Below are positions 1-64,000 of a stretch of 64,000 nucleotides of DNA, in pieces. The stretch's first letter is position 1, and each line of letters begins with the position of its first letter. Source of the DNA: Odontesthes bonariensis (lineage: Eukaryota > Chordata > Actinopteri > Atheriniformes > Atherinopsidae); contig NC_134507.1 in NCBI RefSeq assembly GCF_027942865.1, positions 38,846,797 through 38,910,796 of the forward strand. The letters run 5' to 3'. The notes beneath the pieces are model-generated. The model was not told where the DNA came from. It saw nothing but the letters and a program-made list of their open reading frames with translations, and ran no database searches. The position numbers and the translations under genes are program-made.

Positions 1-368
1 GGTTATCGGGCACGGGTCGGTAAAGTCCGCTGCCCGCATGAACAGCGCGGTAGTTTTATTTTTAGCAAAGGTGGAGCAGGTGCACAGCCTGGTGGAGGCG
101 GGCATCACTGTTAATGGGCAGTTTGAGCCGGTGATGCCGCTAACGCAGCCGGCTACTAAGGTCACGCTATCCAACGTGCCTCCCTTCATCACAGACGAGT
201 TCCTGGTGAAAGAACTGTCGAAGCACGGTAAGGTGGTGTCGCCCATCAGAAAGGTGCTGTCCGGCTGCAAGTCCCCGCTGCTGCGCCACGTGGTGTCTCA
301 CCGCTGGCAGCTGTTCATGATCCTCAACAACCGGAATGAGGATCTTGACTATCACTTCCGTGTTCGTG

Positions 369-732
369 GACTCAGGTCAGCTGGTTCAGTCCAGAGTCCA
401 GACTAAACATGGAGAAGCAGCATTTAGCTGTTATGCTGCTAACAAGTGGAACAAACTGCCAGTGGAGATTAAACTTTCAGCAAATGTAGACATTTTTAAA
501 TCCAGGTTAAAGACATTTCTGTTCTCATGTGTCTATGCATGAAATATCTTTTAACTTATCTAGACTGTTGCCTGTTTTTAAATTCATTTAAATGATTTTA
601 TTTGTTTCTTTTTATATTCTTTTATGTATTTTTAATGCTTCTTGCACTCCCTGCTGCAATGCTTTTATTTTATGTAAAGCACTTTGAACTGTTTGTACAT
701 GAAATGTGCTATATAAATAAATTTGATTTGAT
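369..732 (+). mobile_element. L2-type LINE 3' fragment nested in ORF1
   Basis: The segment encodes the typical C-terminal tail of an L2-like RT (NKWNKLPVEIK, then FKSRLKTFLF) up to a stop at 542. It then has an AT-rich 3' UTR ending in GCTATATAAATAAATTTGAT, the usual fish L2 terminus. A 6-bp TTCGTG occurs on both sides (363-368 and 733-738). Removing the insert restores the host ORF1 frame, so this is a 5'-truncated retro-insertion. Confidence 0.8.
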
Positions 733-820
733 TTCGTGTGGATGAGTTTGAGTATATTTTGTTTGCAACATCGTCCACTGTGAAATGTTTCTGTTTTGGT
801 GAGGAGGGGCATTTAATTAA

Positions 821-1476
821 AGGATAAGACGGTTTTTTTGACATTGGGCCCTTGATTTCACATTATAACATGATGTTCTTCTCACCCCTGCTTGTTGTTG
901 GTCATTTGGAGCTGTTCCGACGATATTCGCGGGGTGTCTGGCTGCTCTCTTGAGATATTCGGCCATGAAACGGTTTCCTATGGGCAACGTTATACAGGCA
1001 CAAACTATGCTGTTTATAATTTATTAATTACTGTACACTAGCACTGATAACGTGGAGGTGCGTCGTTTACTTAAAAAAATCCGGGTTACTGTAATTTTGA
1101 TTTTTTTTGTCGTAAAGTGGGTGTTACTGACGTCCTCGTCGTGCTACTGCCACAGACAGCCCACAGACCTGCTGCCTATTTATTCATTCGGCTAAAAATC
1201 AAAATTAGTAACCCAGATTTTTTTAAGTAAGCGACGCACCGCCACGTTATCAGTGCTAGTGTAGAGTAATTAATAAATTATAAACAGCATAGTTTGTGCC
1301 TGTATAAGCTTGCCCATAGGAAACCGTTTCATGGCCGAATATCTCAAGAGAGCAGCCAGACGCCTCGCGAATATCTTCGGAACAGCTCCAAATGTTCAAC
1401 AACAAGCAGGGGTGAGTAGAACATCATGTTATAATGTGAAATCAAGGGCCCAATGTCAAAAAAACGGTCTTATCCT
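821..1476. mobile_element. Foldback (long-TIR) TTAA element nested in ORF1
   Basis: Two inverted arms of roughly 290 bp (821-1110 and about 1190-1476) are nearly identical in reverse complement, with ends AGGATAAGAC(G/C)GTTTTTTT. TTAA flanks both ends (817-820 and 1477-1480), the target-site signature of piggyBac-type and some other DNA transposons. No coding capacity is visible. Precise removal rejoins the zinc-knuckle codons of the host ORF1 (GHLIK to AC). Confidence 0.8.
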
Positions 1477-2581
1477 TTAAGGCCTGTCCCGGCCGCGCTG
1501 AGCCGGCTGCACCCGCGGAGCGGCGGGCGGCGGCCATTACCGCCGCTGGGCCGGCTGCGGGGCCGCAGGCGGCGGCTCCCGCGGTGTCGTGGGCGGCGGT
1601 CGCGGCTGGCAGAGCCGGTGCAGCAGAGAAGGGGAGAGCCACAGGAGCTGCGGGGAAGCGGCTGGCTGATGATATGCAGAGCCAGGTTGCAGAGAGCGCT
1701 GAGGGGAACGGTGAGAGGGAGGAGGTGGGAGGAGAAGCAGCTGAGGTGAGTAATAACACCTCAGGTCAGTCAGCTGATAAACTGGTGGAGGATGTGAGTG
1801 TTACAGGTGCCCAAGGTGTTTCAGGTGGGAGTTCTGGGGAGGTGAGTGGAGCACATATAATGGGAAGTCAGCTAGGGGGGGGCAGATGGACCAGGTGAGA
1901 TGGAAGAGGCAGGTGAGCCTGCAGGTGTGCTGGAGGGAGCAGGTAAGGCGGCGGGTGGGCTCTGCGGAGGGTCTGAGGTCGCTGGGGGCTTGTGTGCAGT
2001 GGGTAAGGAGAGTGAGGCGAGTGTAGTGACGGGTGAGGCGGGTGTGCTGTGTGTGAGGAGCAGTGCAGCTGAGGCTGAAGGAATGGAGGCCTGTGAGGCT
2101 GTGGGTGCTTCTGCTCTGCGCACACAGCCCAATAAGAAAAGAAAGGTGACTACTGTGGTGGTTGGTGGCAAGGCCGGGCGGCTGGCGGACAGGCCGGGTG
2201 CTGCAGGGGGCAGAGCGGCTGTGTCTGCCAGCAGTGACAGTGAGGGGGGGGGGTGTCTGACAGCAGCATGATGTCACACAGCCAGCAGGCTGCTCCTGTG
2301 TATCCTGCTGAGGAACTGCACTCCTTTTTAAAATTAACCAAGGGGATGAAGGGTCTGCTGTTAGAGCAGCACTTCCCTGACCTGCAGGGGTTCTACCGTT
2401 CAGCCAGCCACACTGTGAAACACAGAGCTGAGTCAGACCTGACAGACCAGGAACTGTTCAGGCTGAAGAAGCATATGGGCAAAGTCCGAAAACAACTCGA
2501 CTTTTAATGATGTGCTCACAGCTTTTATTTCTGATTTTCTCATTGTCTGTTCTTTGTTTGGTTTTCCACTTCTCCTTCCCC

Positions 2582-5500
2582 ATGGCTGAGTTTAACATTG
2601 GCAGTCTTAATTTAAACGGTGCCAGAGAGGTGGCAAAGAGGGCGGTTGTGTCTGAGATGGCCAGGATGAAGCGCATTGATGTGCTGTTTCTGCAGGAAAC
2701 ACACAGCGACCCTGGGAATGAGGCAGAGTGGAGCAGAGAGTGGGGAGGGGAGCTGGTGCTGAGCCACAACACCACCCGCAGTGGTGGAGTAGGGTTGCTG
2801 TTCTCCAGAGGCTTCACTCCTACTCACCTGGATGTTCAGCATGTTGTGGCGGGAAGGTGCCTCTGGGTCACAGCTCACTTTGAGCATTTCAAGGTGGTTT
2901 TTATTAACATCTACGCTTCGAACAACGGTGCAGAGAGGAAACACTTCTTTGAGAACATGAATGACATTTTAAATGGCTGCGGCCAGGAGGATTTTTTTAT
3001 TCGTGGGGGGGGGGGGGGGGGGGGGGTTTAACTGTACTGTTAATGAAGTTTTAGACCGAAACCATGCAGAGCCTCATCCAGCATCCCAGCGCGCCTTGAG
3101 GCAGCTGGTCTCCTCCCATGGCCTGGTGGACGTGTGGAGGAGGATGCACCCGGGCTGCCGACAGTACACATGGTCCCACCTCTGTGAGAACAGGATCTCC
3201 TCGGCTAGACTCGATCGATTTTATATTTTTAAGCATAGAGTTTGGTGTTTTAAAACAGTGCGTGATTTTACCTGTTGGTTTTACTGACCACTCTTTGGTT
3301 TTATGTAAGGTTTTTATCAAACATATTTTACCCAAAAGCGCCTATTGGCGTTTTAACTCGGTTTTAGCTGTCGACCGATCCTTCAGGGAGGCTTTTAGTT
3401 TCTTCTGGAGTGATTTTAGACAGAGGAAACACGAGTTTGTCAGCTTGAGGCAGTGGTGGGACCATGGCAAAGTGCAAATCAAACTTTTATGCCAACAGCA
3501 CATGCTCAATGTCACGCGTGACATCACCAGATCTGTCAGGGATCTGGAGACTGATATTGTGGATCTCGAGTGTGCAACTGAGTCCACGGGAAATCGAGGA
3601 TATGTTAAAATCCTCAATTCTAAAAAGATGGCTTTGGCCAACCTGCTGGACACTAAGGTAAAGGGTGCGCTGGTCCGGTCCCGGCTCCAGGCCATTACGG
3701 AGATGGACGCTCCGACGAGCTACTTCTTCGGGCTGGAGAAGAAGAAAGGGCAGAGCAGACAGATCCACTCCCTGCTCTCTGAGACGGGGCAGGTGCTGAC
3801 GGAGCCCGGCCCAATCAGAGAGAGGGCTGCTGGGTTTTACGCCTCACTGTATCAGAGTGATTTTACCGAAAATGACGCGCTGATGGGCGAGGTCTGTGCC
3901 GGCCTCCCTCAGCTGTCTGAGGAGCTCATCTCCCTGCTGGACAGGCTTTTGACCGCGTTGAACACGACTTCCTCTGGAAGGTCATGGGGAGGTTTGGGTT
4001 CAGCGCTGGTTTCATAGCCAAGATGAAGGTGCTGTACAGTGACATTGAGAGTGTGCTGAAGGTTAACGGTAGCCTGTGTGCTCCTTTTAGGGTGCATAGA
4101 GGCGTCCGGCAGGGCTGCGCCCTGTCTGGGATGCTCTATGCGCTCTCCCTGGAACCCCTCCTACACATGTTACGCTCGTCTGTCCGAGGCCTGTTTTTAC
4201 CTGGTTTTAACAGCAGTGTAGTTTTATCGGCTTACGCCGACGATGTCGTTGTTTTTATTAAAGACCAACAGGATGTGAGTGTTTTAAACTCCATCATCAC
4301 CAAGTTCTCCCTTGTGTCTTCTGCGAGGGTGAACTGGCGGAAGAGCGAGGCCCTGGCTGTTGGCGAGTGGCGCGAAGGCCTCCCTGTTCTCCCCCAAAGC
4401 CTGACCTGGAAAAGGGACGGCTTAAAATATCTCGGTGTTTATTTGGGGAGCAACGACATTGTCCGTAAGAATTGGGACGCTGTTTTAGACCAGGTTGAGA
4501 GCAAGCTGGCTAAGTGGCGGTGGCTCCGCTCCCAGATGTCCTTCAGGGGGAGGGTCCTGGTTTTGAATAACCTGGTGGCCTCCTTGTTGTGGCACCGGTT
4601 GGCCTGTCTGGACCCTCCGCCTGAACTGCTAGCCCAGATTCAGGCTAAGATGGTCACCTTTTTCTGGGACAAGTTTCATTGGGTGCCTCAGTTTGTTTTG
4701 TTTTTATCCAGAGACGAGGGGGGCCAGGGCCTGGTCCACCTGGCCAGTAAGACAGCCACCTTTAGACTCCGGTTCTTTCAGAGGTATCTGACTGGACCGG
4801 AGGATCTGGTGTGGCGGGACGTGGCCAGCTGCATACTCAGGCGTGTTAATAACCTGGGGCTGGATGCTGCTCTGTTTTTTACTGATTTTAATTCTCTAAA
4901 GTTAAGTGGGTTGCCTCCTTTTTATCGTGGTGCTTTTAAGTCCTGGGCGCTGTTCCACACTCAAAGAAGTGCTACGTGTAACTCTCTGCACTGGCTGTTA
5001 CAGGAGCCTCTGGTCTGCGGTGCCAGGCTGGACGTCTGCTGCAGTGCTGTGCCCGGTCTGCCGGGGGCGCTGTGCAGATCTAAAGTCGTCCGTCTGCATC
5101 AGCTGGTGTGTGCTGCTGGACCGGCGCTCGCGGACAGCCGAGCTCTGGGCTCCGCTTTGGGGGTGCGCTCCCTCCGCCTGGTGGAGAAGTGCCTGGAGCT
5201 GTGGAGGGGGAGGCTGACGGAGAAGGAGAGAGGCCTTCTCTCATTCGGCAAGGGTGAGGCGGAACCTGACCCCAGGGACCCGTACCCCGACATCCACCTG
5301 AAGCCTGTGTTGGCGGCGCTGAGTGGGCCTCTGCTGACGTCCTGCAGCGCGGTACAGCTGAGCCTGCACTCGGCAGATAAGAAAGCTCTGTACGCGTCCT
5401 GCGTTAAAGCCATCCACCAGAGGGGCCTGTGCGGCAGGCCGGAGTGTGTGTGGACCGGGTGGCTGGGTGGGCTGAGGCCACAATGGAGGGTCCTCTACAA

Positions 5501-6029
5501 GCCACCTCTAAAAAAGAGAACAGGAGATTTCCAGTGGCGAATTCTCCATGGCGCCATCGCGACAAACGCCTTTTTGTCTAAGTTTAGTCCCAGTGTTATC
5601 AATGTCTGTCCTTTCTGTTCCCTGCCCGAAACCCTGTTCCACGTTTTTACTGAGTGCAGCAGATTAACAAGTATCTTCAATGTTCTAACTCATGTTTTTG
5701 GTTTGTTTGATGTTCTTTTCACTGCACCCCTTTTTATTTGTGGAGTTAAGTATTGTCAAACCCAAAAGGAAAAGTGTACACTCCTTAATTTTTTAGTTGG
5801 TGAAGCTAAGTTGTCCATTTATTTAACTCGCAGAGACGAGCTGAAGGGAGAGCCGACCCTTGCCCCAGAAACGCTGTGGAGGTTCCACGTGAAGGCCAGG
5901 TTAAACCTGGAATTTTCTTTCCACAGGCTCACCAGGAACCTGGACGTTTTTGTGCAGCAGTGGGCATATAAAGGCCTTTTGTGCCACGTAGCTAATGGCA
6001 AATTATTGTTTGCACCTTTTCTGTCCTGA
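2582..6029 (+). pseudogene. LINE ORF2: APE endonuclease + reverse transcriptase (defective)
   Basis: From ATG 2582 the protein starts MAEFNIGSLNLNG and shows endonuclease motifs (VLFLQETHSD). At 3004-3026 a run of about 21 G replaces the expected GDFN motif (FFIR-poly-Gly, then FNCTVN in another frame), which removes the catalytic Asp. A further frame change is needed near 3220. The RT fingers region is missing: at about 3944 the sequence jumps from SEELISLLD to AFDRVEHDFLW (motif A). From 3984 to the stop at 6029 it is open, with RGVRQGCALSG, AYADDVVVFI, LKYLGVYLG and a C-terminal Cys/His segment (CPFCSLPETLFHVFTEC). Active members of this family copy their RNA by target-primed reverse transcription; this copy cannot. 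Confidence 0.8.
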
Positions 6030-6142
6030 TTTGTTGCCTGAGCTGTCGTTGCAACTGTTATTTATTTTTGACCTGATTTAGTGTCTGAGCTGTTGTTTAA
6101 GTAATTAAATGTAAATAAAGTTGTGTTTAAAAATAAAAAAAA

Positions 6143-6159
6143 TCTTCTTCTTCTTCTTC
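6143..6159. repeat. (TTC)n microsatellite between two LINE copies
   Basis: Seventeen bases of uninterrupted TTC repeat lie exactly between the A-rich tail of LINE copy A and the 5' UTR of copy B. Confidence 0.9.
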
Positions 6160-6618
6160 GAGTGAGAGGAGTGTGAGTGGAAGAGCTGAGAGACAGGCTA
6201 AGTGTGAAAGTGGTTTTTCTGCCCTTTATTCGCTATCCTTGTTTTCTCTGGTTAATGTTTAATTAGTTGTGTTTGTTCTGCGTACTTTGTGTAGTGTTGT
6301 AGGGTTAATTTCGACGTTTTTTTCTTAATTGTTTGGTGCGCTTCCCGGCCGCAATGGCGTCTGGCGGCTTCTCCGCGCTGTCCCGGAAGCACGGCATCCG
6401 AGTTGGTGCCGGTTCCCTGTGCAGCGTGGAGGAGGTTGCACTGGTCGTGGGACAGGTTATCGGGCACGGGTCGGTAAAGTCCGCTGTCCGCATGAACAGC
6501 GCGGTAGTTTTATTTTTAGCAAAGGTGGAGCAGGTGCACAGCCTGGTGGAGGCGGGCATCACTGTTAATGGGCAGTTTGAGCCGGTGATGCCGCTAACGC
6601 AGCCGGCTACTAAGGTCA
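6160..6618 (+). mobile_element. Tx1/L1-clade LINE, copy B (5' end only)
   Basis: A 5' UTR of about 190 bp is followed by an ORF1 starting at ATG 6354 (MASGGFSALSRKHGIR). It is nearly identical to copy A wherever both are present. Homology stops at 6618, where a TIR element begins, and the LINE does not resume beyond that element, so only the first about 460 bp remain. Confidence 0.8.
6354..6618 (+). pseudogene. LINE ORF1 N-terminus, truncated
   Basis: This gives the N-terminal end missing from copy A. The ATG at 6354 is chosen because the residues upstream of it are 5' UTR-like. About 88 codons are open before the frame runs into the adjoining transposon at 6619. Confidence 0.6.
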
Positions 6619-7134
6619 GGGTAGGCGTCCACTATTCCGGCACGTCAAGCCGTATCCAACGCATTCAATTAATTTTCAATGAAATCCGCCGATCGTTGTC
6701 GCCGTGCTCGCAAAGCATGCTGGGATTCCGGCACGGCGAGCGGGGGACTTGCGGCAAGTCAAAAAGTTGGGCTCGCTCGAACTTTATGTAAATTTGCCAC
6801 GGCAGACGGAGTGCGTTATCCAATGAAAGTAGATCATGTGATCTCCTGTGTCGCCGCAGCAGCAGCAGCACAGCAGCTCTCCTCGCTCGCAGATCCACAG
6901 CCATGGTGAAATACGAAATAATGTTCCATTGCTGACGATTTATACACATTCATTTCCCTCCAAAACTCAAATTTTTAGAGGGAGAAACTTCGGTTGGTTA
7001 AAATCACAAGTTATTTACTTTCCCCCGAAGCCATTCTACACGCCCCACACACCCACTGTAGAAGCAACACGGCGACAACTAGGCATCCAATCCGGCGAGT
7101 TACGTTGACGTGCCGGAATAGTGGACGCCTAGCC
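6619..7134. mobile_element. Short TIR DNA transposon (non-autonomous)
   Basis: Terminal inverted repeats of about 30 bp share the core TAGGCGTCCACTATTCCGGC at the left end and its reverse complement at 7104-7131. No transposase is visible. The left border is fixed by the point where identity with LINE copy A ends (6618). The right border abuts Harbinger-type sequence. Confidence 0.75.
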
Positions 7135-7315
7135 TTACTTAGCCAGGTTCAAGGAATCTAAAACATGGGCGCCCAGGCTTAGTTGGTTGCACAAATGCCA
7201 AGCCAGGATGAGCAGACACGGATTCATTAAGCCAGGTGAAAGCGATCCCGGATAAGTGCTGCACACGGCTTTCTGAAATAGACCCCACGATCGATCATAG
7301 ATTCACTGATTCACC

Positions 7316-7473
7316 ATGGCAACAAGGGCGGCGTATTTCTCCGCAGCGGAGCAATAATTATTAATGGAAGCATATGAAGAGGTGAAGGAGAAAATAAAAC
7401 GAAAAGGAAATACTGCCACAGTTAAAAAACAAAGGGAGCAAGCGTGGCAGACCATTGCTGACCGCCTGAATGC
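7316..7473 (+). pseudogene. Harbinger Myb/SANT-like DNA-binding protein, exon 1
   Basis: ATG 7316 begins MATRAAYFSAAEQ, then an in-frame TAA, then LLMEAYEEVKEKIK and REQAWQTIADRLNA. The exon ends at a GC|GTAAGT donor. In Harbinger systems this partner protein helps recruit the transposase to the nucleus and to element ends. The stop at codon 14 makes this copy non-functional. Confidence 0.65.
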
Positions 7474-7820
7474 GTAAGTAGTGCACAAATACACACACCA
7501 CTCCACTGAAACCATCACAATTAGGCTACAATCCAAATCAAATGTTAATTAACATATTTGTAGGAGGAGTTTTATAGGATTGCAGGTAAGAAAAATTTTT
7601 TTAAAAATTACAGTTACAATTACAATGTTAACATTCAGAGTAAGATACTCATTGCATCGTATTACAGGTTTCCTCAGGTGGCCATGAGGGGGATTTTGTG
7701 AACAGGAAATACTTCCACAGCATTAATGTACAGGTGAACATGACTTTTGATAAAGTTAATTAATGAACACTGTACATTGCCTGTGATGTGCATTAATTGG
7801 TTTAACATCTTATCATTTCA

Positions 7821-7932
7821 GATGGTCTGCAATGCTGACTATTTGTTCAGTAATGTTGTGGCAAAGTGGCCCGGCTCGGTCCACGACTCCCGAGTGTTTC
7901 GGAACTCAGAGATCTATCGGCGCCCATCACAA
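7821..7932 (+). pseudogene. HARBI1-like transposase exon (DDE nuclease)
   Basis: A TTTCAG acceptor precedes 7821 and AAG|GTGAGC follows 7932. The translation contains SNVVAKWPGSVHDSRVFRNS, the hallmark block around the second catalytic Asp of Harbinger/HARBI1 nucleases. The next exon starts at 8035 after TTCACAG. Confidence 0.75.
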
Positions 7933-8034
7933 GGTGAGCCACAGAACCTCTATTGATAACCACTTTTAACTTCATGGCTGTGTTAAGACTGTCACTACTT
8001 ATGAGGTTGTGATGGTAACATTTTGTATTCACAG

Positions 8035-8117
8035 GTGAATTCCTGGGTGTATTGCTGGGTGACAGAGGGTACGCCTGCCAGCCTTTTCTGCTCACTCCAT
8101 TTGCAGACCCTCTGGAG
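8035..8117 (+). pseudogene. HARBI1-like transposase exon, 5' half
   Basis: It encodes FLGVLLGDRGYACQPFLLTP and then FADPLE before being cut by the hAT element at 8118. The other half lies at 9809-10017. The 8-bp CTCTGGAG (8110-8117) is duplicated at 9801-9808. Confidence 0.75.
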
Positions 8118-8371
8118 CAGGGGTCTCCAACCTTTTTCCCTCTGAGAGCTACTTTCACAAAATAAAAATGGCCGAGAGCTACTTGTGTTTTGTAACATTT
8201 ATTATCATCGCTCATTTTGAACAAACAAACTCAATAAGCCTTCTTTTCCTGAACATTTGCAATATGTTACTGTCCCCATCTCACATTCTGTATTAAAACA
8301 TCACAAAAATAAAGAACAAAAATTGCATTCACAATAAAAACCATTTAGTTTAGTTCAATATTGAGCAGTGA

Positions 8372-8373
<2 letters not shown>

Positions 8374-8461
<88 letters not shown>
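8374..8461. repeat. (GT)n microsatellite
   Basis: About 44 uninterrupted GT dinucleotides inside the hAT element. Confidence 0.98.
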
Positions 8462-8466
<5 letters not shown>

Positions 8467-8477
8467 TGTTCAGAAGT

Positions 8478-9098
8478 TCAGCCTTTTAGCCAGTGAGATG
8501 ACTGACACTGCAAGGAGTCAGCAAGAGAAGTGTATGCTGGAGTGTATCCACTTAAGTTCACTCTTATGGAGTCATTTAAATGTTCATCAGTCAGTCTCGT
8601 TCTGAGCTTTGATTTCAGGACATTCATGTCAGAAAAAGCTGACTCACAGAGGTATGTAGACCCAAACAAAGCAGACATTTTCAGAGCTGCTTGGTGAAGA
8701 TTTTCATAATCATATGGCTCTACCAAGCTCCAGAAATGCTGTGAATGCTGCTGAGACTTTAACTGCACATTGTTCTGAAGGTTTATAACCTCCATTTCCA
8801 TTTCCACAGGATCGACACAGAAAAGTTCAGCCATCTGTCCTGAAATCTCACTTATGTCCACATTCATGAAAGGGTTGGCCATAAATGTCACACAGGGCTC
8901 AAGTTTCTCAAAGTCACTGAATCTGTCAGCAAACTCCTGTCCAAGCCTTGATAAGAGGTCACAATACTTGGACACATCTAAAACGCTGGCTGCACCTGTG
9001 TGACTGTCCAGCATCTTTGAGATCGAGGGGAAGTGCTGAAATCTTCTGCTTTTCACTTGCTGAATGTACAATGATAGTTTTGCACTGAACGACAACAC
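8478..9098 (-). pseudogene. hAT transposase C-terminal fragment
   Basis: An open stretch of 206 codons ends in the hAT dimerisation region: ALKMSALFGSTYLCESAFSD, then MNVLKSKLRTRLTDEHLNDS. This pattern is typical of domesticated and active hAT proteins related to the GTF2IRD2/ZBED group. The N-terminal BED finger and the catalytic DDE core are absent, so it is a relic. The same element supplies the TIRs at 8118 and 9800. Confidence 0.75.
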
Positions 9099-9223
9099 TG
9101 ATCATGTTGTCGCCATCGTAAACTCCTTCTCACTGGCCTAGCAGCCAGACCTGTACAGCTTTTATTGATGCTGGATAGCAGTGTGGGCGGGATAAACGGT
9201 TGTCCGTCAAGTTGCGTCTGCAC

Positions 9224-9460
9224 TCAACGCCACGCAATAGGATGGCGCAACAACCAATCAGAGCGTCGTCCCACCAACAGAGCAAGCTGGTAAATTAAAC
9301 TTTTACCGTACCCGGTGAGCAAAACTCCGAAAACGTCCTTTTTTTTCAAGAAAAACTTAAGTGCAGTTATCTGTTCGTCTCGCAAAGAAAAATTTATATT
9401 TAAATCTTCTAGAGTTGCTGCCAAAGCCAACTCGAAAGCCTGTTGGCTGGGCGCAGCCAC
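9224..9460 (-). pseudogene. RecQ-like helicase N-terminal fragment
   Basis: The translation contains NINFSLRDEQITALKFFLKK, then KDVFGVLLTGYGKSLIYQLA. This is the Q-motif-like region and the Walker A (TGYGKS) of a RecQ/SF2 helicase. Similarity stops near 9285, where a GT could be a splice donor, and no later helicase motif follows. It lies inside the hAT element and is probably an exon fragment captured by it or by a further nested element. Confidence 0.55.
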
Positions 9461-9808
9461 TGTTTACCCCTCTGGAACTACACACTGAAACGTAGCACCT
9501 CTGTTGTCACATGGGAAGCCCGGCCCCTCGACCCCGCTCCTCATGATTTGATTGGCCTGATTAAGTTTCGATTTGCAGCCTCGCAAAACGACCACAAGTG
9601 ACTAGACTAGCCCGGGAGCAAATTCAATTTGCGGTCGTTGGTCAGTGGTGATGTGAGAATCTCACATCACCCACTCAAGATTTGCAGAGAGACCAATTAA
9701 GTTTTCAAATTAATGTATGATTCATTGGCCCTTTGGCGAGCTACTTGGAAAGGGGCGGCGAGCTACTGGTAGCTCGCGAGCGACGTGTTGGAGACCCCTG
9801 CTCTGGAG

Positions 9809-10017
9809 GCACAACTGGCATACAACCATGCCCATGCCAGAACAAGGGCCCGGATAGAAATGACATTTGGCCTACTGAAGGCACGCTTCAGTGTCTGACC
9901 CACCTGAGAGTCAGCCCAGACAGGGCATGTGATATCATTGTGGCCTGTGCTGTCCTCCACAATGTGGCCTGCCTGAGAAAGGAGAGGGCCCCCAGAGTGC
10001 CAGCTCTCATAGACTAG
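9809..10017 (+). pseudogene. HARBI1-like transposase exon, 3' half
   Basis: It continues the exon split at 8117: AYNHAHARTRARIEMTFG, then LRVSPDRACDIIVACAVLHN, the C-terminal catalytic Glu region of Harbinger nucleases. A one- or two-base shift is needed near 9890. Confidence 0.7.
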
Positions 10018-10161
10018 GACAATCCTGCCATCTTCCTGGATGACGACTGTGGTCGGCTGGTCAGAGACCAATATGTGTTCAATTATTTTAATTAATATGC
10101 ATGTTGATTGAATTTGGGCCTGCAATGGCAGAGGATTTTTTGTTAGGTTTTTGTGCTGTAT

Positions 10162-10205
10162 AGGCAAGGCAATTTTATTTGTATAGCCCATTTTTACAAA
10201 CAGTT
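10162..10205 (-). repeat. L2-type 3' terminal scrap
   Basis: The sequence AGGCAAGGCAATTTTATTTG is the reverse complement of the common fish L2 tail. It is too short to classify further. Confidence 0.5.
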
Positions 10206-10791
10206 TGTCTCAAACTGCATGCTGTGATTCTGTGCTTTTTGTCATGTAGAGCACTGTGTGACTTCAGTTTTGAAAGGAGCTGATGGTTTACTTGCTTTGA
10301 TTCATCCTTGTTCAATAAAGGAACATCATGGTACTCTCTAATGTGTATTTATATTTATATGGTGATGTACTTTATGTGTAGTGTGTGGGAAACTAAATTA
10401 TCTAATGATTGCAATTAATGATCACAAATGTTTCAATAATGATAGTGGGTATAGTTAAATGTTTTAACAATATGTTCTAGGCAGTGGAATAAATATTGGT
10501 TTCCAATTGTGGCGACCGCCGACTGAGATAAGGAATGAGATTAAATAGATCCTGGAACTTAGCCTGGTCTGGAGCAGGCTAGCTTCACAGAATAAATCTC
10601 CATGGTAACTTAGGTCTGAACATATCCCACTTCCCTCCATCCCACTTTTGTGCAACTGGATCACGGATAAGTTGATCCAGGATAGCCAACATATCCCGGC
10701 TTAATCCCTTATCTTAGTTTTGTGCAACGGGCCCATGAAGCACTGCTGTAAACAGTTATGGCACCATGTTGACGTACATAATAACACCATA

Positions 10792-10864
10792 AGGCACAGC
10801 TGGGATTTGAACCCAGGATCTCCTGTTTACTAGACAGGCACTTTGACCAACAAGCCACAGCGCC
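10792..10864 (-). tRNA. tRNA-Thr (AGT)
   Basis: A 73-nt cloverleaf on the minus strand. The anticodon loop CTAGTAA gives AGT, the B box is GGTTCAAATCC and the acceptor ends GGCGCTG/CTGTGCC with minor mismatches. The D loop is one base shorter than in the copy at 27543. No T-run terminator follows closely. Its 3' flank is shared with the tRNA units at 26.5 and 27.6 kb. Confidence 0.8.
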
Positions 10865-10898
10865 ACATGGTTCATAAAACTGAAGAAAGAATAAAGAG

Positions 10899-11110
10899 CA
10901 GAGGTCCGTTTCACGTAGCAGGTTTAGTGAAAACTCTGAGTTGGTTAACCCTGAAATGAGGGAAACTCTGAGTTTTCCGTTTCACAAAGGGAGGTAACTC
11001 AACCCCGAGAAAGAGGGGTAACTCTAGCCTGTTTCACACAGAGGTAACTTAACCTCTCGGCCAGTTACCGTAGTAACAGACTCTCTGAACCTAACCTGGT
11101 CGGGACCAGG
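10899..11110. repeat. Harbinger-type terminal repeat
   Basis: It begins GAGGTCCGTTTCACGTAGCA and is nearly identical over about 200 bp to 21738-21938. Both contain short internal inverted motifs (GTTTCAC...). This is typical of the ends of a fish Harbinger family. Confidence 0.65.
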
Positions 11111-11160
11111 TTTTATTCAAGAAACCTCGAGTTTCTTTCTGTCTCCGCCCTCATTCAGCC

Positions 11161-12035
11161 ACTGCAGTCACGCCATCTGCGCTTCGGAGAGGCACGCTCG
11201 CGCTAGCTACACTTGAAAATCGAGTGCCCGTTTACATTGCGTCGTACGGTAAAGCGTGTGAGTGGATTTATGGTGCATTCAAGTGCACCCCGTAAACTCA
11301 GAAATCTATATCAAAGTTGATTTTTCATTTGTTGGAATACATACACCTGTCATTACTTGGTTGTTTTTTTACTACATTCTTTTTAATGATTAAAACAAAA
11401 TGATAGAACAAAATTATTGAAGCATATTCAGAATCAAACTCATTTCTGCATTGTCAGATTTGAAAAATTCATTTAGAACCAAATCAAAATGTTCTCTCCA
11501 CCAGATTCTTGTTCTCCATGTCCCCATCTACCTCTGTGGTGATTTTCAAGTTATTTCACTGCATCATTGTTTAATAATCTGATGTTGAAATCATACCCAA
11601 TGCATGATGTATATGGCAGATTAAAATATTAATAAAAAATAAAAAAAAAACAATTGTTTTCTGCAAACTCCACCAGAATCTTCTTCTACATATCCCCAGC
11701 TACCTCTGTGGTGATTTTCAAGTTATTTCACTGCATCATTGTTTAATAATCTGATGCTGAAATCATCGTTGACATCCCCCCATCTCTTTATATCACTCTT
11801 CTTCTTTCCTTTTGCATAATGTGGTTTCATTTCACCATTTTTGGGGCGGGACGAGACGAGATGAGACGAGCAATGGCAAAACTAAAAACCAAGACATGAC
11901 CCGAAACACAGAAAACTTAAAACATGAGTTCATGGGCGTGACAGCACCAGATCCAAATCAATTTGTCATCTCTACCTTGTCTGCACCTCTCATCAGTGCA
12001 CTAACACCTCACAGTGAGCAGTTTAATAAATACAC
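11161..12035 (+). repeat. Large inverted repeat, left arm
   Basis: The arm starts CTGCAGTCACGCCATCTGCG. Its reverse complement appears at 12885-13604. It contains an internal direct duplication of about 100 bp (11500-11600 and 11680-11775, each with TACCTCTGTGGTGATTTTCA). Confidence 0.8.
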
Positions 12036-12884
12036 CCTATCATAGTGGCCACTTGCATGGAAGATTTTGTTGAGAATTTGAATAAAATGTCTTCTCAGAT
12101 TCCCAAAGAAACTTAATATTGATAAATCTGATGTAGCAATCAGATTTAACATATTTAGAAATGATTTAACAGAACTATATATGAGTGAAGATCACATAAT
12201 GAGGACATTACAGTTAAGCCGTTACACAACTAAAACTATAATTTATTTTCCATCCTAATGCCTACACTGAACTGTCGATATAGTGTGGCTATAGGTTTAA
12301 GGGTATAGGTGATCTATCTAGCTGTGTACAACATAAAATTGTTATCAAGAAATAGTTTATTTGCTGTGTCATATGAATGCAAACTTTTTCTAAAAAGCTG
12401 GAAAATTAAGTATAACATGGAGATGTGAAACTTAAAAAAGGGAAATAAGTCAAAAAATGAAGGAGTGCAGATAAATAATGGAGAGATATGGTATATTTAA
12501 CACCATAAAATACATGGTATTACACAGGAACATCTGGGCAACAGCTGAAAAAAAAGGACAAATTGTTTGTTTTGTTTATTTAATAGTGTATTTTTTAATT
12601 CCAACATGAACAAAAGCTATGTCAGACGTAGCCGTGAACCTTGTGTTTGAAATCTCAATATTTAGGAATATGCAGCAGTAAAGCAACATGAAAGCCAGGA
12701 TAGGAGTATCTGGAGATGTGTTGTAGATTACATGCTGCATATATATTTGTCACATCCACTGTTGCTCTGAGCTCTGGAATTGCCAGTCCATGGTGCTAAA
12801 GCTCCACAACGTCACATCATTTCAAGTCAAGAATCAGGTCATGCCTGGGCCTCCTTCATACACAGTTTTGAGTTAGCTTGCTTA
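12036..12884. other. Spacer of the large inverted repeat
   Basis: AT-rich sequence with no supported ORF or RNA gene. Confidence 0.5.
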
Positions 12885-13604
12885 TTTTTTAAACTGCTCA
12901 CTGTGAGGTGTTGTGGTGATAATTTCAGTTTGGTTCTGTCTCTTCCCTGTTTGGCTGTAGTGCACTGATGAGAGGTGCAGACAGGGTAGAGATGACCAGT
13001 TGATTTGGGCTGGTGCAGGTAGGGCTGGATGTCCAATAAGGAATATGGTCACACACACACACATACACACACAAGGACATCAAGCAAGTAAAAGGCAAAA
13101 ATGGTGAAATGAAACCACATTATGAAAAAGGAAAGAAGAAGAGTGATATAAAGAGATGGGGGGATGTGACCGATGATTTCAGCATCAGATAATCACAAAA
13201 AGATGCAGTGAAATAACTTGAAAATCACCACAGAGGTAGCTGGGGACATGTAGAACAAGAATCTGGTGGAGAGAACATTTTGATTTGGTTCTAAATGAAG
13301 TTTTCAAATCTGACTATGCAGAAATGAGTTGATTCTGAATATGCTTCAATAATTTTGTTCTATCATTTTGTTTTAATCATTAAAAAGAATGTAGTAAAAA
13401 AACAACCAAGTAATGACAGGTGTATACTCCAACAAATGAAAAATCAACTTCGATATAGATTTCTGAGTTTATGGGGTGCACTTGAATGCACCATAAATCC
13501 ACTCACACGCTTTACCGTACGACGCGATGTAAACGGGCACTCGATTTTCAAGTGTAGCTAGCGCGAGCGTGCCTCTCCAAAGCGCAGATGGCGTGACCGC
13601 AGTA
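12885..13604 (-). repeat. Large inverted repeat, right arm
   Basis: Inverted copy of 11161-12035, lacking the internal duplication. It holds a short CA repeat at about 13050-13072. The whole structure could form a hairpin of about 700 bp of stem with an 850-bp loop. Confidence 0.8.
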
Positions 13605-13754
13605 CTTTGTCGTCCCCTGCTAGCTCCACAATCACTGTCAGCTCCTTTTTGAAGCCGCCGTCTTTCGCATCCTCCCCTGCATTCCTCACATCATTCAAGC
13701 TTGCATTCCTACTTTCTCCCTTCCGCATTCACTTCTCCATTCATTCTCATGGGG

Positions 13755-14042
13755 CTTGGCGTCTAATCCCAGTCATCATTGGGTGAGAGGCGGGGTACAC
13801 TGTGGACAGGTCGCCAGTCCATCACAGGGCCACACAGAGACCCACCAGACGAACAACCACACACTCACCCCTAGGGACGATTTTAGAGACACCAGTTAAC
13901 CTGCCATGCATGTTTTTGGATGATGGGAGGAAGCCAGAGTCCCCGGAGAGAACCCACACATACATACAACCATACAGAAAGAAACTGAACATGGAACCCT
14001 CTTGCTGTGAGGTGACAGTGCTAACCACCGTGCCACCCCAGA
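13755..14042. repeat. Common teleost interspersed repeat
   Basis: It contains GGACAGGTCGCCAGTCCATC, then CATGCATGTTTTTGGATGAT and GGAGGAAGCCAGAGTCCCCG, the signature of a very common fish retroelement-derived repeat. I recognise the sequence but cannot assign its family with certainty. Confidence 0.6.
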
Positions 14043-14186
14043 AAAACTAGTCGAGAACTAAATGTTTACAAAGCTAAAGACCACTAACGTGTATACATCA
14101 CAGATGTAAACAGGGCTTGTATCCCCCATTTTGTTGATGTGACATATTATCATGTTGATGAGACTAATTTGTTGTCTCCCTCACAG

Positions 14187-14405
14187 ATGCTCAGTGCCAG
14201 TCCAACATCGGCCTTGGCCATTGAGGTCCTCGGGGCTCTGGAGGGGGAGACGGAGGGCGTGGTGGACCTCATCCTGGGAGACGACTCCCAGGTTAACATC
14301 AGTGCTGCCCTCTGGGAGCCCATGGAGGAGCTCCTCGCCGAGGGGAGGCTATATGTGGACCTCCAAATGAGGGGAGCAAATAAAAGCAGTGGAGGCTCCA
14401 CTTAA
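14187..14405 (+). CDS. Unrecognised terminal exon, acidic protein
   Basis: A CCCTCACAG acceptor precedes 14187. The open frame (MLSASPTSALAIEVLGALEG, then DLILGDDSQVNISAALWEPM) ends at a TAA at 14403-14405, giving 72 codons. The composition is acidic and leucine-rich and looks like real coding sequence. The surroundings are transposon-derived, so it may be the last exon of a Harbinger accessory protein. No upstream exon was found. Function unknown. Confidence 0.4.
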   Translation: MLSASPTSALAIEVLGALEGETEGVVDLILGDDSQVNISAALWEPMEELLAEGRLYVDLQMRGANKSSGGST

Positions 14406-15519
14406 TTAAATGTATTTTAGTTTTCAATCAGTTCTTTTTTTTGTTCAAATTTAGAAACTTTAAATGTAAAAAAATCTAGTTTATTTGTTTGTATTTTGTT
14501 TGTTTTTCATCATTAAATGTTTATTCAGTATTGGATTCAGCTATTTTTTTACTCATAGTCACATACCTCTGCTAAAAGGTTCAAATGAGCCAGTAAAGCA
14601 TCATAGGAAGAGCAAAGAGCAGTTCCACAGTGCATGGGGACATGGTGATACACATCAGTCACATGATTTAATTCAATGAAATATCAAATTGATGTATTTA
14701 TTAAAAACAATTGTACATGATACTTAAAGCTAGTGAAACATCTTCAGTTGAAAGATTTTTACAAACATTTGCGCCACACAGTCGTCACTTCTTGGACCTT
14801 TCCGAATGCCCTGTGAACATCTGGTTTTTATTCGCGTTCTCCCAGAAGGTGAGACGCTCCCCACCCCGGTCTGTCATCAATTTGATAAACTATGAAAGTT
14901 TAGCTGCTTACATAAATTACATAAGTTGTATTTAACTGCAACTGAATGAAAATAAAATGCAGTGTTAGTGTAAAAACATTCAATCCACAGAATGTTAGAA
15001 TAGAGTACAACAGGTACAATGGATATGTAACAATGTTTAAACTGATAGGAGTTGTCAGAATATGATTCTTTCTAAATTATTTTTGAAGGTGAACAACTGT
15101 AACATGATTTCATTAAAAGAAACATCTAAATTTTGTATTTGGAATACTCGTCATGCCCCTGAACGTCTCTGAACATTAAACGGCTCACTCTTCTTCGTTT
15201 GCAAAGGTAAGTCTGACGCTGTCTAACTCTGTCTTTCCCAAATGAGGAATTTATGAATCTATGACTTTCAGGGAGAGGACTCAGTCTCCTCCTCCCCCCC
15301 AGATACTGTCACCTGGAAATACTGAATGAATGTGTGGACTGGTGATGATTATACTGTGTGCATTAATGTATGTTTTACTGACAGTTTTAGTCCAAACCTT
15401 CCATTCAGACTGAAATATCTCAAGTGTTTCCAGTTAAAGCGAGTGTCCCATGTCAGCAGAAAGTATTTCCTTATTTCTGTAAAAATCCCCATTTTACTGT
15501 CCTGTTCCTGTGGGCAGTG
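14406..15519. other. No feature recognised
   Basis: AT-rich DNA without convincing ORFs, RNA genes or repeats that I can name. Confidence 0.4.
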
Positions 15520-16120
15520 TCACTCAGTGGGTCCACATGATGAGAGGAACTCCATTACAGCTATAGTTGGGTTCTGCTCCTTATTTGAGCGAGGGTAATT
15601 CTCCTTGGATATGTGGCGGTGAATGAATCGTATCCGAGGCACAAAGCGTGTCATACCCCGGTATGATAGGTGGCGCTGTACCCATTCCAGCTGTTGCTAA
15701 CAGAGCCACTTCCTGTTGACCTCTGCACCACCACCAACAACAACAAACTCAGGCATTGGAGAAAGATGGAGAACGCAGAGCAAGATGAAGCTACGTCCCT
15801 CTACATTTGGTCTGTGATGAGCTGCTTGTTGCACAAACTCGATGCCCAACGGAGCATTCTCCATCGCGTTGTTTGTTTCTTTCTGACGGCGACAACAACA
15901 GGAATATCGTCTCCTTTGACTTCCGGGTCACGACCCCGGGAAAACATCTGGAGCATGCGCAGAACGCAAAGTCTGATTCACCACGTGCTTCAGCGTCTAC
16001 AAGCAGGTTTAGTGTGACTTTCAACCCAGTTATCTCGGGGTCTCAATCCGATCCGATCCAATTCTTAGTCAGATTAAGGTGTCTACATGCACTTAAAGGC
16101 CTACAGAAAGGTGATTTTTT
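15520..16120 (+). repeat. Interspersed element, copy 1
   Basis: Similar over about 400 bp to 49925-50345. Shared blocks are ATAGGTGGCGCTGTACCC, a CAACAACAACAAACTCAGGC stretch and a short open frame (EDEATSLYI-like, starting ATGGAGAACGCAGAGCAAGA at 15766 here). Both copies end near GTCAGATTAAGGTG followed by ACATG. It is probably a DNA transposon carrying the first codons of a protein; the family is unknown. Confidence 0.6.
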
Positions 16121-16609
16121 TTTAAAAAAAAACTGAAATAGCTGATCGATTCCTTATATACCATGGATTTTTTTTATGATTTTAAAATAATTTTAGGCCC
16201 CTGCATAGTCCTGATTAGGCCCAATAAACTATCACCACATTTGACTCGAATTTGGCAAACTGCCAGGTCTCCGCCAGGTGGAGAGTGGAAATCTCGGCAG
16301 AGCGATCATCAAGATGATCGCTGATTTCAGGGCAACCATCCCGAGGTGTGTCCGCTCTCCGCCAGGTGGATTCCCCCTGAGCGTCCGCACCGCAGGGAGC
16401 TGAACACGGCGGGATGGCTCCGGCTGATTTCACCAGAGAGGAGGCGGCGGACAGGGAGGCACAGACACAAGACCGCGGGTCTCTCTGCTTCCTCTGTCCC
16501 CGGTGGTGTGAGCTGCTGCTGCTGAGGGCAACACACGCACCCACAGCACTTCGTACATCTACTCGCAATAAAAACTGCACTGAACCCAACATTTTATTGC
16601 CTTCACCAC

Positions 16610-16750
16610 TAGAGCCTGGCTCGGGCCGGATTTTTCTGTCCGAGCCCGGCCCTCAACCGACAGAAAAGTTCTCAAATCCGACCCGAGCCCGAGATTAATT
16701 AAAATATTTGTGTCCGAGCCCGCCGGAAGCCCGAGACCAGTGACCAACGC
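16610..16750. repeat. GC-rich hAT-like terminal sequence
   Basis: Inverted motifs around GGCTCGGGCCGGATTTTTCT and TCCGAGCCCG recur here. They resemble the ends of a hAT family, and a hAT N-terminal coding fragment follows at 16816-16911. Confidence 0.45.
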
Positions 16751-16815
16751 AAGACGGCGCACCCTAATCAGTGAATACACATCGGTGACAGCGCACCATT
16801 ATCCACCATAATCCA

Positions 16816-16911
16816 TTATAGCTTAAAGCGTTTGCACACAGTGGATTTCCCCCTCTCATTTTCAACGACTTTCAGTTCTCCAGAAGCTATTTTTCTTTTT
16901 ATGTCCTCCAT
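16816..16911 (-). pseudogene. BED-type hAT transposase N-terminal fragment
   Basis: The translation MEDIKRKIASGELKVVENER, then GKSTVCKRFKL and a stop, resembles the segment just before the BED zinc finger in hAT transposases. No finger follows, so this is a relic. Confidence 0.5.
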
Positions 16912-17029
16912 AGCGCTTCCAGCCAACTGAGCTCGGCTGCACTGATCGCATGTGTTTAATGTAAAGCTGTTCGAATGTTCGACATGCGTGCGTGCGCACC
17001 GAGCATGCACACACCACAGATGCACACAG

Positions 17030-18920
17030 ATGCATGCTGCACGGCATGAGGCACGAACAGCCTACCAACATTTTCATTTATGCATATTCAATTATTTATG
17101 TTTATCACAAAAACTGACGTTTGCACTGAACTGAAACCTGTCCTCTGGCTGTTTATAATTTTCACGATGTCTGCTTGCTTTCGTTTGATTGACGCAATGT
17201 GTGAGCTGTGAATGTGAGACATGTGTCAGTGGGCCTCTGAACTTGTGAGGTTTATGTGGGGTATAGTTCATACTGCAGACTCTACATACACACATTGTGC
17301 ATCTCAGTTGAATATCAAGTGTTTTGTCATTTAAGCCTTTATGCCCACTACTTTACTTTACTAGATTAAGTGATGCACTTTGTCAAAGCTTTCAAATAAG
17401 TCTGTTTGAACTAAATCTGAACCAAAAATGAAGTGTCAGAAATCCCTACCCTGATAGTTCAACAAAATGGCTGTGTGATGCAGGCTGAAAGCTACATTAG
17501 GATAAGTGATGCAAAATAAAACCCAATCTTAAGTAGGACTTTTAGGCGTTTAAGTGTACAACTCATGTAAAAGACTTCTATATATTCATCAGTTATTTAA
17601 AACATTGGTTATTTTTTTTTATTAATGTTTAACTTACAGTTGTAAAAATAAGTTTAACTCATTTTAGATGCAAGTAAGCAATAAACTTAATCTCTTTTTT
17701 TGGATGGGTCAGTAAAAGGACCAAGTATAAGACTACTGAACACTTGGCAGAGGCCAAGTACCTGTATCCCTTCCAAATGCAGGACCTGATCCAACCACTG
17801 ACAAGAAAGTACTGTAGTTTAGTTTCTTTCTCTTTATCAGCAGATTGTGCGGTACTCTGCCGCCACCTACTGTTGAGGCGCTTAGTACTGCAGTCTGTGG
17901 CACAAACTACATCTTAGTTGGGCTTCCTGGTGAAATGAACAAACAAAATTGACATATCTACGTTCTTTTGTGTGTCCCTATTATACTGTAAAATAATCTC
18001 TTAGGCTTTGATTATTTGAAAGCTGCAGTTCCTGTCAGGAGGTGTCACCATGAAGTCAAACCTGGAACCACCATCTGCTTACAGTATCTTTCTTTGCTGA
18101 TATTTTACCTGCGTAGAAGTAAAGGTACTGCTGTAAAATTCCAGTTCATTCAAATTCAGCACATCACATTTATGGACACCTCGGACGAGCTGTGGAACTA
18201 AATTGAAAACATACAGAAACAGTACATGTATGTATATACTTTGAAGAATATCAATTCCAAATATAATAGATAAAGAAGGAATGTCACCCACTTACAGAAT
18301 TGTGAGCATATCAATCAGTTCCACCTTTGCTAATAAAGACATGAGTTTAACTTCTTTCATGCGCCCAAGATACACACAACACTAACTGAAAGAATAAAGT
18401 TACATCCTCTCTGTTTTTTGTTTATAACCATCCAAAAAAGACCTAGTAGCGGTCAATTTCTAGTTCATGCTGGCGGCCACAGACTGCAGTGACAACAAAG
18501 TGAACAGTAGTTACATTCTAAACAGAAACATGGACAAAGAAACACTTTTCCAGTTTGCTTCTGCATCTTAGTTACAGAAGCATGACCAAGATGCATGAGT
18601 TGCCGTCCTCTCATTCACTTCCACAGGCTGCTTGGTTACCACTGTCTGCTTATCTAATTTTGGTGACTGAAAAGTGGATGAAAAAGATTTTATGATTGAA
18701 ACATGGTTTACATGAAGAAGAAATAATGAGTAAACTGCTTAGGGGTAAATGTAGTCTCAATTTAGATGAGGACAGATATTTATGCCTGGATGAGGGACGA
18801 TACTAGATGTATCGTTGAAATCATGTCAAGGGCTCATTAATCCAAAAAAAGTTGCAGTCATGGGAATGTGTTGGTGATGGACAAGAGGCTGAGTACTGTG
18901 AACTGGTCGTCCCATACATG
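17030..18920. other. No feature recognised
   Basis: AT-rich intergenic-like DNA with short frames only and no supportable gene. Confidence 0.4.
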
Positions 18921-18924
18921 GCAT

Positions 18925-19290
18925 GGAAACAATTAGTTTCTCTTGAATGTCCGAGCCAGTGGCTCAAAGAAACTGAACTAACTAATAAAGAAGACTGACT
19001 TTGTGCTGGGTACTGCCCTGGAGCTGGTTGTGCACAGGAGAATGCTGCAAAAGCTGCTCAACATAAAGAACAACGCTACACGCTCTCTTCATAGTAATTA
19101 AAGAGTGACGTGTGTTCTGTCAGAGGCTTCTTCAGCTTTGCTGCAACATGGAACGATAGGGGTGGTGTTTCCTGCCAACAGCAATAATTCCATGCAATGA
19201 AACAACAACATTAGAATTTCACTCTGTGTTGATAAAATATCATTTCATTCTATTCTATTTCATTCTATTGCATTCCATTCCATTTCAATA
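18925..19290 (+). mobile_element. LINE 3' end with ATTCT-type tail
   Basis: It includes GGAGCTGGTTGTGCACAGGA and ATGCTGCAAAAGCTGCTCA, characteristic of the 3' end of an abundant fish CR1/Rex1-like LINE ORF. A short UTR with AATTTCACTCTGTG follows, then an ATTCT/ATTCC tail at about 19245-19285. It is heavily 5'-truncated. Confidence 0.55.
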
Positions 19291-20867
19291 CAAAACTGGG
19301 TAGCCAGGAGGAAACTGCACAAAGGACTGATAGAAAGCTGGAAGTTTGAATACAACTGGGGATGATCAGGTACGTGGATGCAAGCATGCTGATTTCAGAA
19401 CATGTAAAAAGTGAGGGAAGCGGCACCTGGGGACAGGGGAAGGAGACAAGGACAATGAAGACCTCTTTTAGGTGGAAAATAGCAAGACAGAAGAAAAGAA
19501 AAAGAATAAAGGTTCATGACCAAATAGGTGAGATGATAAGCCACCTGCATCCTAACATGGTACGGTCAGAATGATCACAGATTGAATGGCTTTTGTACAA
19601 GAAAAGCCACTTTCAGTCACCTTCAGACAGAAATACTAATACGACACGGCTATCCAAATAAAACCATCCTGCTGATCGTTGTTTTATGAAGAGAAAAACA
19701 AAGTTTACGAGGACATACTTGGCTTGGCTTATAACAATAGAAGACTTTATAACAGTGAAGACCATAAAGATGCTCAAAGCTAAATTCAAGAAGTAACATT
19801 AAGGAAAACAGACTCATTTTCTCAGTTCTCTGATTTGAGTGATAATTGTTGTAATGACAAATAAAAGGCGAGAGGTCTTACTTAAGAGTGGACTTAAGAG
19901 TACAAATGCTAGTCATGATTGTATTTTAGTTCAATATTTTTAGTATTTCACTGAGCTGACAAAAGAGCTACTGTAAAGCAGATATCAGAAATGCACTGCT
20001 GATAAAGAGTTGTGTTGCATGAATTGTGACAATGACAAACCCAAGCGACAACCACACAGTAGTGCAGACTCAGTACTACTGAGTTTTCCCATCAAAAGAA
20101 CTTCACTCAAATGCTTAGCCAACTTTACACCACATATGCCATACAATACGTGCCTTAACACAGTACTTAACAGAACAAAGAGATTCGTGGGAAGTCTTTA
20201 AAAGCAGCTTCACAGCGGCGTTCTGAGAGGTTATTCAATTTCAGCTTTCAGTGCTATGGACAGCGCAAACAAACAGCGCTGTCCGTGGTTCTGCTGAAAC
20301 CCTACTCCCTTTATCCGAATATCTAATAAATTACATGCAACATGCGCAAACATCTTTACAATAACCGAGGATAACCGATAAGAGAATAACAGTACAGATA
20401 GACACAAAGTTGGAATGGGGCATTTTGTTAGTAACAAATGAGCTTCTTGATCCTGTCAGACAGCGTTTATGGAAGGTCTCGGATCCGTTTTTTTTTTTCC
20501 CTTTTGTATTTTTCCCTCTAATTCCTCATCATAAATTCCCAAATTTCATCAACAATAGCTCAAGCTTTTGGCTGCTTGATTTTCTAAGACCAGAGATGAT
20601 ATTGAAAAGTTGCGTGCTATGTGCCTTATAATCCACCTTCTAATTCGTTTTTTTTTTCAATCGAGATCAGAGGCAGAACACGTGCGTAAGAGGGTGACGT
20701 CATTGGTAGGAACGCCCTTCTCAGAGGTGTCACTTTGATTTCTGTGTGTCCTGTTTCAGTTTGTTCTCGACCTTTTTTGGAGAAGATTTAAAGGGATACA
20801 AGGTAATTTAGCGGCAGTATAGCGATCTCTACTGGTCAACCTGAAATTCTACACTGTCGTAAAAATG
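19291..20867. other. No feature recognised
   Basis: AT-rich DNA without supported genes. Confidence 0.4.
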
Positions 20868-20883
20868 CCCCCCCCCCCCCCCC
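20868..20883. repeat. Poly-C tract
   Basis: Sixteen consecutive C bases. A similar run lies at 32746-32759. Confidence 0.95.
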
Positions 20884-21169
20884 ATAGTGCAATGAATGTA
20901 TGAGACCTCTGACCTATTCGTGCAACCTGGCAGATAAACGACAGCGACCATGTCTTCTGAGGTACATTGTCCGTTTTCCCTATGATAATTTGGTTGTTTT
21001 GCTTGTTTGTATTATACACATCCACTAACTAAACATCGGGGCGAATGCTGCCGTTGTGTTATTTAGTCAGTGCAGTTAGGTCATCTGATTCACAAGTGTA
21101 GACTGCCCACGTAAGATACTATAATCAGAGATTTTCTAAAGAGAGAACTCAAGATAATATGCTATAATA

Positions 21170-21735
21170 CTGTTGACCTGCAGGTTGTCTGGTTATGTTG
21201 TTGTTGTTGTTGTTGTTTACCTGCAGGTTGTGTGGGTATGTTGTTGTTGTTGTTTACCTGCAGGTTGTTTAGGTATGTTGTTGTTGTTTACCTGCAGATT
21301 GTGTGGGTATGTTGTTGTTGTTGTTGTTGTTGTTTACCTGCAGGTTGTTTGGGTATGTTGTTGTTGTTTACCTGCAAATTGTGTGGGTATGTTGTTGTTG
21401 TTTACCTGCAGGTTGTTTAGGTATGTTGTTGTTGTTTACCTGCAGATTGTGTGGGTATGTTGTTGTTGTTGTTTACCTGCAGGTTGTTTGGGTATGTTGT
21501 TGTTGTTGTTTACCTGCAGATTGTGTGGGTATGTTGTTGTTTACCTGCAGGTTGTTTGGGTATGTTGTTGTTTACCTGCAGGTTGTTTGGGTATGTTGTT
21601 GTTGTTTACCTGCAGATTGTGTGGGTATGTTGTTGTTGTTGTTTACCTGCAGGTTGTTTGGGTATGTTGTTGTTGTTGTTGTTGTTTACCTGCAGGTTGT
21701 TTAGGTATGTTGTTGTTGTTTACCTACAAGTCGCT
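21170..21735 (+). repeat. Compound minisatellite with nested GTT repeat
   Basis: About 16 tandem copies of a unit of roughly 27-45 bp: a constant core TTTACCTGCAGGTTGTTTGG plus GTAT, followed by 2-7 copies of TGT. The unit length varies only through the TGT number. Alternating TGTGTGG and TGTTTGG/TTTAGG core variants give a higher-order pattern. Confidence 0.95.
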
Positions 21736-21737
21736 TT

Positions 21738-21938
21738 GAGGTCCGTTTCACGAAGCAGGTTTACTGAAAACTCTGAGTAGATTAACCCTGAAATGAGGGA
21801 AACCCTGAGTTTTCTGTTTCACAAAGGGAGGTAACTCAACCCCGAGTAAGAGGGGTAACTCTAGCCTGTTTCACAAAGAGAAGTAACTTAAGCTCTCGGT
21901 CAGTTACCGTAGTAACAGACTCTCTGAACCTAACCTGG
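21738..21938. repeat. Harbinger-type terminal repeat, second copy
   Basis: Nearly identical to 10899-11110. It is directly followed by a different Harbinger-like end (GGGGGGTATTCCTAGAAGCT). Confidence 0.65.
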
Positions 21939-22684
21939 GGGGTATTCCTAGAAGCTGGCTTAGCGGAAAGCCTGGCTTATTTCGCTACTTCTGGCTAAAT
22001 TAAGCGAGAGTTCGGTTCCATAAAGGTGACTTATTTGAACGCCCGCTGAGTAACCATGGTAACTTATGCTGCTGAACTAGCCTGGTCCCGGGCAGGCTAA
22101 AGTTGAAGCTTAGCTTAGCTGCAACTCAAAAAATGTCCGACCGGCTGAAACGGACTCCGGAAAGAAATGTTCACCTAGAATTCTGCACTCCCGCAACTCA
22201 TGTCTTGTCTAAAAAACGAAACAAAAACTGTGGTTATCTTATCACCACTTTCACTGTCTCGAAAAATCAATCAGTCGGTGCCAGTGCAACTAAAGAAACG
22301 CAACTATACACACGTATTGAGCATGACATTAAATGAGAGAGAATATGGTATTCATTAAAACTAATCAATACCTAACAAACATCCGATCTACACCCACGTA
22401 GGACCAGACTCAGAAAAATGGGGGACAGGTAATAATGTTAATGATACAAATTATTTGTACAGTCAAGGACTGTACAAACCAGATATTAGATAAAACGCAG
22501 GAATTAAAACATCTTACCATATTAAAAATATGACCTCTGTCCTTTCAGGCTGCTGCTCCACATTTACAGTAGCCGATAATGTAAAACAACCCACTGGCTG
22601 AAGTATTTGCATTAAGTTCATCATCTCCCTCAGGCTTCCCTAATGTTATCGGTGCACTACACTGTGCCCATGTACGCATCCAAG

Positions 22685-22960
22685 GCAAGGCAATTTGTAG
22701 AGCACAATTTGTACACAAGGCAATTCTATGTGCTTTACAGCTACATAAAATCACAGGAAGGCAATAAAATCATTCCAAAAAACAAAAAAAATCATTAATT
22801 AATTCATTTAAAAGTGAAGAGTGCAGATAAAATACTTTCAGGTGTCATATGCACGTCTAAATAGAACTGTTTTCAGGCTGGATTTAAACATTGTCACATT
22901 GTCCAGGCCCCTGCTGGACCCGTGGAGGCTGACTATGTACACCGAACATTTTTCCATATC
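22685..22960 (-). mobile_element. L2-type LINE 3' end
   Basis: Starts AGGCAAGGCAATTTGTAGAG and continues with CAAGGCAATTCTATGTGCTT and CCCCTGCTGGACCCGTGGAG, the reverse complement of a fish L2 3' region. Confidence 0.6.
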
Positions 22961-23451
22961 CTAAATGTTCAGGTACACTTGGGGATAATTGTCCATAGAC
23001 TCTGAACTGGAATTCTCTTTTTGAAAAACACCACATCAACCCCTTTGAGTAATGCTGAGCAATGTTACATTTATGCCCTGTGAAAGCTCATCATTGACTC
23101 CTATCCTCCGTGCAAACAGATGATCTGTGATGGAGGTCATTTCATTTCCAACATTGAGGCTAAATGGCCGGGAGCAGTTCATGATTCTAGGATCTTCCGA
23201 GCATCCTCACTGGCACAGAGGTTTGCACAAGGCGCAAGAATTGTACTTACCCGAAGGAGTGTACTTTTGAAGTAAGGTGTAGCATAGGCAGAATTTTGGT
23301 GATGTAATGAGAGGTCAGGTGTAGAGGTCATCTTAAGGAATTTAAAGTGCTCGTCATACTTTATTATAGATAGCCTTATAAGGTACATATTGCATCAAAT
23401 TGCCAAGTCTTAACACATGTATATCCATCCAACATTTCTCTTATTCTGCAG

Positions 23452-23690
23452 GAGAGTTCAATGGTGTCCTGCTTGGGGACAGAGGCTATGCATGCTGGCC
23501 GTACCTCCTCACGCCATATCCTGATCCAGGAACAAGGGCATGCACATGCACATGCACATGCACATGCACATGCACATGCACATGCACATGCACATGCACA
23601 TGCACATGCACATGCACATACACATGCACATGCTAAAACAAGGGCACGGATAGAAATGACCTTTGGCCAAATTAAATACAGGTTCATTGC
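23452..23690 (+). pseudogene. HARBI1-like transposase exon with repeat expansion
   Basis: The TCTGCAG acceptor is followed by GEFNGVLLGDRGYACWPYLL. Where element A encodes NHAHARTRARIEM, this copy has a long ACATGC repeat and then TRARIEMTFGQIKYRF and a stop. The reading frame stays open through the expansion (repeated His-Ala). Confidence 0.65.
23539..23633. repeat. (CATGCA)n hexanucleotide repeat
   Basis: About 15-16 nearly perfect copies within transposase coding sequence, one interrupted by ACATAC. Confidence 0.95.
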
Positions 23691-23699
23691 TTAGACTTC

Positions 23700-24320
23700 T
23701 CAGGTACCATGGCTGACTTCTGACAGAGCCATCTGTTAAATTAATAGTATACTTCATATTTTATACATTTTGTATTGTGGACAACTTTTCAGGCTCAAGT
23801 CTTTCCTCCTTGATTCCCTGCAGGTTGTAGTGCCTGAAAGGACTCAGTTTCTCCTGACACAGTGAGGGACCTATATACAGGGACCCATATTTCCTTTGAT
23901 CCTTATTGTTGTGACCTTTGAGTTAGAACTTCTTTTCATAATTTAGCATTGACACAGTAGCAGTTTAAGTCAGAGCAAGTGTAAGAAGGCTAAATATACA
24001 GAGATGATTTATAACTTTCCACACGTTTAGGTCATGGCACCCCACTATAAATATAAATGTAAAAAACACATTTCTAACACTTTGCATGAACCGTACAATA
24101 ATGACAAGTTTGAGTTCAAGTTGTGTTGAATTGTTTAATTATTATTTCATGTTTCTCAAGCTGTGGAGAGAAAACAGAATTAAATACAGTTCACAACGCG
24201 GAATTCTCCTTTATCTGAATTTATACTAACAAGCAAGACCTTGAAACGGGACACGAAAATCTTATTTCACTCCTTGGCGATAGTTGTCTTTTCATCTGAT
24301 GACTGTATCTGCCACACAGA
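23700..24320. other. No feature recognised
   Basis: AT-rich sequence without supported genes. Confidence 0.4.
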
Positions 24321-24323
24321 AGT

Positions 24324-24395
24324 TCCTCGTTAGTATAATGGACAGTATTTCTACCTGTCACGCGGAAGATCGGGGATCGATTCCCTGATGGGGAG
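24324..24395 (+). tRNA. tRNA-Asp (GTC)-like, degenerate
   Basis: 72 nt aligned to vertebrate tRNA-Asp with anticodon loop CTGTCAC (GTC) and B box GGATCGATTCC. The anticodon stem has an A-C mismatch and the B box has a T-to-A change, so it is probably a pseudogene. Confidence 0.6.
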
Positions 24396-24888
24396 AGCTC
24401 TGTCTTTTATCAGCTGCCTGCCACCAAGTGATGATTGTTTTGATACTCTCACCCATCTTCGGCCTAAATATCAATAGCCCCCTTCAATTAGCCTAACATG
24501 AGGCCAGGTTGCTTCGGTCAAAAGCCCTTTCCTGTTTACTGTGGTGTTGAGTGCAAACCAAGACCTTATAATCAACAATGTGCCTTTTGCTAATGATTCT
24601 GTCCTGCCCAAAGCACTGTAGAAGGTTGTGACAACACAGCTAGTTGAGCTGTGGTCAGAAGATTCTCATGCAACAAGTCCCTTGGCTGTTGTTTTACAGG
24701 GCTCCTGAGGCAAACAAATAGTCGGCATAGCATTTGGAAGCGAGAACTCTTTGGAGGTAAAGCGGCCGTAATAATCTTTAAACTAGATGATGCAGTGCCA
24801 AAATAGCAATACGGCATGGTATTGCTAAGCAAGGAGTAAACTTGGGTTGCCTTGCCAGTGAAAATAGTTCTCCAGGAGAAGTCTGCAA

Positions 24889-24932
24889 TGTCAGAAGTGG
24901 GATTTGAACCCACGCCTCCAGGGGAGGCGCAC
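24889..24932 (-). tRNA. tRNA-Leu 3' half (fragment)
   Basis: The minus strand reads CTCCCCTGGAGGCGTGGG, then TTCAAATCCCACTTCTGACA: variable arm, T arm and acceptor of a tRNA-Leu. The 5' half and anticodon are missing. Confidence 0.7.
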
Positions 24933-25120
24933 ATCATTGTACAAGTACAAAATCTTTCTGACCCTTATTTGATCCCATACTGCAGGAGCAAGAAACAGCT
25001 GTGCTTTGTAAGGGAAAGAGAAGCCAGAGAAGCAGCGAGGAAGCTGCTAAAAGGTGCCAAAGCGTGTCGTTGTAGCGCGCGTGCAGTGTGTTGTGTGTGT
25101 GGAAGAGCAGAAAGAGTGTA

Positions 25121-25419
25121 AAAAGACTGAGTCCTGCTGTATTACTCAGGCTGCACTACAGCATCTATTCACAGGTGCGATCCCACTACTGAGCAGCACG
25201 GGGGCTTTGCCCTGCTCCGTTTCCCACCTGGGCTGTTGCCCCCCTCCTTAGACAACCTGGTGTTCCCGGGCTACCCCAGGCGCACCATATCCATACCCAA
25301 CTTAGTGCGGACACCCGATGGACATAGTCCTCTGCAGCTCAGAACTCCTGAGTTCAAGCGATCCACCAGCCTCAGCCTCCCGGTAGCTTGGATTACAGGC
25401 GCGCGCCCCCGCTCCCGGC
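25121..25419 (-). ncRNA. rn7sl: 7SL RNA (signal recognition particle RNA)
   Basis: The minus strand begins GCCGGGAGCGGGGGCGCGCG and continues with blocks nearly identical to vertebrate 7SL: CTGTAATCC...GGCTGAGGCTGG, CGGGTGTCCGCACTAAGTT, ACCAGGTTGTCTAAGGAGG, GGGAAACGGAGCAGG and CAGTAGTGGGATCGC. These cover the Alu domain, the S domain and the helix 8 SRP54-binding loop in the right order and at full length (about 299 nt). It ends in a run of five T (25120-25124), a Pol III terminator. 7SL is the RNA scaffold of the SRP, which targets signal-peptide-bearing ribosomes to the ER. Length, terminator and upstream CRE all support a true gene rather than a retro-copy; no poly-A tail is seen. Confidence 0.93.
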
Positions 25420-25461
25420 GACAGCTGCTCTCATTCAAGCAGGTTTTGGGCTTTTTGATCC

Positions 25462-25469
25462 TGACGTCA
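25462..25469 (-). promoter_or_regulatory. CRE/ATF box upstream of 7SL
   Basis: The palindrome TGACGTCA lies 43-50 bp upstream of the 7SL start. Vertebrate 7SL genes use an ATF/CREB site at about this position as an external Pol III promoter element. Confidence 0.8.
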
Positions 25470-25906
25470 TCAGCGAGCTAATTTGCTGTCGAAGAACGAA
25501 ATAAAGCATCTTTTAAATGTTAAAGGCTGATCAGTGATGAAACATTTTGACAAAATATGACTGACTGATCAAGTTTGACGTTTGATATCGATGAAACATT
25601 TTTCTTTGGTGCTCCGTAAAACCTCAATTTCTGATCAGCTTCAGAGGAGTTTCTCATTTCTGCTTCTTTAACACTGACAGATCAGCTCACCAAACATTTA
25701 AAAAGGAATGCCTCTAAATGTCCTCTATCAGGTGTCTCCTTTTTCTACAGTTTTATTTCAGATGTTAGACACATTAGCCTGTTCTCAGTCATGTAGGAAA
25801 GCAGTTCTCTTCTTATGGGAATCATCTTTATCACATTGAAACACGCTGTTTAAATACACAGATAGGAGCATTTTCAGTGCCAAATATTCAAAGTTTGCTT
25901 TGTTAA

Positions 25907-26330
25907 AGGAGACATATTTTACCTCTTTAAACAAGTTAGAATTGGTCTATGGGCTATACAAAACATGTTCATGAAGTTCTTTGCACAAAATCACTCTCAC
26001 ATAAAGAGATTTCACCAGCTCTATTCTTGGCAGTTTCAGTCTCTCCCAAATTGAGCCGTTTAAAGGGCTCTGTCACTTTTATGCAAATAAGCTGTGAATT
26101 AAGGGTTCATTTGTTTTCAGTGCAGAGCTTCTGCAGTCTCCAGCCTGACTCACCTGTGGTGCGTTTCTGGAGACCCAGGTGTCCAGCAGCAGCTCCAGTC
26201 TCTGCCGGTGATACCTCCCGGTGGTTTTCACAGCCACCAACAGGTCAGCCTGTGTGAGCCGCTCACCGCTCTCCTCTCCCGGGCCAGCCGCCTGAAATAA
26301 GTTGAGAAAACATCCGCGCTCCCTGCAGCC
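25907..26330 (+). repeat. TTAA-type interspersed element, intact copy
   Basis: Begins TTAA|AGGAGACATATTTTACCT and contains CTCTGTCACTTTTATGCAAA and GATACCTCCCGGTGGTTTTC. The same sequence occurs inverted at about 54620-56690, where it is interrupted by a hAT element and a LINE tail. The far end was not defined. Confidence 0.65.
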
Positions 26331-26541
26331 GGCAGCTCCTTCTGGTGTCCGCCAGTGAGCAGAGCATCCCGGCCACCAGCCGACAGGTGACCGCGGCGAC
26401 AGCAGCGCGAGGTCCCGCTGAGCTGAAGGCGAGCCTCGGTCCCCCGGCAGGCTTCCACATGTTCACTGCGTGGATGGGTTCACCACTTCGCTCATGGACA
26501 GAAAAGAAGTGTTTTCTCAACAGCGGGACCTCGCGCTGTCG

Positions 26542-26840
26542 CCTTAAGATGTTATTATTTACGTCAACATGGTGCCATAACTGTTTACAGCAGAGCTTCA
26601 GGAGTGCTGGACTTCCAAAACAGTCTGTACTTGGAGGCACTTCATCTCATGGCTTTAGTTATTCTTGAGGTACAGAAGATTAAACTGGGACTTAATACAA
26701 TGTTTTCACATATAGAGATAATTTGAATAACATCATGCCCTGTTTTATGCAGAGATCACATGAATTTCGGAAATAAATCACAAAAAACACTTCCTGAGGT
26801 GGATCCAGTTCCTGCTCTTTATCCCTTCATTAGTGTTATG
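26542..26840 (+). repeat. tRNA-flank repeat unit, copy 1
   Basis: Begins with CCTTAAGATGTTATTATTTA, the sequence that normally follows a tRNA-Thr 3' end here. It is repeated at 27611-27860 and, inverted, at about 10736-10795. Confidence 0.8.
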
Positions 26841-26848
26841 AACCATGT

Positions 26849-26923
26849 GGCGCTGTGGCTTAGTTGGTCTTAGTTGCCTGTCTTGTAAACAGGAGATCCT
26901 GGGTTCAAATCCCAGCAGTGCCT
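26849..26923 (+). tRNA. tRNA-Thr (TGT)
   Basis: A cloverleaf with anticodon loop CTTGTAA (TGT) and intact A and B box-like sequences. The 3' side of the D arm has one extra base compared with the AGT copies, so folding may be impaired. No nearby T run. Confidence 0.7.
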
Positions 26924-27542
26924 GTGGTCCTTCAGAGCTAACTATGACTTAGCATATAAAACAGCTTATTATCAGGGTTCTACTAAATGCATCTCACTGG
27001 TCCACTTAATAAAAGTGCGTATAAATAGCCCGCAGCTTTTAAAGTGTCATTTATGCCTATTTTATGCTTTCGGAGTGTAATTTTACTCCGTTAACATAAC
27101 AAGTCAATTGGTTAGGGTACAGTACGGTGGAGGTTCTCCTCCTGTCACACTACATAACATCAGAATGAACATACAAACTGTGAAATAGTCAGAGTTAGCG
27201 TAAAAGCTGAGGGTAGGACGTCATTTCCTCAAAATACGAAGTGTAAAATAATAAGTAAAAGCATAAAAAAGCCTTGTAAAAACAGGGTAAATGACTTGGC
27301 GTGTAATAAGTACACCGCTTCATGAGATCAGGCTGTAACTGGTGAAAGTGCCTTCCTCATGAACACCAGGATCTGAGTTGAAAACCCAACAATATCTGCA
27401 AGATACGATGAAGTTTTGAACCAATTGGAGGCACTTCTACTCATGGCTTTAACTTTTCTTGAGGTACAGAATCACAAAAACCACTTCCTGAGGTGGATCC
27501 AGCTCCTGCTCTTTATTCTTTCATCAGTTGGCCAAACCATGT

Positions 27543-27616
27543 GGTGCTGTGGCTTAGTTGGTCAAAGTGCCTGTCTAGTAAACAGGAGATCCTGGGTTCA
27601 AATCCCAGCAGTGCCT
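27543..27616 (+). tRNA. tRNA-Thr (AGT)
   Basis: 74 nt, anticodon loop CTAGTAA (AGT), T arm CTGGGTTCAAATCCCAG fully paired, acceptor GGTGCTG/CAGTGCC pairs with two wobbles. This is the best Thr copy in the window. It lacks a close T-run terminator. Confidence 0.88.
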
Positions 27617-27860
27617 TAAGATGTTATTATTTACATCAACATGGTGCCATAACTGTTTACTGCAGTGCTTCAGGAGTGCTGGACTTCCAAAACAGTCTGT
27701 ACTTGGAGGCACTTCATCTCATGGCTTAAACTATTCTTGAGGTACAGAAGATTGAACTGGGACTAAATCCAATGTTTTCACATTTACAGATTATTTGAAT
27801 GACATCCAGCTCTGTTTTATGCAGCGATCACGTGAATTTCGGAAATAAATCACAAAAACC
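27617..27860 (+). repeat. tRNA-flank repeat unit, copy 2
   Basis: Continuation of the Thr unit: TAAGATGTTATTATTTACAT through to AATTTCGGAAATAAATCACA, matching 26545-26790. Confidence 0.8.
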
Positions 27861-27875
27861 ATTTTGCTTCTTTTT

Positions 27876-27947
27876 GGCTCGTTGGTCTAGGGGTATGATT
27901 ATCGCTTTGGGTGCGAGAGGTCCCGGGTTCAAATCCCGGACGAGCCC
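27876..27947 (+). tRNA. tRNA-Pro (TGG)
   Basis: 72 nt, anticodon loop TTTGGGT (TGG), T arm CCCGGGTTCAAATCCCGG intact. It matches the vertebrate tRNA-Pro consensus except for one C-to-A in the anticodon stem. Confidence 0.85.
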
Positions 27948-28384
27948 CTCCCTGGTCTGCTGGCCTTGTGTCTCTGCTTTGCTGTGAAATCAGAGAATGA
28001 TTGAATCAATGACTATAACATTGAATGCATTTGGAATCAAAGCCACAAATAGGGAAACACAGCTCAAACCTCCACCACTCATTCTGAAGTTGCTTGGAGT
28101 CCTTCTTAAATGAATTTCTTATCTGGAATTTGAAAGACAGATCCACGCATAAATACCTGTATCATGTAAGCACACCCTCTGCAGTATTATCTAAAGCAGT
28201 TTTGGTATTTGTTCTGTAAATCCAGATTGAAACGCTTCAAGTCAATGGTAGAGAAATGGAGATATAGACCTGTTCTGTCTTAAAGTTGGGCTTCTTCATA
28301 AAATGTGATGTGAATTGGTGGAACCTGGCGGTGAGTATTGACTCATTGGTCTCAGGAGTTTTTGTGGGCTGTTCAGTGTATGTG

Positions 28385-28435
28385 CCTAATAACTTCACTC
28401 ATGTTGAGTGAAGGGAGAGCCAACTCCAAACAATA
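28385..28435 (+). repeat. Inverted repeat flanking tRNA-Pro, left
   Basis: AACTTCACTCATGTTGAGTG followed by AAGGGAGAGCCAACT. The reverse complement occurs at 28765-28825. Confidence 0.8.
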
Positions 28436-28551
28436 TAGGCTCATTGCTCTGGAAAAGTCAAAGAAGAAAGAAAGCAATCACAAATTCCCAGGATTCCATG
28501 GCTACGTCAGCTGTCCGCATGGTCTCACGAAACGCAAAGAGAACACTTTTT

Positions 28552-28623
28552 GGCTCGTTGGTCTAGCGGTATGATTCTCGCTTCGGGTGCAAGAGGTCCC
28601 GGGTTCGAATCCCAGACGAGCCC
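28552..28623 (+). tRNA. tRNA-Pro (CGG), possibly degenerate
   Basis: 72 nt, anticodon loop TTCGGGT (CGG). There is one mismatch in the anticodon stem (GCAAG) and one in the T stem (CCCAG), so function is doubtful. Confidence 0.65.
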
Positions 28624-28764
28624 TCCTACTTTAAGAAACCTATACAGAAAGCTTGATGGTTAACTTTGGGTACCTTCCTTGATCTCAAATGTGTCTCTCT
28701 TTGCTGCCCCAAATTGTTCATTAAGAGTGCTGATAACAATTGCAAAAATGTCCTGTCTTACTAT

Positions 28765-28825
28765 ATTGTTTGGAGCTGTAGCAGTTGGCTCTCCCTTCAC
28801 TCAACATGAGTGAAGTTATTGAGGA
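28765..28825 (-). repeat. Inverted repeat flanking tRNA-Pro, right
   Basis: Inverted copy of 28385-28435, with a 10-base insertion relative to it. Confidence 0.8.
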
Positions 28826-29186
28826 CATAGACTGAACATGCCCTAACATTCGAGCCACTGACAACTCATTTTTTTTTTACAATGCACTTTTTAGCTAGAC
28901 AAACCGTTATCCCGGCTTTTACTTGGAGTTTACGTTGACCCTCCACGAGTTTACACTCACAGCTAGGATTTGTAGTGTTACAGATTCATTTACACATACT
29001 TTTGGCAACTAATCTCCACGTTAGAAAAAGAGAAATTTGAAATAAAAAAAAGATGGAAGCAACACTGACATTGAGTGAGCTGAACTGAAAGTTGTAGGAT
29101 GTTTCTATTCGATGATCGAACGTACCTTCCGAGGGTATCGTTTTGCTATCTCTGGCCCTTGTATGACGTCTAAAGTTGTAAACCCT

Positions 29187-29258
29187 GGCTCGTTGGTCTA
29201 GGGGTATGATTCTCGCTTAGAGTGTGAGAGGTCCCGGGTTTAAATACCGGATGAGCCT
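29187..29258 (+). tRNA. tRNA-Pro-derived, anticodon changed to AGA
   Basis: 72 nt with a proline tRNA body, but the loop TTAGAGT reads AGA (a Ser anticodon) where AGG is expected. The T stem has a mismatch (TACCGG). TTTTT follows directly at 29258-29262. It is probably a pseudogene. Confidence 0.6.
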
Positions 29259-29736
29259 TTTTCTGGTATTTTGGCCTTGTATTTCTGGTTTGCTTTGAAA
29301 TCTACGCATGACCTAAGGCCTGAGGCCCCGTTTACACGATAGGAAGACGCAGATATTTTCCTGCGGTTTGGCCTCTCATTTACACCAAAACCCCTTTTTA
29401 TCACAGAAAACGATTATTTCTAAAACCTCCGGCCAAAGTGGAGATTTCTGATAACGCTGGTTATGTGTTGCCGTGTCAACTGGGAGAAACGGCGTTTTAG
29501 GTTCTTAAACGTCACATTATGTGCCAGAAAATGCTTAACGTCATGCGAGCGCCTTATGTTTGCAGTTTGTTTGGCTACTGATCAGGATTATCATGGATGA
29601 TGTTAAAGTTCTCCTAATTTTTACGTTTGTGCAAATGATTCTGGCCTTATTGCATTTGCCACCCCAAACCTGCTCGCACAGTTCAAAATAGAGGAGCACC
29701 GCTCTTCCGTGGCCGCTCCTGCGTCCAGTATGCACT

Positions 29737-31584
29737 CAGGGCCGTATTAAGTCAATGTGGTGCCCCTGGGCACTAAACCTCAAGTGCCCCTAGGCTACAT
29801 TTTCAAACGTATTCATTCAAAATCAGTAACAATTAAAGCAGCAGCATCCATCTATATACAGTATGTAGGATTATACAAATATCTCCATTTAAAACCAATC
29901 AATTCAATATCAATCCAAACAGCATCCATATATTAAAATGTACAGATTCAAAATGTGTATCAATTCAAAGAGCATTTGTCTATATTGAAATATATTATCA
30001 ATTCAAAGAGCATCCACCTATGCAGCACTAACAACACTCCTATTATCCAGGGGGACGTCATTGCCACAGCCGTCCCAGAGCACCATAAGTGGTCTCCCCA
30101 GAATGCCAAACCACGCACACTTAAAAACTTAATCAGGGTGCTTGCTCTTTTTCCAAAACAAAATTCCAGACTTTTTCCAGACTTTTTTAAAACTGAGACT
30201 TTTTTTCCCCAAGACCTTAACTTTATGTACTTGTAACTTGTGTGCCTACTGCCTACTTCATTGGTTGAGATTGTACCAACTGTGTTTATTAGAGATGTTC
30301 ATCTCTAATAAGTATTCAATGAACAAATGCATTATTCACAGTAAATTATGCTTTTACTGATGAAAACGTTTCAAAACATGAAAATCACAAGTACATGAAT
30401 TTCACATCAAACAAGTGTCACAAAAACTATCTATTAAAAAAATAAATGGATGGATGAATGTATGTAGAATTCAGTCTCTTCACTCACATCTCATCCCATT
30501 AGGCTAATACAGTAAGTGACCAGTTAGTAAAATTATAGTTTTATAGCCTACCTTCCTATTTCTCATTTCACAATGCCTTTGAGCATACTGTAAAATTCTA
30601 ACATACATTTATTTTCCATACTTTATTAAGACTTTCACACAAAATCCAAGACTTTTCAAGGTCTGGAAAACAGTAATTCAAAATTCCATACTTATTAAGA
30701 CTTGCAAGACTTGCGCAAGCACCCTGTTCATCACGGCCACAATGCGTCGCAACACCTCTCTCCAATACTTTGCCGCATCCTCTTTTTGTTGTCTGAGAAC
30801 AACATCAACCGTACCGCATTCCGTGACCTGAGAAGTGTGAGCAGACGCTCGCGGTGGCTTGCGCTCTTTTCATGGGCTGTGACTCTGTCCGGGTGTTTCC
30901 AGTCACTGTACCCCTCGGTGAAAGCATTTTGCTGCCCGGCCAGACATTTACACGAACAAAAAATACAACATGCCGGTTGAAGGGGAATAGATTAGCCAAT
31001 CTCAAGACACTGACTGTTTGTTCGGCAGCTGGCATTGGAAGAGATCATTTGTAAGAAACCTGGTTTTCTTACCGTCGTGCCGTGCTGATGCTGCATATTT
31101 AGCCGCCCGGTTGTGGTAGATGCTGGGACCGTTAGCAATAGCCAGCTGGTTGTCGATGTTTTTTATAAAGAAACGATCTAACAGTGGAACATTTTTAATT
31201 GCCGCTAAACTTTTCTATTCAGACAACCACTCAATTGATGTATATCCATTTTTTTTTTTTTTTTACCGCGTTTTTTAAAAAACATGATGCATTTCACCAC
31301 AGGTGGACTGGCTCAACTGACAGGTTGAGGGAGGGGGCTTAATGTTCACATTAGGCCACTATTGCTCAGAATTATGATATATCGTTGCTGTTCTTATCAC
31401 ATTAGTTTTAATGATGAATTTTATATGAATATTTATGTCAAGTGTCAAGTGTAACCATTTTAAGTGTACAAACATTCATGAAAAAAATATTTTTAAAGTT
31501 TGTCATGTGGTGCCCCCCCACTGGCTGTGAATGGTTGGTGCCCCTGGGCACTGTGCCGCAGGCCCATATAGTTAATCCGGCCTT
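29737..31584. mobile_element. Degenerate hAT-like element
   Basis: Imperfect ends CAGGGCCGTATTAA and AAGGCCGGATTAA (in reverse complement) with near-identical 8-bp flanks TATGCACT/GATGCACT. Internal marks GTGCCCCTGGGCAC occur near both ends. No transposase was found. Confidence 0.6.
30134..30726. mobile_element. MITE nested in hAT-like element
   Basis: Ends CAGGGTGCTTGC and GCAAGCACCCTG form inverted repeats. The interior is AT-rich with CCAGAC/GTCTGG-type inverted motifs. No target-site duplication was seen. Confidence 0.6.
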
Positions 31585-31701
31585 GATGCACTGACTGTCT
31601 ATATTTCCCTCTTATTGTCTTCAGTTTTGTTGTGATATTTGCTCGCGTCATCTCCTCCTTCACATGAGGAAAGTCCTCTGAGGATTTTGATTGGCTTGCA
31701 A

Positions 31702-33564
31702 CAGGGCTGGACTGGGGAAATTTTTCAGGCCGGGCATTTTTAACCAAGACCAGGCCACCACCAGGTATTGAAGGGGAAAAAAATTAAGTGCGCTGTGACA
31801 GCAAGTTTTTTTTTTGGTCCCTTAACCACTGTTTCCACTCACTAATACAAAATTATTATGACTTGATCAGGTGCAGTGACAATGCATCCTTGTTCATATT
31901 TCACCAAAAATCATTCCCTTCCAAACATCAAAACCAATCAGATAAAATAGATATACAGTATATAAATATCACTGCAAATATTGAATATAATTTTTTTGAA
32001 TGAATGTTATTTTAAATCATTCAACAAAACTTGGATTTAAATTCTTCTTTTTGTTTGACAGTCCACAGGTCTGGCCAGTCACTACTGATGTTTACAGAAA
32101 AACAACAAAAATGATGCATGCATCACACATCTCACACCCACTCACACTACTGTGATGACAATATTCACCAGCAGGACATACGCGTCCCCCTCTTTACATC
32201 TGGGCAAAGTGAGGCTCCACTTCTATAAAGTGGAGATGCATTTAGCTGCCTTTGAATCCTCTGACCTGGTGGTGGTAGCCTGGCTCCTTGTGTCTGCCCA
32301 CACTGACCTGCTTCAGGTTGGGGGCTGCCAGGGCTGCTGGTTTCATGGCTGGGGCCTGATCTGGGTCTGATCTGGGTCTGATCTGGGCCTGATCTGGGCC
32401 TGATCTGGGTCTGATCTGGGTCTGACTTGTGCTTGTTTACAAAGAAGTCTATTCATTGTTATCTGTCCCAACACAAAATAAGACAGCCTGGTTAAACCTC
32501 AATATTGTGTTAATCTCAAATTATTTGTCTCCATTCTTGTGCTTTAACTTACTTTAAAACCAACTCCAAGCCGAGCTGCTATAAAATTAAACCAGATCAT
32601 GTAGGTTAGTCAGGTGAAGTAGCTTGGCTAAAGTTATACTTTTAGACCTTTATAATAACAAAAAAGCTTTTCATCAGTTTCATCTAACGTTACAGTTATG
32701 AAATCCTTATGAACTGTGTTGATTATACACTTACTGAATGATATGCCCCCCCCCCCCCCACACACACACACAATCCCAACACAGTGGTATGTTACAAGTT
32801 TAATTGGTTCCGTAACAGAGCTCATGTCAAATAGCTCGTAGTCCAATCAATATTCACCATTGAAATGAATGGAAATGCCATTAATCCGTTCCATGAAATA
32901 AAAATAGACGGAATAACGGCTCTTAAAAAAACTCATATGTCGGGACACTCTTAACTCAAGGTACCACTTTAAAGTGCTACAGTATATAATAGCTTCATGC
33001 TAACGTGACATTAGCCTTTCATAACTTTAGCCTACTCGTTTAGCCTAACAATTGGCAACAAAATCTCTTCTCTAAATGTGCAATCTTTAAAAACAATGAT
33101 TCATTTGGAAATCACATTAAAACTTAACTCAAAATGATGTATTCCACGAAAGTAGGTTCACTCTGACAGTACAACACCACACTCTCTATGGCTACTCCTC
33201 ATTTCAGAGACGCCGCATTTCTCACTCATCTTTCAACGAGACTTGCCTGTCAATCAACTGGAGTGACACCTGAGGTGTCCAATCAGGTTCCAGAGGTGGC
33301 CGTTCGGGAGCCGAGTCAAAAGAGCCGAGCTTCGCCCCTGGCCTGCCCCTCACCTCATTGGCCCAGGCTTCAATCAATCATGACTAAAGGGCCGATCTAC
33401 CAGTTTATGCACCAATAGGAGGGTTTATATACCGTTATCCACATATAGCGTTATGTTTTAAATCTTTATTAAATTATATTTCGTAAAAAAAAAAAAGCGC
33501 AGGCCAGTAAGTCATCAGGCCAGCGGGCAAATGCCCGGTATGCCTTACTATCAGTCCAGCGGTG
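31702..33564. mobile_element. Non-autonomous hAT element
   Basis: Ends CAGGGCTGGACTGGGG and, in reverse complement, CACCGCTGGACTGATAG, flanked by a perfect 8-bp GCTTGCAA (31694-31701 and 33565-33572). It contains a 12-bp minisatellite and a poly-C run but no transposase. Confidence 0.85.
32356..32424 (+). repeat. 12-bp minisatellite
   Basis: Six tandem copies of CTGATCTGGGYC. Confidence 0.9.
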
Positions 33565-33619
33565 GCTTGCAATCGTTTCTCTAAATACCCGGCTATGTGT
33601 AAATGTGGCCCAAGACTAT

Positions 33620-34008
33620 GACTACGGCTACACGAAAACGAAACGAGGTTTTTTTGAAAACGGGTACGAAAATTCTTGCCACCACATGGCAACACGCTGC
33701 TGTAAAGACTCAGGTCCAGATGAAAACGGATGAAAACGATGAAACGATGCAGTACACACGCCACGCTGTGAGACAATAGAGAAGTGTTAAAATTGGCTCA
33801 CAGCGTCAATGTTTGACTGACGCAAAAACGTTTTAGCTGTAACAATGGAAACGAAACGAGGCCGTTTTCAAACTTTCCCACTCTGGAACCCGTTCTCAAA
33901 ATCTATCGTTTCGGGGTAGTGGGAACGCCGGCTCCGTGTGGCCGCGACAGCGAAACGATAAGAAAAAGTATCGTGTACAGTGAAAAACGTTTCCGTGTAG
34001 CCGCAGCC
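33620..34008. mobile_element. MITE with ACGGCTACACG ends
   Basis: GACTACGGCTACACGAAAAC at the left and CGTTTCCGTGTAGCCGCAGC at the right are inverted repeats. A related end (GGCCCCGTTTACACGAT) occurs at about 29325. Confidence 0.65.
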
Positions 34009-34124
34009 TATGTGTCAACTCGTGGACAACTATGTTAGTCCATTGTTGCCAGTTAACTGCAGCCTTGCACCTTTCAGCAGCAGCTGTTACCGCTGAGCAA
34101 TCAGTTCCCTCTGCACTGAGGATC

Positions 34125-34132
34125 ATATGAAA
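34125..34132 (+). promoter_or_regulatory. TATA-like box of gene A, separated by LINE
   Basis: ATATGAAA is followed by GCAGCTCCTGCAGCTTCAG, which aligns with TATAAAGTCAGCTGCAGCCTCAG-like sequence at the gene B promoter (42558). In the LINE-free allele it would lie about 120 bp upstream of the gene A ATG. Confidence 0.5.
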
Positions 34133-34179
34133 GCAGCTCCTGCAGCTTCAGGTTAGGTCGCGTGAGAGGAGTAAGAGGA

Positions 34180-35388
34180 ATGGCGTCTTTGAGTCCTGGA
34201 GAGGAGGAAATGGAAAGTGCATCTGAAAGAGAAGGAGGATGGAATGAAGTAAGGAAAAAGACATCAAGAAAGAAGATAGATATGTCAAGTGACAGTTTCA
34301 GTGAATCTGATTCACAGAATGAAATGAAGAGAACAAAGAAAAGGATTGAGAAGGAAGAGTGGAAAGTGATTGTGGAGTTTGGTGAGCAATCCGCAGCTAA
34401 GCTACATCCAGTGGCCCTGACTAAAGCGATTCACAAAGAAATTGGAGCGATAAAGCAAGCAAGATTTCTGAGCAAAGGACGGATGTTGGTAGAAATGATA
34501 AATGCAAAACAACAGGAAAAGTTACTGAAAATGAAGACCTTGAATGAAGTTCAAATTAAATGCCATGTCCCTGGGGCAAATTGGAAAATACTTGGAGTTA
34601 TCAGTGGAGTTCCGGTAGAAATTAGCATTGAAGATCTAAAGAAAGAAATTAAAGGGGGAAAGGTGTCTGTAGTTAAGCGTCTTCCTACTAGGTATCAGGG
34701 CAAGATAGTGGATAGTTTGTCTGTTCTTCTTCAGTTTGAAAAAACAATCCAACAGAAAGTAATGATAGGTTGCATGAGCTTTCAAGTAAGAGAATTCATC
34801 CCTAAACCTCTGCGGTGCTTTAAATGCCAAAGGTTTGGGCATGTGGCAGATAAGTGCAAAGCAACTAAGCCCAGGTGTCCAACATGTGCAGGGGAACATG
34901 AATATGGTAGTTGTGATGCAGGGGCGAAGGTGAAATGTTGTAACTGTGGTGGGGAACATAGTGCTGCATATCAGGGATGTGAAGTGCAGAAAAAGGCTAA
35001 GGAGGTGCAGAGATACAAAGTGCAAAATAAAGTCTCATATGCTGAAGCAACAGAAAAGGTATCATTAAACATAGCTAGAAAATCCCAAGTAGCAGCAAGT
35101 ATATTCTCGTCAAAAGATTTTCCCAAACTCCCACAGGCAAAGGAAAGCCCCACAAAGTGTTCACATAAGTGTGTGATAGGAGAGGATGCATTGATTGTTA
35201 ATAAGTACAAATTTGTGGCCTTTATTGGAAAAGTGGTGAATGTTGCTTTGCAGCAAACAAAAAAGAGGTCAAGACTGAAAACAATAGTGGAAGCAGCAGG
35301 TGAATTTTTGGGGATAAAGGATATAACCGTTGAAATGATACATGATATGCTAGCCACCAATAATGATGAGTCACAGATAGGTGAGTAG
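34180..35388 (+). CDS. I-clade LINE ORF1 (gag-like, CCHC)
   Basis: A 402-residue protein from ATG 34180 (an in-frame GTG lies upstream at 34162). The N-terminus is charged (Glu/Lys/Ser). About residues 60-205 form an RRM-like region, and three Cys-His knuckles follow at about 215-270: CFKCQRFGHVADKC, CPTCAGEHEYGSC and CCNCGGEH. Such proteins bind the element RNA and form the RNP that carries ORF2. It ends at TAG 35386-35388, four bases before the ORF2 ATG, in a different frame, which suggests re-initiation or coupled translation of ORF2. No disabling change is visible. Confidence 0.9.
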   Translation: MASLSPGEEEMESASEREGGWNEVRKKTSRKKIDMSSDSFSESDSQNEMKRTKKRIEKEEWKVIVEFGEQSAAKLHPVALTKAIHKEIGAIKQARFLSKGRMLVEMINAKQQEKLLKMKTLNEVQIKCHVPGANWKILGVISGVPVEISIEDLKKEIKGGKVSVVKRLPTRYQGKIVDSLSVLLQFEKTIQQKVMIGCMSFQVREFIPKPLRCFKCQRFGHVADKCKATKPRCPTCAGEHEYGSCDAGAKVKCCNCGGEHSAAYQGCEVQKKAKEVQRYKVQNKVSYAEATEKVSLNIARKSQVAASIFSSKDFPKLPQAKESPTKCSHKCVIGEDALIVNKYKFVAFIGKVVNVALQQTKKRSRLKTIVEAAGEFLGIKDITVEMIHDMLATNNDESQIGE

Positions 35389-35392
35389 ATTA

Positions 35393-38300
35393 ATGGTTTT
35401 TCTCATTCTGCAATGGAATGCTAGAAGCCTTATTGCAAATGGACAAGAATTCAAGACCTATATATACCAGTTAAAAGAAAAACCAGACGTTATTTGTATC
35501 CAAGAAACATGGCTGAAGACTCATTTGGACTTCAGTATTGGGGGATATAGTGCTATAAGACAAGATAGAAATAATGGTCAGGGAGGGGGATGTGCAATCT
35601 TTATCAAAGAAGTAATGTCTTATAGTAGGATAACATTTAAGAACAATTTTGATTTAGAAATAGTGGGTGTAGAAGTATGGATTAATAAAAGGAAAACTAG
35701 TGTCCTGAATTTTTATAATCCATGTAAAAAACTCAAAATAGAGGAATTAGAAAGACTCAGTCGAGGAAATGAAGTAATATGGTGTGGTGATTTTAATGCA
35801 CATAATACAATATGGGGAGGGAAATCAACAGATTACAATGGACAGGTAGTGGAGGAATTAATGGAGGCAATGGAATTAGTTTGTTTAAATAATGGGCAAG
35901 GTACAAGAATCAATTTTAGAGATGGAACAGAGTCTGCGATCGATCTAACTCTGGTAACAAGTGAATTAGCTTCTGGTAGCAGGTGGGAAATATTGGCAGA
36001 TAACAGTATTGGGAGTGATCATCTTCCGATTATAGTCAAGTTTAATATAAGTAATGTGGTTGAGCTAGACGGTATCATGAGATGGACTTTTTCTAAATCA
36101 AATTGGGAGGTGTTTGCTAAGTTGTGTGATAGTGAATTTGTTAAGATAGATATGGCAGGAAGTATTGATGAAATAAATGATCAATTTACGTCAAATATAA
36201 TTAAAAGTGCTAATCAAACTATTGGGAATAAAACTGGTAAACTTAGTAAATGTGTTAAGATGGTACCTTGGTGGAACAAAGAATGTAATGATGCAATCCG
36301 AAGTAAAATCAGGCTGTTTCGAAAGTTAAGAAAAACACATTCAGGATACAATTTATTAGAATATAAAAAGGCACAGGCTCAGGTAAGGAAAATTGTTAAA
36401 AGAGCAAAAAGGGAGTGTTGGAGAGGATTCTGTTCAAGTATTGGGAGAACTACGCCATTAGATAAAGTATGGGGAATGATTAAGAAGATGAGGGGAATTA
36501 GACAGCAGAGTAACCTGCCAGTGTTAGAGAAAGGAGGGGAAATTGCCACTGGTGCTATGGAGAAGGCAGAAATTCTAGCTAAGAATTTTGTCAAAGTTCA
36601 TTCTTCGGAAAATTTGACAGAAGAAGGTAAGATCAGGAGACAGGAAGTGTTAGAGGAGCATCCTAATGTATATGAGGAAAGAAGTTTGTCACAGAGTGTT
36701 GTAAATGTACCGTTTTCTATTCAAGAGTTGAGAAGAGCACTAAGTAAGTGTAAAATTATTGCTCCTGGGAAGGATAATGTATGTTACATAATGTTGGCCA
36801 AATTAAGTGATTTTGCATTAGGAAAGCTGCTGGAGATGTACAATAAGATTTGGGAGAAAGGGAAGCTGCCAATAATATGGAAAGAGTCTGTCATTATTCC
36901 TATTAGAAAACCTGGGAAAGATCCAACCAGTCCAGACAGTTATAGACCTATAGCTCTGACATCGCACTTATGTAAAGTTATGGAAAGAATGATAACAGAA
37001 AGGCTGACATACTATGTTGAAAAAAATGAATTGATGACTCCTTATCAGAGTGGGTTTAGAAGAGGGCGGAGTACGTTAGATCCACTGTTGTGCCTGGAAA
37101 CTGAAGTCAGGAAAGCCCAAGCGAACAAGGAGTGTGTTGTAGCTGTGTTCTTTGATGTGGAGAAAGCTTATGATATGATGTGGAAGGAAGGATTGTTAAT
37201 TAAACTGGATAATATGGGTCTGGGAGGTAACGTATATAATTGGATTAAGGATTTTTTGTTTGGCCGTGCTATCAGAGTCCGAGTTGCCAATTCATATTCT
37301 CGAAGGCATGAAGTTGAGAATGGAACCCCGCAGGGGAGTGTAATTAGTCCTCTTTTGTTTTCTATTATGATAAATGATATATATACACAAGTAGGATCTC
37401 ATATTGGTAAGTCACTTTTTGCAGATGATGGAGCTATTTGGAAAAGGGGCAGAAATATAAATTATATTGTAGGTAAGATTCAGGAAGCCATCAAGGAAAT
37501 TGAAAACTGGTCTCTGACATGGGGGTTTAGATTGTCGGTGGAAAAAACTGAAACGTTATTTTTTACGAGGAAAAGGATAGGTGAGGAGGTTAGGTTAAAA
37601 CTTTATGGACAAGAACTAAAGAAAGTTAAGACATTTAAGTTTCTAGGAATATGGTTGGATGAGAGAGTCACATGGAGTATTCACATTGATAAAGTAGTAG
37701 ATAAATGTAAAAAGGTTTTAAATGTTATGAGGTGCTTGGCAGGCACTAAGTGGGGGGCTGATAGAGCTGCTTTGAGGAACATATACACAGCTCTAATTAG
37801 ATCAGTCATAGAATACGGACTAATAGTGTATGGGTCAGCTGCATACTCGTCACTACAAAAATTAGATAGAATTCAGGCACAAGCACTAAGGATATGCTGT
37901 GGGGCAGTCAGATCTACACCAGTGTCGGCACTTCAGGTAGAGGTTGGAGAAATACCTATTTCATTAAGGAGGGAACAGTTAATTGTTAACTACTGGGCAA
38001 ATCTACAGGGCCATAAAGATACTCACCCAACTAAACAAGCTGTAAAAACAAGTTGGGAAAGTAACAAAATTAAAAAAGAAAGTTTTTGTGGTTGTGTTTC
38101 GGAGTTATGTAAGGAATTCAAAGTTAAAGAATGGAATATTAGTCCGACGGTGGTGTTAGCAGCTGTTCCACCATGGGTGCTACCTCAACCTATAGTAGAT
38201 TTAGCATTATTAAAACAGGTACAGTCAATGAAAAATAAAATCAATGTGCAGGCTTATGTGAACACTGTTATACATGAACAATATGGGCAGTTTATACAAG

Positions 38301-39157
38301 TCTTTACAGATGGATCCAAAAATCCAGAAAGTGGGCAAACTAGTTGTGCATTTTATGTTCCGGAATTAAAGGTCAAAGTGGGGAAGCGAGCGAGTGATCA
38401 CTTAGCAGTATACTCAGTAGAGATGATGGCTATCTCACTAGCACTTCAGTGGATAGAGGAAGTACAGCCAATGCGAGTGGTCATTTGCTCTGACTCAAGC
38501 GCAGCTTTGGAGAGTATAAACAACTTCTCTTCAGAATGTCGGCAGGATATTTTACAGGAAATTTTACACATCATGTTTAGGCTACTTCATTTGGGAATTA
38601 TTGTTCAATTTGTGTGGGTTCCAGCGCATGTGGGAATTAGAGGGAATGAGATAGTGGATCAAATGGCAAAATGTGGCTTGAAAGAGAATCAGATTGATAT
38701 AATGGTACCCATCAGTAGAACAGAAATCAAATCGGTTACAAAAGCTGTCATCAAGCAACAATGGCAAAAGGGGTGGGACAGTAACACTAAAGGAAGACAT
38801 TTACACCAGATACAAAGGGAAGTAGGAATGGAAAGCACTTGGGGGAGTAGTAGAGGAGAACAGAGCATTAATAGCAGGATAAAATTAGGACACACTGGGT
38901 TAAATTCAACAATGCATCTGATTGGAAAACATCCAACTGGCAAGTGCAATGGTTGCCAACAACAAGAGACAATACATTATGTATTTTTTAGCTGCCCGGA
39001 ATATACAAGGCAAAGACTCATGCTGAAAACTGCACTGGAACACCTTAACATCAAGGACATGGACTTCAAGGCAATATATGAAAGTAAATCCAGAAAAGAA
39101 GTAAACAAGCTGATCTTCACGTTCCTCAAAAACACTGGTCTGAGGACAAGGATTTAA
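35393..39157 (+). CDS. I-clade LINE ORF2: endonuclease-RT-RNase H
   Basis: 1,254 residues from ATG 35393 (four bases after the ORF1 stop). Domains in order: APE endonuclease at about 3-220 (QWNARS, IQETW, GDFN near 131, SDHLP near 208); reverse transcriptase at about 490-770 (FFDVEKAYD near 586, GTPQGSVISPLLF, FADDG near 676, FLGIWLD); RNase H at about 967-1095 (FTDGS, SVEMMA, CSDSS near 1033, HVGIRGNEIVDQ); and a C-terminal Cys-His motif (CNGCQQQETIHYVFFSC) near 1184. It nicks target DNA, copies its RNA at the nick and removes RNA from the hybrid. The catalytic residues I can check are all present and there is no stop or frameshift, so it may be competent. Confidence 0.93.
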   Translation: MVFLILQWNARSLIANGQEFKTYIYQLKEKPDVICIQETWLKTHLDFSIGGYSAIRQDRNNGQGGGCAIFIKEVMSYSRITFKNNFDLEIVGVEVWINKRKTSVLNFYNPCKKLKIEELERLSRGNEVIWCGDFNAHNTIWGGKSTDYNGQVVEELMEAMELVCLNNGQGTRINFRDGTESAIDLTLVTSELASGSRWEILADNSIGSDHLPIIVKFNISNVVELDGIMRWTFSKSNWEVFAKLCDSEFVKIDMAGSIDEINDQFTSNIIKSANQTIGNKTGKLSKCVKMVPWWNKECNDAIRSKIRLFRKLRKTHSGYNLLEYKKAQAQVRKIVKRAKRECWRGFCSSIGRTTPLDKVWGMIKKMRGIRQQSNLPVLEKGGEIATGAMEKAEILAKNFVKVHSSENLTEEGKIRRQEVLEEHPNVYEERSLSQSVVNVPFSIQELRRALSKCKIIAPGKDNVCYIMLAKLSDFALGKLLEMYNKIWEKGKLPIIWKESVIIPIRKPGKDPTSPDSYRPIALTSHLCKVMERMITERLTYYVEKNELMTPYQSGFRRGRSTLDPLLCLETEVRKAQANKECVVAVFFDVEKAYDMMWKEGLLIKLDNMGLGGNVYNWIKDFLFGRAIRVRVANSYSRRHEVENGTPQGSVISPLLFSIMINDIYTQVGSHIGKSLFADDGAIWKRGRNINYIVGKIQEAIKEIENWSLTWGFRLSVEKTETLFFTRKRIGEEVRLKLYGQELKKVKTFKFLGIWLDERVTWSIHIDKVVDKCKKVLNVMRCLAGTKWGADRAALRNIYTALIRSVIEYGLIVYGSAAYSSLQKLDRIQAQALRICCGAVRSTPVSALQVEVGEIPISLRREQLIVNYWANLQGHKDTHPTKQAVKTSWESNKIKKESFCGCVSELCKEFKVKEWNISPTVVLAAVPPWVLPQPIVDLALLKQVQSMKNKINVQAYVNTVIHEQYGQFIQVFTDGSKNPESGQTSCAFYVPELKVKVGKRASDHLAVYSVEMMAISLALQWIEEVQPMRVVICSDSSAALESINNFSSECRQDILQEILHIMFRLLHLGIIVQFVWVPAHVGIRGNEIVDQMAKCGLKENQIDIMVPISRTEIKSVTKAVIKQQWQKGWDSNTKGRHLHQIQREVGMESTWGSSRGEQSINSRIKLGHTGLNSTMHLIGKHPTGKCNGCQQQETIHYVFFSCPEYTRQRLMLKTALEHLNIKDMDFKAIYESKSRKEVNKLIFTFLKNTGLRTRI

Positions 39158-39338
39158 GGTGAACATCAAATAAAACAACAGTAGGTGGCGATATATGCTC
39201 CAAGGGGATGCGATTCGCCATTAAAGAAAAAGCAGAAGAAGAAGAAGCTTCAGGTTAGTGTCACAGGGCTCTGAACTTTGTGTTAGTGCAGTTTGGCAGG
39301 AGCAGGTCCCAGGCAAGCTTTAATTATATTGCAGCAGA

Positions 39339-40036
39339 ATGAGGTGAGTAACTTCTAGTCTATCCCAGTGCTTCTAAGTGGTGGCACTGAACCTCTGCTG
39401 CCTTAAATGTCTGAGGCAAGCAGAACCTCATTTGATCGCAGCATTACACCATGTTTATACAGTTAAGCTCAACAGAACTGGGCATGTTAAGGGGAGGTGG
39501 TGGTCGGACCCCACTGGTCTCTAAATGTACTCAGAACTTCATATGAGATGTCCCTGTTTCTGCAGGGTTTTGTGGATTTCTTGTGTGCTGATTGGAAGCA
39601 TCGCCTGCATTCCTGCACAAAGCGGTAAGCTGATCCTAATCACAGCTCAGCAACTAAAAACAGTTTAAATTGACTCGGGTTGTAAATGGAAGGCTGCTCT
39701 TAATTCTCTGTTTCCTCACCCATGTATTAAGTTTATGGACAAGATCTATCTAAGCCAACGTATCAGAAACAAACTGGAGCCAGTGGTTCTGGAGCTCCTG
39801 GCAGCAATTACCAGTTTGAAGATGGGAGCTGGAGCCTTTCATCTGACACCAGCGGCGAGGACGAGCCAGTCTTCACTCCTGTGGCCGACGAGGATCAAGT
39901 CTACGCTTACAAATCTCGGTCCCGCTACAACAAGAAGCGTGTGCTGTTCAGCCAGTTCCGCTACACCCCAACAGAATCTGAGCCAGACCACGGCAAAACA
40001 TCTCAGCACAAGGTTCAAGTTCAGAGCGGCTTCTGA
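39339..40036 (+). CDS. Gene A: small secreted protein, unrecognised (122 aa)
   Basis: Exons 39339-39343, 39566-39624 and 39732-40047 (stop 40034-40036), with introns in phases 2 and 1. The protein starts MRVLWISCVLIGSIACIPAQ, a clear signal peptide. The mature part has GASGSGAPGSN, an acidic stretch (SSDTSGEDEPVFTPVADEDQ), a Tyr/Arg-rich basic stretch (YAYKSRSRYNKKRVLFSQFR) and ends HKVQVQSGF. A fourth, wholly untranslated exon starts at 40121 after TCTTGCAG, with AATAAA at 40160. The I-clade LINE ends 81 bp before the 13-bp duplication-to-ATG stretch, so the 5' UTR/promoter is split. I recognise no family. Length and composition suggest an extracellular matrix or coat component, by inference only. 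Confidence 0.75.
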
Positions 40037-40165
40037 GGATCTTTCTGGTGAGGCTCACTTTACTCTGCATGTGTGCTCTCTGTAGCTGCTGGTAGGTGAC
40101 TGACTTTCTTTGTCTTGCAGATCTGCATATTCTAGAGGCATCGCTGCTGCTACCGCTTGAATAAA

Positions 40166-40845
40166 TGGCTTTAACTTGAATACCTTGTTGCTCCATCAAA
40201 TGGCTCCTCGCTGTCTCTGGGTCATCCAGTTGTGGGTTGGAGGGGATAGTTGAGGGCCTGACAGGTTCACATGACTTAATCCTATAAATAAGGTGTTGGC
40301 ATTAACTTAAGGACAGTATCTGCTCAAAGGTGAGCTTATGAAGGTCTTGACGGCTTCAGCTTGGAATGCATTCCCAACTAAAAATGGCTGAAAAGCCAAC
40401 TGCAGCTCTCTGACAGCAGTGGGTAAAGGTGTGGCCTTGAGCTCTATCAGAAGATTCCACTGCTGCATATTGTGCTGAGGGAGAAACCTTTCCACTCTGT
40501 AGCAGTCCTCACCCTACAGCTCTGGGTAAGGGCAGACCCATCAGATGCTGGGGCCATGTGAAACCTGGACAGTAGTTTCTGCAACTCCATGACCGAGGAT
40601 GGCTTCATCATATTGTCTGTGGTTGCAAAGGTCTTGTACTCTGAATACTTGTAATGAAGCTTGTGCTACACAAATCAAAATGTGGCAGCAACTTTTAGTG
40701 AAGTGGCTTGGCAACAAAATTTATAGGCTCAATGTTGTCACTTACTCACTACCTGGAAGTAAGTTGGATCAGGTGGTGGGGCAAAGATCTATTTTGTTCT
40801 ACATTTGGATGCAAGAAGGCGAGCCAGGTGTTGGAATATCTTCAG
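40166..40845. other. Intergenic DNA between genes A and B
   Basis: Present in both arms (arm 2 about 62870-63455). A 62-codon open frame (40307-40495, minus) is conserved in both copies but proves nothing because the arms are so similar. No other feature. Confidence 0.4.
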
Positions 40846-40849
40846 TAAA

Positions 40850-41167
40850 AGGTGGGGTATGAGATCTTGGAAAAACGGTTCCTGCAAGCTATGTTTTTGA
40901 AAATACACAACCTTGCCTCTCCCTTCAGCCCACGCCTTCAAAACAAGTGCAAGGGGGAGGGGGGCTTACAGTTGATTGGCATGTCAGAATCCAATAAGAG
41001 TAACTCTCATTACTTCCATTGGTAAGACATTTCCTCTTGCTACACCCTCTACAATGGACTAAAATATTTTTTTTCCCCAAACATTCTATTTTAGTGGGTG
41101 CAATGGGGTCGTGAGGTGGTTTTCAGACAATATGATAAATGCTCCAGAAAACATCTCATACCCCACC
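40850..41167. mobile_element. TTAA MITE, arm 1 only
   Basis: Ends AGGTGGGGTATGAGAT at the left and its exact reverse complement at 41152-41167, flanked by TAAA (40846-40849) and TTAA (41168-41171). Arm 2 has the empty site (TTCAGTTAAGTCGTGAG in reverse complement near 61635). Confidence 0.85.
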
Positions 41168-41171
41168 TTAA

Positions 41172-42557
41172 AGTCGTGAGCTGTACAACCTCACAGTGGA
41201 CTGTGCACAGAAGCATTCACTATCCTGTCTGGAACATGAACAAACATGTCTGATTAATACTGGGCATAATGCAACAGCAAATGGTCCATCTATATGTGAG
41301 AATCAGATGTCTTACCTAGTCGTCCCTGCAGCAAGGACACTGCCTGTGGGGACTACTTGCAAATAGTCGACATATATTGACATATAATTAAAAGAAAAAC
41401 TTCTGTGGACTTGTTTCCACACTTTAAGTCACTCACATTGTTAACCTACAGGTTGCAATTTAAATATGAACATGATAAAGTCTGGTCTTTGTTGGATTTT
41501 ATGAAAGTAATTATGAGGACAGATGATGTGAACTACTGTAACAAATGTTAGTTTTCAGAATTAAAACAACCTGGGCATTTAAATATTCTCATTTTCATAA
41601 ATAAATATGAAGTTCAGATGTGACAGTCAAGATTTTACAGTAAAAAAGACGTTCTCAGAAACTTAGACCCATATTAAAAAAGAGCATTATTCAAATAGAC
41701 ATATTTTCCCTTTTAAATGAGTTAAAAATGTAACTTTAACTTCAGTGTATTTTCAGTACAGTTCCACCTCACTGATGGCTGCTAAAGCCTCCACAGTACA
41801 AATAACAGAAAACAGTCGCCTACAGACTATAAAGTGCTCAAATGTCACATTTCCCATGTTGGAAGTTTGCTGTCACAGGGAGTCTGTGGGAGTCTGTGGT
41901 TGTTCTCACAAGGCAACAAGTTTTCAGGAGGAATGATGGAAATCCACAGAAATCGTCAAGACAAATTTGAGAAACACTTCCAGATATGAACAAAATGATG
42001 ACACAAGGTGCTTTAAACATTTAACCTCCGTTATGTCCTGTTTAATCAAGTTCATCTGAAATAAATCTAAGATCTCCTCCATATCACTTAATAAAAGAGC
42101 AGCTCTGCATCATGTTGTCTCACGTTTCTACATCTCATCTCAGATATTAATCTGAGCTTTAAACATCTCAGAGTGTGCAAAAGGCAGTTAGCGTGACTTT
42201 AGTAAGAATCCACCCTCTGCTATGTTCCAAACACGTCCATGCTTCTAGATCCTCTGGATGAGAGAGCTGCAGAGCTATAACCTGGAGTCCTTCAGACCAA
42301 TTCTCTGTCACTCCCCTCACACTCCCCAGCCAGAGATTAGGGGCCCACAGTGATCTGCAGGACTTTGGTCCAGATGTTTAACACCGTATCTGACCAAGCG
42401 GAATTCACCTTCTTTAAAACATCCCATGTTCATTCCTCACATGTTGCAACAAACCTTTTTAAATGGGATGTCAGAAGTGAGCTGAATTGAATGCAGCACG
42501 ATCTGACTGGGTCCCAGGTGAGGTTTATGAGTGTAATTAGAGCAGGTAGAGCACCAA
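41172..42557. other. Upstream region of gene B
   Basis: Shared with arm 2 (59356-61640). AT-rich with no supported ORF. The last 500 bp may hold control sites of gene B, but I identify only the TATA box. Confidence 0.4.
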
Positions 42558-42564
42558 TATAAAG
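42558..42564 (+). promoter_or_regulatory. TATA box of gene B
   Basis: TATAAAG, conserved in B' at 59349-59355. Transcription would start near 42590, giving a 5' UTR of about 90 nt. Confidence 0.75.
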
Positions 42565-42680
42565 TCAGCTGCAGCCTCAGATGAGTTACAGCACAAATCT
42601 TCTCTCAACAGCAGTCATTAGATTGCTGTTTTTGACCAGTTTTATCTGAATTGTGTTGCTGCTGTTTTGTCTTGTTCAAC

Positions 42681-45600
42681 ATGTTGTTTAAGGTTTTCTT
42701 CAGGTGAGTGTTCATGTTTAATGGTTTAGGTTTTTGTTCTCCTATATACTAAAGTTTCTTTCTTTACTTTTGAAATCCAAACAGGATTTCCTGGCTTTGT
42801 GTCCTGCTCTTCAGCATTGGAACATGTTATTCCCCCCCAGAAAAGCATGTATATCAACATTTAGGTGCAGTTTATATAAAGGCAGCCAACATGGGAAGTT
42901 GTTAAGGAACAGGCACGTGCACAGATAGACCCCTAGTGGTGCTCAAGCACCTGCCCTTTTGCCCTGGATAAGAAAAGTGCCCTTTCTGCTGGTGCCCAAT
43001 TTTTTTTATAAATATAATTTAAAAAAAATGACCTTTTCTGTCATCAATTCCCCCCAACTCTGTTTTGATATCTGACGGTGCATTTATTTGAGTTCTTGTG
43101 AGAATTTCGCCCCGACATGCACCGCGGCGCCCACAAGCCTCCCACGCGCCCCTCCCTCCTCCTCCTTCACTTACTGCCTACTGCGCGTGCAGTGCTGAGC
43201 GTCAGGCTAAACAGCTGAAGCCAACTTCTTCTCTGACTCGGAGCATCAGACAGACAGGTAATGACAGTGCAATACCCCGACGTTGTTTGGTGATAAATTA
43301 ACAACAACAATTAGCGCCGCTGAAAACATTACGTCGCTACTGGTCTGACGTTTGCTAAAAAACAAACAAAAAAACCCCTCACGAAATCCATGATTTAAAA
43401 GCCTTGCCCAGTTGTTTACTGACGTTTGTCATGTTTAATGAAGAGAGAGGGGAGAGAGGCAGGCAGACATTAATTATTTTAATTATTGAAAAGAAAGGTA
43501 GGTCTTAAGTTGAGCTACATGACAGTCTGGTGAGGTAATGTGGTAAGCACCCCAAACCCAGAAGCAGAGGAAGCTGTCCATGTTCTTTGGGACTTCTCTG
43601 AGGAAAATGAGGACCAGCTGAAGACAGAGCTTAAGGTGTTCCACTCCAGCTTTCCCTCGAAGAACCTGCAAGAAATCCTTGCCATTGTTGAAGAGAACAC
43701 TGGCCAGCTCATCTTTCCAACATTTGTGAAGATGGTAAGGATCTATGCAACACTGCCAGTGACAACAGCTTCAGTGGAAAGATCCTTTTCAAAACTGAAG
43801 ATAATAAAGACCAGGCTCAGGAGTCTCTGTGGGGAAGAAAGACTCTCCGACCTTCTCCTGCTTGCCATTGAGCACGACATTGAAATAAATCATGCTCCTG
43901 TGAAGATCCTTTAATTTATTCAGAGCAGAGTTTTAAGTTAAAAGATTTTTTTTATTATTTAACATATTATTTGGTTATACAATATGGCCTTGAATGAATG
44001 AACCTTTACCAAGTCACAAGTACCAGCGAAATTGTAGCCATCAGCCCGTCTTTTTTTTTTTTTTGTCTGGCCTTGTTTTTGCCTATTATTCATTTATTTA
44101 TTCAATTTGATCATTTGAGTTAGTATTGGTTGCGTTAACAAAAATAAATATATACGTTGAAAATATCCGACTGTGTTATTTATTTATTTATCATTATTTT
44201 AATTTCATGTATAATTTTGGCGATGGATGCCCATTTTTTTGCTTGAGCACCTGCCCCCCAAAATGTCTGTGCACGTGCCTGTTTAGGAATGAGAGAGAAG
44301 AGGGTCTGCAACTATATTAATCATGCTGCACCAAATCTTCCAATATATTAGACTTCAGGTTTAATGACCCACTTGAACTGCAGATACTCCTTTAGCTTTG
44401 TTTTTGTTACTAAACATATTGGCAGTGATACAGAGGCTACTGAGAGCATGACTAACCATGCTGTCATACTCTGCTTCAACTAATTTCTGGGCTCAGGTCA
44501 ATACAGTGGATCCTCTGGCTCTGGTAGTAGCACGTCTGGGTCTGGCTACGGCAGCAGCGGCTCCTCTGGGTCTGGCTACGGCAGCGTCTCTTCTGGGTCT
44601 GGCTACGACAGCGTCTCCTCTGGCTCTGGCTACGGCAGCAGCGGCTCCTCTGGGTCTGGCTACGGCAGCGGCGTCTCCTCTGGGTCTGGCTACGGCAGCG
44701 GCACCTCTGGGTCTGGTAGCGGCTCCTCTGGGTCTGGCTACGGCAGCGGCTCCTCTGGGTCTGGCTACGGCAGCGGCTCCTCTGGCTCTGGCTACGGCAG
44801 CAGTGGCTCCTCTGGCTCTGGCTACGGCAGCGGCGTCTCCTCTGGGTCTGGCTACGGCAGCAGCGGCTCCTCTGGGTCTGGCTACGGCAGCGGCGTCTCC
44901 TCTGGCTCTGGCTACGGCAGCAGCGGCTCCTCTGGGTCTGGCTACGGCAGCAGAGGCTCCTCTGGGTCTGGCTACGGCAGCGTCTCTTCTGGGTCTGGCT
45001 ACGGCAGCGTCTCCTCTGGCTCTGGCTACGGCAGCAGCGGCTCCTCTGGGTCTGGCTACGGCAGCGGCGTCTCCTCTGGGCCTGGCTACGGCAGCGGCAC
45101 CTCTGGGTCTGGTAGCGGCTCCTCTGGGTCTGGCTACGGCAGCGGCTCCTCTGGCTCTGGCTATGGCAGCAGTGGCTCCTCTGGCTCTGGCTACGGCAGC
45201 GGCGTCTCCTCTGGGTCTGGCTACGGCAGCAGCGGCTCCTCTGGGTCTGGCTACGGCAGCGGCGTCTCCTCTGGCTCTGGCTACGGCAGCAGCGGCTCCT
45301 CTGGGTCTGGCTACGGCAGCGGCACCTCTGGGTCTGGCTACGGCAGCGGCGTCTCCTCTGGGTCTGGCTACGGCAGCGGCGTCTCCTCTGGCTCTGGCTA
45401 CGGCAGCGGCGTCTCCTCTGGCTCTGGCTACGGCAGCGGCAGCGGCGTCTCCTCTGGCTCTGGCTATGGCAGCGGCGTCTCCTCTGGCTCTGGCTACGGC
45501 AGCGGCGTCTCCTCTGGCTCTGGCTACGGCAGCGGCACCTCTGGCTCTGGCTACGGCAGCGGCGTCTCCTCTGGCTCTGGCTACGGCAGCGGCGTCTCCT

Positions 45601-46124
45601 CTGGCTCTGGCTACGGCAGCAGCGGTTCCTCTGGGTCTGGCTACGGCAGCAGCGGCTCCTCTGGGTCTGGCTACGGCAGCGGCGTCTCCTCTGGGCCTGG
45701 CTACGGCAGCGGCGTCTCCTCTGGCTCTGGCTACGGCGGCGGCATCTCCTCTGGGTCTGGCTACGGCAGCGGCGTCTCCTCTGGCTCTGGCTACGGCAGC
45801 AGCGGCTCCTCTGGCTCTGGCTACAGCAGCTGCGGCTCCTCTGGGTCTAATGCTGGCTTTACTGCGCAGGACGCAGACTTTGCCCGTTTCCTTGCTGCCC
45901 TAATGAACTTGAAGATCGACCGTTCTTTCCCACAGTCTGCCTGGACCTTCGACCAGGTCCCTAAGGACACATCTGAGATGCGCGCTGTCCAGTCATCCCA
46001 CGTTGTCCAGTCCAGCAATGGCTACCAACGAGCCCGCGACTCCAGTTCGTACGCCAAATACTCCCAGGATGCTTTTGACCACTTTGATGCCAAGACTGGG
46101 TCTAAAGGGCAGAAGTTGTACTAA
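42681..46124 (+). CDS. Gene B: secreted Ser-Gly-Tyr repeat protein, unrecognised
   Basis: Exons 42681-42703, 42785 to about 42864, and 44497-46125 (stop 46122-46124). A 3' UTR exon starts at 46195, with AATAAA at 46250. The N-terminus MLFKVFFRISWLCVLLFSIG is a signal peptide. Exon 3 runs from QYSGSSGSGS through about 43 units of the type SGSGYGSGVS / SGSGYGSSGS (44500-45846) to a unique C-terminal domain of about 92 residues (SNAGFTAQDADFARFLAALM ... DAFDHFDAKTGSKGQKLY). The frame is open over the whole repeat, about 576 aa in total. The end of exon 2 is uncertain: TAG|GTGCAG at 42864 gives the needed phase 1, while the stronger-looking GTATAT at 42850 gives phase 0. A hAT element sits in intron 2. 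The repeat resembles structural proteins (silk-, glue- or keratin-like), but I recognise no family. Confidence 0.75.
42910..44281 (+). mobile_element. hAT element in intron 2 of gene B (arm 1 only)
   Basis: Ends CAGGCACGTGCACAGA and its reverse complement at 44266-44281, with an 8-bp duplication TTAAGGAA/TTTAGGAA (42902-42909, 44282-44289). Arm 2 has a single uninterrupted site (GTTTAGGAATAAGAGAG in reverse complement near 59005). Confidence 0.9.
43540..43914 (+). pseudogene. hAT transposase C-terminal fragment
   Basis: The translation includes FPTFVKMVRIYATLPVTTAS, then VERSFSKLKIIKTRLRSLCG and RLSDLLLLAIEHDI, the hAT C-terminal dimerisation domain (ZMYM1/KRBA2-like group). The rest of the transposase is missing, so the element was moved by a relative. 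Confidence 0.75.
44500..45846 (+). repeat. Coding VNTR of gene B, about 43 Tyr units
   Basis: Units of 24-39 bp, mostly 30 or 33, around TCTGGCTCTGGCTACGGCAG. By counting GGCTAC/GGCTAT hexamers I find about 43, plus two units with GGTAGC. Variants (GGCGTCTCC, AGCGGCTCC, GGCACC) alternate in blocks, and a segment of about 500 bp is itself duplicated (44530-44900 resembles 44950-45330). Confidence 0.93.
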
Positions 46125-46279
46125 GGTAAAGCTGGACTAGTGTCTGAAGTATTGAGACTCCTGTATCAATACTGACCCCTTCTGTTTTCTGCAGGTGACT
46201 CTCATGGACACTTCCATGGAGATTCCAACATGTGGCTGAGCTCTGGCAAAATAAACTTGACCAATAATACGTGGTCTGT

Positions 46280-47906
46280 GGATTGAATACTTGATCTCAA
46301 GGTTTGTTTTCACTTCATAGAAGATTTGAGTCTTCACCACACCCACTGAGGCTGACTCTGCTTTTGAAGGGCAAACTGAATACTTCTGCTTTAAATTCTA
46401 CCACTACATGTTTCCTTCTCCTCATGGTTGAATTGCATTACACAAACCCAGACCAAAATAACTTGAAGCTCAATACAGTGGCCCTGCTTGCCCTTGTACC
46501 ACGAAGGTGCCTCAGTTAAATCTGCACTCGCTGGCATTATCCAAGCTTTAATTGCATGTGACTCATTAGCCTATGCTACGTAGCTTTGCTCCTCCTCTGC
46601 TTGGTGTCTTCTGTGTGCCTCAACAGAGCCATACATCCCTCTTAACCAACTTTGTCTCGACTTGCCCTCTGTGTGTGAGGCCACTGCTTCATACAGACTC
46701 GGTCCTTAACGTGGCATTGCACATCTTCCCATGTTGGTTTTCATCTTACACAAGACTTGAATATCTCCTCTGCTTCTGTTTTCCTGATTCTACCACATGT
46801 GGAAGATGCATTTTTGAATTCCGTCAAGCTCAAAGCTACATGATCAATTTCCAAAATATTTTCTAACTTAGTTTCAGATCACTTTCAAAGTACTCTCCCA
46901 CACTAGGCTCGGATACGGCTCTCTAGAAAAGGTCTCCAAACAGTTCTAGCAGAGTCCCAGTGAATGGAGTGTGGAAATTATTAGACCTTTTCCTGAGTGA
47001 CTGGAGAGCTGTCCAGGGTGTACCCTGACTCTCTTTCAATTGGCAGCAGGGATAGGCTAAAGCAGAGCTACTCATTATGCGGCTCCTCAACCTTTAATTG
47101 GCGGCTCGCACTCGCATAGTAGCTTATGACAATATGGTAACAATAACCAATTTTTTCAAATAACATACGGCGAACACTGCACAGTACTAAGAATTAATTA
47201 AGGCTTAAAGGTGGGGTAGGGCTTCTTTTTCTGGAGCATTTTTTTACTCTGCTAGGGGTAGGCTAATTGAGCTAGCCACGCTAGGTGGCTCCACACTGGC
47301 AAAATGGACCTGGCTCGCTATCGGTTGATTTTCAACTGTAAAGAGCCGAGCTTCCAATTGATGAATTGACAGATGTAGTGGAGGAGGGTTCTATACCCTG
47401 GGCCCTCCAATGTTGATTAGCCAGACACTAGAGGAACTGTTAACATTGGTTATCACATCAAAGGCCAGCCCAATTACATTAAAACTCTATTTCGCACCGG
47501 CCCACCGGGAAAAGTCCCGGTACTCCCGATGACCAGTCCGCCCTTGCATACAATAAATACATTATTACTGACCTGGACAATGATGCATTAAGGTTCAGTT
47601 ACTGTTGTCCCATTTTTAATCACATATATAAAAAGGATCCCTGCTTCTGTTTTCATTTACATCTCAAACACCATTCATACAACCCATGTTTGCCACCATT
47701 GCCTGGGCTCTATGAACATGTGCTGCATATTATTTACAGTTCAGATCATAAAGCTGAAAAAGAGAGGGTATCCTCACAGTTTTGCATGACATCACAGTGG
47801 AAACATGTCATCAGAGGACATGACATCACTGTAGTTTCTAAAAGCCTGAAAGGCAAAGCGCCTGAAAAACAACACGTACTTAAAAAGTCATTTAGACAAA
47901 CGCTAA
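46280..47906. other. 3' flank of gene B and spacer start
   Basis: To 46760 it pairs with arm 2. Beyond that there are fragments of TTAA- and hAT-type ends (AAGGTGGGGTAGGGC at 47210; CCGGGAAAAGTCCCGGTA at 47507) but no gene. Confidence 0.4.
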
Positions 47907-48362
47907 AAAACAACAAGCAAAACGAGTGAAAGCAGAACATCCTCTCCTGCACTTCTGTGGGGTGACATAGTAGATGAAGAGATTCTGGAAAATGAGTCGG
48001 AGGGTTTCTACATATTTCCCTTTGAAAGTGGCAAAGAGGAAAGTTGTGAGGAACCCGCCAACAGGCCAGAAGCTGTAACAGCGAGCTCAGGAAACCATCA
48101 ATCCCATGTCTCTGCTGCTTCCAACACACCCAACACAGAAAATCTGCTGTTGTTAGAGGAGCAGTCAGAGGTCTCTGCTGCTGCTGGGACTCCTCACTTA
48201 GAGGATGTCCAGCTCCTGCAGAATCATCCCCAGGCCTCTGCAGCTCAACACGCCAAGAGGAAGTTTACAGATTCAGGAAGCTGTCCCACTCCCTCTGTGG
48301 GCAGCACTCAGAGGGAGTTTTGTTGTCGGCTCAGAGAGCTGGACTGGACAGAAACAGTCTAA
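47907..48362 (+). CDS. Unrecognised acidic open frame (partial)
   Basis: An open stretch of 151 codons after an in-frame stop at 47904, ending at TAA 48360. It includes LLWGDIVDEEILENESEGFY, then IFPFESGKEESCEEPANRPE, and later LLLLEEQSEVSAAAGTPHLE. The part FYIFPFESGKEE...SAAS is duplicated at about 48517-48646, where a transposon then breaks it. It has no good start or splice sites that I can prove, and may be an exon of a gene or a transposon accessory ORF. Function unknown. Confidence 0.35.
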   Translation, partial: KTTSKTSESRTSSPALLWGDIVDEEILENESEGFYIFPFESGKEESCEEPANRPEAVTASSGNHQSHVSAASNTPNTENLLLLEEQSEVSAAAGTPHLEDVQLLQNHPQASAAQHAKRKFTDSGSCPTPSVGSTQREFCCRLRELDWTETV

Positions 48363-48516
48363 ATACAGATCAGGTTTCTACACATACTTCTGCAGCTGTC
48401 ACTGAGCACTGATGTTGAAGATGATCGTCCTGTTGTGACCAGTTGTGGGTCAGACTAAATACAGAGCACCTTGAACTAATACATATCATCCTTTTCTTCA
48501 GTAAAGCATAAAGTAT

Positions 48517-48646
48517 GTGTGAGGGTTTCTATATATTTCCCTTTGAAAGTGGCAAAGAGGAAAGTTGTGAGGAACCCGCCAACAGGCCAGAAGCTGTAAC
48601 AGCAAGCTCAGGAAACCATCAATCCCAGGTCTCTGCTGCTTCCAAT
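48517..48646 (+). repeat. Partial tandem copy of the acidic frame
   Basis: About 130 bp nearly identical to 47998-48118, continuing after the inserted element at 49256 (ACACCCAACAAAGAAAAC). Confidence 0.85.
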
Positions 48647-49246
48647 TAGCCTGGGCGAAAGCCGACTGTTGACTCTGTCAAACAGTCTGGGAAAACCCAA
48701 GAGGAATCCGTTTCCATGGAGGGCGGGACCTTACCCAGCAACTTAAATTCATTGGAGTAACGGAGTTCCCTTGACCAATCATAATGTTTAGAAATGACGT
48801 TGGTTATGCGCCGAGGTTCATGCTTACTCTCGCGAGGCTCTAGCTCGCGAATCACGCTTCCCACATCTGCTTTCATTATACCGGTACCATTTGATAAATC
48901 AAACTTTTCCCAAAGCCAGTTGGAAGGAGAGCTTCGACATCCTTGCCACTAACAATATTGAAGAGGCATTCCTCTTGGTCTCGTTTTAATTGTGTAATGA
49001 TCTCCAGAGTTGAGACAACTTCATGGATAGCTTCTAGCGTTCTTCCGTCGCCATGTTTATTTCCACTGCAGTTGAACTACAATTATATGGACTACAATGG
49101 ACTCCGTGCGTGAGTTCTGTGTCACCACTCGCAACTGTTTGCTGATTGGCAAAACACTGAGCGAACCGAGGTAGGGGGATTTGGCCAGACTATGTGCGGA
49201 GCCAAAATCTTTGAGCAGAAGTACGTAGGATGGCGTCGCCAGGCTA
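48647..49246. mobile_element. 600-bp TIR element with 9-bp duplication
   Basis: Ends TAGCCTGGGCGAAAGC and, in reverse complement, TAGCCTGGCGACGCC. GCTTCCAAT is duplicated at 48638-48646 and 49247-49255. No ORF of note. The related copy at 48116 shows the empty site. Confidence 0.85.
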
Positions 49247-49924
49247 GCTTCCAATACACCCAACAAAGAAAACACATCTACACGTAGAGGCACGTCTACG
49301 TCTACACCAGTTCCTACGCTTATGCGGGTGACTCATGTAAATACAATATTTGATATAAACTCGTGTCAGCAACAGCCAGCATAACAGTGTGTCCTTAGCC
49401 AACGTACAAAGAAGCATAAACTAACGCTTCCCCAGCATCCTGTTGCAGCTTTGATGGTGGAACCTCTGGGAGCTCCTTCTTGTTCAGGGTTTGACTCCAG
49501 TTCAGACTGATATTGTTGTTCCATTCTACCAGAGTAACGTTCTTTTGACCAACTTTCTTCCTCCCCCGCAGCTTGCTCGGCAGTTACGATGGTAACGAGA
49601 ATCTAGCTTTCTCAAGAATTTTGACCAAAGCCTATCTCACACATTTCAGTAAGACCTCGGGAAATTGTACCAAAAAGGGCAAAACATGTCTCCTTTAAAG
49701 GACCAATAAGAGCTACATCTCAGACTCTACAGGCCTCAGTTAACTTGTTAAATGTGTGAGTGGGTCGGTGTGAAAACTCAACATCTAGGCTGTTATTTCC
49801 AGCTCCTACATGTAACTGAAATTCCGAGAGAAACTCAGAATAAGTGCACAGCAATAGACAGTACAACGTTTGGCAGTGACTAAGTGCCTTTAGCACAGAC
49901 AGGATGGTGGAGGTGAGAGGTGAT

Positions 49925-50345
49925 ATTCAGTGGGTCTATATGATGAGATTAGTTCGATTATAGCTATGGTTGGGTTATGCTCCTTATTTGAGCAAGGGTA
50001 ATTATTCTTGGCTATATAGCGGTGAATGAATCGAATCGTAGGCACAAAGCACGTCATTACCCGGTACGATAGGTGGCGCTGTACCCGTTTCAACTATTGC
50101 TAATAGAGCCATCTCCGGTTGACCTCTTCACCACAACCAACAACAACAACAAACTCAGGCATTCGAGAAAGATGGCGAACGAAGGGCAAGATGATGCTAC
50201 GTCCCTCTACATTTTGTTTGTGATGAGCTGCTTATTGCACAAACGCGACGCACAACCGAGTTATCTCGGGGTCTTAATCCGATCGCGAGTGACCCGATCC
50301 GATCCAATTTTTTGTCAGATTAAGGTGTACACATGAACTTAATAA
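49925..50345 (+). repeat. Interspersed element, copy 2
   Basis: Related to 15520-16120. It carries the same short open start (ATGGCGAACGAAGGGCAAGA at 50172) and the same ending, located about 175 bp upstream of the gene C TATA box. Confidence 0.6.
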
Positions 50346-50519
50346 ATCAGTCTTATTTTAATTTAGCCCTTAATCCGATTCTTTCAGTGCCATGTAACCT
50401 CACTTAGAACAACCAGATGAGCCTCCAGCATCCACCTGTCCTGATAGTCCCTCACAAGCAGCTGTCTGTTGTTTAGCTCGTTAAGCTTTGATTGGTCTGG
50501 GCTGGTCTGTGGCATTATT

Positions 50520-50525
50520 TATAAA
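50520..50525 (+). promoter_or_regulatory. TATA box of gene C
   Basis: TATAAA, 40 bp upstream of the gene C ATG, implying a very short 5' UTR. Confidence 0.7.
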
Positions 50526-50565
50526 CCTTCACCCTTGCTGTTTCCTCTCATAGCTTGTTTTCACC

Positions 50566-51887
50566 ATGACAGCTGCTGGGTTCTTCCTGAGGTATAAGCA
50601 CAAGCTGCCTTTTACAGTTTTTGTTTGATTGGAAACATTGGTTAATATTGCATTCTTACTCTTTGTTGTACATAATTTCAGGATTTCCCTCTTTGCCTTG
50701 TTGACAGCTGCTACATGGGGTTTTCCCACTAAAGGTATGCTATCATCTGTTGTGGTAAAACATTACATGCTTGCTTGAATCAGCTTCTGCTAAACTTGTT
50801 GTCATGCACCCAGGTTCAAAATCAGCAGGCCAGAGCAGCAGTGGCACAAGAGCTGCAGGTCATTTTGGCTCTTACCAGGGAGCAGCCGCTGGCCGCCCGG
50901 TGACCGTGCCCAACACTGCTTCCAGTAACACTTATATGGCGACACCTGTGCTGGTCTCTGGTCAAAGTCAACCTGTTCTTCAGGCTGACCCAAGACTCAG
51001 CGTCTATGGCTCATTTGTGCCAACGCAATTGGTTGTCCAAGCTCCCGGTTTTGTCCAAGCTCCTGGCCTTGTCCAAGGTGCTCTTCAGGCAGACCCAAGA
51101 TTCAGCAGCTCTGGCTCCGTTGTGCCCGTGCAAATGGCTGTGCAAGCTTCTGGTGTCCCACAGGCTGTTCAGACGGGTCCAGCATTGAGCAGCTTGAGCT
51201 CTGGCCTGCCTGCAACAGGATACTCTACTGTCACTCATGTGCCTGACGTAGGATCTGACGCTGGCGCTCTGCAACCTGGAGCTGCCCAACTTGGACCACA
51301 AGGTAAATCTTCTGCTTGGAGTGTAGATGGCCCAAAATATGTTTGGAGTGGAGCTTTTAAGTTTACATCCTAGGAAACTGGGATGTCAACACTCTGTGCT
51401 ATCAGAGCTTCTGCTGTGAAAAGGACTAATTGTGAAATGTCTCCACACAGAAACCCAGTGGGCTATTGCTCCCTCAGTCTTTGAGGATGCGTCAGCCCAA
51501 GCCCTCAGCCTCACTGATGTTCTCCCTGCAGCCCCTCTGTCACCACCTGGCCCTGTCCTCCAGTCAGGGGAGACCTCCAGTGTCACGAAGGAAGCTGAAC
51601 TCGGGAATTACCAGCAGCAGACGGAGGAATTCGGCTACCCGGATGAACGCCAAGGGTCTGGACCGGGATCTGCAACCGTACTGGTGCCACGCTTTGGTGT
51701 GGGTGGTTCTCCTGACTTTGACTACAGGCTTTTGTACGGCTTGTACCCCTCTGGAACCTACAGCACCTTCAGCCAGCAGCATGAGAAGGGCAAAGACTAC
51801 TTTCAGGATGTCCACTACTTGAAGGAGCATATTACTGACAGCCATGGTTCTGGGCAGCAGAAAAAGTTCTTCCCAAGTGCCCGCTAG
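50566..51887 (+). CDS. Gene C: secreted Gln/Val/Ser-rich protein, unrecognised (334 aa)
   Basis: Exons 50566-50591, 50682-50734, 50814-51302 and 51451-51909 (stop 51885-51887). A 3' UTR exon starts at 51975, with AATAAA at 52023. Intron phases are 2, 1 and 1. The signal peptide is MTAAGFFLRISLFALLTAAT. The middle contains two imperfect repeats (LQADPRLSVYGSFVPTQLVV and LQADPRFSSSGSVVPVQMAV) in a low-complexity Val/Gln/Ala/Ser background. The C-terminal part is more complex (FDYRLLYGLYPSGTYSTFSQ, then DYFQDVHYLKEH, and ends GSGQQKKFFPSAR). The C-terminus loosely recalls gene B (YSQ..F...GSKGQKLY). First-exon form, phases 2-1 and the 3' UTR intron match genes A and B, so I regard the three as one family. 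Function unknown. Confidence 0.78.
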
Positions 51888-52045
51888 AGCTGAACATGAT
51901 GTGCAGAGGGTATGTTGAGTGGTACCTGCAAGTGTCTTTATCTCAATGCTCTAACTAATCTGGTTCTGTTTCAGATTGAAAAGCTGAAACCAACGTTATA
52001 AGAAGATTCTTTTTAGTCTTTGAATAAAGTCTTGTCAAATGATCT

Positions 52046-53590
52046 AGCTTCAGAATGATTAAGGGAAACAATGTCCTGTGTAAACCATCTGGGTTCAAGG
52101 CAAATGGCAGGCATCACCTGTCATATTTGACTGGGACATTCTGCTTTTGGTTTCAAACATGGCTTCTCAAAGCTCTGCATCTTGAGAGGAATTGCTATGA
52201 AGGTGTTAAATAGTTGCACCCTTTGCTCAATTGACTATAGCGATCAGCTACAGCATTCTTTGCAGCCATTTCTCTACACCTGTACATGGCAGCCAGACAC
52301 AACCCCCTACTATGCAGCGCATGCTTCAAATTGGTACAACTTTGTGCCACCACGTAACTCGGGGCACAGATTGCTGAGTGCACGGTAGCCAACCTGAAGG
52401 CTTGCTAAACAAACATTGTGCTTGAAATACCTGGCTGGATACTCCTTAAATATTATTCTGCAATTAAACCACAGCCAGTGCTGTCTTTAGCAGTATCATG
52501 TGATGACCTTGTCTGGGTTTTCCCCCATTCCCTGCAGATGGAATGCTAAAGTAATCGCAAGCCAGTGGCTAATGACAGTTTAAACATATTTGAGTTTAAT
52601 ATTATGCCATGTTCATTTGGGTGCACATTTTCAAGATGTAACCTCATGTTAATGGTGGTCAAATGATAAGCTAACCGTAGCTTTTTACATATGTCAACTT
52701 TCAGTGACTCCTGTGACCTGTCCCTGACCCCGTCATGCAGTGTGCCGACTCAAGGCAGACAGCGGCTGCACAGACGTTTTTCCACATTTGAATATTAATT
52801 TTCACCTTTGTCTGTAAAACCTATTAAATTTTGGAATATTCTTTGACAACCCTACCCTGTACCACTCTACTATTGTGCTTTAATCGGCAACTTGTTGCCT
52901 TTCCACTCTAATGGCAGGTTCTGCAGTTGTGTCAGAACATGCCTATTGATGTTGCATCCTCTGAATTTACAACTTCTAGATGGGAAGTCAGATTTCCTAG
53001 TAGGTATCCTGGGTAAGCTTTATCCAGTCCTTGCACAGTTGGAAGTGTACATGGTTTACTGAGTAAACGTGAAATCTTTCATTTGCCATTCTCCTCTAAC
53101 TCACTGAGCAAAGTATTGGTAGAACTAATGGTGCTCTCCCAGTACCCAGCTCCTCATCCAGCTTTCAAATTTCTATCCAGCAGTTTTTGCTCATAAGTGG
53201 TCCAGGAAAGATGTTGGAGAAACTCTAAGCGAGAGGAAGTGTTGCTGATGCCATTTGAGAAAAATAAAGTTGATTTGAAGACTGGTTTGTCTATGAAAAT
53301 ATAGAAACTCTTTAAAATTTTAATCCTCCATAGATTACTCAATTGGCCTGTTGGCCTTGTTTTAATGTGCTCTTTTCATGTCTTGTACACGGTTTGATTT
53401 TATTGCTGAGTTAATATTTTACTGTTTTCTGCAAATGCTTTTATTAGTGTGGTCATTTTACAATCCTTGTATTTTGTTTCATTCCATGTTTGTCCTTTTT
53501 AATTGCTATATCAAACATTGTTTTACATTTTGCTTGAAAAATGCTCTATAAAGTCACAAGCCCTGCAAATCCCTGAGATGCTCAGAGAAA
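52046..53590. other. 3' flank of gene C, no feature recognised
   Basis: AT-rich single-copy-looking DNA with only short frames. Confidence 0.4.
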
Positions 53591-53597
53591 GTCTTAA

Positions 53598-54150
53598 AGG
53601 GGACATATTATGTTAACACATTGACTCCCAAGTCACATAAAACTACGTTTTTACTGCCCATGCGTTGGCTCCCAAATGGTAAAAATACGTTTTTACGTTT
53701 TTTTTTTTTTTATGGATTCTGAATCTATACATTCTTAGAATCCCTCCACCTACTTCGTGGTTTTATGAACATGTAAACTGCTTTGACAGAAGGACACGAC
53801 GCAAATCCTCTGACCCGGATATGTAAGTATCTAAAGTGCGACAGGCTGAAAGAGCGCATGTTTCACAAAAGCCCCGATATCTCAGTTTGTTGTTGATTTT
53901 GGTGGATACCCGCCTTGGTTTAGCTAAGGATAGCTCGCTAATGGCGGCACCTAGAGACACGCAGTTTTGACCCACAAAGAGTTTAAAGTCTCAGCTTTCA
54001 AACGAGCCATAACATGTTTCAGTGGCCTTATCACATAATATGCTGTGACTGTACGAAAACGTCAAAAAATGGTTTAGAACGCTGGGATTCTACGACATAA
54101 TTCCGTAAACACCGCCGGTATTCAATGTGTTAAAATAACTTTTTGTTTTT
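53598..54150. repeat. Probable TTAA MITE, one end visible
   Basis: It starts CTTAAAGGGGACATATTATG, a common fish MITE end. Internal ACATAATATG motifs occur near 54035, but no matching right terminus was found. Confidence 0.4.
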
Positions 54151-54874
54151 CCCACCTGTGCTTTTAGAGCATGATTTGGGTGTCTGAAGTCTATATCTTT
54201 ATACCACGAGTGTTTTGGGTATATCTGGAAGAATGGACTCGCGTGTGTTTACTGCATTAAATTGCACACCAGATGCCCAGGTTTTGATGACGGGAAGCAG
54301 CATCAAAGCTGAACAATGTGAACTTTAAAACTTATAGGATGTGAAATAAAATGTGGTGAAGAGCAGGATTTCTCCACATGTCAGTCATCATGATGTGAGT
54401 GCTCAGCTGCATAGAAACATAAGAAGAAGCTCCACTTTAAGACTGTGTGATTGTAAAGATCATCGTAGATTTGTCACCTTCAGTTTCTAAAGAATTTGTT
54501 CCAAAAATCTTCCCGTGAAGTCATTTTATTGTAGGTCAGCGCCCCCTGCAGGCTGTAGAGTGAAGAGATTCCCCTATTTTACCAGAGAGTTGGCTTGAGA
54601 GGCTGATGTTGAGCCTGCACATCGACTTCCCTGATGTGATCTGCCGGTGATACCTCCCGGTGGTTTTCACAGCCACGAACAGGTCAACCTGTGTGAGCTG
54701 CTCCACAGGCCGAGGGGGAGCGCTACTCCGCGCTGGGCCACTCATCGCTCTCCTCTGCCGGCCCAGCCGCCTGAAATAAGTTGAGAGGTATCACCGGCAG
54801 AGACTGGAGCTGCTGCTGGACACCTGGGTCTCCAGAAACGCACCACAGGTGAGTCAGGCTGGAGACTGCAGAAG

Positions 54875-56040
54875 CAGTGCCGTACCCAGCATTGAGGACA
54901 CACAGGTCATGACCTCGGTATTTTCCCCGGTGTTTTTTTTATTTTTTTTATTTTTTATTCAGAGAAATGTCAAATTAATATATTAATATATTTTGACTTT
55001 GATTGGTGGAAAGATCAGCATGCATTCTCATTTGTTTTTCTGAAAATAAAGTCCACATAATCCCTTTATCATCACGTTATATTTTTTTTATTTTGTGCCA
55101 ACTGTGGCTAGTGGTCATTCAGCCTCACTAGCTACAGTTTTGTTCAGTGCTATATGGCTTCCTACATGTAAATAAAGCAGACTAATAGAAACTGGGTCAG
55201 AAACTTATATTTTTCATTTTACTTAAAACAATTGATGATGCACGCGGGGCAAAATAACAGAATGAAATACCCCGTGTACTCTCTCATATGACACAATCTT
55301 GAGGTTAGTTGTGCTGCTCATGGTGCATTATGAAGCCAAGTTTTACCAGCATTTAGCTAGTTGTCAGGCCCAGCATGATACCTATGTCTTCTCTGTGTTG
55401 AGTGAATGGATTGAATTGAGACTATACATCTAAAATACAGCCAACATCTTGTGGTCTGTTTGGCACATTCTACGATGTTAATTTAGTGGGTGGATTCAAC
55501 CAGTTACTTAGGTAAAATGATTGCATTTTCCCTAATGAACCATTAGGATTTTATTGCAAATGGTGTCTAAAATTTTGCACATCGGTTAGACCAATAACCC
55601 AACTCATTCATTTGACCTTTTAGTGGGTCATGCACATGCATGGTGATGATGGTGACAATAGTAATAATAATAATAATGTAATATTAATAATAACAATAAT
55701 ATTAATGGTGATGGTGATGCTGATATTATAAAACAGATGACACAGGAGAGGATGAGAATGAGGGAGTTGAAGAGAGAGAGTCAGTAGAGGAAGAAAGGGG
55801 AAAAACTGAGTCTCACTCACTCAAATACTCTACTTTTGTGATCACATTGTTATAATAAACTTGTTCACCTACATATTCACCTCCTTGATGGGCTTGTGAT
55901 TTACCTCTGTCTCTGTTTATTCACATTTCCAAACTGTATTTTAAAAAGTCACCATATTAGGATGTTTTTTTTTTTTTTGTCAAATAAGATTTATCGCAAT
56001 ATTTGACCTCGGTATTTGAAAAATCCTGGTTACGGCCCTG
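54875..56040. mobile_element. Non-autonomous hAT element
   Basis: Ends CAGTGCCGTACCCAGCATT and, in reverse complement, CAGGGCCGTAACCAGGATT, with a perfect 8-bp TGCAGAAG duplication (54867-54874, 56041-56048). No transposase. It contains a TAA/TAATAT repeat at about 55660-55710. Confidence 0.85.
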
Positions 56041-56087
56041 TGCAGAAGCTCTGCATTGAAAACAAATGAACCCTTGATTCATAGGGA

Positions 56088-56126
<39 letters not shown>

Positions 56127-56160
56127 CTTTATTGATCCCAAAGGAAATTCAAGCATCCAG
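56088..56160 (-). repeat. (GATA)n and LINE 3' tail
   Basis: About 9 GATA units (56088-56126), then CTTTATTGATCCCAAAGGAA. In reverse complement this is GATCAATAAAG followed by (TATC)n, a typical fish LINE 3' end. Confidence 0.75.
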
Positions 56161-56754
56161 TAGCAAGACATAATAAAGCAATACAATTTTTTATTAACAA
56201 TCTAAGAATAAAAAGAAAAGTTTAAAAATACGCTCTCAGAAAATAAAGTACAGAATTGTACCTTTAGGGACACGATGGCTTGTCACTGAGGCAGTACCCT
56301 CTGAAGGATAGTTTTGTACCCTTATACTGAAGTAGCCTAACAAAGACTGTCTATTATACCCCAGCATGTAGAAAAAAGGGTACATATATGTACCTTTTAC
56401 CACTTGAGTACATATATGTACCTTTTGGACCCTCAAAACAAAAGGGTAAACAGTACACGCAGCCAGAGGCTACTCATGAGAGGGGCGGGGCATGGCCAGC
56501 AACAGCTTATTTGCATAAAAGTGACAGAGCCCTTTAAACGGCTCAATTAGGAAGAGACTGAAAATGGCAAGAATAAAACTGGTGAAATCTCTTTATGTGA
56601 GAGTGATTTTGTGCAAAGAATGTCATGAACATGTTTTGTATAGCCAATAGACCAATTCTAACTTGTTTAAAGAGGTAAAATATGTCTCCTTTAAGTCTCG
56701 TGTAGGATGAAGATCCCAACATGGGAAGATGCAATGATGTCATATTCAGGACCG

Positions 56755-57572
56755 AGCCTGTATTAAAGGTAGGGTAGGAGATCCTGGATTTTGAGTCCAG
56801 TGAAGCTGCATTTTGAAAATACACAGGTCAAAAGTCCCAACCCCTTTCTTCAGACTTTCCCCCCGAAGGCACGCCTCTAGAGCAGTGATTCTCAACCGGT
56901 GGGGGCGCGGACACACTCACGGGGGATCACGAGTAGACTACAGGATGAGGGAAAAAAAAAAAAAAAAAAAAAAAAATCACGAAAATTCCCTCCTCAAAAA
57001 TGCAAGAAGTTGGACTATTGTTTGACTAGTTTCATTTCAAATTTAACAGGGGGTAGTATTTTGAGCCTGCGACGTCACGTCACGTAACGTGTCGTGGGGG
57101 TGGGGCTGTGGTATCGGGAGGAGGGGGGGCCTCAACTGCAATGAACCATCTTAGGGGCGGCCCCGCTTGCAAAAGGTTGAGAACCCCTGCTCTAGAGTAC
57201 ATGAGCACGAAGGTGCACGAGCGCTGTTCTGACAACAAGTGTCGATCGTTGCTGTATTTAGTATGCTAACTATATGTTTAATAATGCTAGCTAAGCTGGC
57301 TCTAGTTTAGCGTCGGGCATACGTAATTTGTTCACGAAGAAGGGTACGCGCACAGGGGGAAGGAGGAGCAGATTGCAGTTTGATAGACGCAGCAGAACGC
57401 AATCATCATTAACAGTCCGTTCAATATGATTGGATAGTTTTCCTGGATTGTTTGTTCCAAGAGGCCACTAAAACTTTTAATTGGTTGCAATGGGGGTGTG
57501 AAGAGTATTTCAAGCAATATGTACAGGGTCATAAGCCCTCCAGCTGGTGTCCCAGGTGAGATGAATAAAGGC
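56755..57572. mobile_element. TTAA-like MITE relative, arm 2 only
   Basis: It starts TTAAAGGTAGGGTAGGAGAT and shares ATTTTGAAAATACACA and GCAATGGGG blocks with the arm 1 MITE, so it belongs to a related family. A second hAT MITE is nested in it. The right border is given only by the return of arm homology. Confidence 0.55.
56883..57189. mobile_element. hAT MITE with 8-bp duplication
   Basis: Ends CAGTGATTCTCAACCGG and, in reverse complement, CAGGGGTTCTCAACCTT. CTCTAGAG lies on both sides (56875-56882, 57190-57197). It holds a poly-A run at about 56950-56976. Confidence 0.88.
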
Positions 57573-58123
57573 CGCACACACAGAGGGCAAGTCGAGACAG
57601 TTGGTTAAGAGGGATGTATGGCTCTGTTGAGGCACACAGAAGACACCAAGCAGAGGAGGGGCAAAGCTACGTAGCATAGGCTAACGAGTCACATGCAATT
57701 AAAGCTTGGAAAAGGCCAGCGAGTGCAGATTTAACCGAGGCACCTTCATTGTGCAAGGGCAAGCAGGGCCACTGTATTGAGCTTCAAGTTATTTTGGTCT
57801 GGGTTTGTGTAATGCAATTCAACCATGAGGAGAAGGAAACATGTAGTGGTAGAATTTAAAGCAGAAGTATTCAGTTTGCCCTTCAAAAGCAGAGTCAGCC
57901 TCAGTGGGTGTGGTGAAGACTCAAATCTTCTATGAAGTGAAAACAATCCTCGAGATCAAGTATTCAATACACAGACCACGTATTATTGGTCAAGTTTATT
58001 TTGCCAGAGCTCAGCCACATGTTGGAATCTCCATGGAAGTGTCCATGAGTCACCTGCAGAAAACAGAAGGGGTCAGTATTGATACAGGAGTCTCAATACT
58101 TCAGACACTAGTCCAGCTTTACC

Positions 58124-59232
58124 TTAGTACAACTTCTGCCCTTTAGACCCAGTCTTGGCATCAAAGTGGTCAAAGGCATCCTGGGAGTATTTGGCGTACG
58201 AACTGGAGTCGCGGGCTCGTTGGTAGCCACTGCTGGACTGGACGACGTGGGATGAAGGGTATACAGTGCGCATCTCAGATGTGTCCTTAGGGACCTGGTC
58301 GGAGGTCCAGGCAGACTGTGGGAAAGAACGGTCGATCTTCAAGTTCATTAGGGCAGCAAGGAAACGGGCAAAGTCTGCGTCCTGCGCAGTAAAGCCAGCA
58401 TTAGACCCAGAGGAGCCGCCGCTGCCGTAGCCAGAGCCAGAGGAGCCGCCGCTGCCGTAGCCAGACCCAGAGGAGCCGCCGCTGCCGTAGCCAGACCCAG
58501 AGGAGACGCCGCTGCCGTAGCCAGACCCAGAGGAGACGCCGCTGCCGTAGCCAGACCCAGAGGAGACGCCGCTGCCGTAGCCAGACCCAGAGGAGACGCC
58601 GCTGCCGTAGCCAGACCCAGAGGAGACGCCGCTGCCGTAGCCAGACCCAGAGGAGACGCCGCCGCCGTAGCCAGACCCAGAGGAGACGCCGCCGCCGTAG
58701 CCAGACCCAGAGGAGACGCCGCTGCCGTAGCCAGACCCAGAGGAGACGCCGCTGCCGTAGCCAGACGTGCTACTACCAGAGGATCCACTGTTTTGACCTG
58801 AGCAAAGAAATTAGTTGAAGCAAACTATGACAGCATGGTTGGTCATGCTGTCAGTAGCCTCTGTATCACTGCCAATATGTTTAGTAACAAAAACAAAGCT
58901 AAAGGAGTATCTGCAGTTCAAGTGGGTCATTAAAACTGAAGTCTAATATATTGGAAAGTTTGAGACTGCATGATTAATATAGTTGCAGACCCTCTTCTCT
59001 CTTATTCCTAAACAACTTCCCATGTTGGCTGCCTTTATATAAACTGCACCTAAATGTTGATATACTTGCTTTTCTGGGGGGGATAACATGTTGCAAAGCT
59101 GAAGAGCAGGACACAAAGCCAGGAAATCCTGTTTGGATTTCAAAAGAAAAGAGAGAAACTTTAGTATATAGGAGAACAAAAACCTAAACCATTAAACATG
59201 AAGACTCACCTGAAGAAAACCTTAAACAACAT
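58124..59232 (-). CDS. Gene B': second copy of the Ser-Gly-Tyr repeat protein
   Basis: Exons on the minus strand: 59232-59210, 59128 to about 59050, and 58797-58123 (stop 58126-58124). A 3' UTR exon starts at 58053, with AATAAA at about 58000. The signal-peptide exon and the C-terminal domain (SNAGFTAQDADFARFLAALM ... GSKGQKLY) are nearly identical to gene B. The repeat has only 12 units of exactly 30 bp (SGSGYGSGVS), giving about 258 aa. Exon 2 has one base less than gene B at the T/C run (CATGTTATCCCCCCC). The same donor as in B would then give a TAG stop, whereas the GTATAT donor plus an AG ten bases into exon 3 keeps the frame. So splicing differs from B, or one copy is broken. Confidence 0.7.
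58408..58765 (-). repeat. Coding VNTR of gene B', 12 units
   Basis: Twelve 30-bp units, highly homogeneous; most differ only by GCC/GAC or CTG/CCG. Gene B has about 43 units at the same place. Confidence 0.93.
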
Positions 59233-59348
59233 GTTGAACAAGACAAAACAGCAGCAACACAATTCAGATAAAACTGGTCCAAAACAGCAATCTAGTGACT
59301 GCTGTTGAGAGAAGATTTGTGCTGTAGCTCATCTGAGGCTGCAGCTGA

Positions 59349-59355
59349 CTTTATA
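59349..59355 (-). promoter_or_regulatory. TATA box of gene B'
   Basis: TATAAAG in the same context as 42558-42564. Confidence 0.75.
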
Positions 59356-59976
59356 TTGGTGCTCTACCTGCTCTAATTACACTCATAAACCTCACCTGGG
59401 ACCCAGTCAGATCGTGCTGCATTCAATTCAGCTCGGAAAATGAACACTTCTGACATCCCATTTAAAAAGGTTTGTTGCAACATGTGAGGAATGAACATGG
59501 GATGTTTTAAAGAAGGTGAATTCTGCTTGGTCAGATACGGTGTTAAACATCTGGACCAAAGTCCTGCAGATCACTGTGGGCCCCTAATCTCTGGCTGGGG
59601 AGTGTGAGGGGAGTGACAGAGATTTGGTCTGAAGGACTCCAGGTTATAACCTCGGTTCTAATACGTCACAAACACGTCACAGTCATGAAATTGGGGTCCA
59701 ACACATCACTTGTCCACTTCACTAGTGGGAGCTGCTAGTTGGGTTTCAAGGGGAAAAAAGTGAGCTCAGCGTGACATAAGACTGGAGTCTTAGTAAGTTA
59801 GCCTGCTGAGTTCTGGAAATAACTCTAAAATAATGTTGACTCCTTGGCAGGAATAAGGAGCTCTGCAGCTCTCTCATCCAGAGGATCTAGAAGCATGGAT
59901 GCGTTTGGAACATAGCAGAGGGTGGATTCTTACTAAAGTCACGCTAACTGCCTTATGCTTCCTCTGAGATGTTTAA

Positions 59977-60647
59977 AGGTGCCATGGCATGAAAACTAAA
60001 TGGAGGTTTTTATATATTTTTAAAGGCTTTAGTGGTCCCCTTATACTGTATCTGAGTTTTTTTCCCAAAAATTCTGCCTTGATGCAGAATTACAGCCAGT
60101 CCCGAAAATGAGCTTTCCTTAGGATCCTCAGAATGAGCTGTTTAGGGTCTGCAGCTTTAAATGCAAATTAGGGCGAGAAAGGCGGGGCAAAGTGGAGGGT
60201 GGGGGTGGAAACATTCGTTGGTGAAATGTTTGGCGCACACATACACAAATCTCTTCGGTTCTGTCGTCACTTTCCCAGAAAAAACTAAATCTGTCCACTG
60301 GCTCTTTAGAGGTTCTGATGCAGGAGCTCTAAACAGATTTTTTACATCCATATACAGCGCAATGAGCTGGCCAAAGAGCTGTGGGCGGGGAAAGGCAGTT
60401 TTGGCATAGCCATATATGGGCTCTGGGTGGAAATAACCTCGACATCATATGAGGCTCCACGTCATAAGAGGCAGCTTTCCCGATCAGGCCATCTGCATGG
60501 TCACATTACCAAAGGCTTAAAATAATTTCCATTGCACAGTTTAGGTCTATCGTCACTTTTATCCACTGGGGGGCCGCAGGCAGGCAAGAGGAACTCATAT
60601 TAATGTCAAACAACCTTAAAAAGTGAAAATTTCATGCCATGGCTCCT
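59977..60647. mobile_element. TTAA MITE, arm 2 only
   Basis: Ends AGGTGCCATGGCATGAAAA and, in reverse complement, AGGAGCCATGGCATGAAAT, flanked by TTAA at 59973-59976 and 60648-60651. Arm 1 has the empty site GCTTTAAACATCTCAGAG at about 42157. Confidence 0.9.
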
Positions 60648-60651
60648 TTAA

Positions 60652-61695
60652 AGCTCAGATTAATATCTGAGCTGAGATGTAGAAACGTGAGACAACATGA
60701 TGCAGAGCTGCTCTTTTATTAAGTGATATGGAGGAGATCTTAGATTTATTTCAGATGAAGTTGATTAAACAGTACATAACGGAGGTTAAATGTTTAAAGC
60801 ACCTTGTGCCATCATTTTGTTCATATCTGGAAGTGTTTCCCAAATTTGTCTTGGATTTCTGTGGATTTCCATCATTCCTCCTGAAAACTTGTTGCCTTGT
60901 GAGAACAACCACAGACTCCCACAGACTCCCTGTGACACAGCAAACTTCCAACATGGGAAATGTGACATTTGAGCACTTTATAGTCTGTTGGCGACTGTTT
61001 TCTGTTCTTTGTACTGTGGAGGCTTTAGCAGCCATCAGTGAGGTGGAACTGTATTGAAAATACACTGAAGTTAAAGTTACATTTTTAACTCATTTAAAAG
61101 GGAAAATGCGTCTATTTGAATAATGCTCCTTTTTAATATGGGTCTAAGTTTCTGAGAGTCTTTCTTACTGTAAAATGTTGACTGTCACACCTGAACTTCA
61201 TATTTATTCATGAAAATGAGAATATTTATATCCCCAGATTGTTTTAATTCTGAAAACTAGCATTTGTTACAGTAGTTAACATCATCTGTCCTCATAATTA
61301 CTTTCATAAAATCAAACAAAGACCAAACTTTATCATGTTTATATTTAAACTGCAACCTGCAGGTTTACAATGTGAGTGACTTAAAGTGTGGAAAGAAGTC
61401 CACAGAAGTTTTTCTTTTAATTATATGTCAATGTATGTCGACTATCTGCAAGTAGTTCCCCCAGGCAGTGTCCTTGCTGCAGGGACGACCAGGTAAGACA
61501 TCTGATTCTCACATATAGATGGAACATTTGATGTTGCATTATGCCCAGTATTAATCAGACATGTTTGTTCATGTTCCAGACAGGATAGTGAATGTTTTTG
61601 TGCACAGTCCACTGTGTGGTTGTACAGCTCACGACTTAACTGAATATATTCCAACACCTGGCTCGCCTTCTTGCTTCCAATTGTAGAACAAAATA
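60652..61695. other. Upstream region of gene B' (pairs with arm 1)
   Basis: Reverse complement of about 41172-42155 plus the start of the A-B intergenic DNA. No gene recognised. Confidence 0.4.
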
Positions 61696-61699
61696 GATG

Positions 61700-62870
61700 T
61701 TTGATCTGTAAAATCTGATGTAATGGACAGAATCCATGAGAGTTGTTGGATTTATTAATTTATTTAACACATTTATTCTAACCCTCCCTGGGTTCTGGGG
61801 AGGATTCATCCCTCCATCAGACCTTATTTTAAGTCTTCTTGTGCCATTTTTCATAGCTCAGCCTTTTCTCCCCGTTTCCCCTCCTTAAGAACGGCTTCTT
61901 GACAGCCACCCTTCCATGGAGCCCATTTCTGATGAGGCTTCATTGAACAGCTGAAGGTACAGATGCATCTCTCAGGGAATTACCTGGTTTCTGCAAAAAT
62001 GCTATTTCATGCATGTCAAACTGTTATTTTATAGATACAAAGAAATGGGAACAGATAATATAATTTAATAAATTTATTTGTATAGCACCGTTCAGAAAAT
62101 AAAATTCACAAAGTGCTTCACAATACGATGCAAGTCAACGTTTCATATACACACACACATAAGAAAACACAGTAATAGCAGAAAAGCATGAGGCTACAGA
62201 GCAGATGGGCACTTTAAGAACGGATAAAAGCTATTTTAAATAGGTGGGTCTTCAGATTCTTTTTGAAAATGTCTAAAGAAGTTGCAGACCGTAGACATAG
62301 GGGAAGAGAGTTCCAAAGAGTTGGAGCCAATACCTCAAAGGCACGATCACCCTTTGTCTTCAGACAAGAGCGGGGGACAGTCAATAAGCTCTGGTCTGAG
62401 GACCTAAGAGACCTGGTTGTGTAATAGGGGTGGATCAGGTCACAGATGTAACCAGGTGCCTGATGATTAAAGGCTTTGTATGTGATAAGAATTTTAAACT
62501 GGATCCTGAACCTTATAGGCAGCCAGATGAGAAATTCTTCCCATCCCTGAATTTTAGCTTGAGCAGCTACTGATGATGCAGCCCTTTTGGCCACCTGGTA
62601 CCCGCTTCAGGTCAACCTCCTGAACAACCCAACACAAAAGGCCTTTTTCTACAGTTTGAATTTTTCCCTACATGCTAATATTCACGAGCAGGTCCTATGC
62701 TACTGTCCTGATAGGCAATGATGACCTTCTGGCCACACCTCTGCAGTTGAGGCTGAGAGGCTCCTTTCAGTTCCCATGACCCAACCTCAATAGTAATGTA
62801 CATTTAATAAAAATACTCAGCTTTGTGTTTAAGATGTCATGAACAGGGTCCTCCACTAGATGTTTGTCCT
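61700..62870 (-). mobile_element. L2-containing insertion, arm 2 only
   Basis: Arm homology breaks here, with CAAACATCTA repeated at both borders, consistent with a target-site duplication. It includes an L2/Rex1-like RT C-terminus and a 3' end GCTATACAAATAAATTTATT in reverse complement. Confidence 0.75.
62214..62594 (-). pseudogene. L2/Rex1-like reverse transcriptase C-terminus
   Basis: The 126 codons include IRFRIQFKILITYKAFNHQA, PGYICDLIHPYYTTRSLRSS, then TLWNSLPLCLRSATSLDIFK and NLKTHLF, the standard C-terminal block of fish L2-type ORF2. The catalytic part is missing (5'-truncated copy). Confidence 0.85.
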
Positions 62871-63609
62871 CACCACCTGATCCAACTTACTTCCAGGTAG
62901 TAAGTGACAACATTGAGCCAATAAATTGTTCCCAAGCCACTTCACTAGAAGTAGCTGCCACATCTTTTGATTTGTGTAGCACAAGCTTCATTACAAGTAT
63001 TCAGAGTACAAGACCTTTGCAACCGCAGACAATATTATGAAGCCATCCTCAGTCATGGAGTTGCAGAAACTACTGTCCAGGTTTCACATGGCCCCAGCAT
63101 CTGATGGGTCTGCCCTTACCCAGAGCTGTAGGGCGAGGACTGCTACAGAGTGGAAAGGTTTCCCCCTCAGCACAATATGCAGCAGTGGAATCTTCTGATA
63201 GAGCTCAAGGCCACACCTTTACCCAATGCTGTCAGAGAGCTGCAGTTGGCTTTTCAGCCATTTTTAGTTGGGAATGCATTCCAAGCTGAAGCCGGCAAGA
63301 CCTTCACAAGCTCACCTTTGATCAGATACTGTCCTTAAGTTAATGCCAATACCTTATTTATAGGATTAAGTCATGTCAACCTTTCAGGCCCTCAACCATC
63401 CCCTCCAACCCACAACTGGATGACCCAGAGACAGCGAGGAGCCATTTGATGGAGCAACAAGGTATTCAAGTTAAAAGCCATTTATTCAAGCGGTAGCAGC
63501 AGCGATGCCTCTAGAATATGCAGATCTGCAAGACAAAGAAAGTCAGTCACCTACCAGCAGCTACAGAGAGCACACATGCAGAGTAAAATGAGCCTCACCA
63601 GAAAGATCC

Positions 63610-63914
63610 TCAGAAGCCGCTCTGAACTTGAACCTTGTGCTGAGATGTTTTGCCGTGGTCTGGCTCAGATTCTGTTGGGGTGTAGCGGAACTGGCTGAAC
63701 AGCACACGCTTCTGGTTGTAGCGGGACCGAGATTTGTAAGCGTAGACTTGATCCTCGTCGGCCACAGGAGTGAAGACTGGCTCGTCCTCGCCGCTGGTGT
63801 CAGATGAAAGGCTCCAGCTCCCATCTTCAAACTGGTAATTGCTGCCAGGAGCTCCAGAACCACTGGTTCCAGTTTGTTTCTGATACGTTGGCTTAGATAG
63901 ATCTTGCCCATAAA
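63610..63914 (-). CDS. Gene A': second copy of gene A (exon 3 only in window)
   Basis: Exon 3 runs 63914-63599 on the minus strand with the stop at 63612-63610. The 3' UTR exon starts at 63525 and AATAAA is at about 63486. It is nearly identical to gene A (GASGSG becomes GTSGSG; NKKRVLF becomes NQKRVLF). Exons 1 and 2 lie beyond the window end, so it cannot be said whether the promoter is free of the LINE. Confidence 0.75.
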
Positions 63915-64000
63915 CTTAATACATGGGTGAGGAAACAGAGAATAAAGATCAGCCTTCCATTTACAACCCGAGTCAATTTAAACTGCTTTTAGTTGCTGAG

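Follow-up and report, generated by a model that had tools for sequence, protein, structure and literature searches.

A three-gene cassette for probably secreted, low-complexity proteins, amplified in two arrays of the Odontesthes bonariensis genome

The SCPP genes of vertebrates form clusters that encode fast-evolving, secreted, low-complexity matrix proteins, and their introns are, as far as is known, all phase 0. In the silkmoth, the chorion locus contains 127 genes, mostly in A/B pairs; exon 1 is minor, at ~50 nt, exon 2 is the major one, and the copies undergo gene conversion (PMC4639761). Among fishes, an icefish has an expanded set of 131 zona pellucida (ZP) genes (PMC7307600).

We analysed a 64,000-nucleotide stretch of the O. 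bonariensis genome (the window; NC_134507.1, positions 38,846,797 to 38,910,796), which carries three genes, A, B and C, that belong to a much larger set. Like the chorion locus, this set is a large cluster of small genes for structural proteins that are secreted, here probably, with linked types in fixed orientation, a small exon before the main exon, and homogenisation between copies. The silkmoth genes form divergent pairs at one locus of an insect, whereas here a cassette of the order A>B><C occupies two arrays. No match to the chorion Pfam domain was found in A, B, the inverted copy B' or C, and the likeness is one of mode of working, not of descent. The large expansion also resembles that of the fish ZP genes, which are secreted egg-coat genes, but a ZP-domain match in Pfam is missing from A, B, B' and C, and membership was rejected. 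With SCPP genes the set shares clustering, fast evolution, probable secretion and low complexity of putative matrix proteins; its introns, phase 2 and then phase 1 in A, B and C against phase 0 in SCPP genes, argue against membership.

Gene models and a shared exon architecture

Gene A lies on the forward strand with coding exons at 39339-39343, 39566-39624 and 39732-40036 (splice model; 122 aa; intron phases 2 and 1), followed by a post-stop intron at ~40047-40120 and a 3' exon with AATAAA at 40160 (feature 40047-40180). Gene B, on the same strand, has coding exons at 42681-42703, 42785-42864 and 44497-46124 (splice model; 576 aa; intron phases 2 and 1). Its main exon holds a tandem array of GSGYGS-type repeats (44535-45848) and a 92-aa B-family C-terminal domain with a conserved GYQRARDS..AKY core (45846-46121); a post-stop intron at ~46126-46194 and a 3' exon with AATAAA at 46250 follow (feature 46126-46270). 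Gene C, also forward, has four coding exons (50566-50591, 50682-50734, 50814-51302 and 51451-51887; 334 aa), a post-stop intron at ~51910-51974 and a 3' exon with AATAAA at 52023 (feature 51910-52045).

The rebuilt models bear out the exon architecture that the first-pass annotation had proposed for the three genes. In each, a tiny first coding exon ends in AG (phase 2), the next exon completes a hydrophobic N-terminus, a phase-1 intron precedes the main exon, and a post-stop intron and AATAAA are present; gene C has an extra phase-1 intron within its mature part, beyond the first two (phases 2 and 1). TATA boxes, placed earlier at 30-125 bp upstream of B and C, were found as TATAAA 123 bp 5' of the ATG of B (42558-42563, forward) and 46 bp 5' of that of C (50520-50525, forward). 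The spacing in B is identical in three other copies checked, and TATAAA is absent from two searched stretches upstream of gene A.

The earlier description of an A/B/C cluster was correct in that the genes are real, but it missed that A and B recur in inverted orientation within the window, as well as the genome-wide amplification. The inverted copy lies at 58-64 kb, with aligned blocks 94-99% identical and C in between. Gene B', on the reverse strand, has exons at 59210-59232, 59070-59128 and 58124-58797 (251 aa) and a GC-AG second intron. The main exon of gene A' is at 63610-63915 on the reverse strand; its first exons are past the window end and are intact in the corresponding locus (L005).

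The second intron of B uses a GC-AG donor (GCAAGT, phase 1) in all ten other modelled array copies (B' and L010-L018), nine of which (L010-L018) are the best protein matches; exons and frame are intact in all ten. The window copy instead carries an extra T in exon 2, with GCATGT replacing the GC donor, and requires an alternative donor. Window gene B is therefore atypical among the copies modelled, having lost its GC donor, and it may itself be defective. Applied to four B paralogues, the B-gene model fits L043 and L048 and does not fit L044 and L047.

Protein features and family relationships

The first-pass annotation knew of no named family that fits. Gene A, however, belongs to the Pfam family DUF1373 (PF07117), which it matches with 109.5 bits (E 4.1e-31) against a curated cut-off of 28.9 bits. 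Two paralogues on contig C12 are also DUF1373 members (L039, 89.9 bits; L040, 82.3 bits). Genes B, B' and C give no match to it. Pfam catalogues DUF1373 as a protein of unknown function. The family was described from medaka sequences, and it may belong to a medaka early-oogenesis gene screen. Two papers mention such a screen for ZP genes (PMC9330664, PMC10140178). Searches for DUF1373, PF07117 and IPR009803 found no paper in the literature collection used, and so no direct link of DUF1373 to the egg was seen; nor did we recognise in our searches a paper describing the A/B/C cassette, or DUF1373 amplification or linkage with B and C.

Profile searches of the B C-terminal domain and of C, suggested earlier, returned no family. 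In Pfam, B, B' and C reach no cut-off. Even at E values up to 1, A matches only DUF1373, and C, the main exon of B and the C-terminal domain of B match no family. A match of whole B' to CFAP143 (E 0.0005, 20.4 bits, below the cut-off of 27) falls mostly over repeats and was taken as chance. A profile of the B domain gave 0 matches against PDB sequences.

The B protein is rich in Gly, Ser and Tyr (36.5% Ser, 31.9% Gly, 8.7% Tyr) and the C protein in Gln, Ala and Pro; A is the smaller protein. The repeat-rich character reported for the mature parts is supported. Cysteine is absent from mature A and from C, and a composition check found no N-glycosylation sequon in the proteins. By inspection, the N-terminal exon is hydrophobic in A, B and C, in line with the signal peptides claimed before, and we grade the proteins as probably secreted.

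Whether the three genes form one family, as first proposed, receives a divided answer. Compared through paralogues, the N-terminal exons of A and B share 10 of 19 ungapped identities, matched by 5 of 100,000 shuffles, which supports a resemblance beyond chance. Gene C can be tied to A and B weakly, through one diverged B-type paralogue on C13 (7 of 19 identities; 179 of 100,000 shuffles); a direct tie was rejected, as identity of its N-terminal exon to A or B is not above shuffles. These exon comparisons covered nine pairs. The mature parts of the three proteins show no similarity when compared as profiles.

Array layout, frame retention and selection

Further members, which the first-pass annotation had proposed to seek in other teleosts, are very numerous elsewhere in this genome. 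Two arrays, each on a chromosome-sized contig (C2 and C16), contain at least 133 loci for A, 138 for B and 136 for C; these are lower bounds because the search scores only ~150 candidates. The A loci were counted among the matches listed (of 177), with short second-fragment matches of A and one of B excluded, and a few array matches are partial. The arrays span ~8.7 Mb of the 46.9-Mb contig C2 and ~11 Mb of C16, and related loci occur on ten more contigs. Such large arrays could persist by non-adaptive processes. The two arrays and the inverted copy are unlikely to be an assembly artefact because A introns differ by ~2-4%, blocks vary in insertions and repeat lengths, and the contig is 46.9 Mb long.

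Within the cassette, A and B are in tandem and C is usually convergent. On C2, 17 of 61 clusters contain palindromic A-B-C-B-A blocks. This arrangement, over ~8.7 Mb and with a second array of ~11 Mb, would suit ampliconic genes that are linked to sex or to drive, persist through palindrome-mediated exchange or genomic conflict and have a product that acts in gametes, as would the array-specific types of gene A (mean identity to the window copy 97.1% on C2 vs 93.6% on C16). We consider this explanation quite unlikely: the arrays lie on two separate contigs, the commonest cluster on C16 is not palindromic, and the mean protein identity of gene C, ~98%, is equal on both (98.0% on C2, 98.1% on C16).

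The gene copies largely retain their structure. Gene A keeps the same exons and frame in 18 of 20 copies, sampled in even steps through 75 C2 matches, which puts the architecture beyond chance, and repeat-length changes in copies stay in frame. The array copies compared as DNA are all from C2. In-frame stops interrupt 11 of the 407 array loci (A, 2 of 133; B, 6 of 138, or 4.3%; C, 3 of 136), counted over the matched stretch only, frameshifts excluded. A neutral simulation predicts stops in ~10% of A, ~10% of B and ~18% of C at 1% divergence, and in ~5%, ~5% and ~9%, respectively, at 0.5%. Against paralogues, dN/dS values for A are 0.21, 0.35 and 0.40; those for B, from five comparisons, span 0.27-0.64. 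With frames kept and dN/dS at 0.21-0.64, these therefore look like protein genes under constraint. Long-term purifying selection acts on A and B. Among recent A copies, pN/pS is 0.54 (25 sequences from 23 distinct loci: 17 sampled, 7 top protein matches and the window copy), which indicates mild constraint on individual copies. The value of 0.09 among B copies (11 sequences, including window B, L009) is biased, since nine of the ten modelled copies were best protein matches.

Some of these observations would also fit a mostly passive, repeat-driven expansion by segmental duplication and transposons, in which few copies are functional. A LINE (34143-39262, forward; open frames 34120-35388 and 35381-39157), flanked at both ends by a ~17-bp target duplication, lies directly 5' of the gene A coding exons and parts them from upstream sequence. 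The stretches outside A and B that are common to two neighbouring blocks look transposon-like by inspection, a neighbouring block is without C, and window B appears damaged. The pN/pS of A copies points the same way, as does the share of stops in B, which is no different from what neutrality predicts at 0.5% divergence. However, stops overall are below the 1%-divergence simulation for all three genes, splice structure is kept in nearly all sampled A copies, repeat lengths change in frame, and A exons diverge by 1.1-1.6%, less than the introns at 2.0-3.6%. On balance, we regard a passive origin as improbable.

A candidate role at the egg surface

The explanation we favour, with a probability of about one half, is that the three genes encode silk-like structural proteins secreted in large quantity, likeliest for an egg coat or egg attachment, in a manner resembling silkmoth chorion. 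The array would act as a gene-dosage device, so that one tissue would secrete large amounts of disordered B, together with the smaller A and the Gln/Ala/Pro-rich C protein. Outside the cell, the products may assemble to form a layer that is fibrous or adhesive. The egg surface seems the likeliest site, with the follicle or the oocyte making the coat or attachment material, because the silkmoth egg coat is served by large gene clusters in which a small first exon precedes a larger main exon. The same protein features would fit structural or adhesive proteins of the skin, of mucus or of an attachment organ unrelated to the egg, which we think unlikely: the two comparable multi-copy clusters in the papers examined, silkmoth chorion and icefish ZP, are egg-coat genes, themselves found through egg-related searches.

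Bulk secretion for the egg could extend to a more specific reading, which we put forward tentatively. The locus may be a vertebrate counterpart of the chorion locus: a three-gene, non-ZP, silk-like cassette including DUF1373, present at more than 400 loci in two megabase arrays, one of them palindrome-rich, and mass-producing a new egg-coat or attachment material. If this is right, it would be, to our knowledge, among the largest recent protein-gene amplifications in a vertebrate chromosome. DUF1373 would gain two partner genes, a place in the genome and a role open to testing. Nature would have provided, in the arrays, a test of the ways in which dosage, palindromes and gene conversion maintain hundreds of gene copies, and new proteins of a silk-like or adhesive kind could be drawn from them.

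Gene models and an inverted copy in the window

Gene models rebuilt from the sequence place gene A at 39339-40036 (122 aa), gene B at 42681-46124 (576 aa) and gene C at 50566-51887 (334 aa), and they agree with the shared exon architecture proposed in the first-pass annotation. In each gene, a very short first coding exon ends in AG at a phase-2 intron, exon 2 completes a hydrophobic N-terminus, a phase-1 intron precedes the main exon, and a post-stop intron and AATAAA are present; C has one additional intron relative to the A/B layout. The TATA boxes claimed upstream of B and C were located as TATAAA 123 bp and 46 bp before the respective start codons, and all three other B copies checked also carry it at 123 bp. 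About 45 units of 30 bp are arrayed in tandem in gene B, whose protein contains Ser at 36.5%, Gly at 31.9% and Tyr at 8.7%. A composition check found no cysteine in mature A or in C, and mature A, B and C contain no N-glycosylation sequon.

Beyond what had been described, the window holds a second, inverted copy comprising B' (58124-59232) and A' (63610-63915), both on the minus strand. Gene C occupies the spacer between the arms; outside the repeat array, the blocks listed for these arms are 94-99% complementary. A GC-AG donor (GCAAGT) closes B exon 2 with phases 2 and 1 in all ten array copies modelled (B' and nine others), yielding an N-terminus such as MLFKVFFRISWLCVLLFSIGTCYPPQKS followed by repeats; tried on four paralogues, the same model fits two and does not fit the other two. 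The window copy of B is unusual in having an extra T and GCATGT at this position, so that it either uses an alternative donor, as the first-pass model needs, or is a failing copy. Its intron 2 exceeds that of the other modelled copies in length and contains a hAT transposase fragment at 43534-43914.

A LINE at 34120-39262, whose two long open frames run to 422 and 1258 aa from stop to stop, is flanked by a duplication of roughly 17 bp and cuts the coding exons of gene A off from their original upstream sequence. The target duplication repeats a predicted leader splice donor, and a 99% copy of this LINE sits about 62 kb upstream. Just before the window start, at 38.840 Mb of contig C2 (locus L030), lies an open frame with C2H2 zinc-finger repeats.

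Two arrays and their outlying relatives

Protein searches of the genome (945 Mb, 187 contigs) gave at least 177 matches with A, at least 150 with the C-terminal domain of B and at least 150 with the last exon of C (150 scored of 192 candidates), all three counts being lower bounds. One array, at 32.0-40.8 Mb of C2, includes the window (38846797-38910796) and holds at least 76 A, 67 B and 51 C loci; the other, at 24.2-35.6 Mb of contig C16, holds at least 57, 71 and 85. Linking loci at up to 16 kb groups the matches listed into 61 clusters on C2, spaced at a median of 115 kb, and 89 on C16 (81 kb). The commonest are a palindromic A-B-C-B-A block on C2 (17 of 61) and a simple A>B><C cassette, with A and B in tandem and C convergent, on C16 (37 of 89). 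Among the same matches, where a C gene follows B within 12 kb downstream, the two converge in 66 of 66 cases on C16, which has 5 further B loci without such a C; on C2 they converge in 39 of 58 and run in tandem in 19, with 9 further B loci without one. An incomplete block adjoins at 38.74 Mb of C2, with A and B on both sides and C absent. Between two cassette blocks at 38.780-38.800 Mb of C2 (loci L024-L025), a 1.7-kb unit forms a tandem array of about 11 copies at >99% identity. Sex-linked amplification strikes us as rather improbable.

Loci related to A, B or C also occur outside the arrays, on at least 10 further contigs. Among the matches listed, relatives of A lie on C12, C29 and C1, those of B on C13 (three genes), C18, C21, C28 and elsewhere on C2, and those of C on C9, C18, C19 and C22. 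Relatives of B and C lie side by side on C2, at 15.692 and 15.697 Mb respectively, and lone gene C copies are seen on contigs other than C2 and C16. The three B-type genes on C13 (16.412-16.429 Mb, locus L046) are diverged and in tandem, and the one read carries GPGGYAAGSS repeats, which we take to resemble spider-silk motifs. The gene that was read may be closer to the ancestral form.

Kinship and maintenance of the genes

The first-pass view that no named family fits fails for gene A, which matches Pfam DUF1373 (E 4.1e-31), a family to which no function is assigned, as do its two relatives on C12. B and C gave no match reaching a Pfam cut-off, a B-domain profile found no match among PDB chains, and profile comparison revealed no mutual likeness among mature A, B and C. 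Their N-terminal exons were compared by shuffling in nine pairs. A paralogue of A (L039) and one of B (L048) are identical at 10 of 19 ungapped positions, a score reached by 5 of 100,000 shuffles; window copies of A and B type share 6 of 19 (1,504 of 100,000 with B'), and C and the diverged B-type paralogue on C13 share 7 of 19 (179 of 100,000). The C exon has no direct likeness to that of A or ordinary B. Since the N-terminal exons of paralogues are alike beyond shuffles, A and B probably share a single ancestral gene.

Identity of gene A to the window copy is array-specific (mean 97.1% on C2, 93.6% on C16), and the best 44 of at least 150 B-domain matches are all on C2. Unlike A and B, gene C is just as close on one array as on the other (98.0% and 98.1%), its copies being as alike across the two contigs as inside each, which raises the possibility of a more recent exchange or spread between chromosomes than for A and B; its DNA identity is 98-99% for the other 39 of 40 copies scored, located on C2, C16 and C9.

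Of 20 A copies sampled at even steps along C2, 18 (17 by script, plus locus L052) have the three coding exons, their splice sites and the reading frame intact, and in the other two a splice site is lost. Across these 20 and the window copy, the introns diverge by a pairwise mean of 2.0% and 3.6%, exon 2 by 1.1% and exon 3 by 1.6%; pN/pS among A copies is 0.54. Three comparisons of A with paralogues gave dN/dS values of 0.21, 0.35 and 0.40, and five of B with paralogues spanned 0.27-0.64. The 12-residue length difference among A copies and the variable repeat numbers among B copies are in frame. In-frame stops affect 2 of 133 A, 6 of 138 B and 3 of 136 C array loci among the matches listed. Under neutral simulation the expected shares at 1% divergence are about 10%, 10% and 18%, and at 0.5% they are about 5%, 5% and 9%, so that A and C fall below both expectations and B (4.3%) below the 1%-divergence figure only. 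Passive expansion of the arrays is in our estimate unlikely.

A candidate role at the egg surface

The many near-identical copies, the TATA promoters on B and C, the hydrophobic N-terminal exons and the repetitive, disorder-prone products suggest structural material secreted in bulk. The system nearest in how it works is the chorion locus of the silkmoth, described as comprising 127 genes, in which A and B types are mostly paired with divergent transcription, the major exon follows a minor one of about 50 nt, and gene conversion occurs (PMC4639761). Expansion is known among fish egg-coat genes, an icefish being reported to have 131 zona pellucida genes (PMC7307600). The cassette proteins differ from these in that a Pfam search found no ZP domain in them. 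Medaka, from which DUF1373 was described, is a beloniform fish. Beloniforms belong to the Ovalentaria, a group whose name refers to adhesive eggs bearing chorionic filaments (PMC3644299). Proteins secreted in bulk could instead serve in skin or as a glue, a use to which we give a small share of the probability, similar to that of passive expansion. Given the chorion parallel and the link from DUF1373 through medaka to the adhesive-egg Ovalentaria, egg coat or egg attachment is our leading guess for the role of these proteins, held with moderate confidence.
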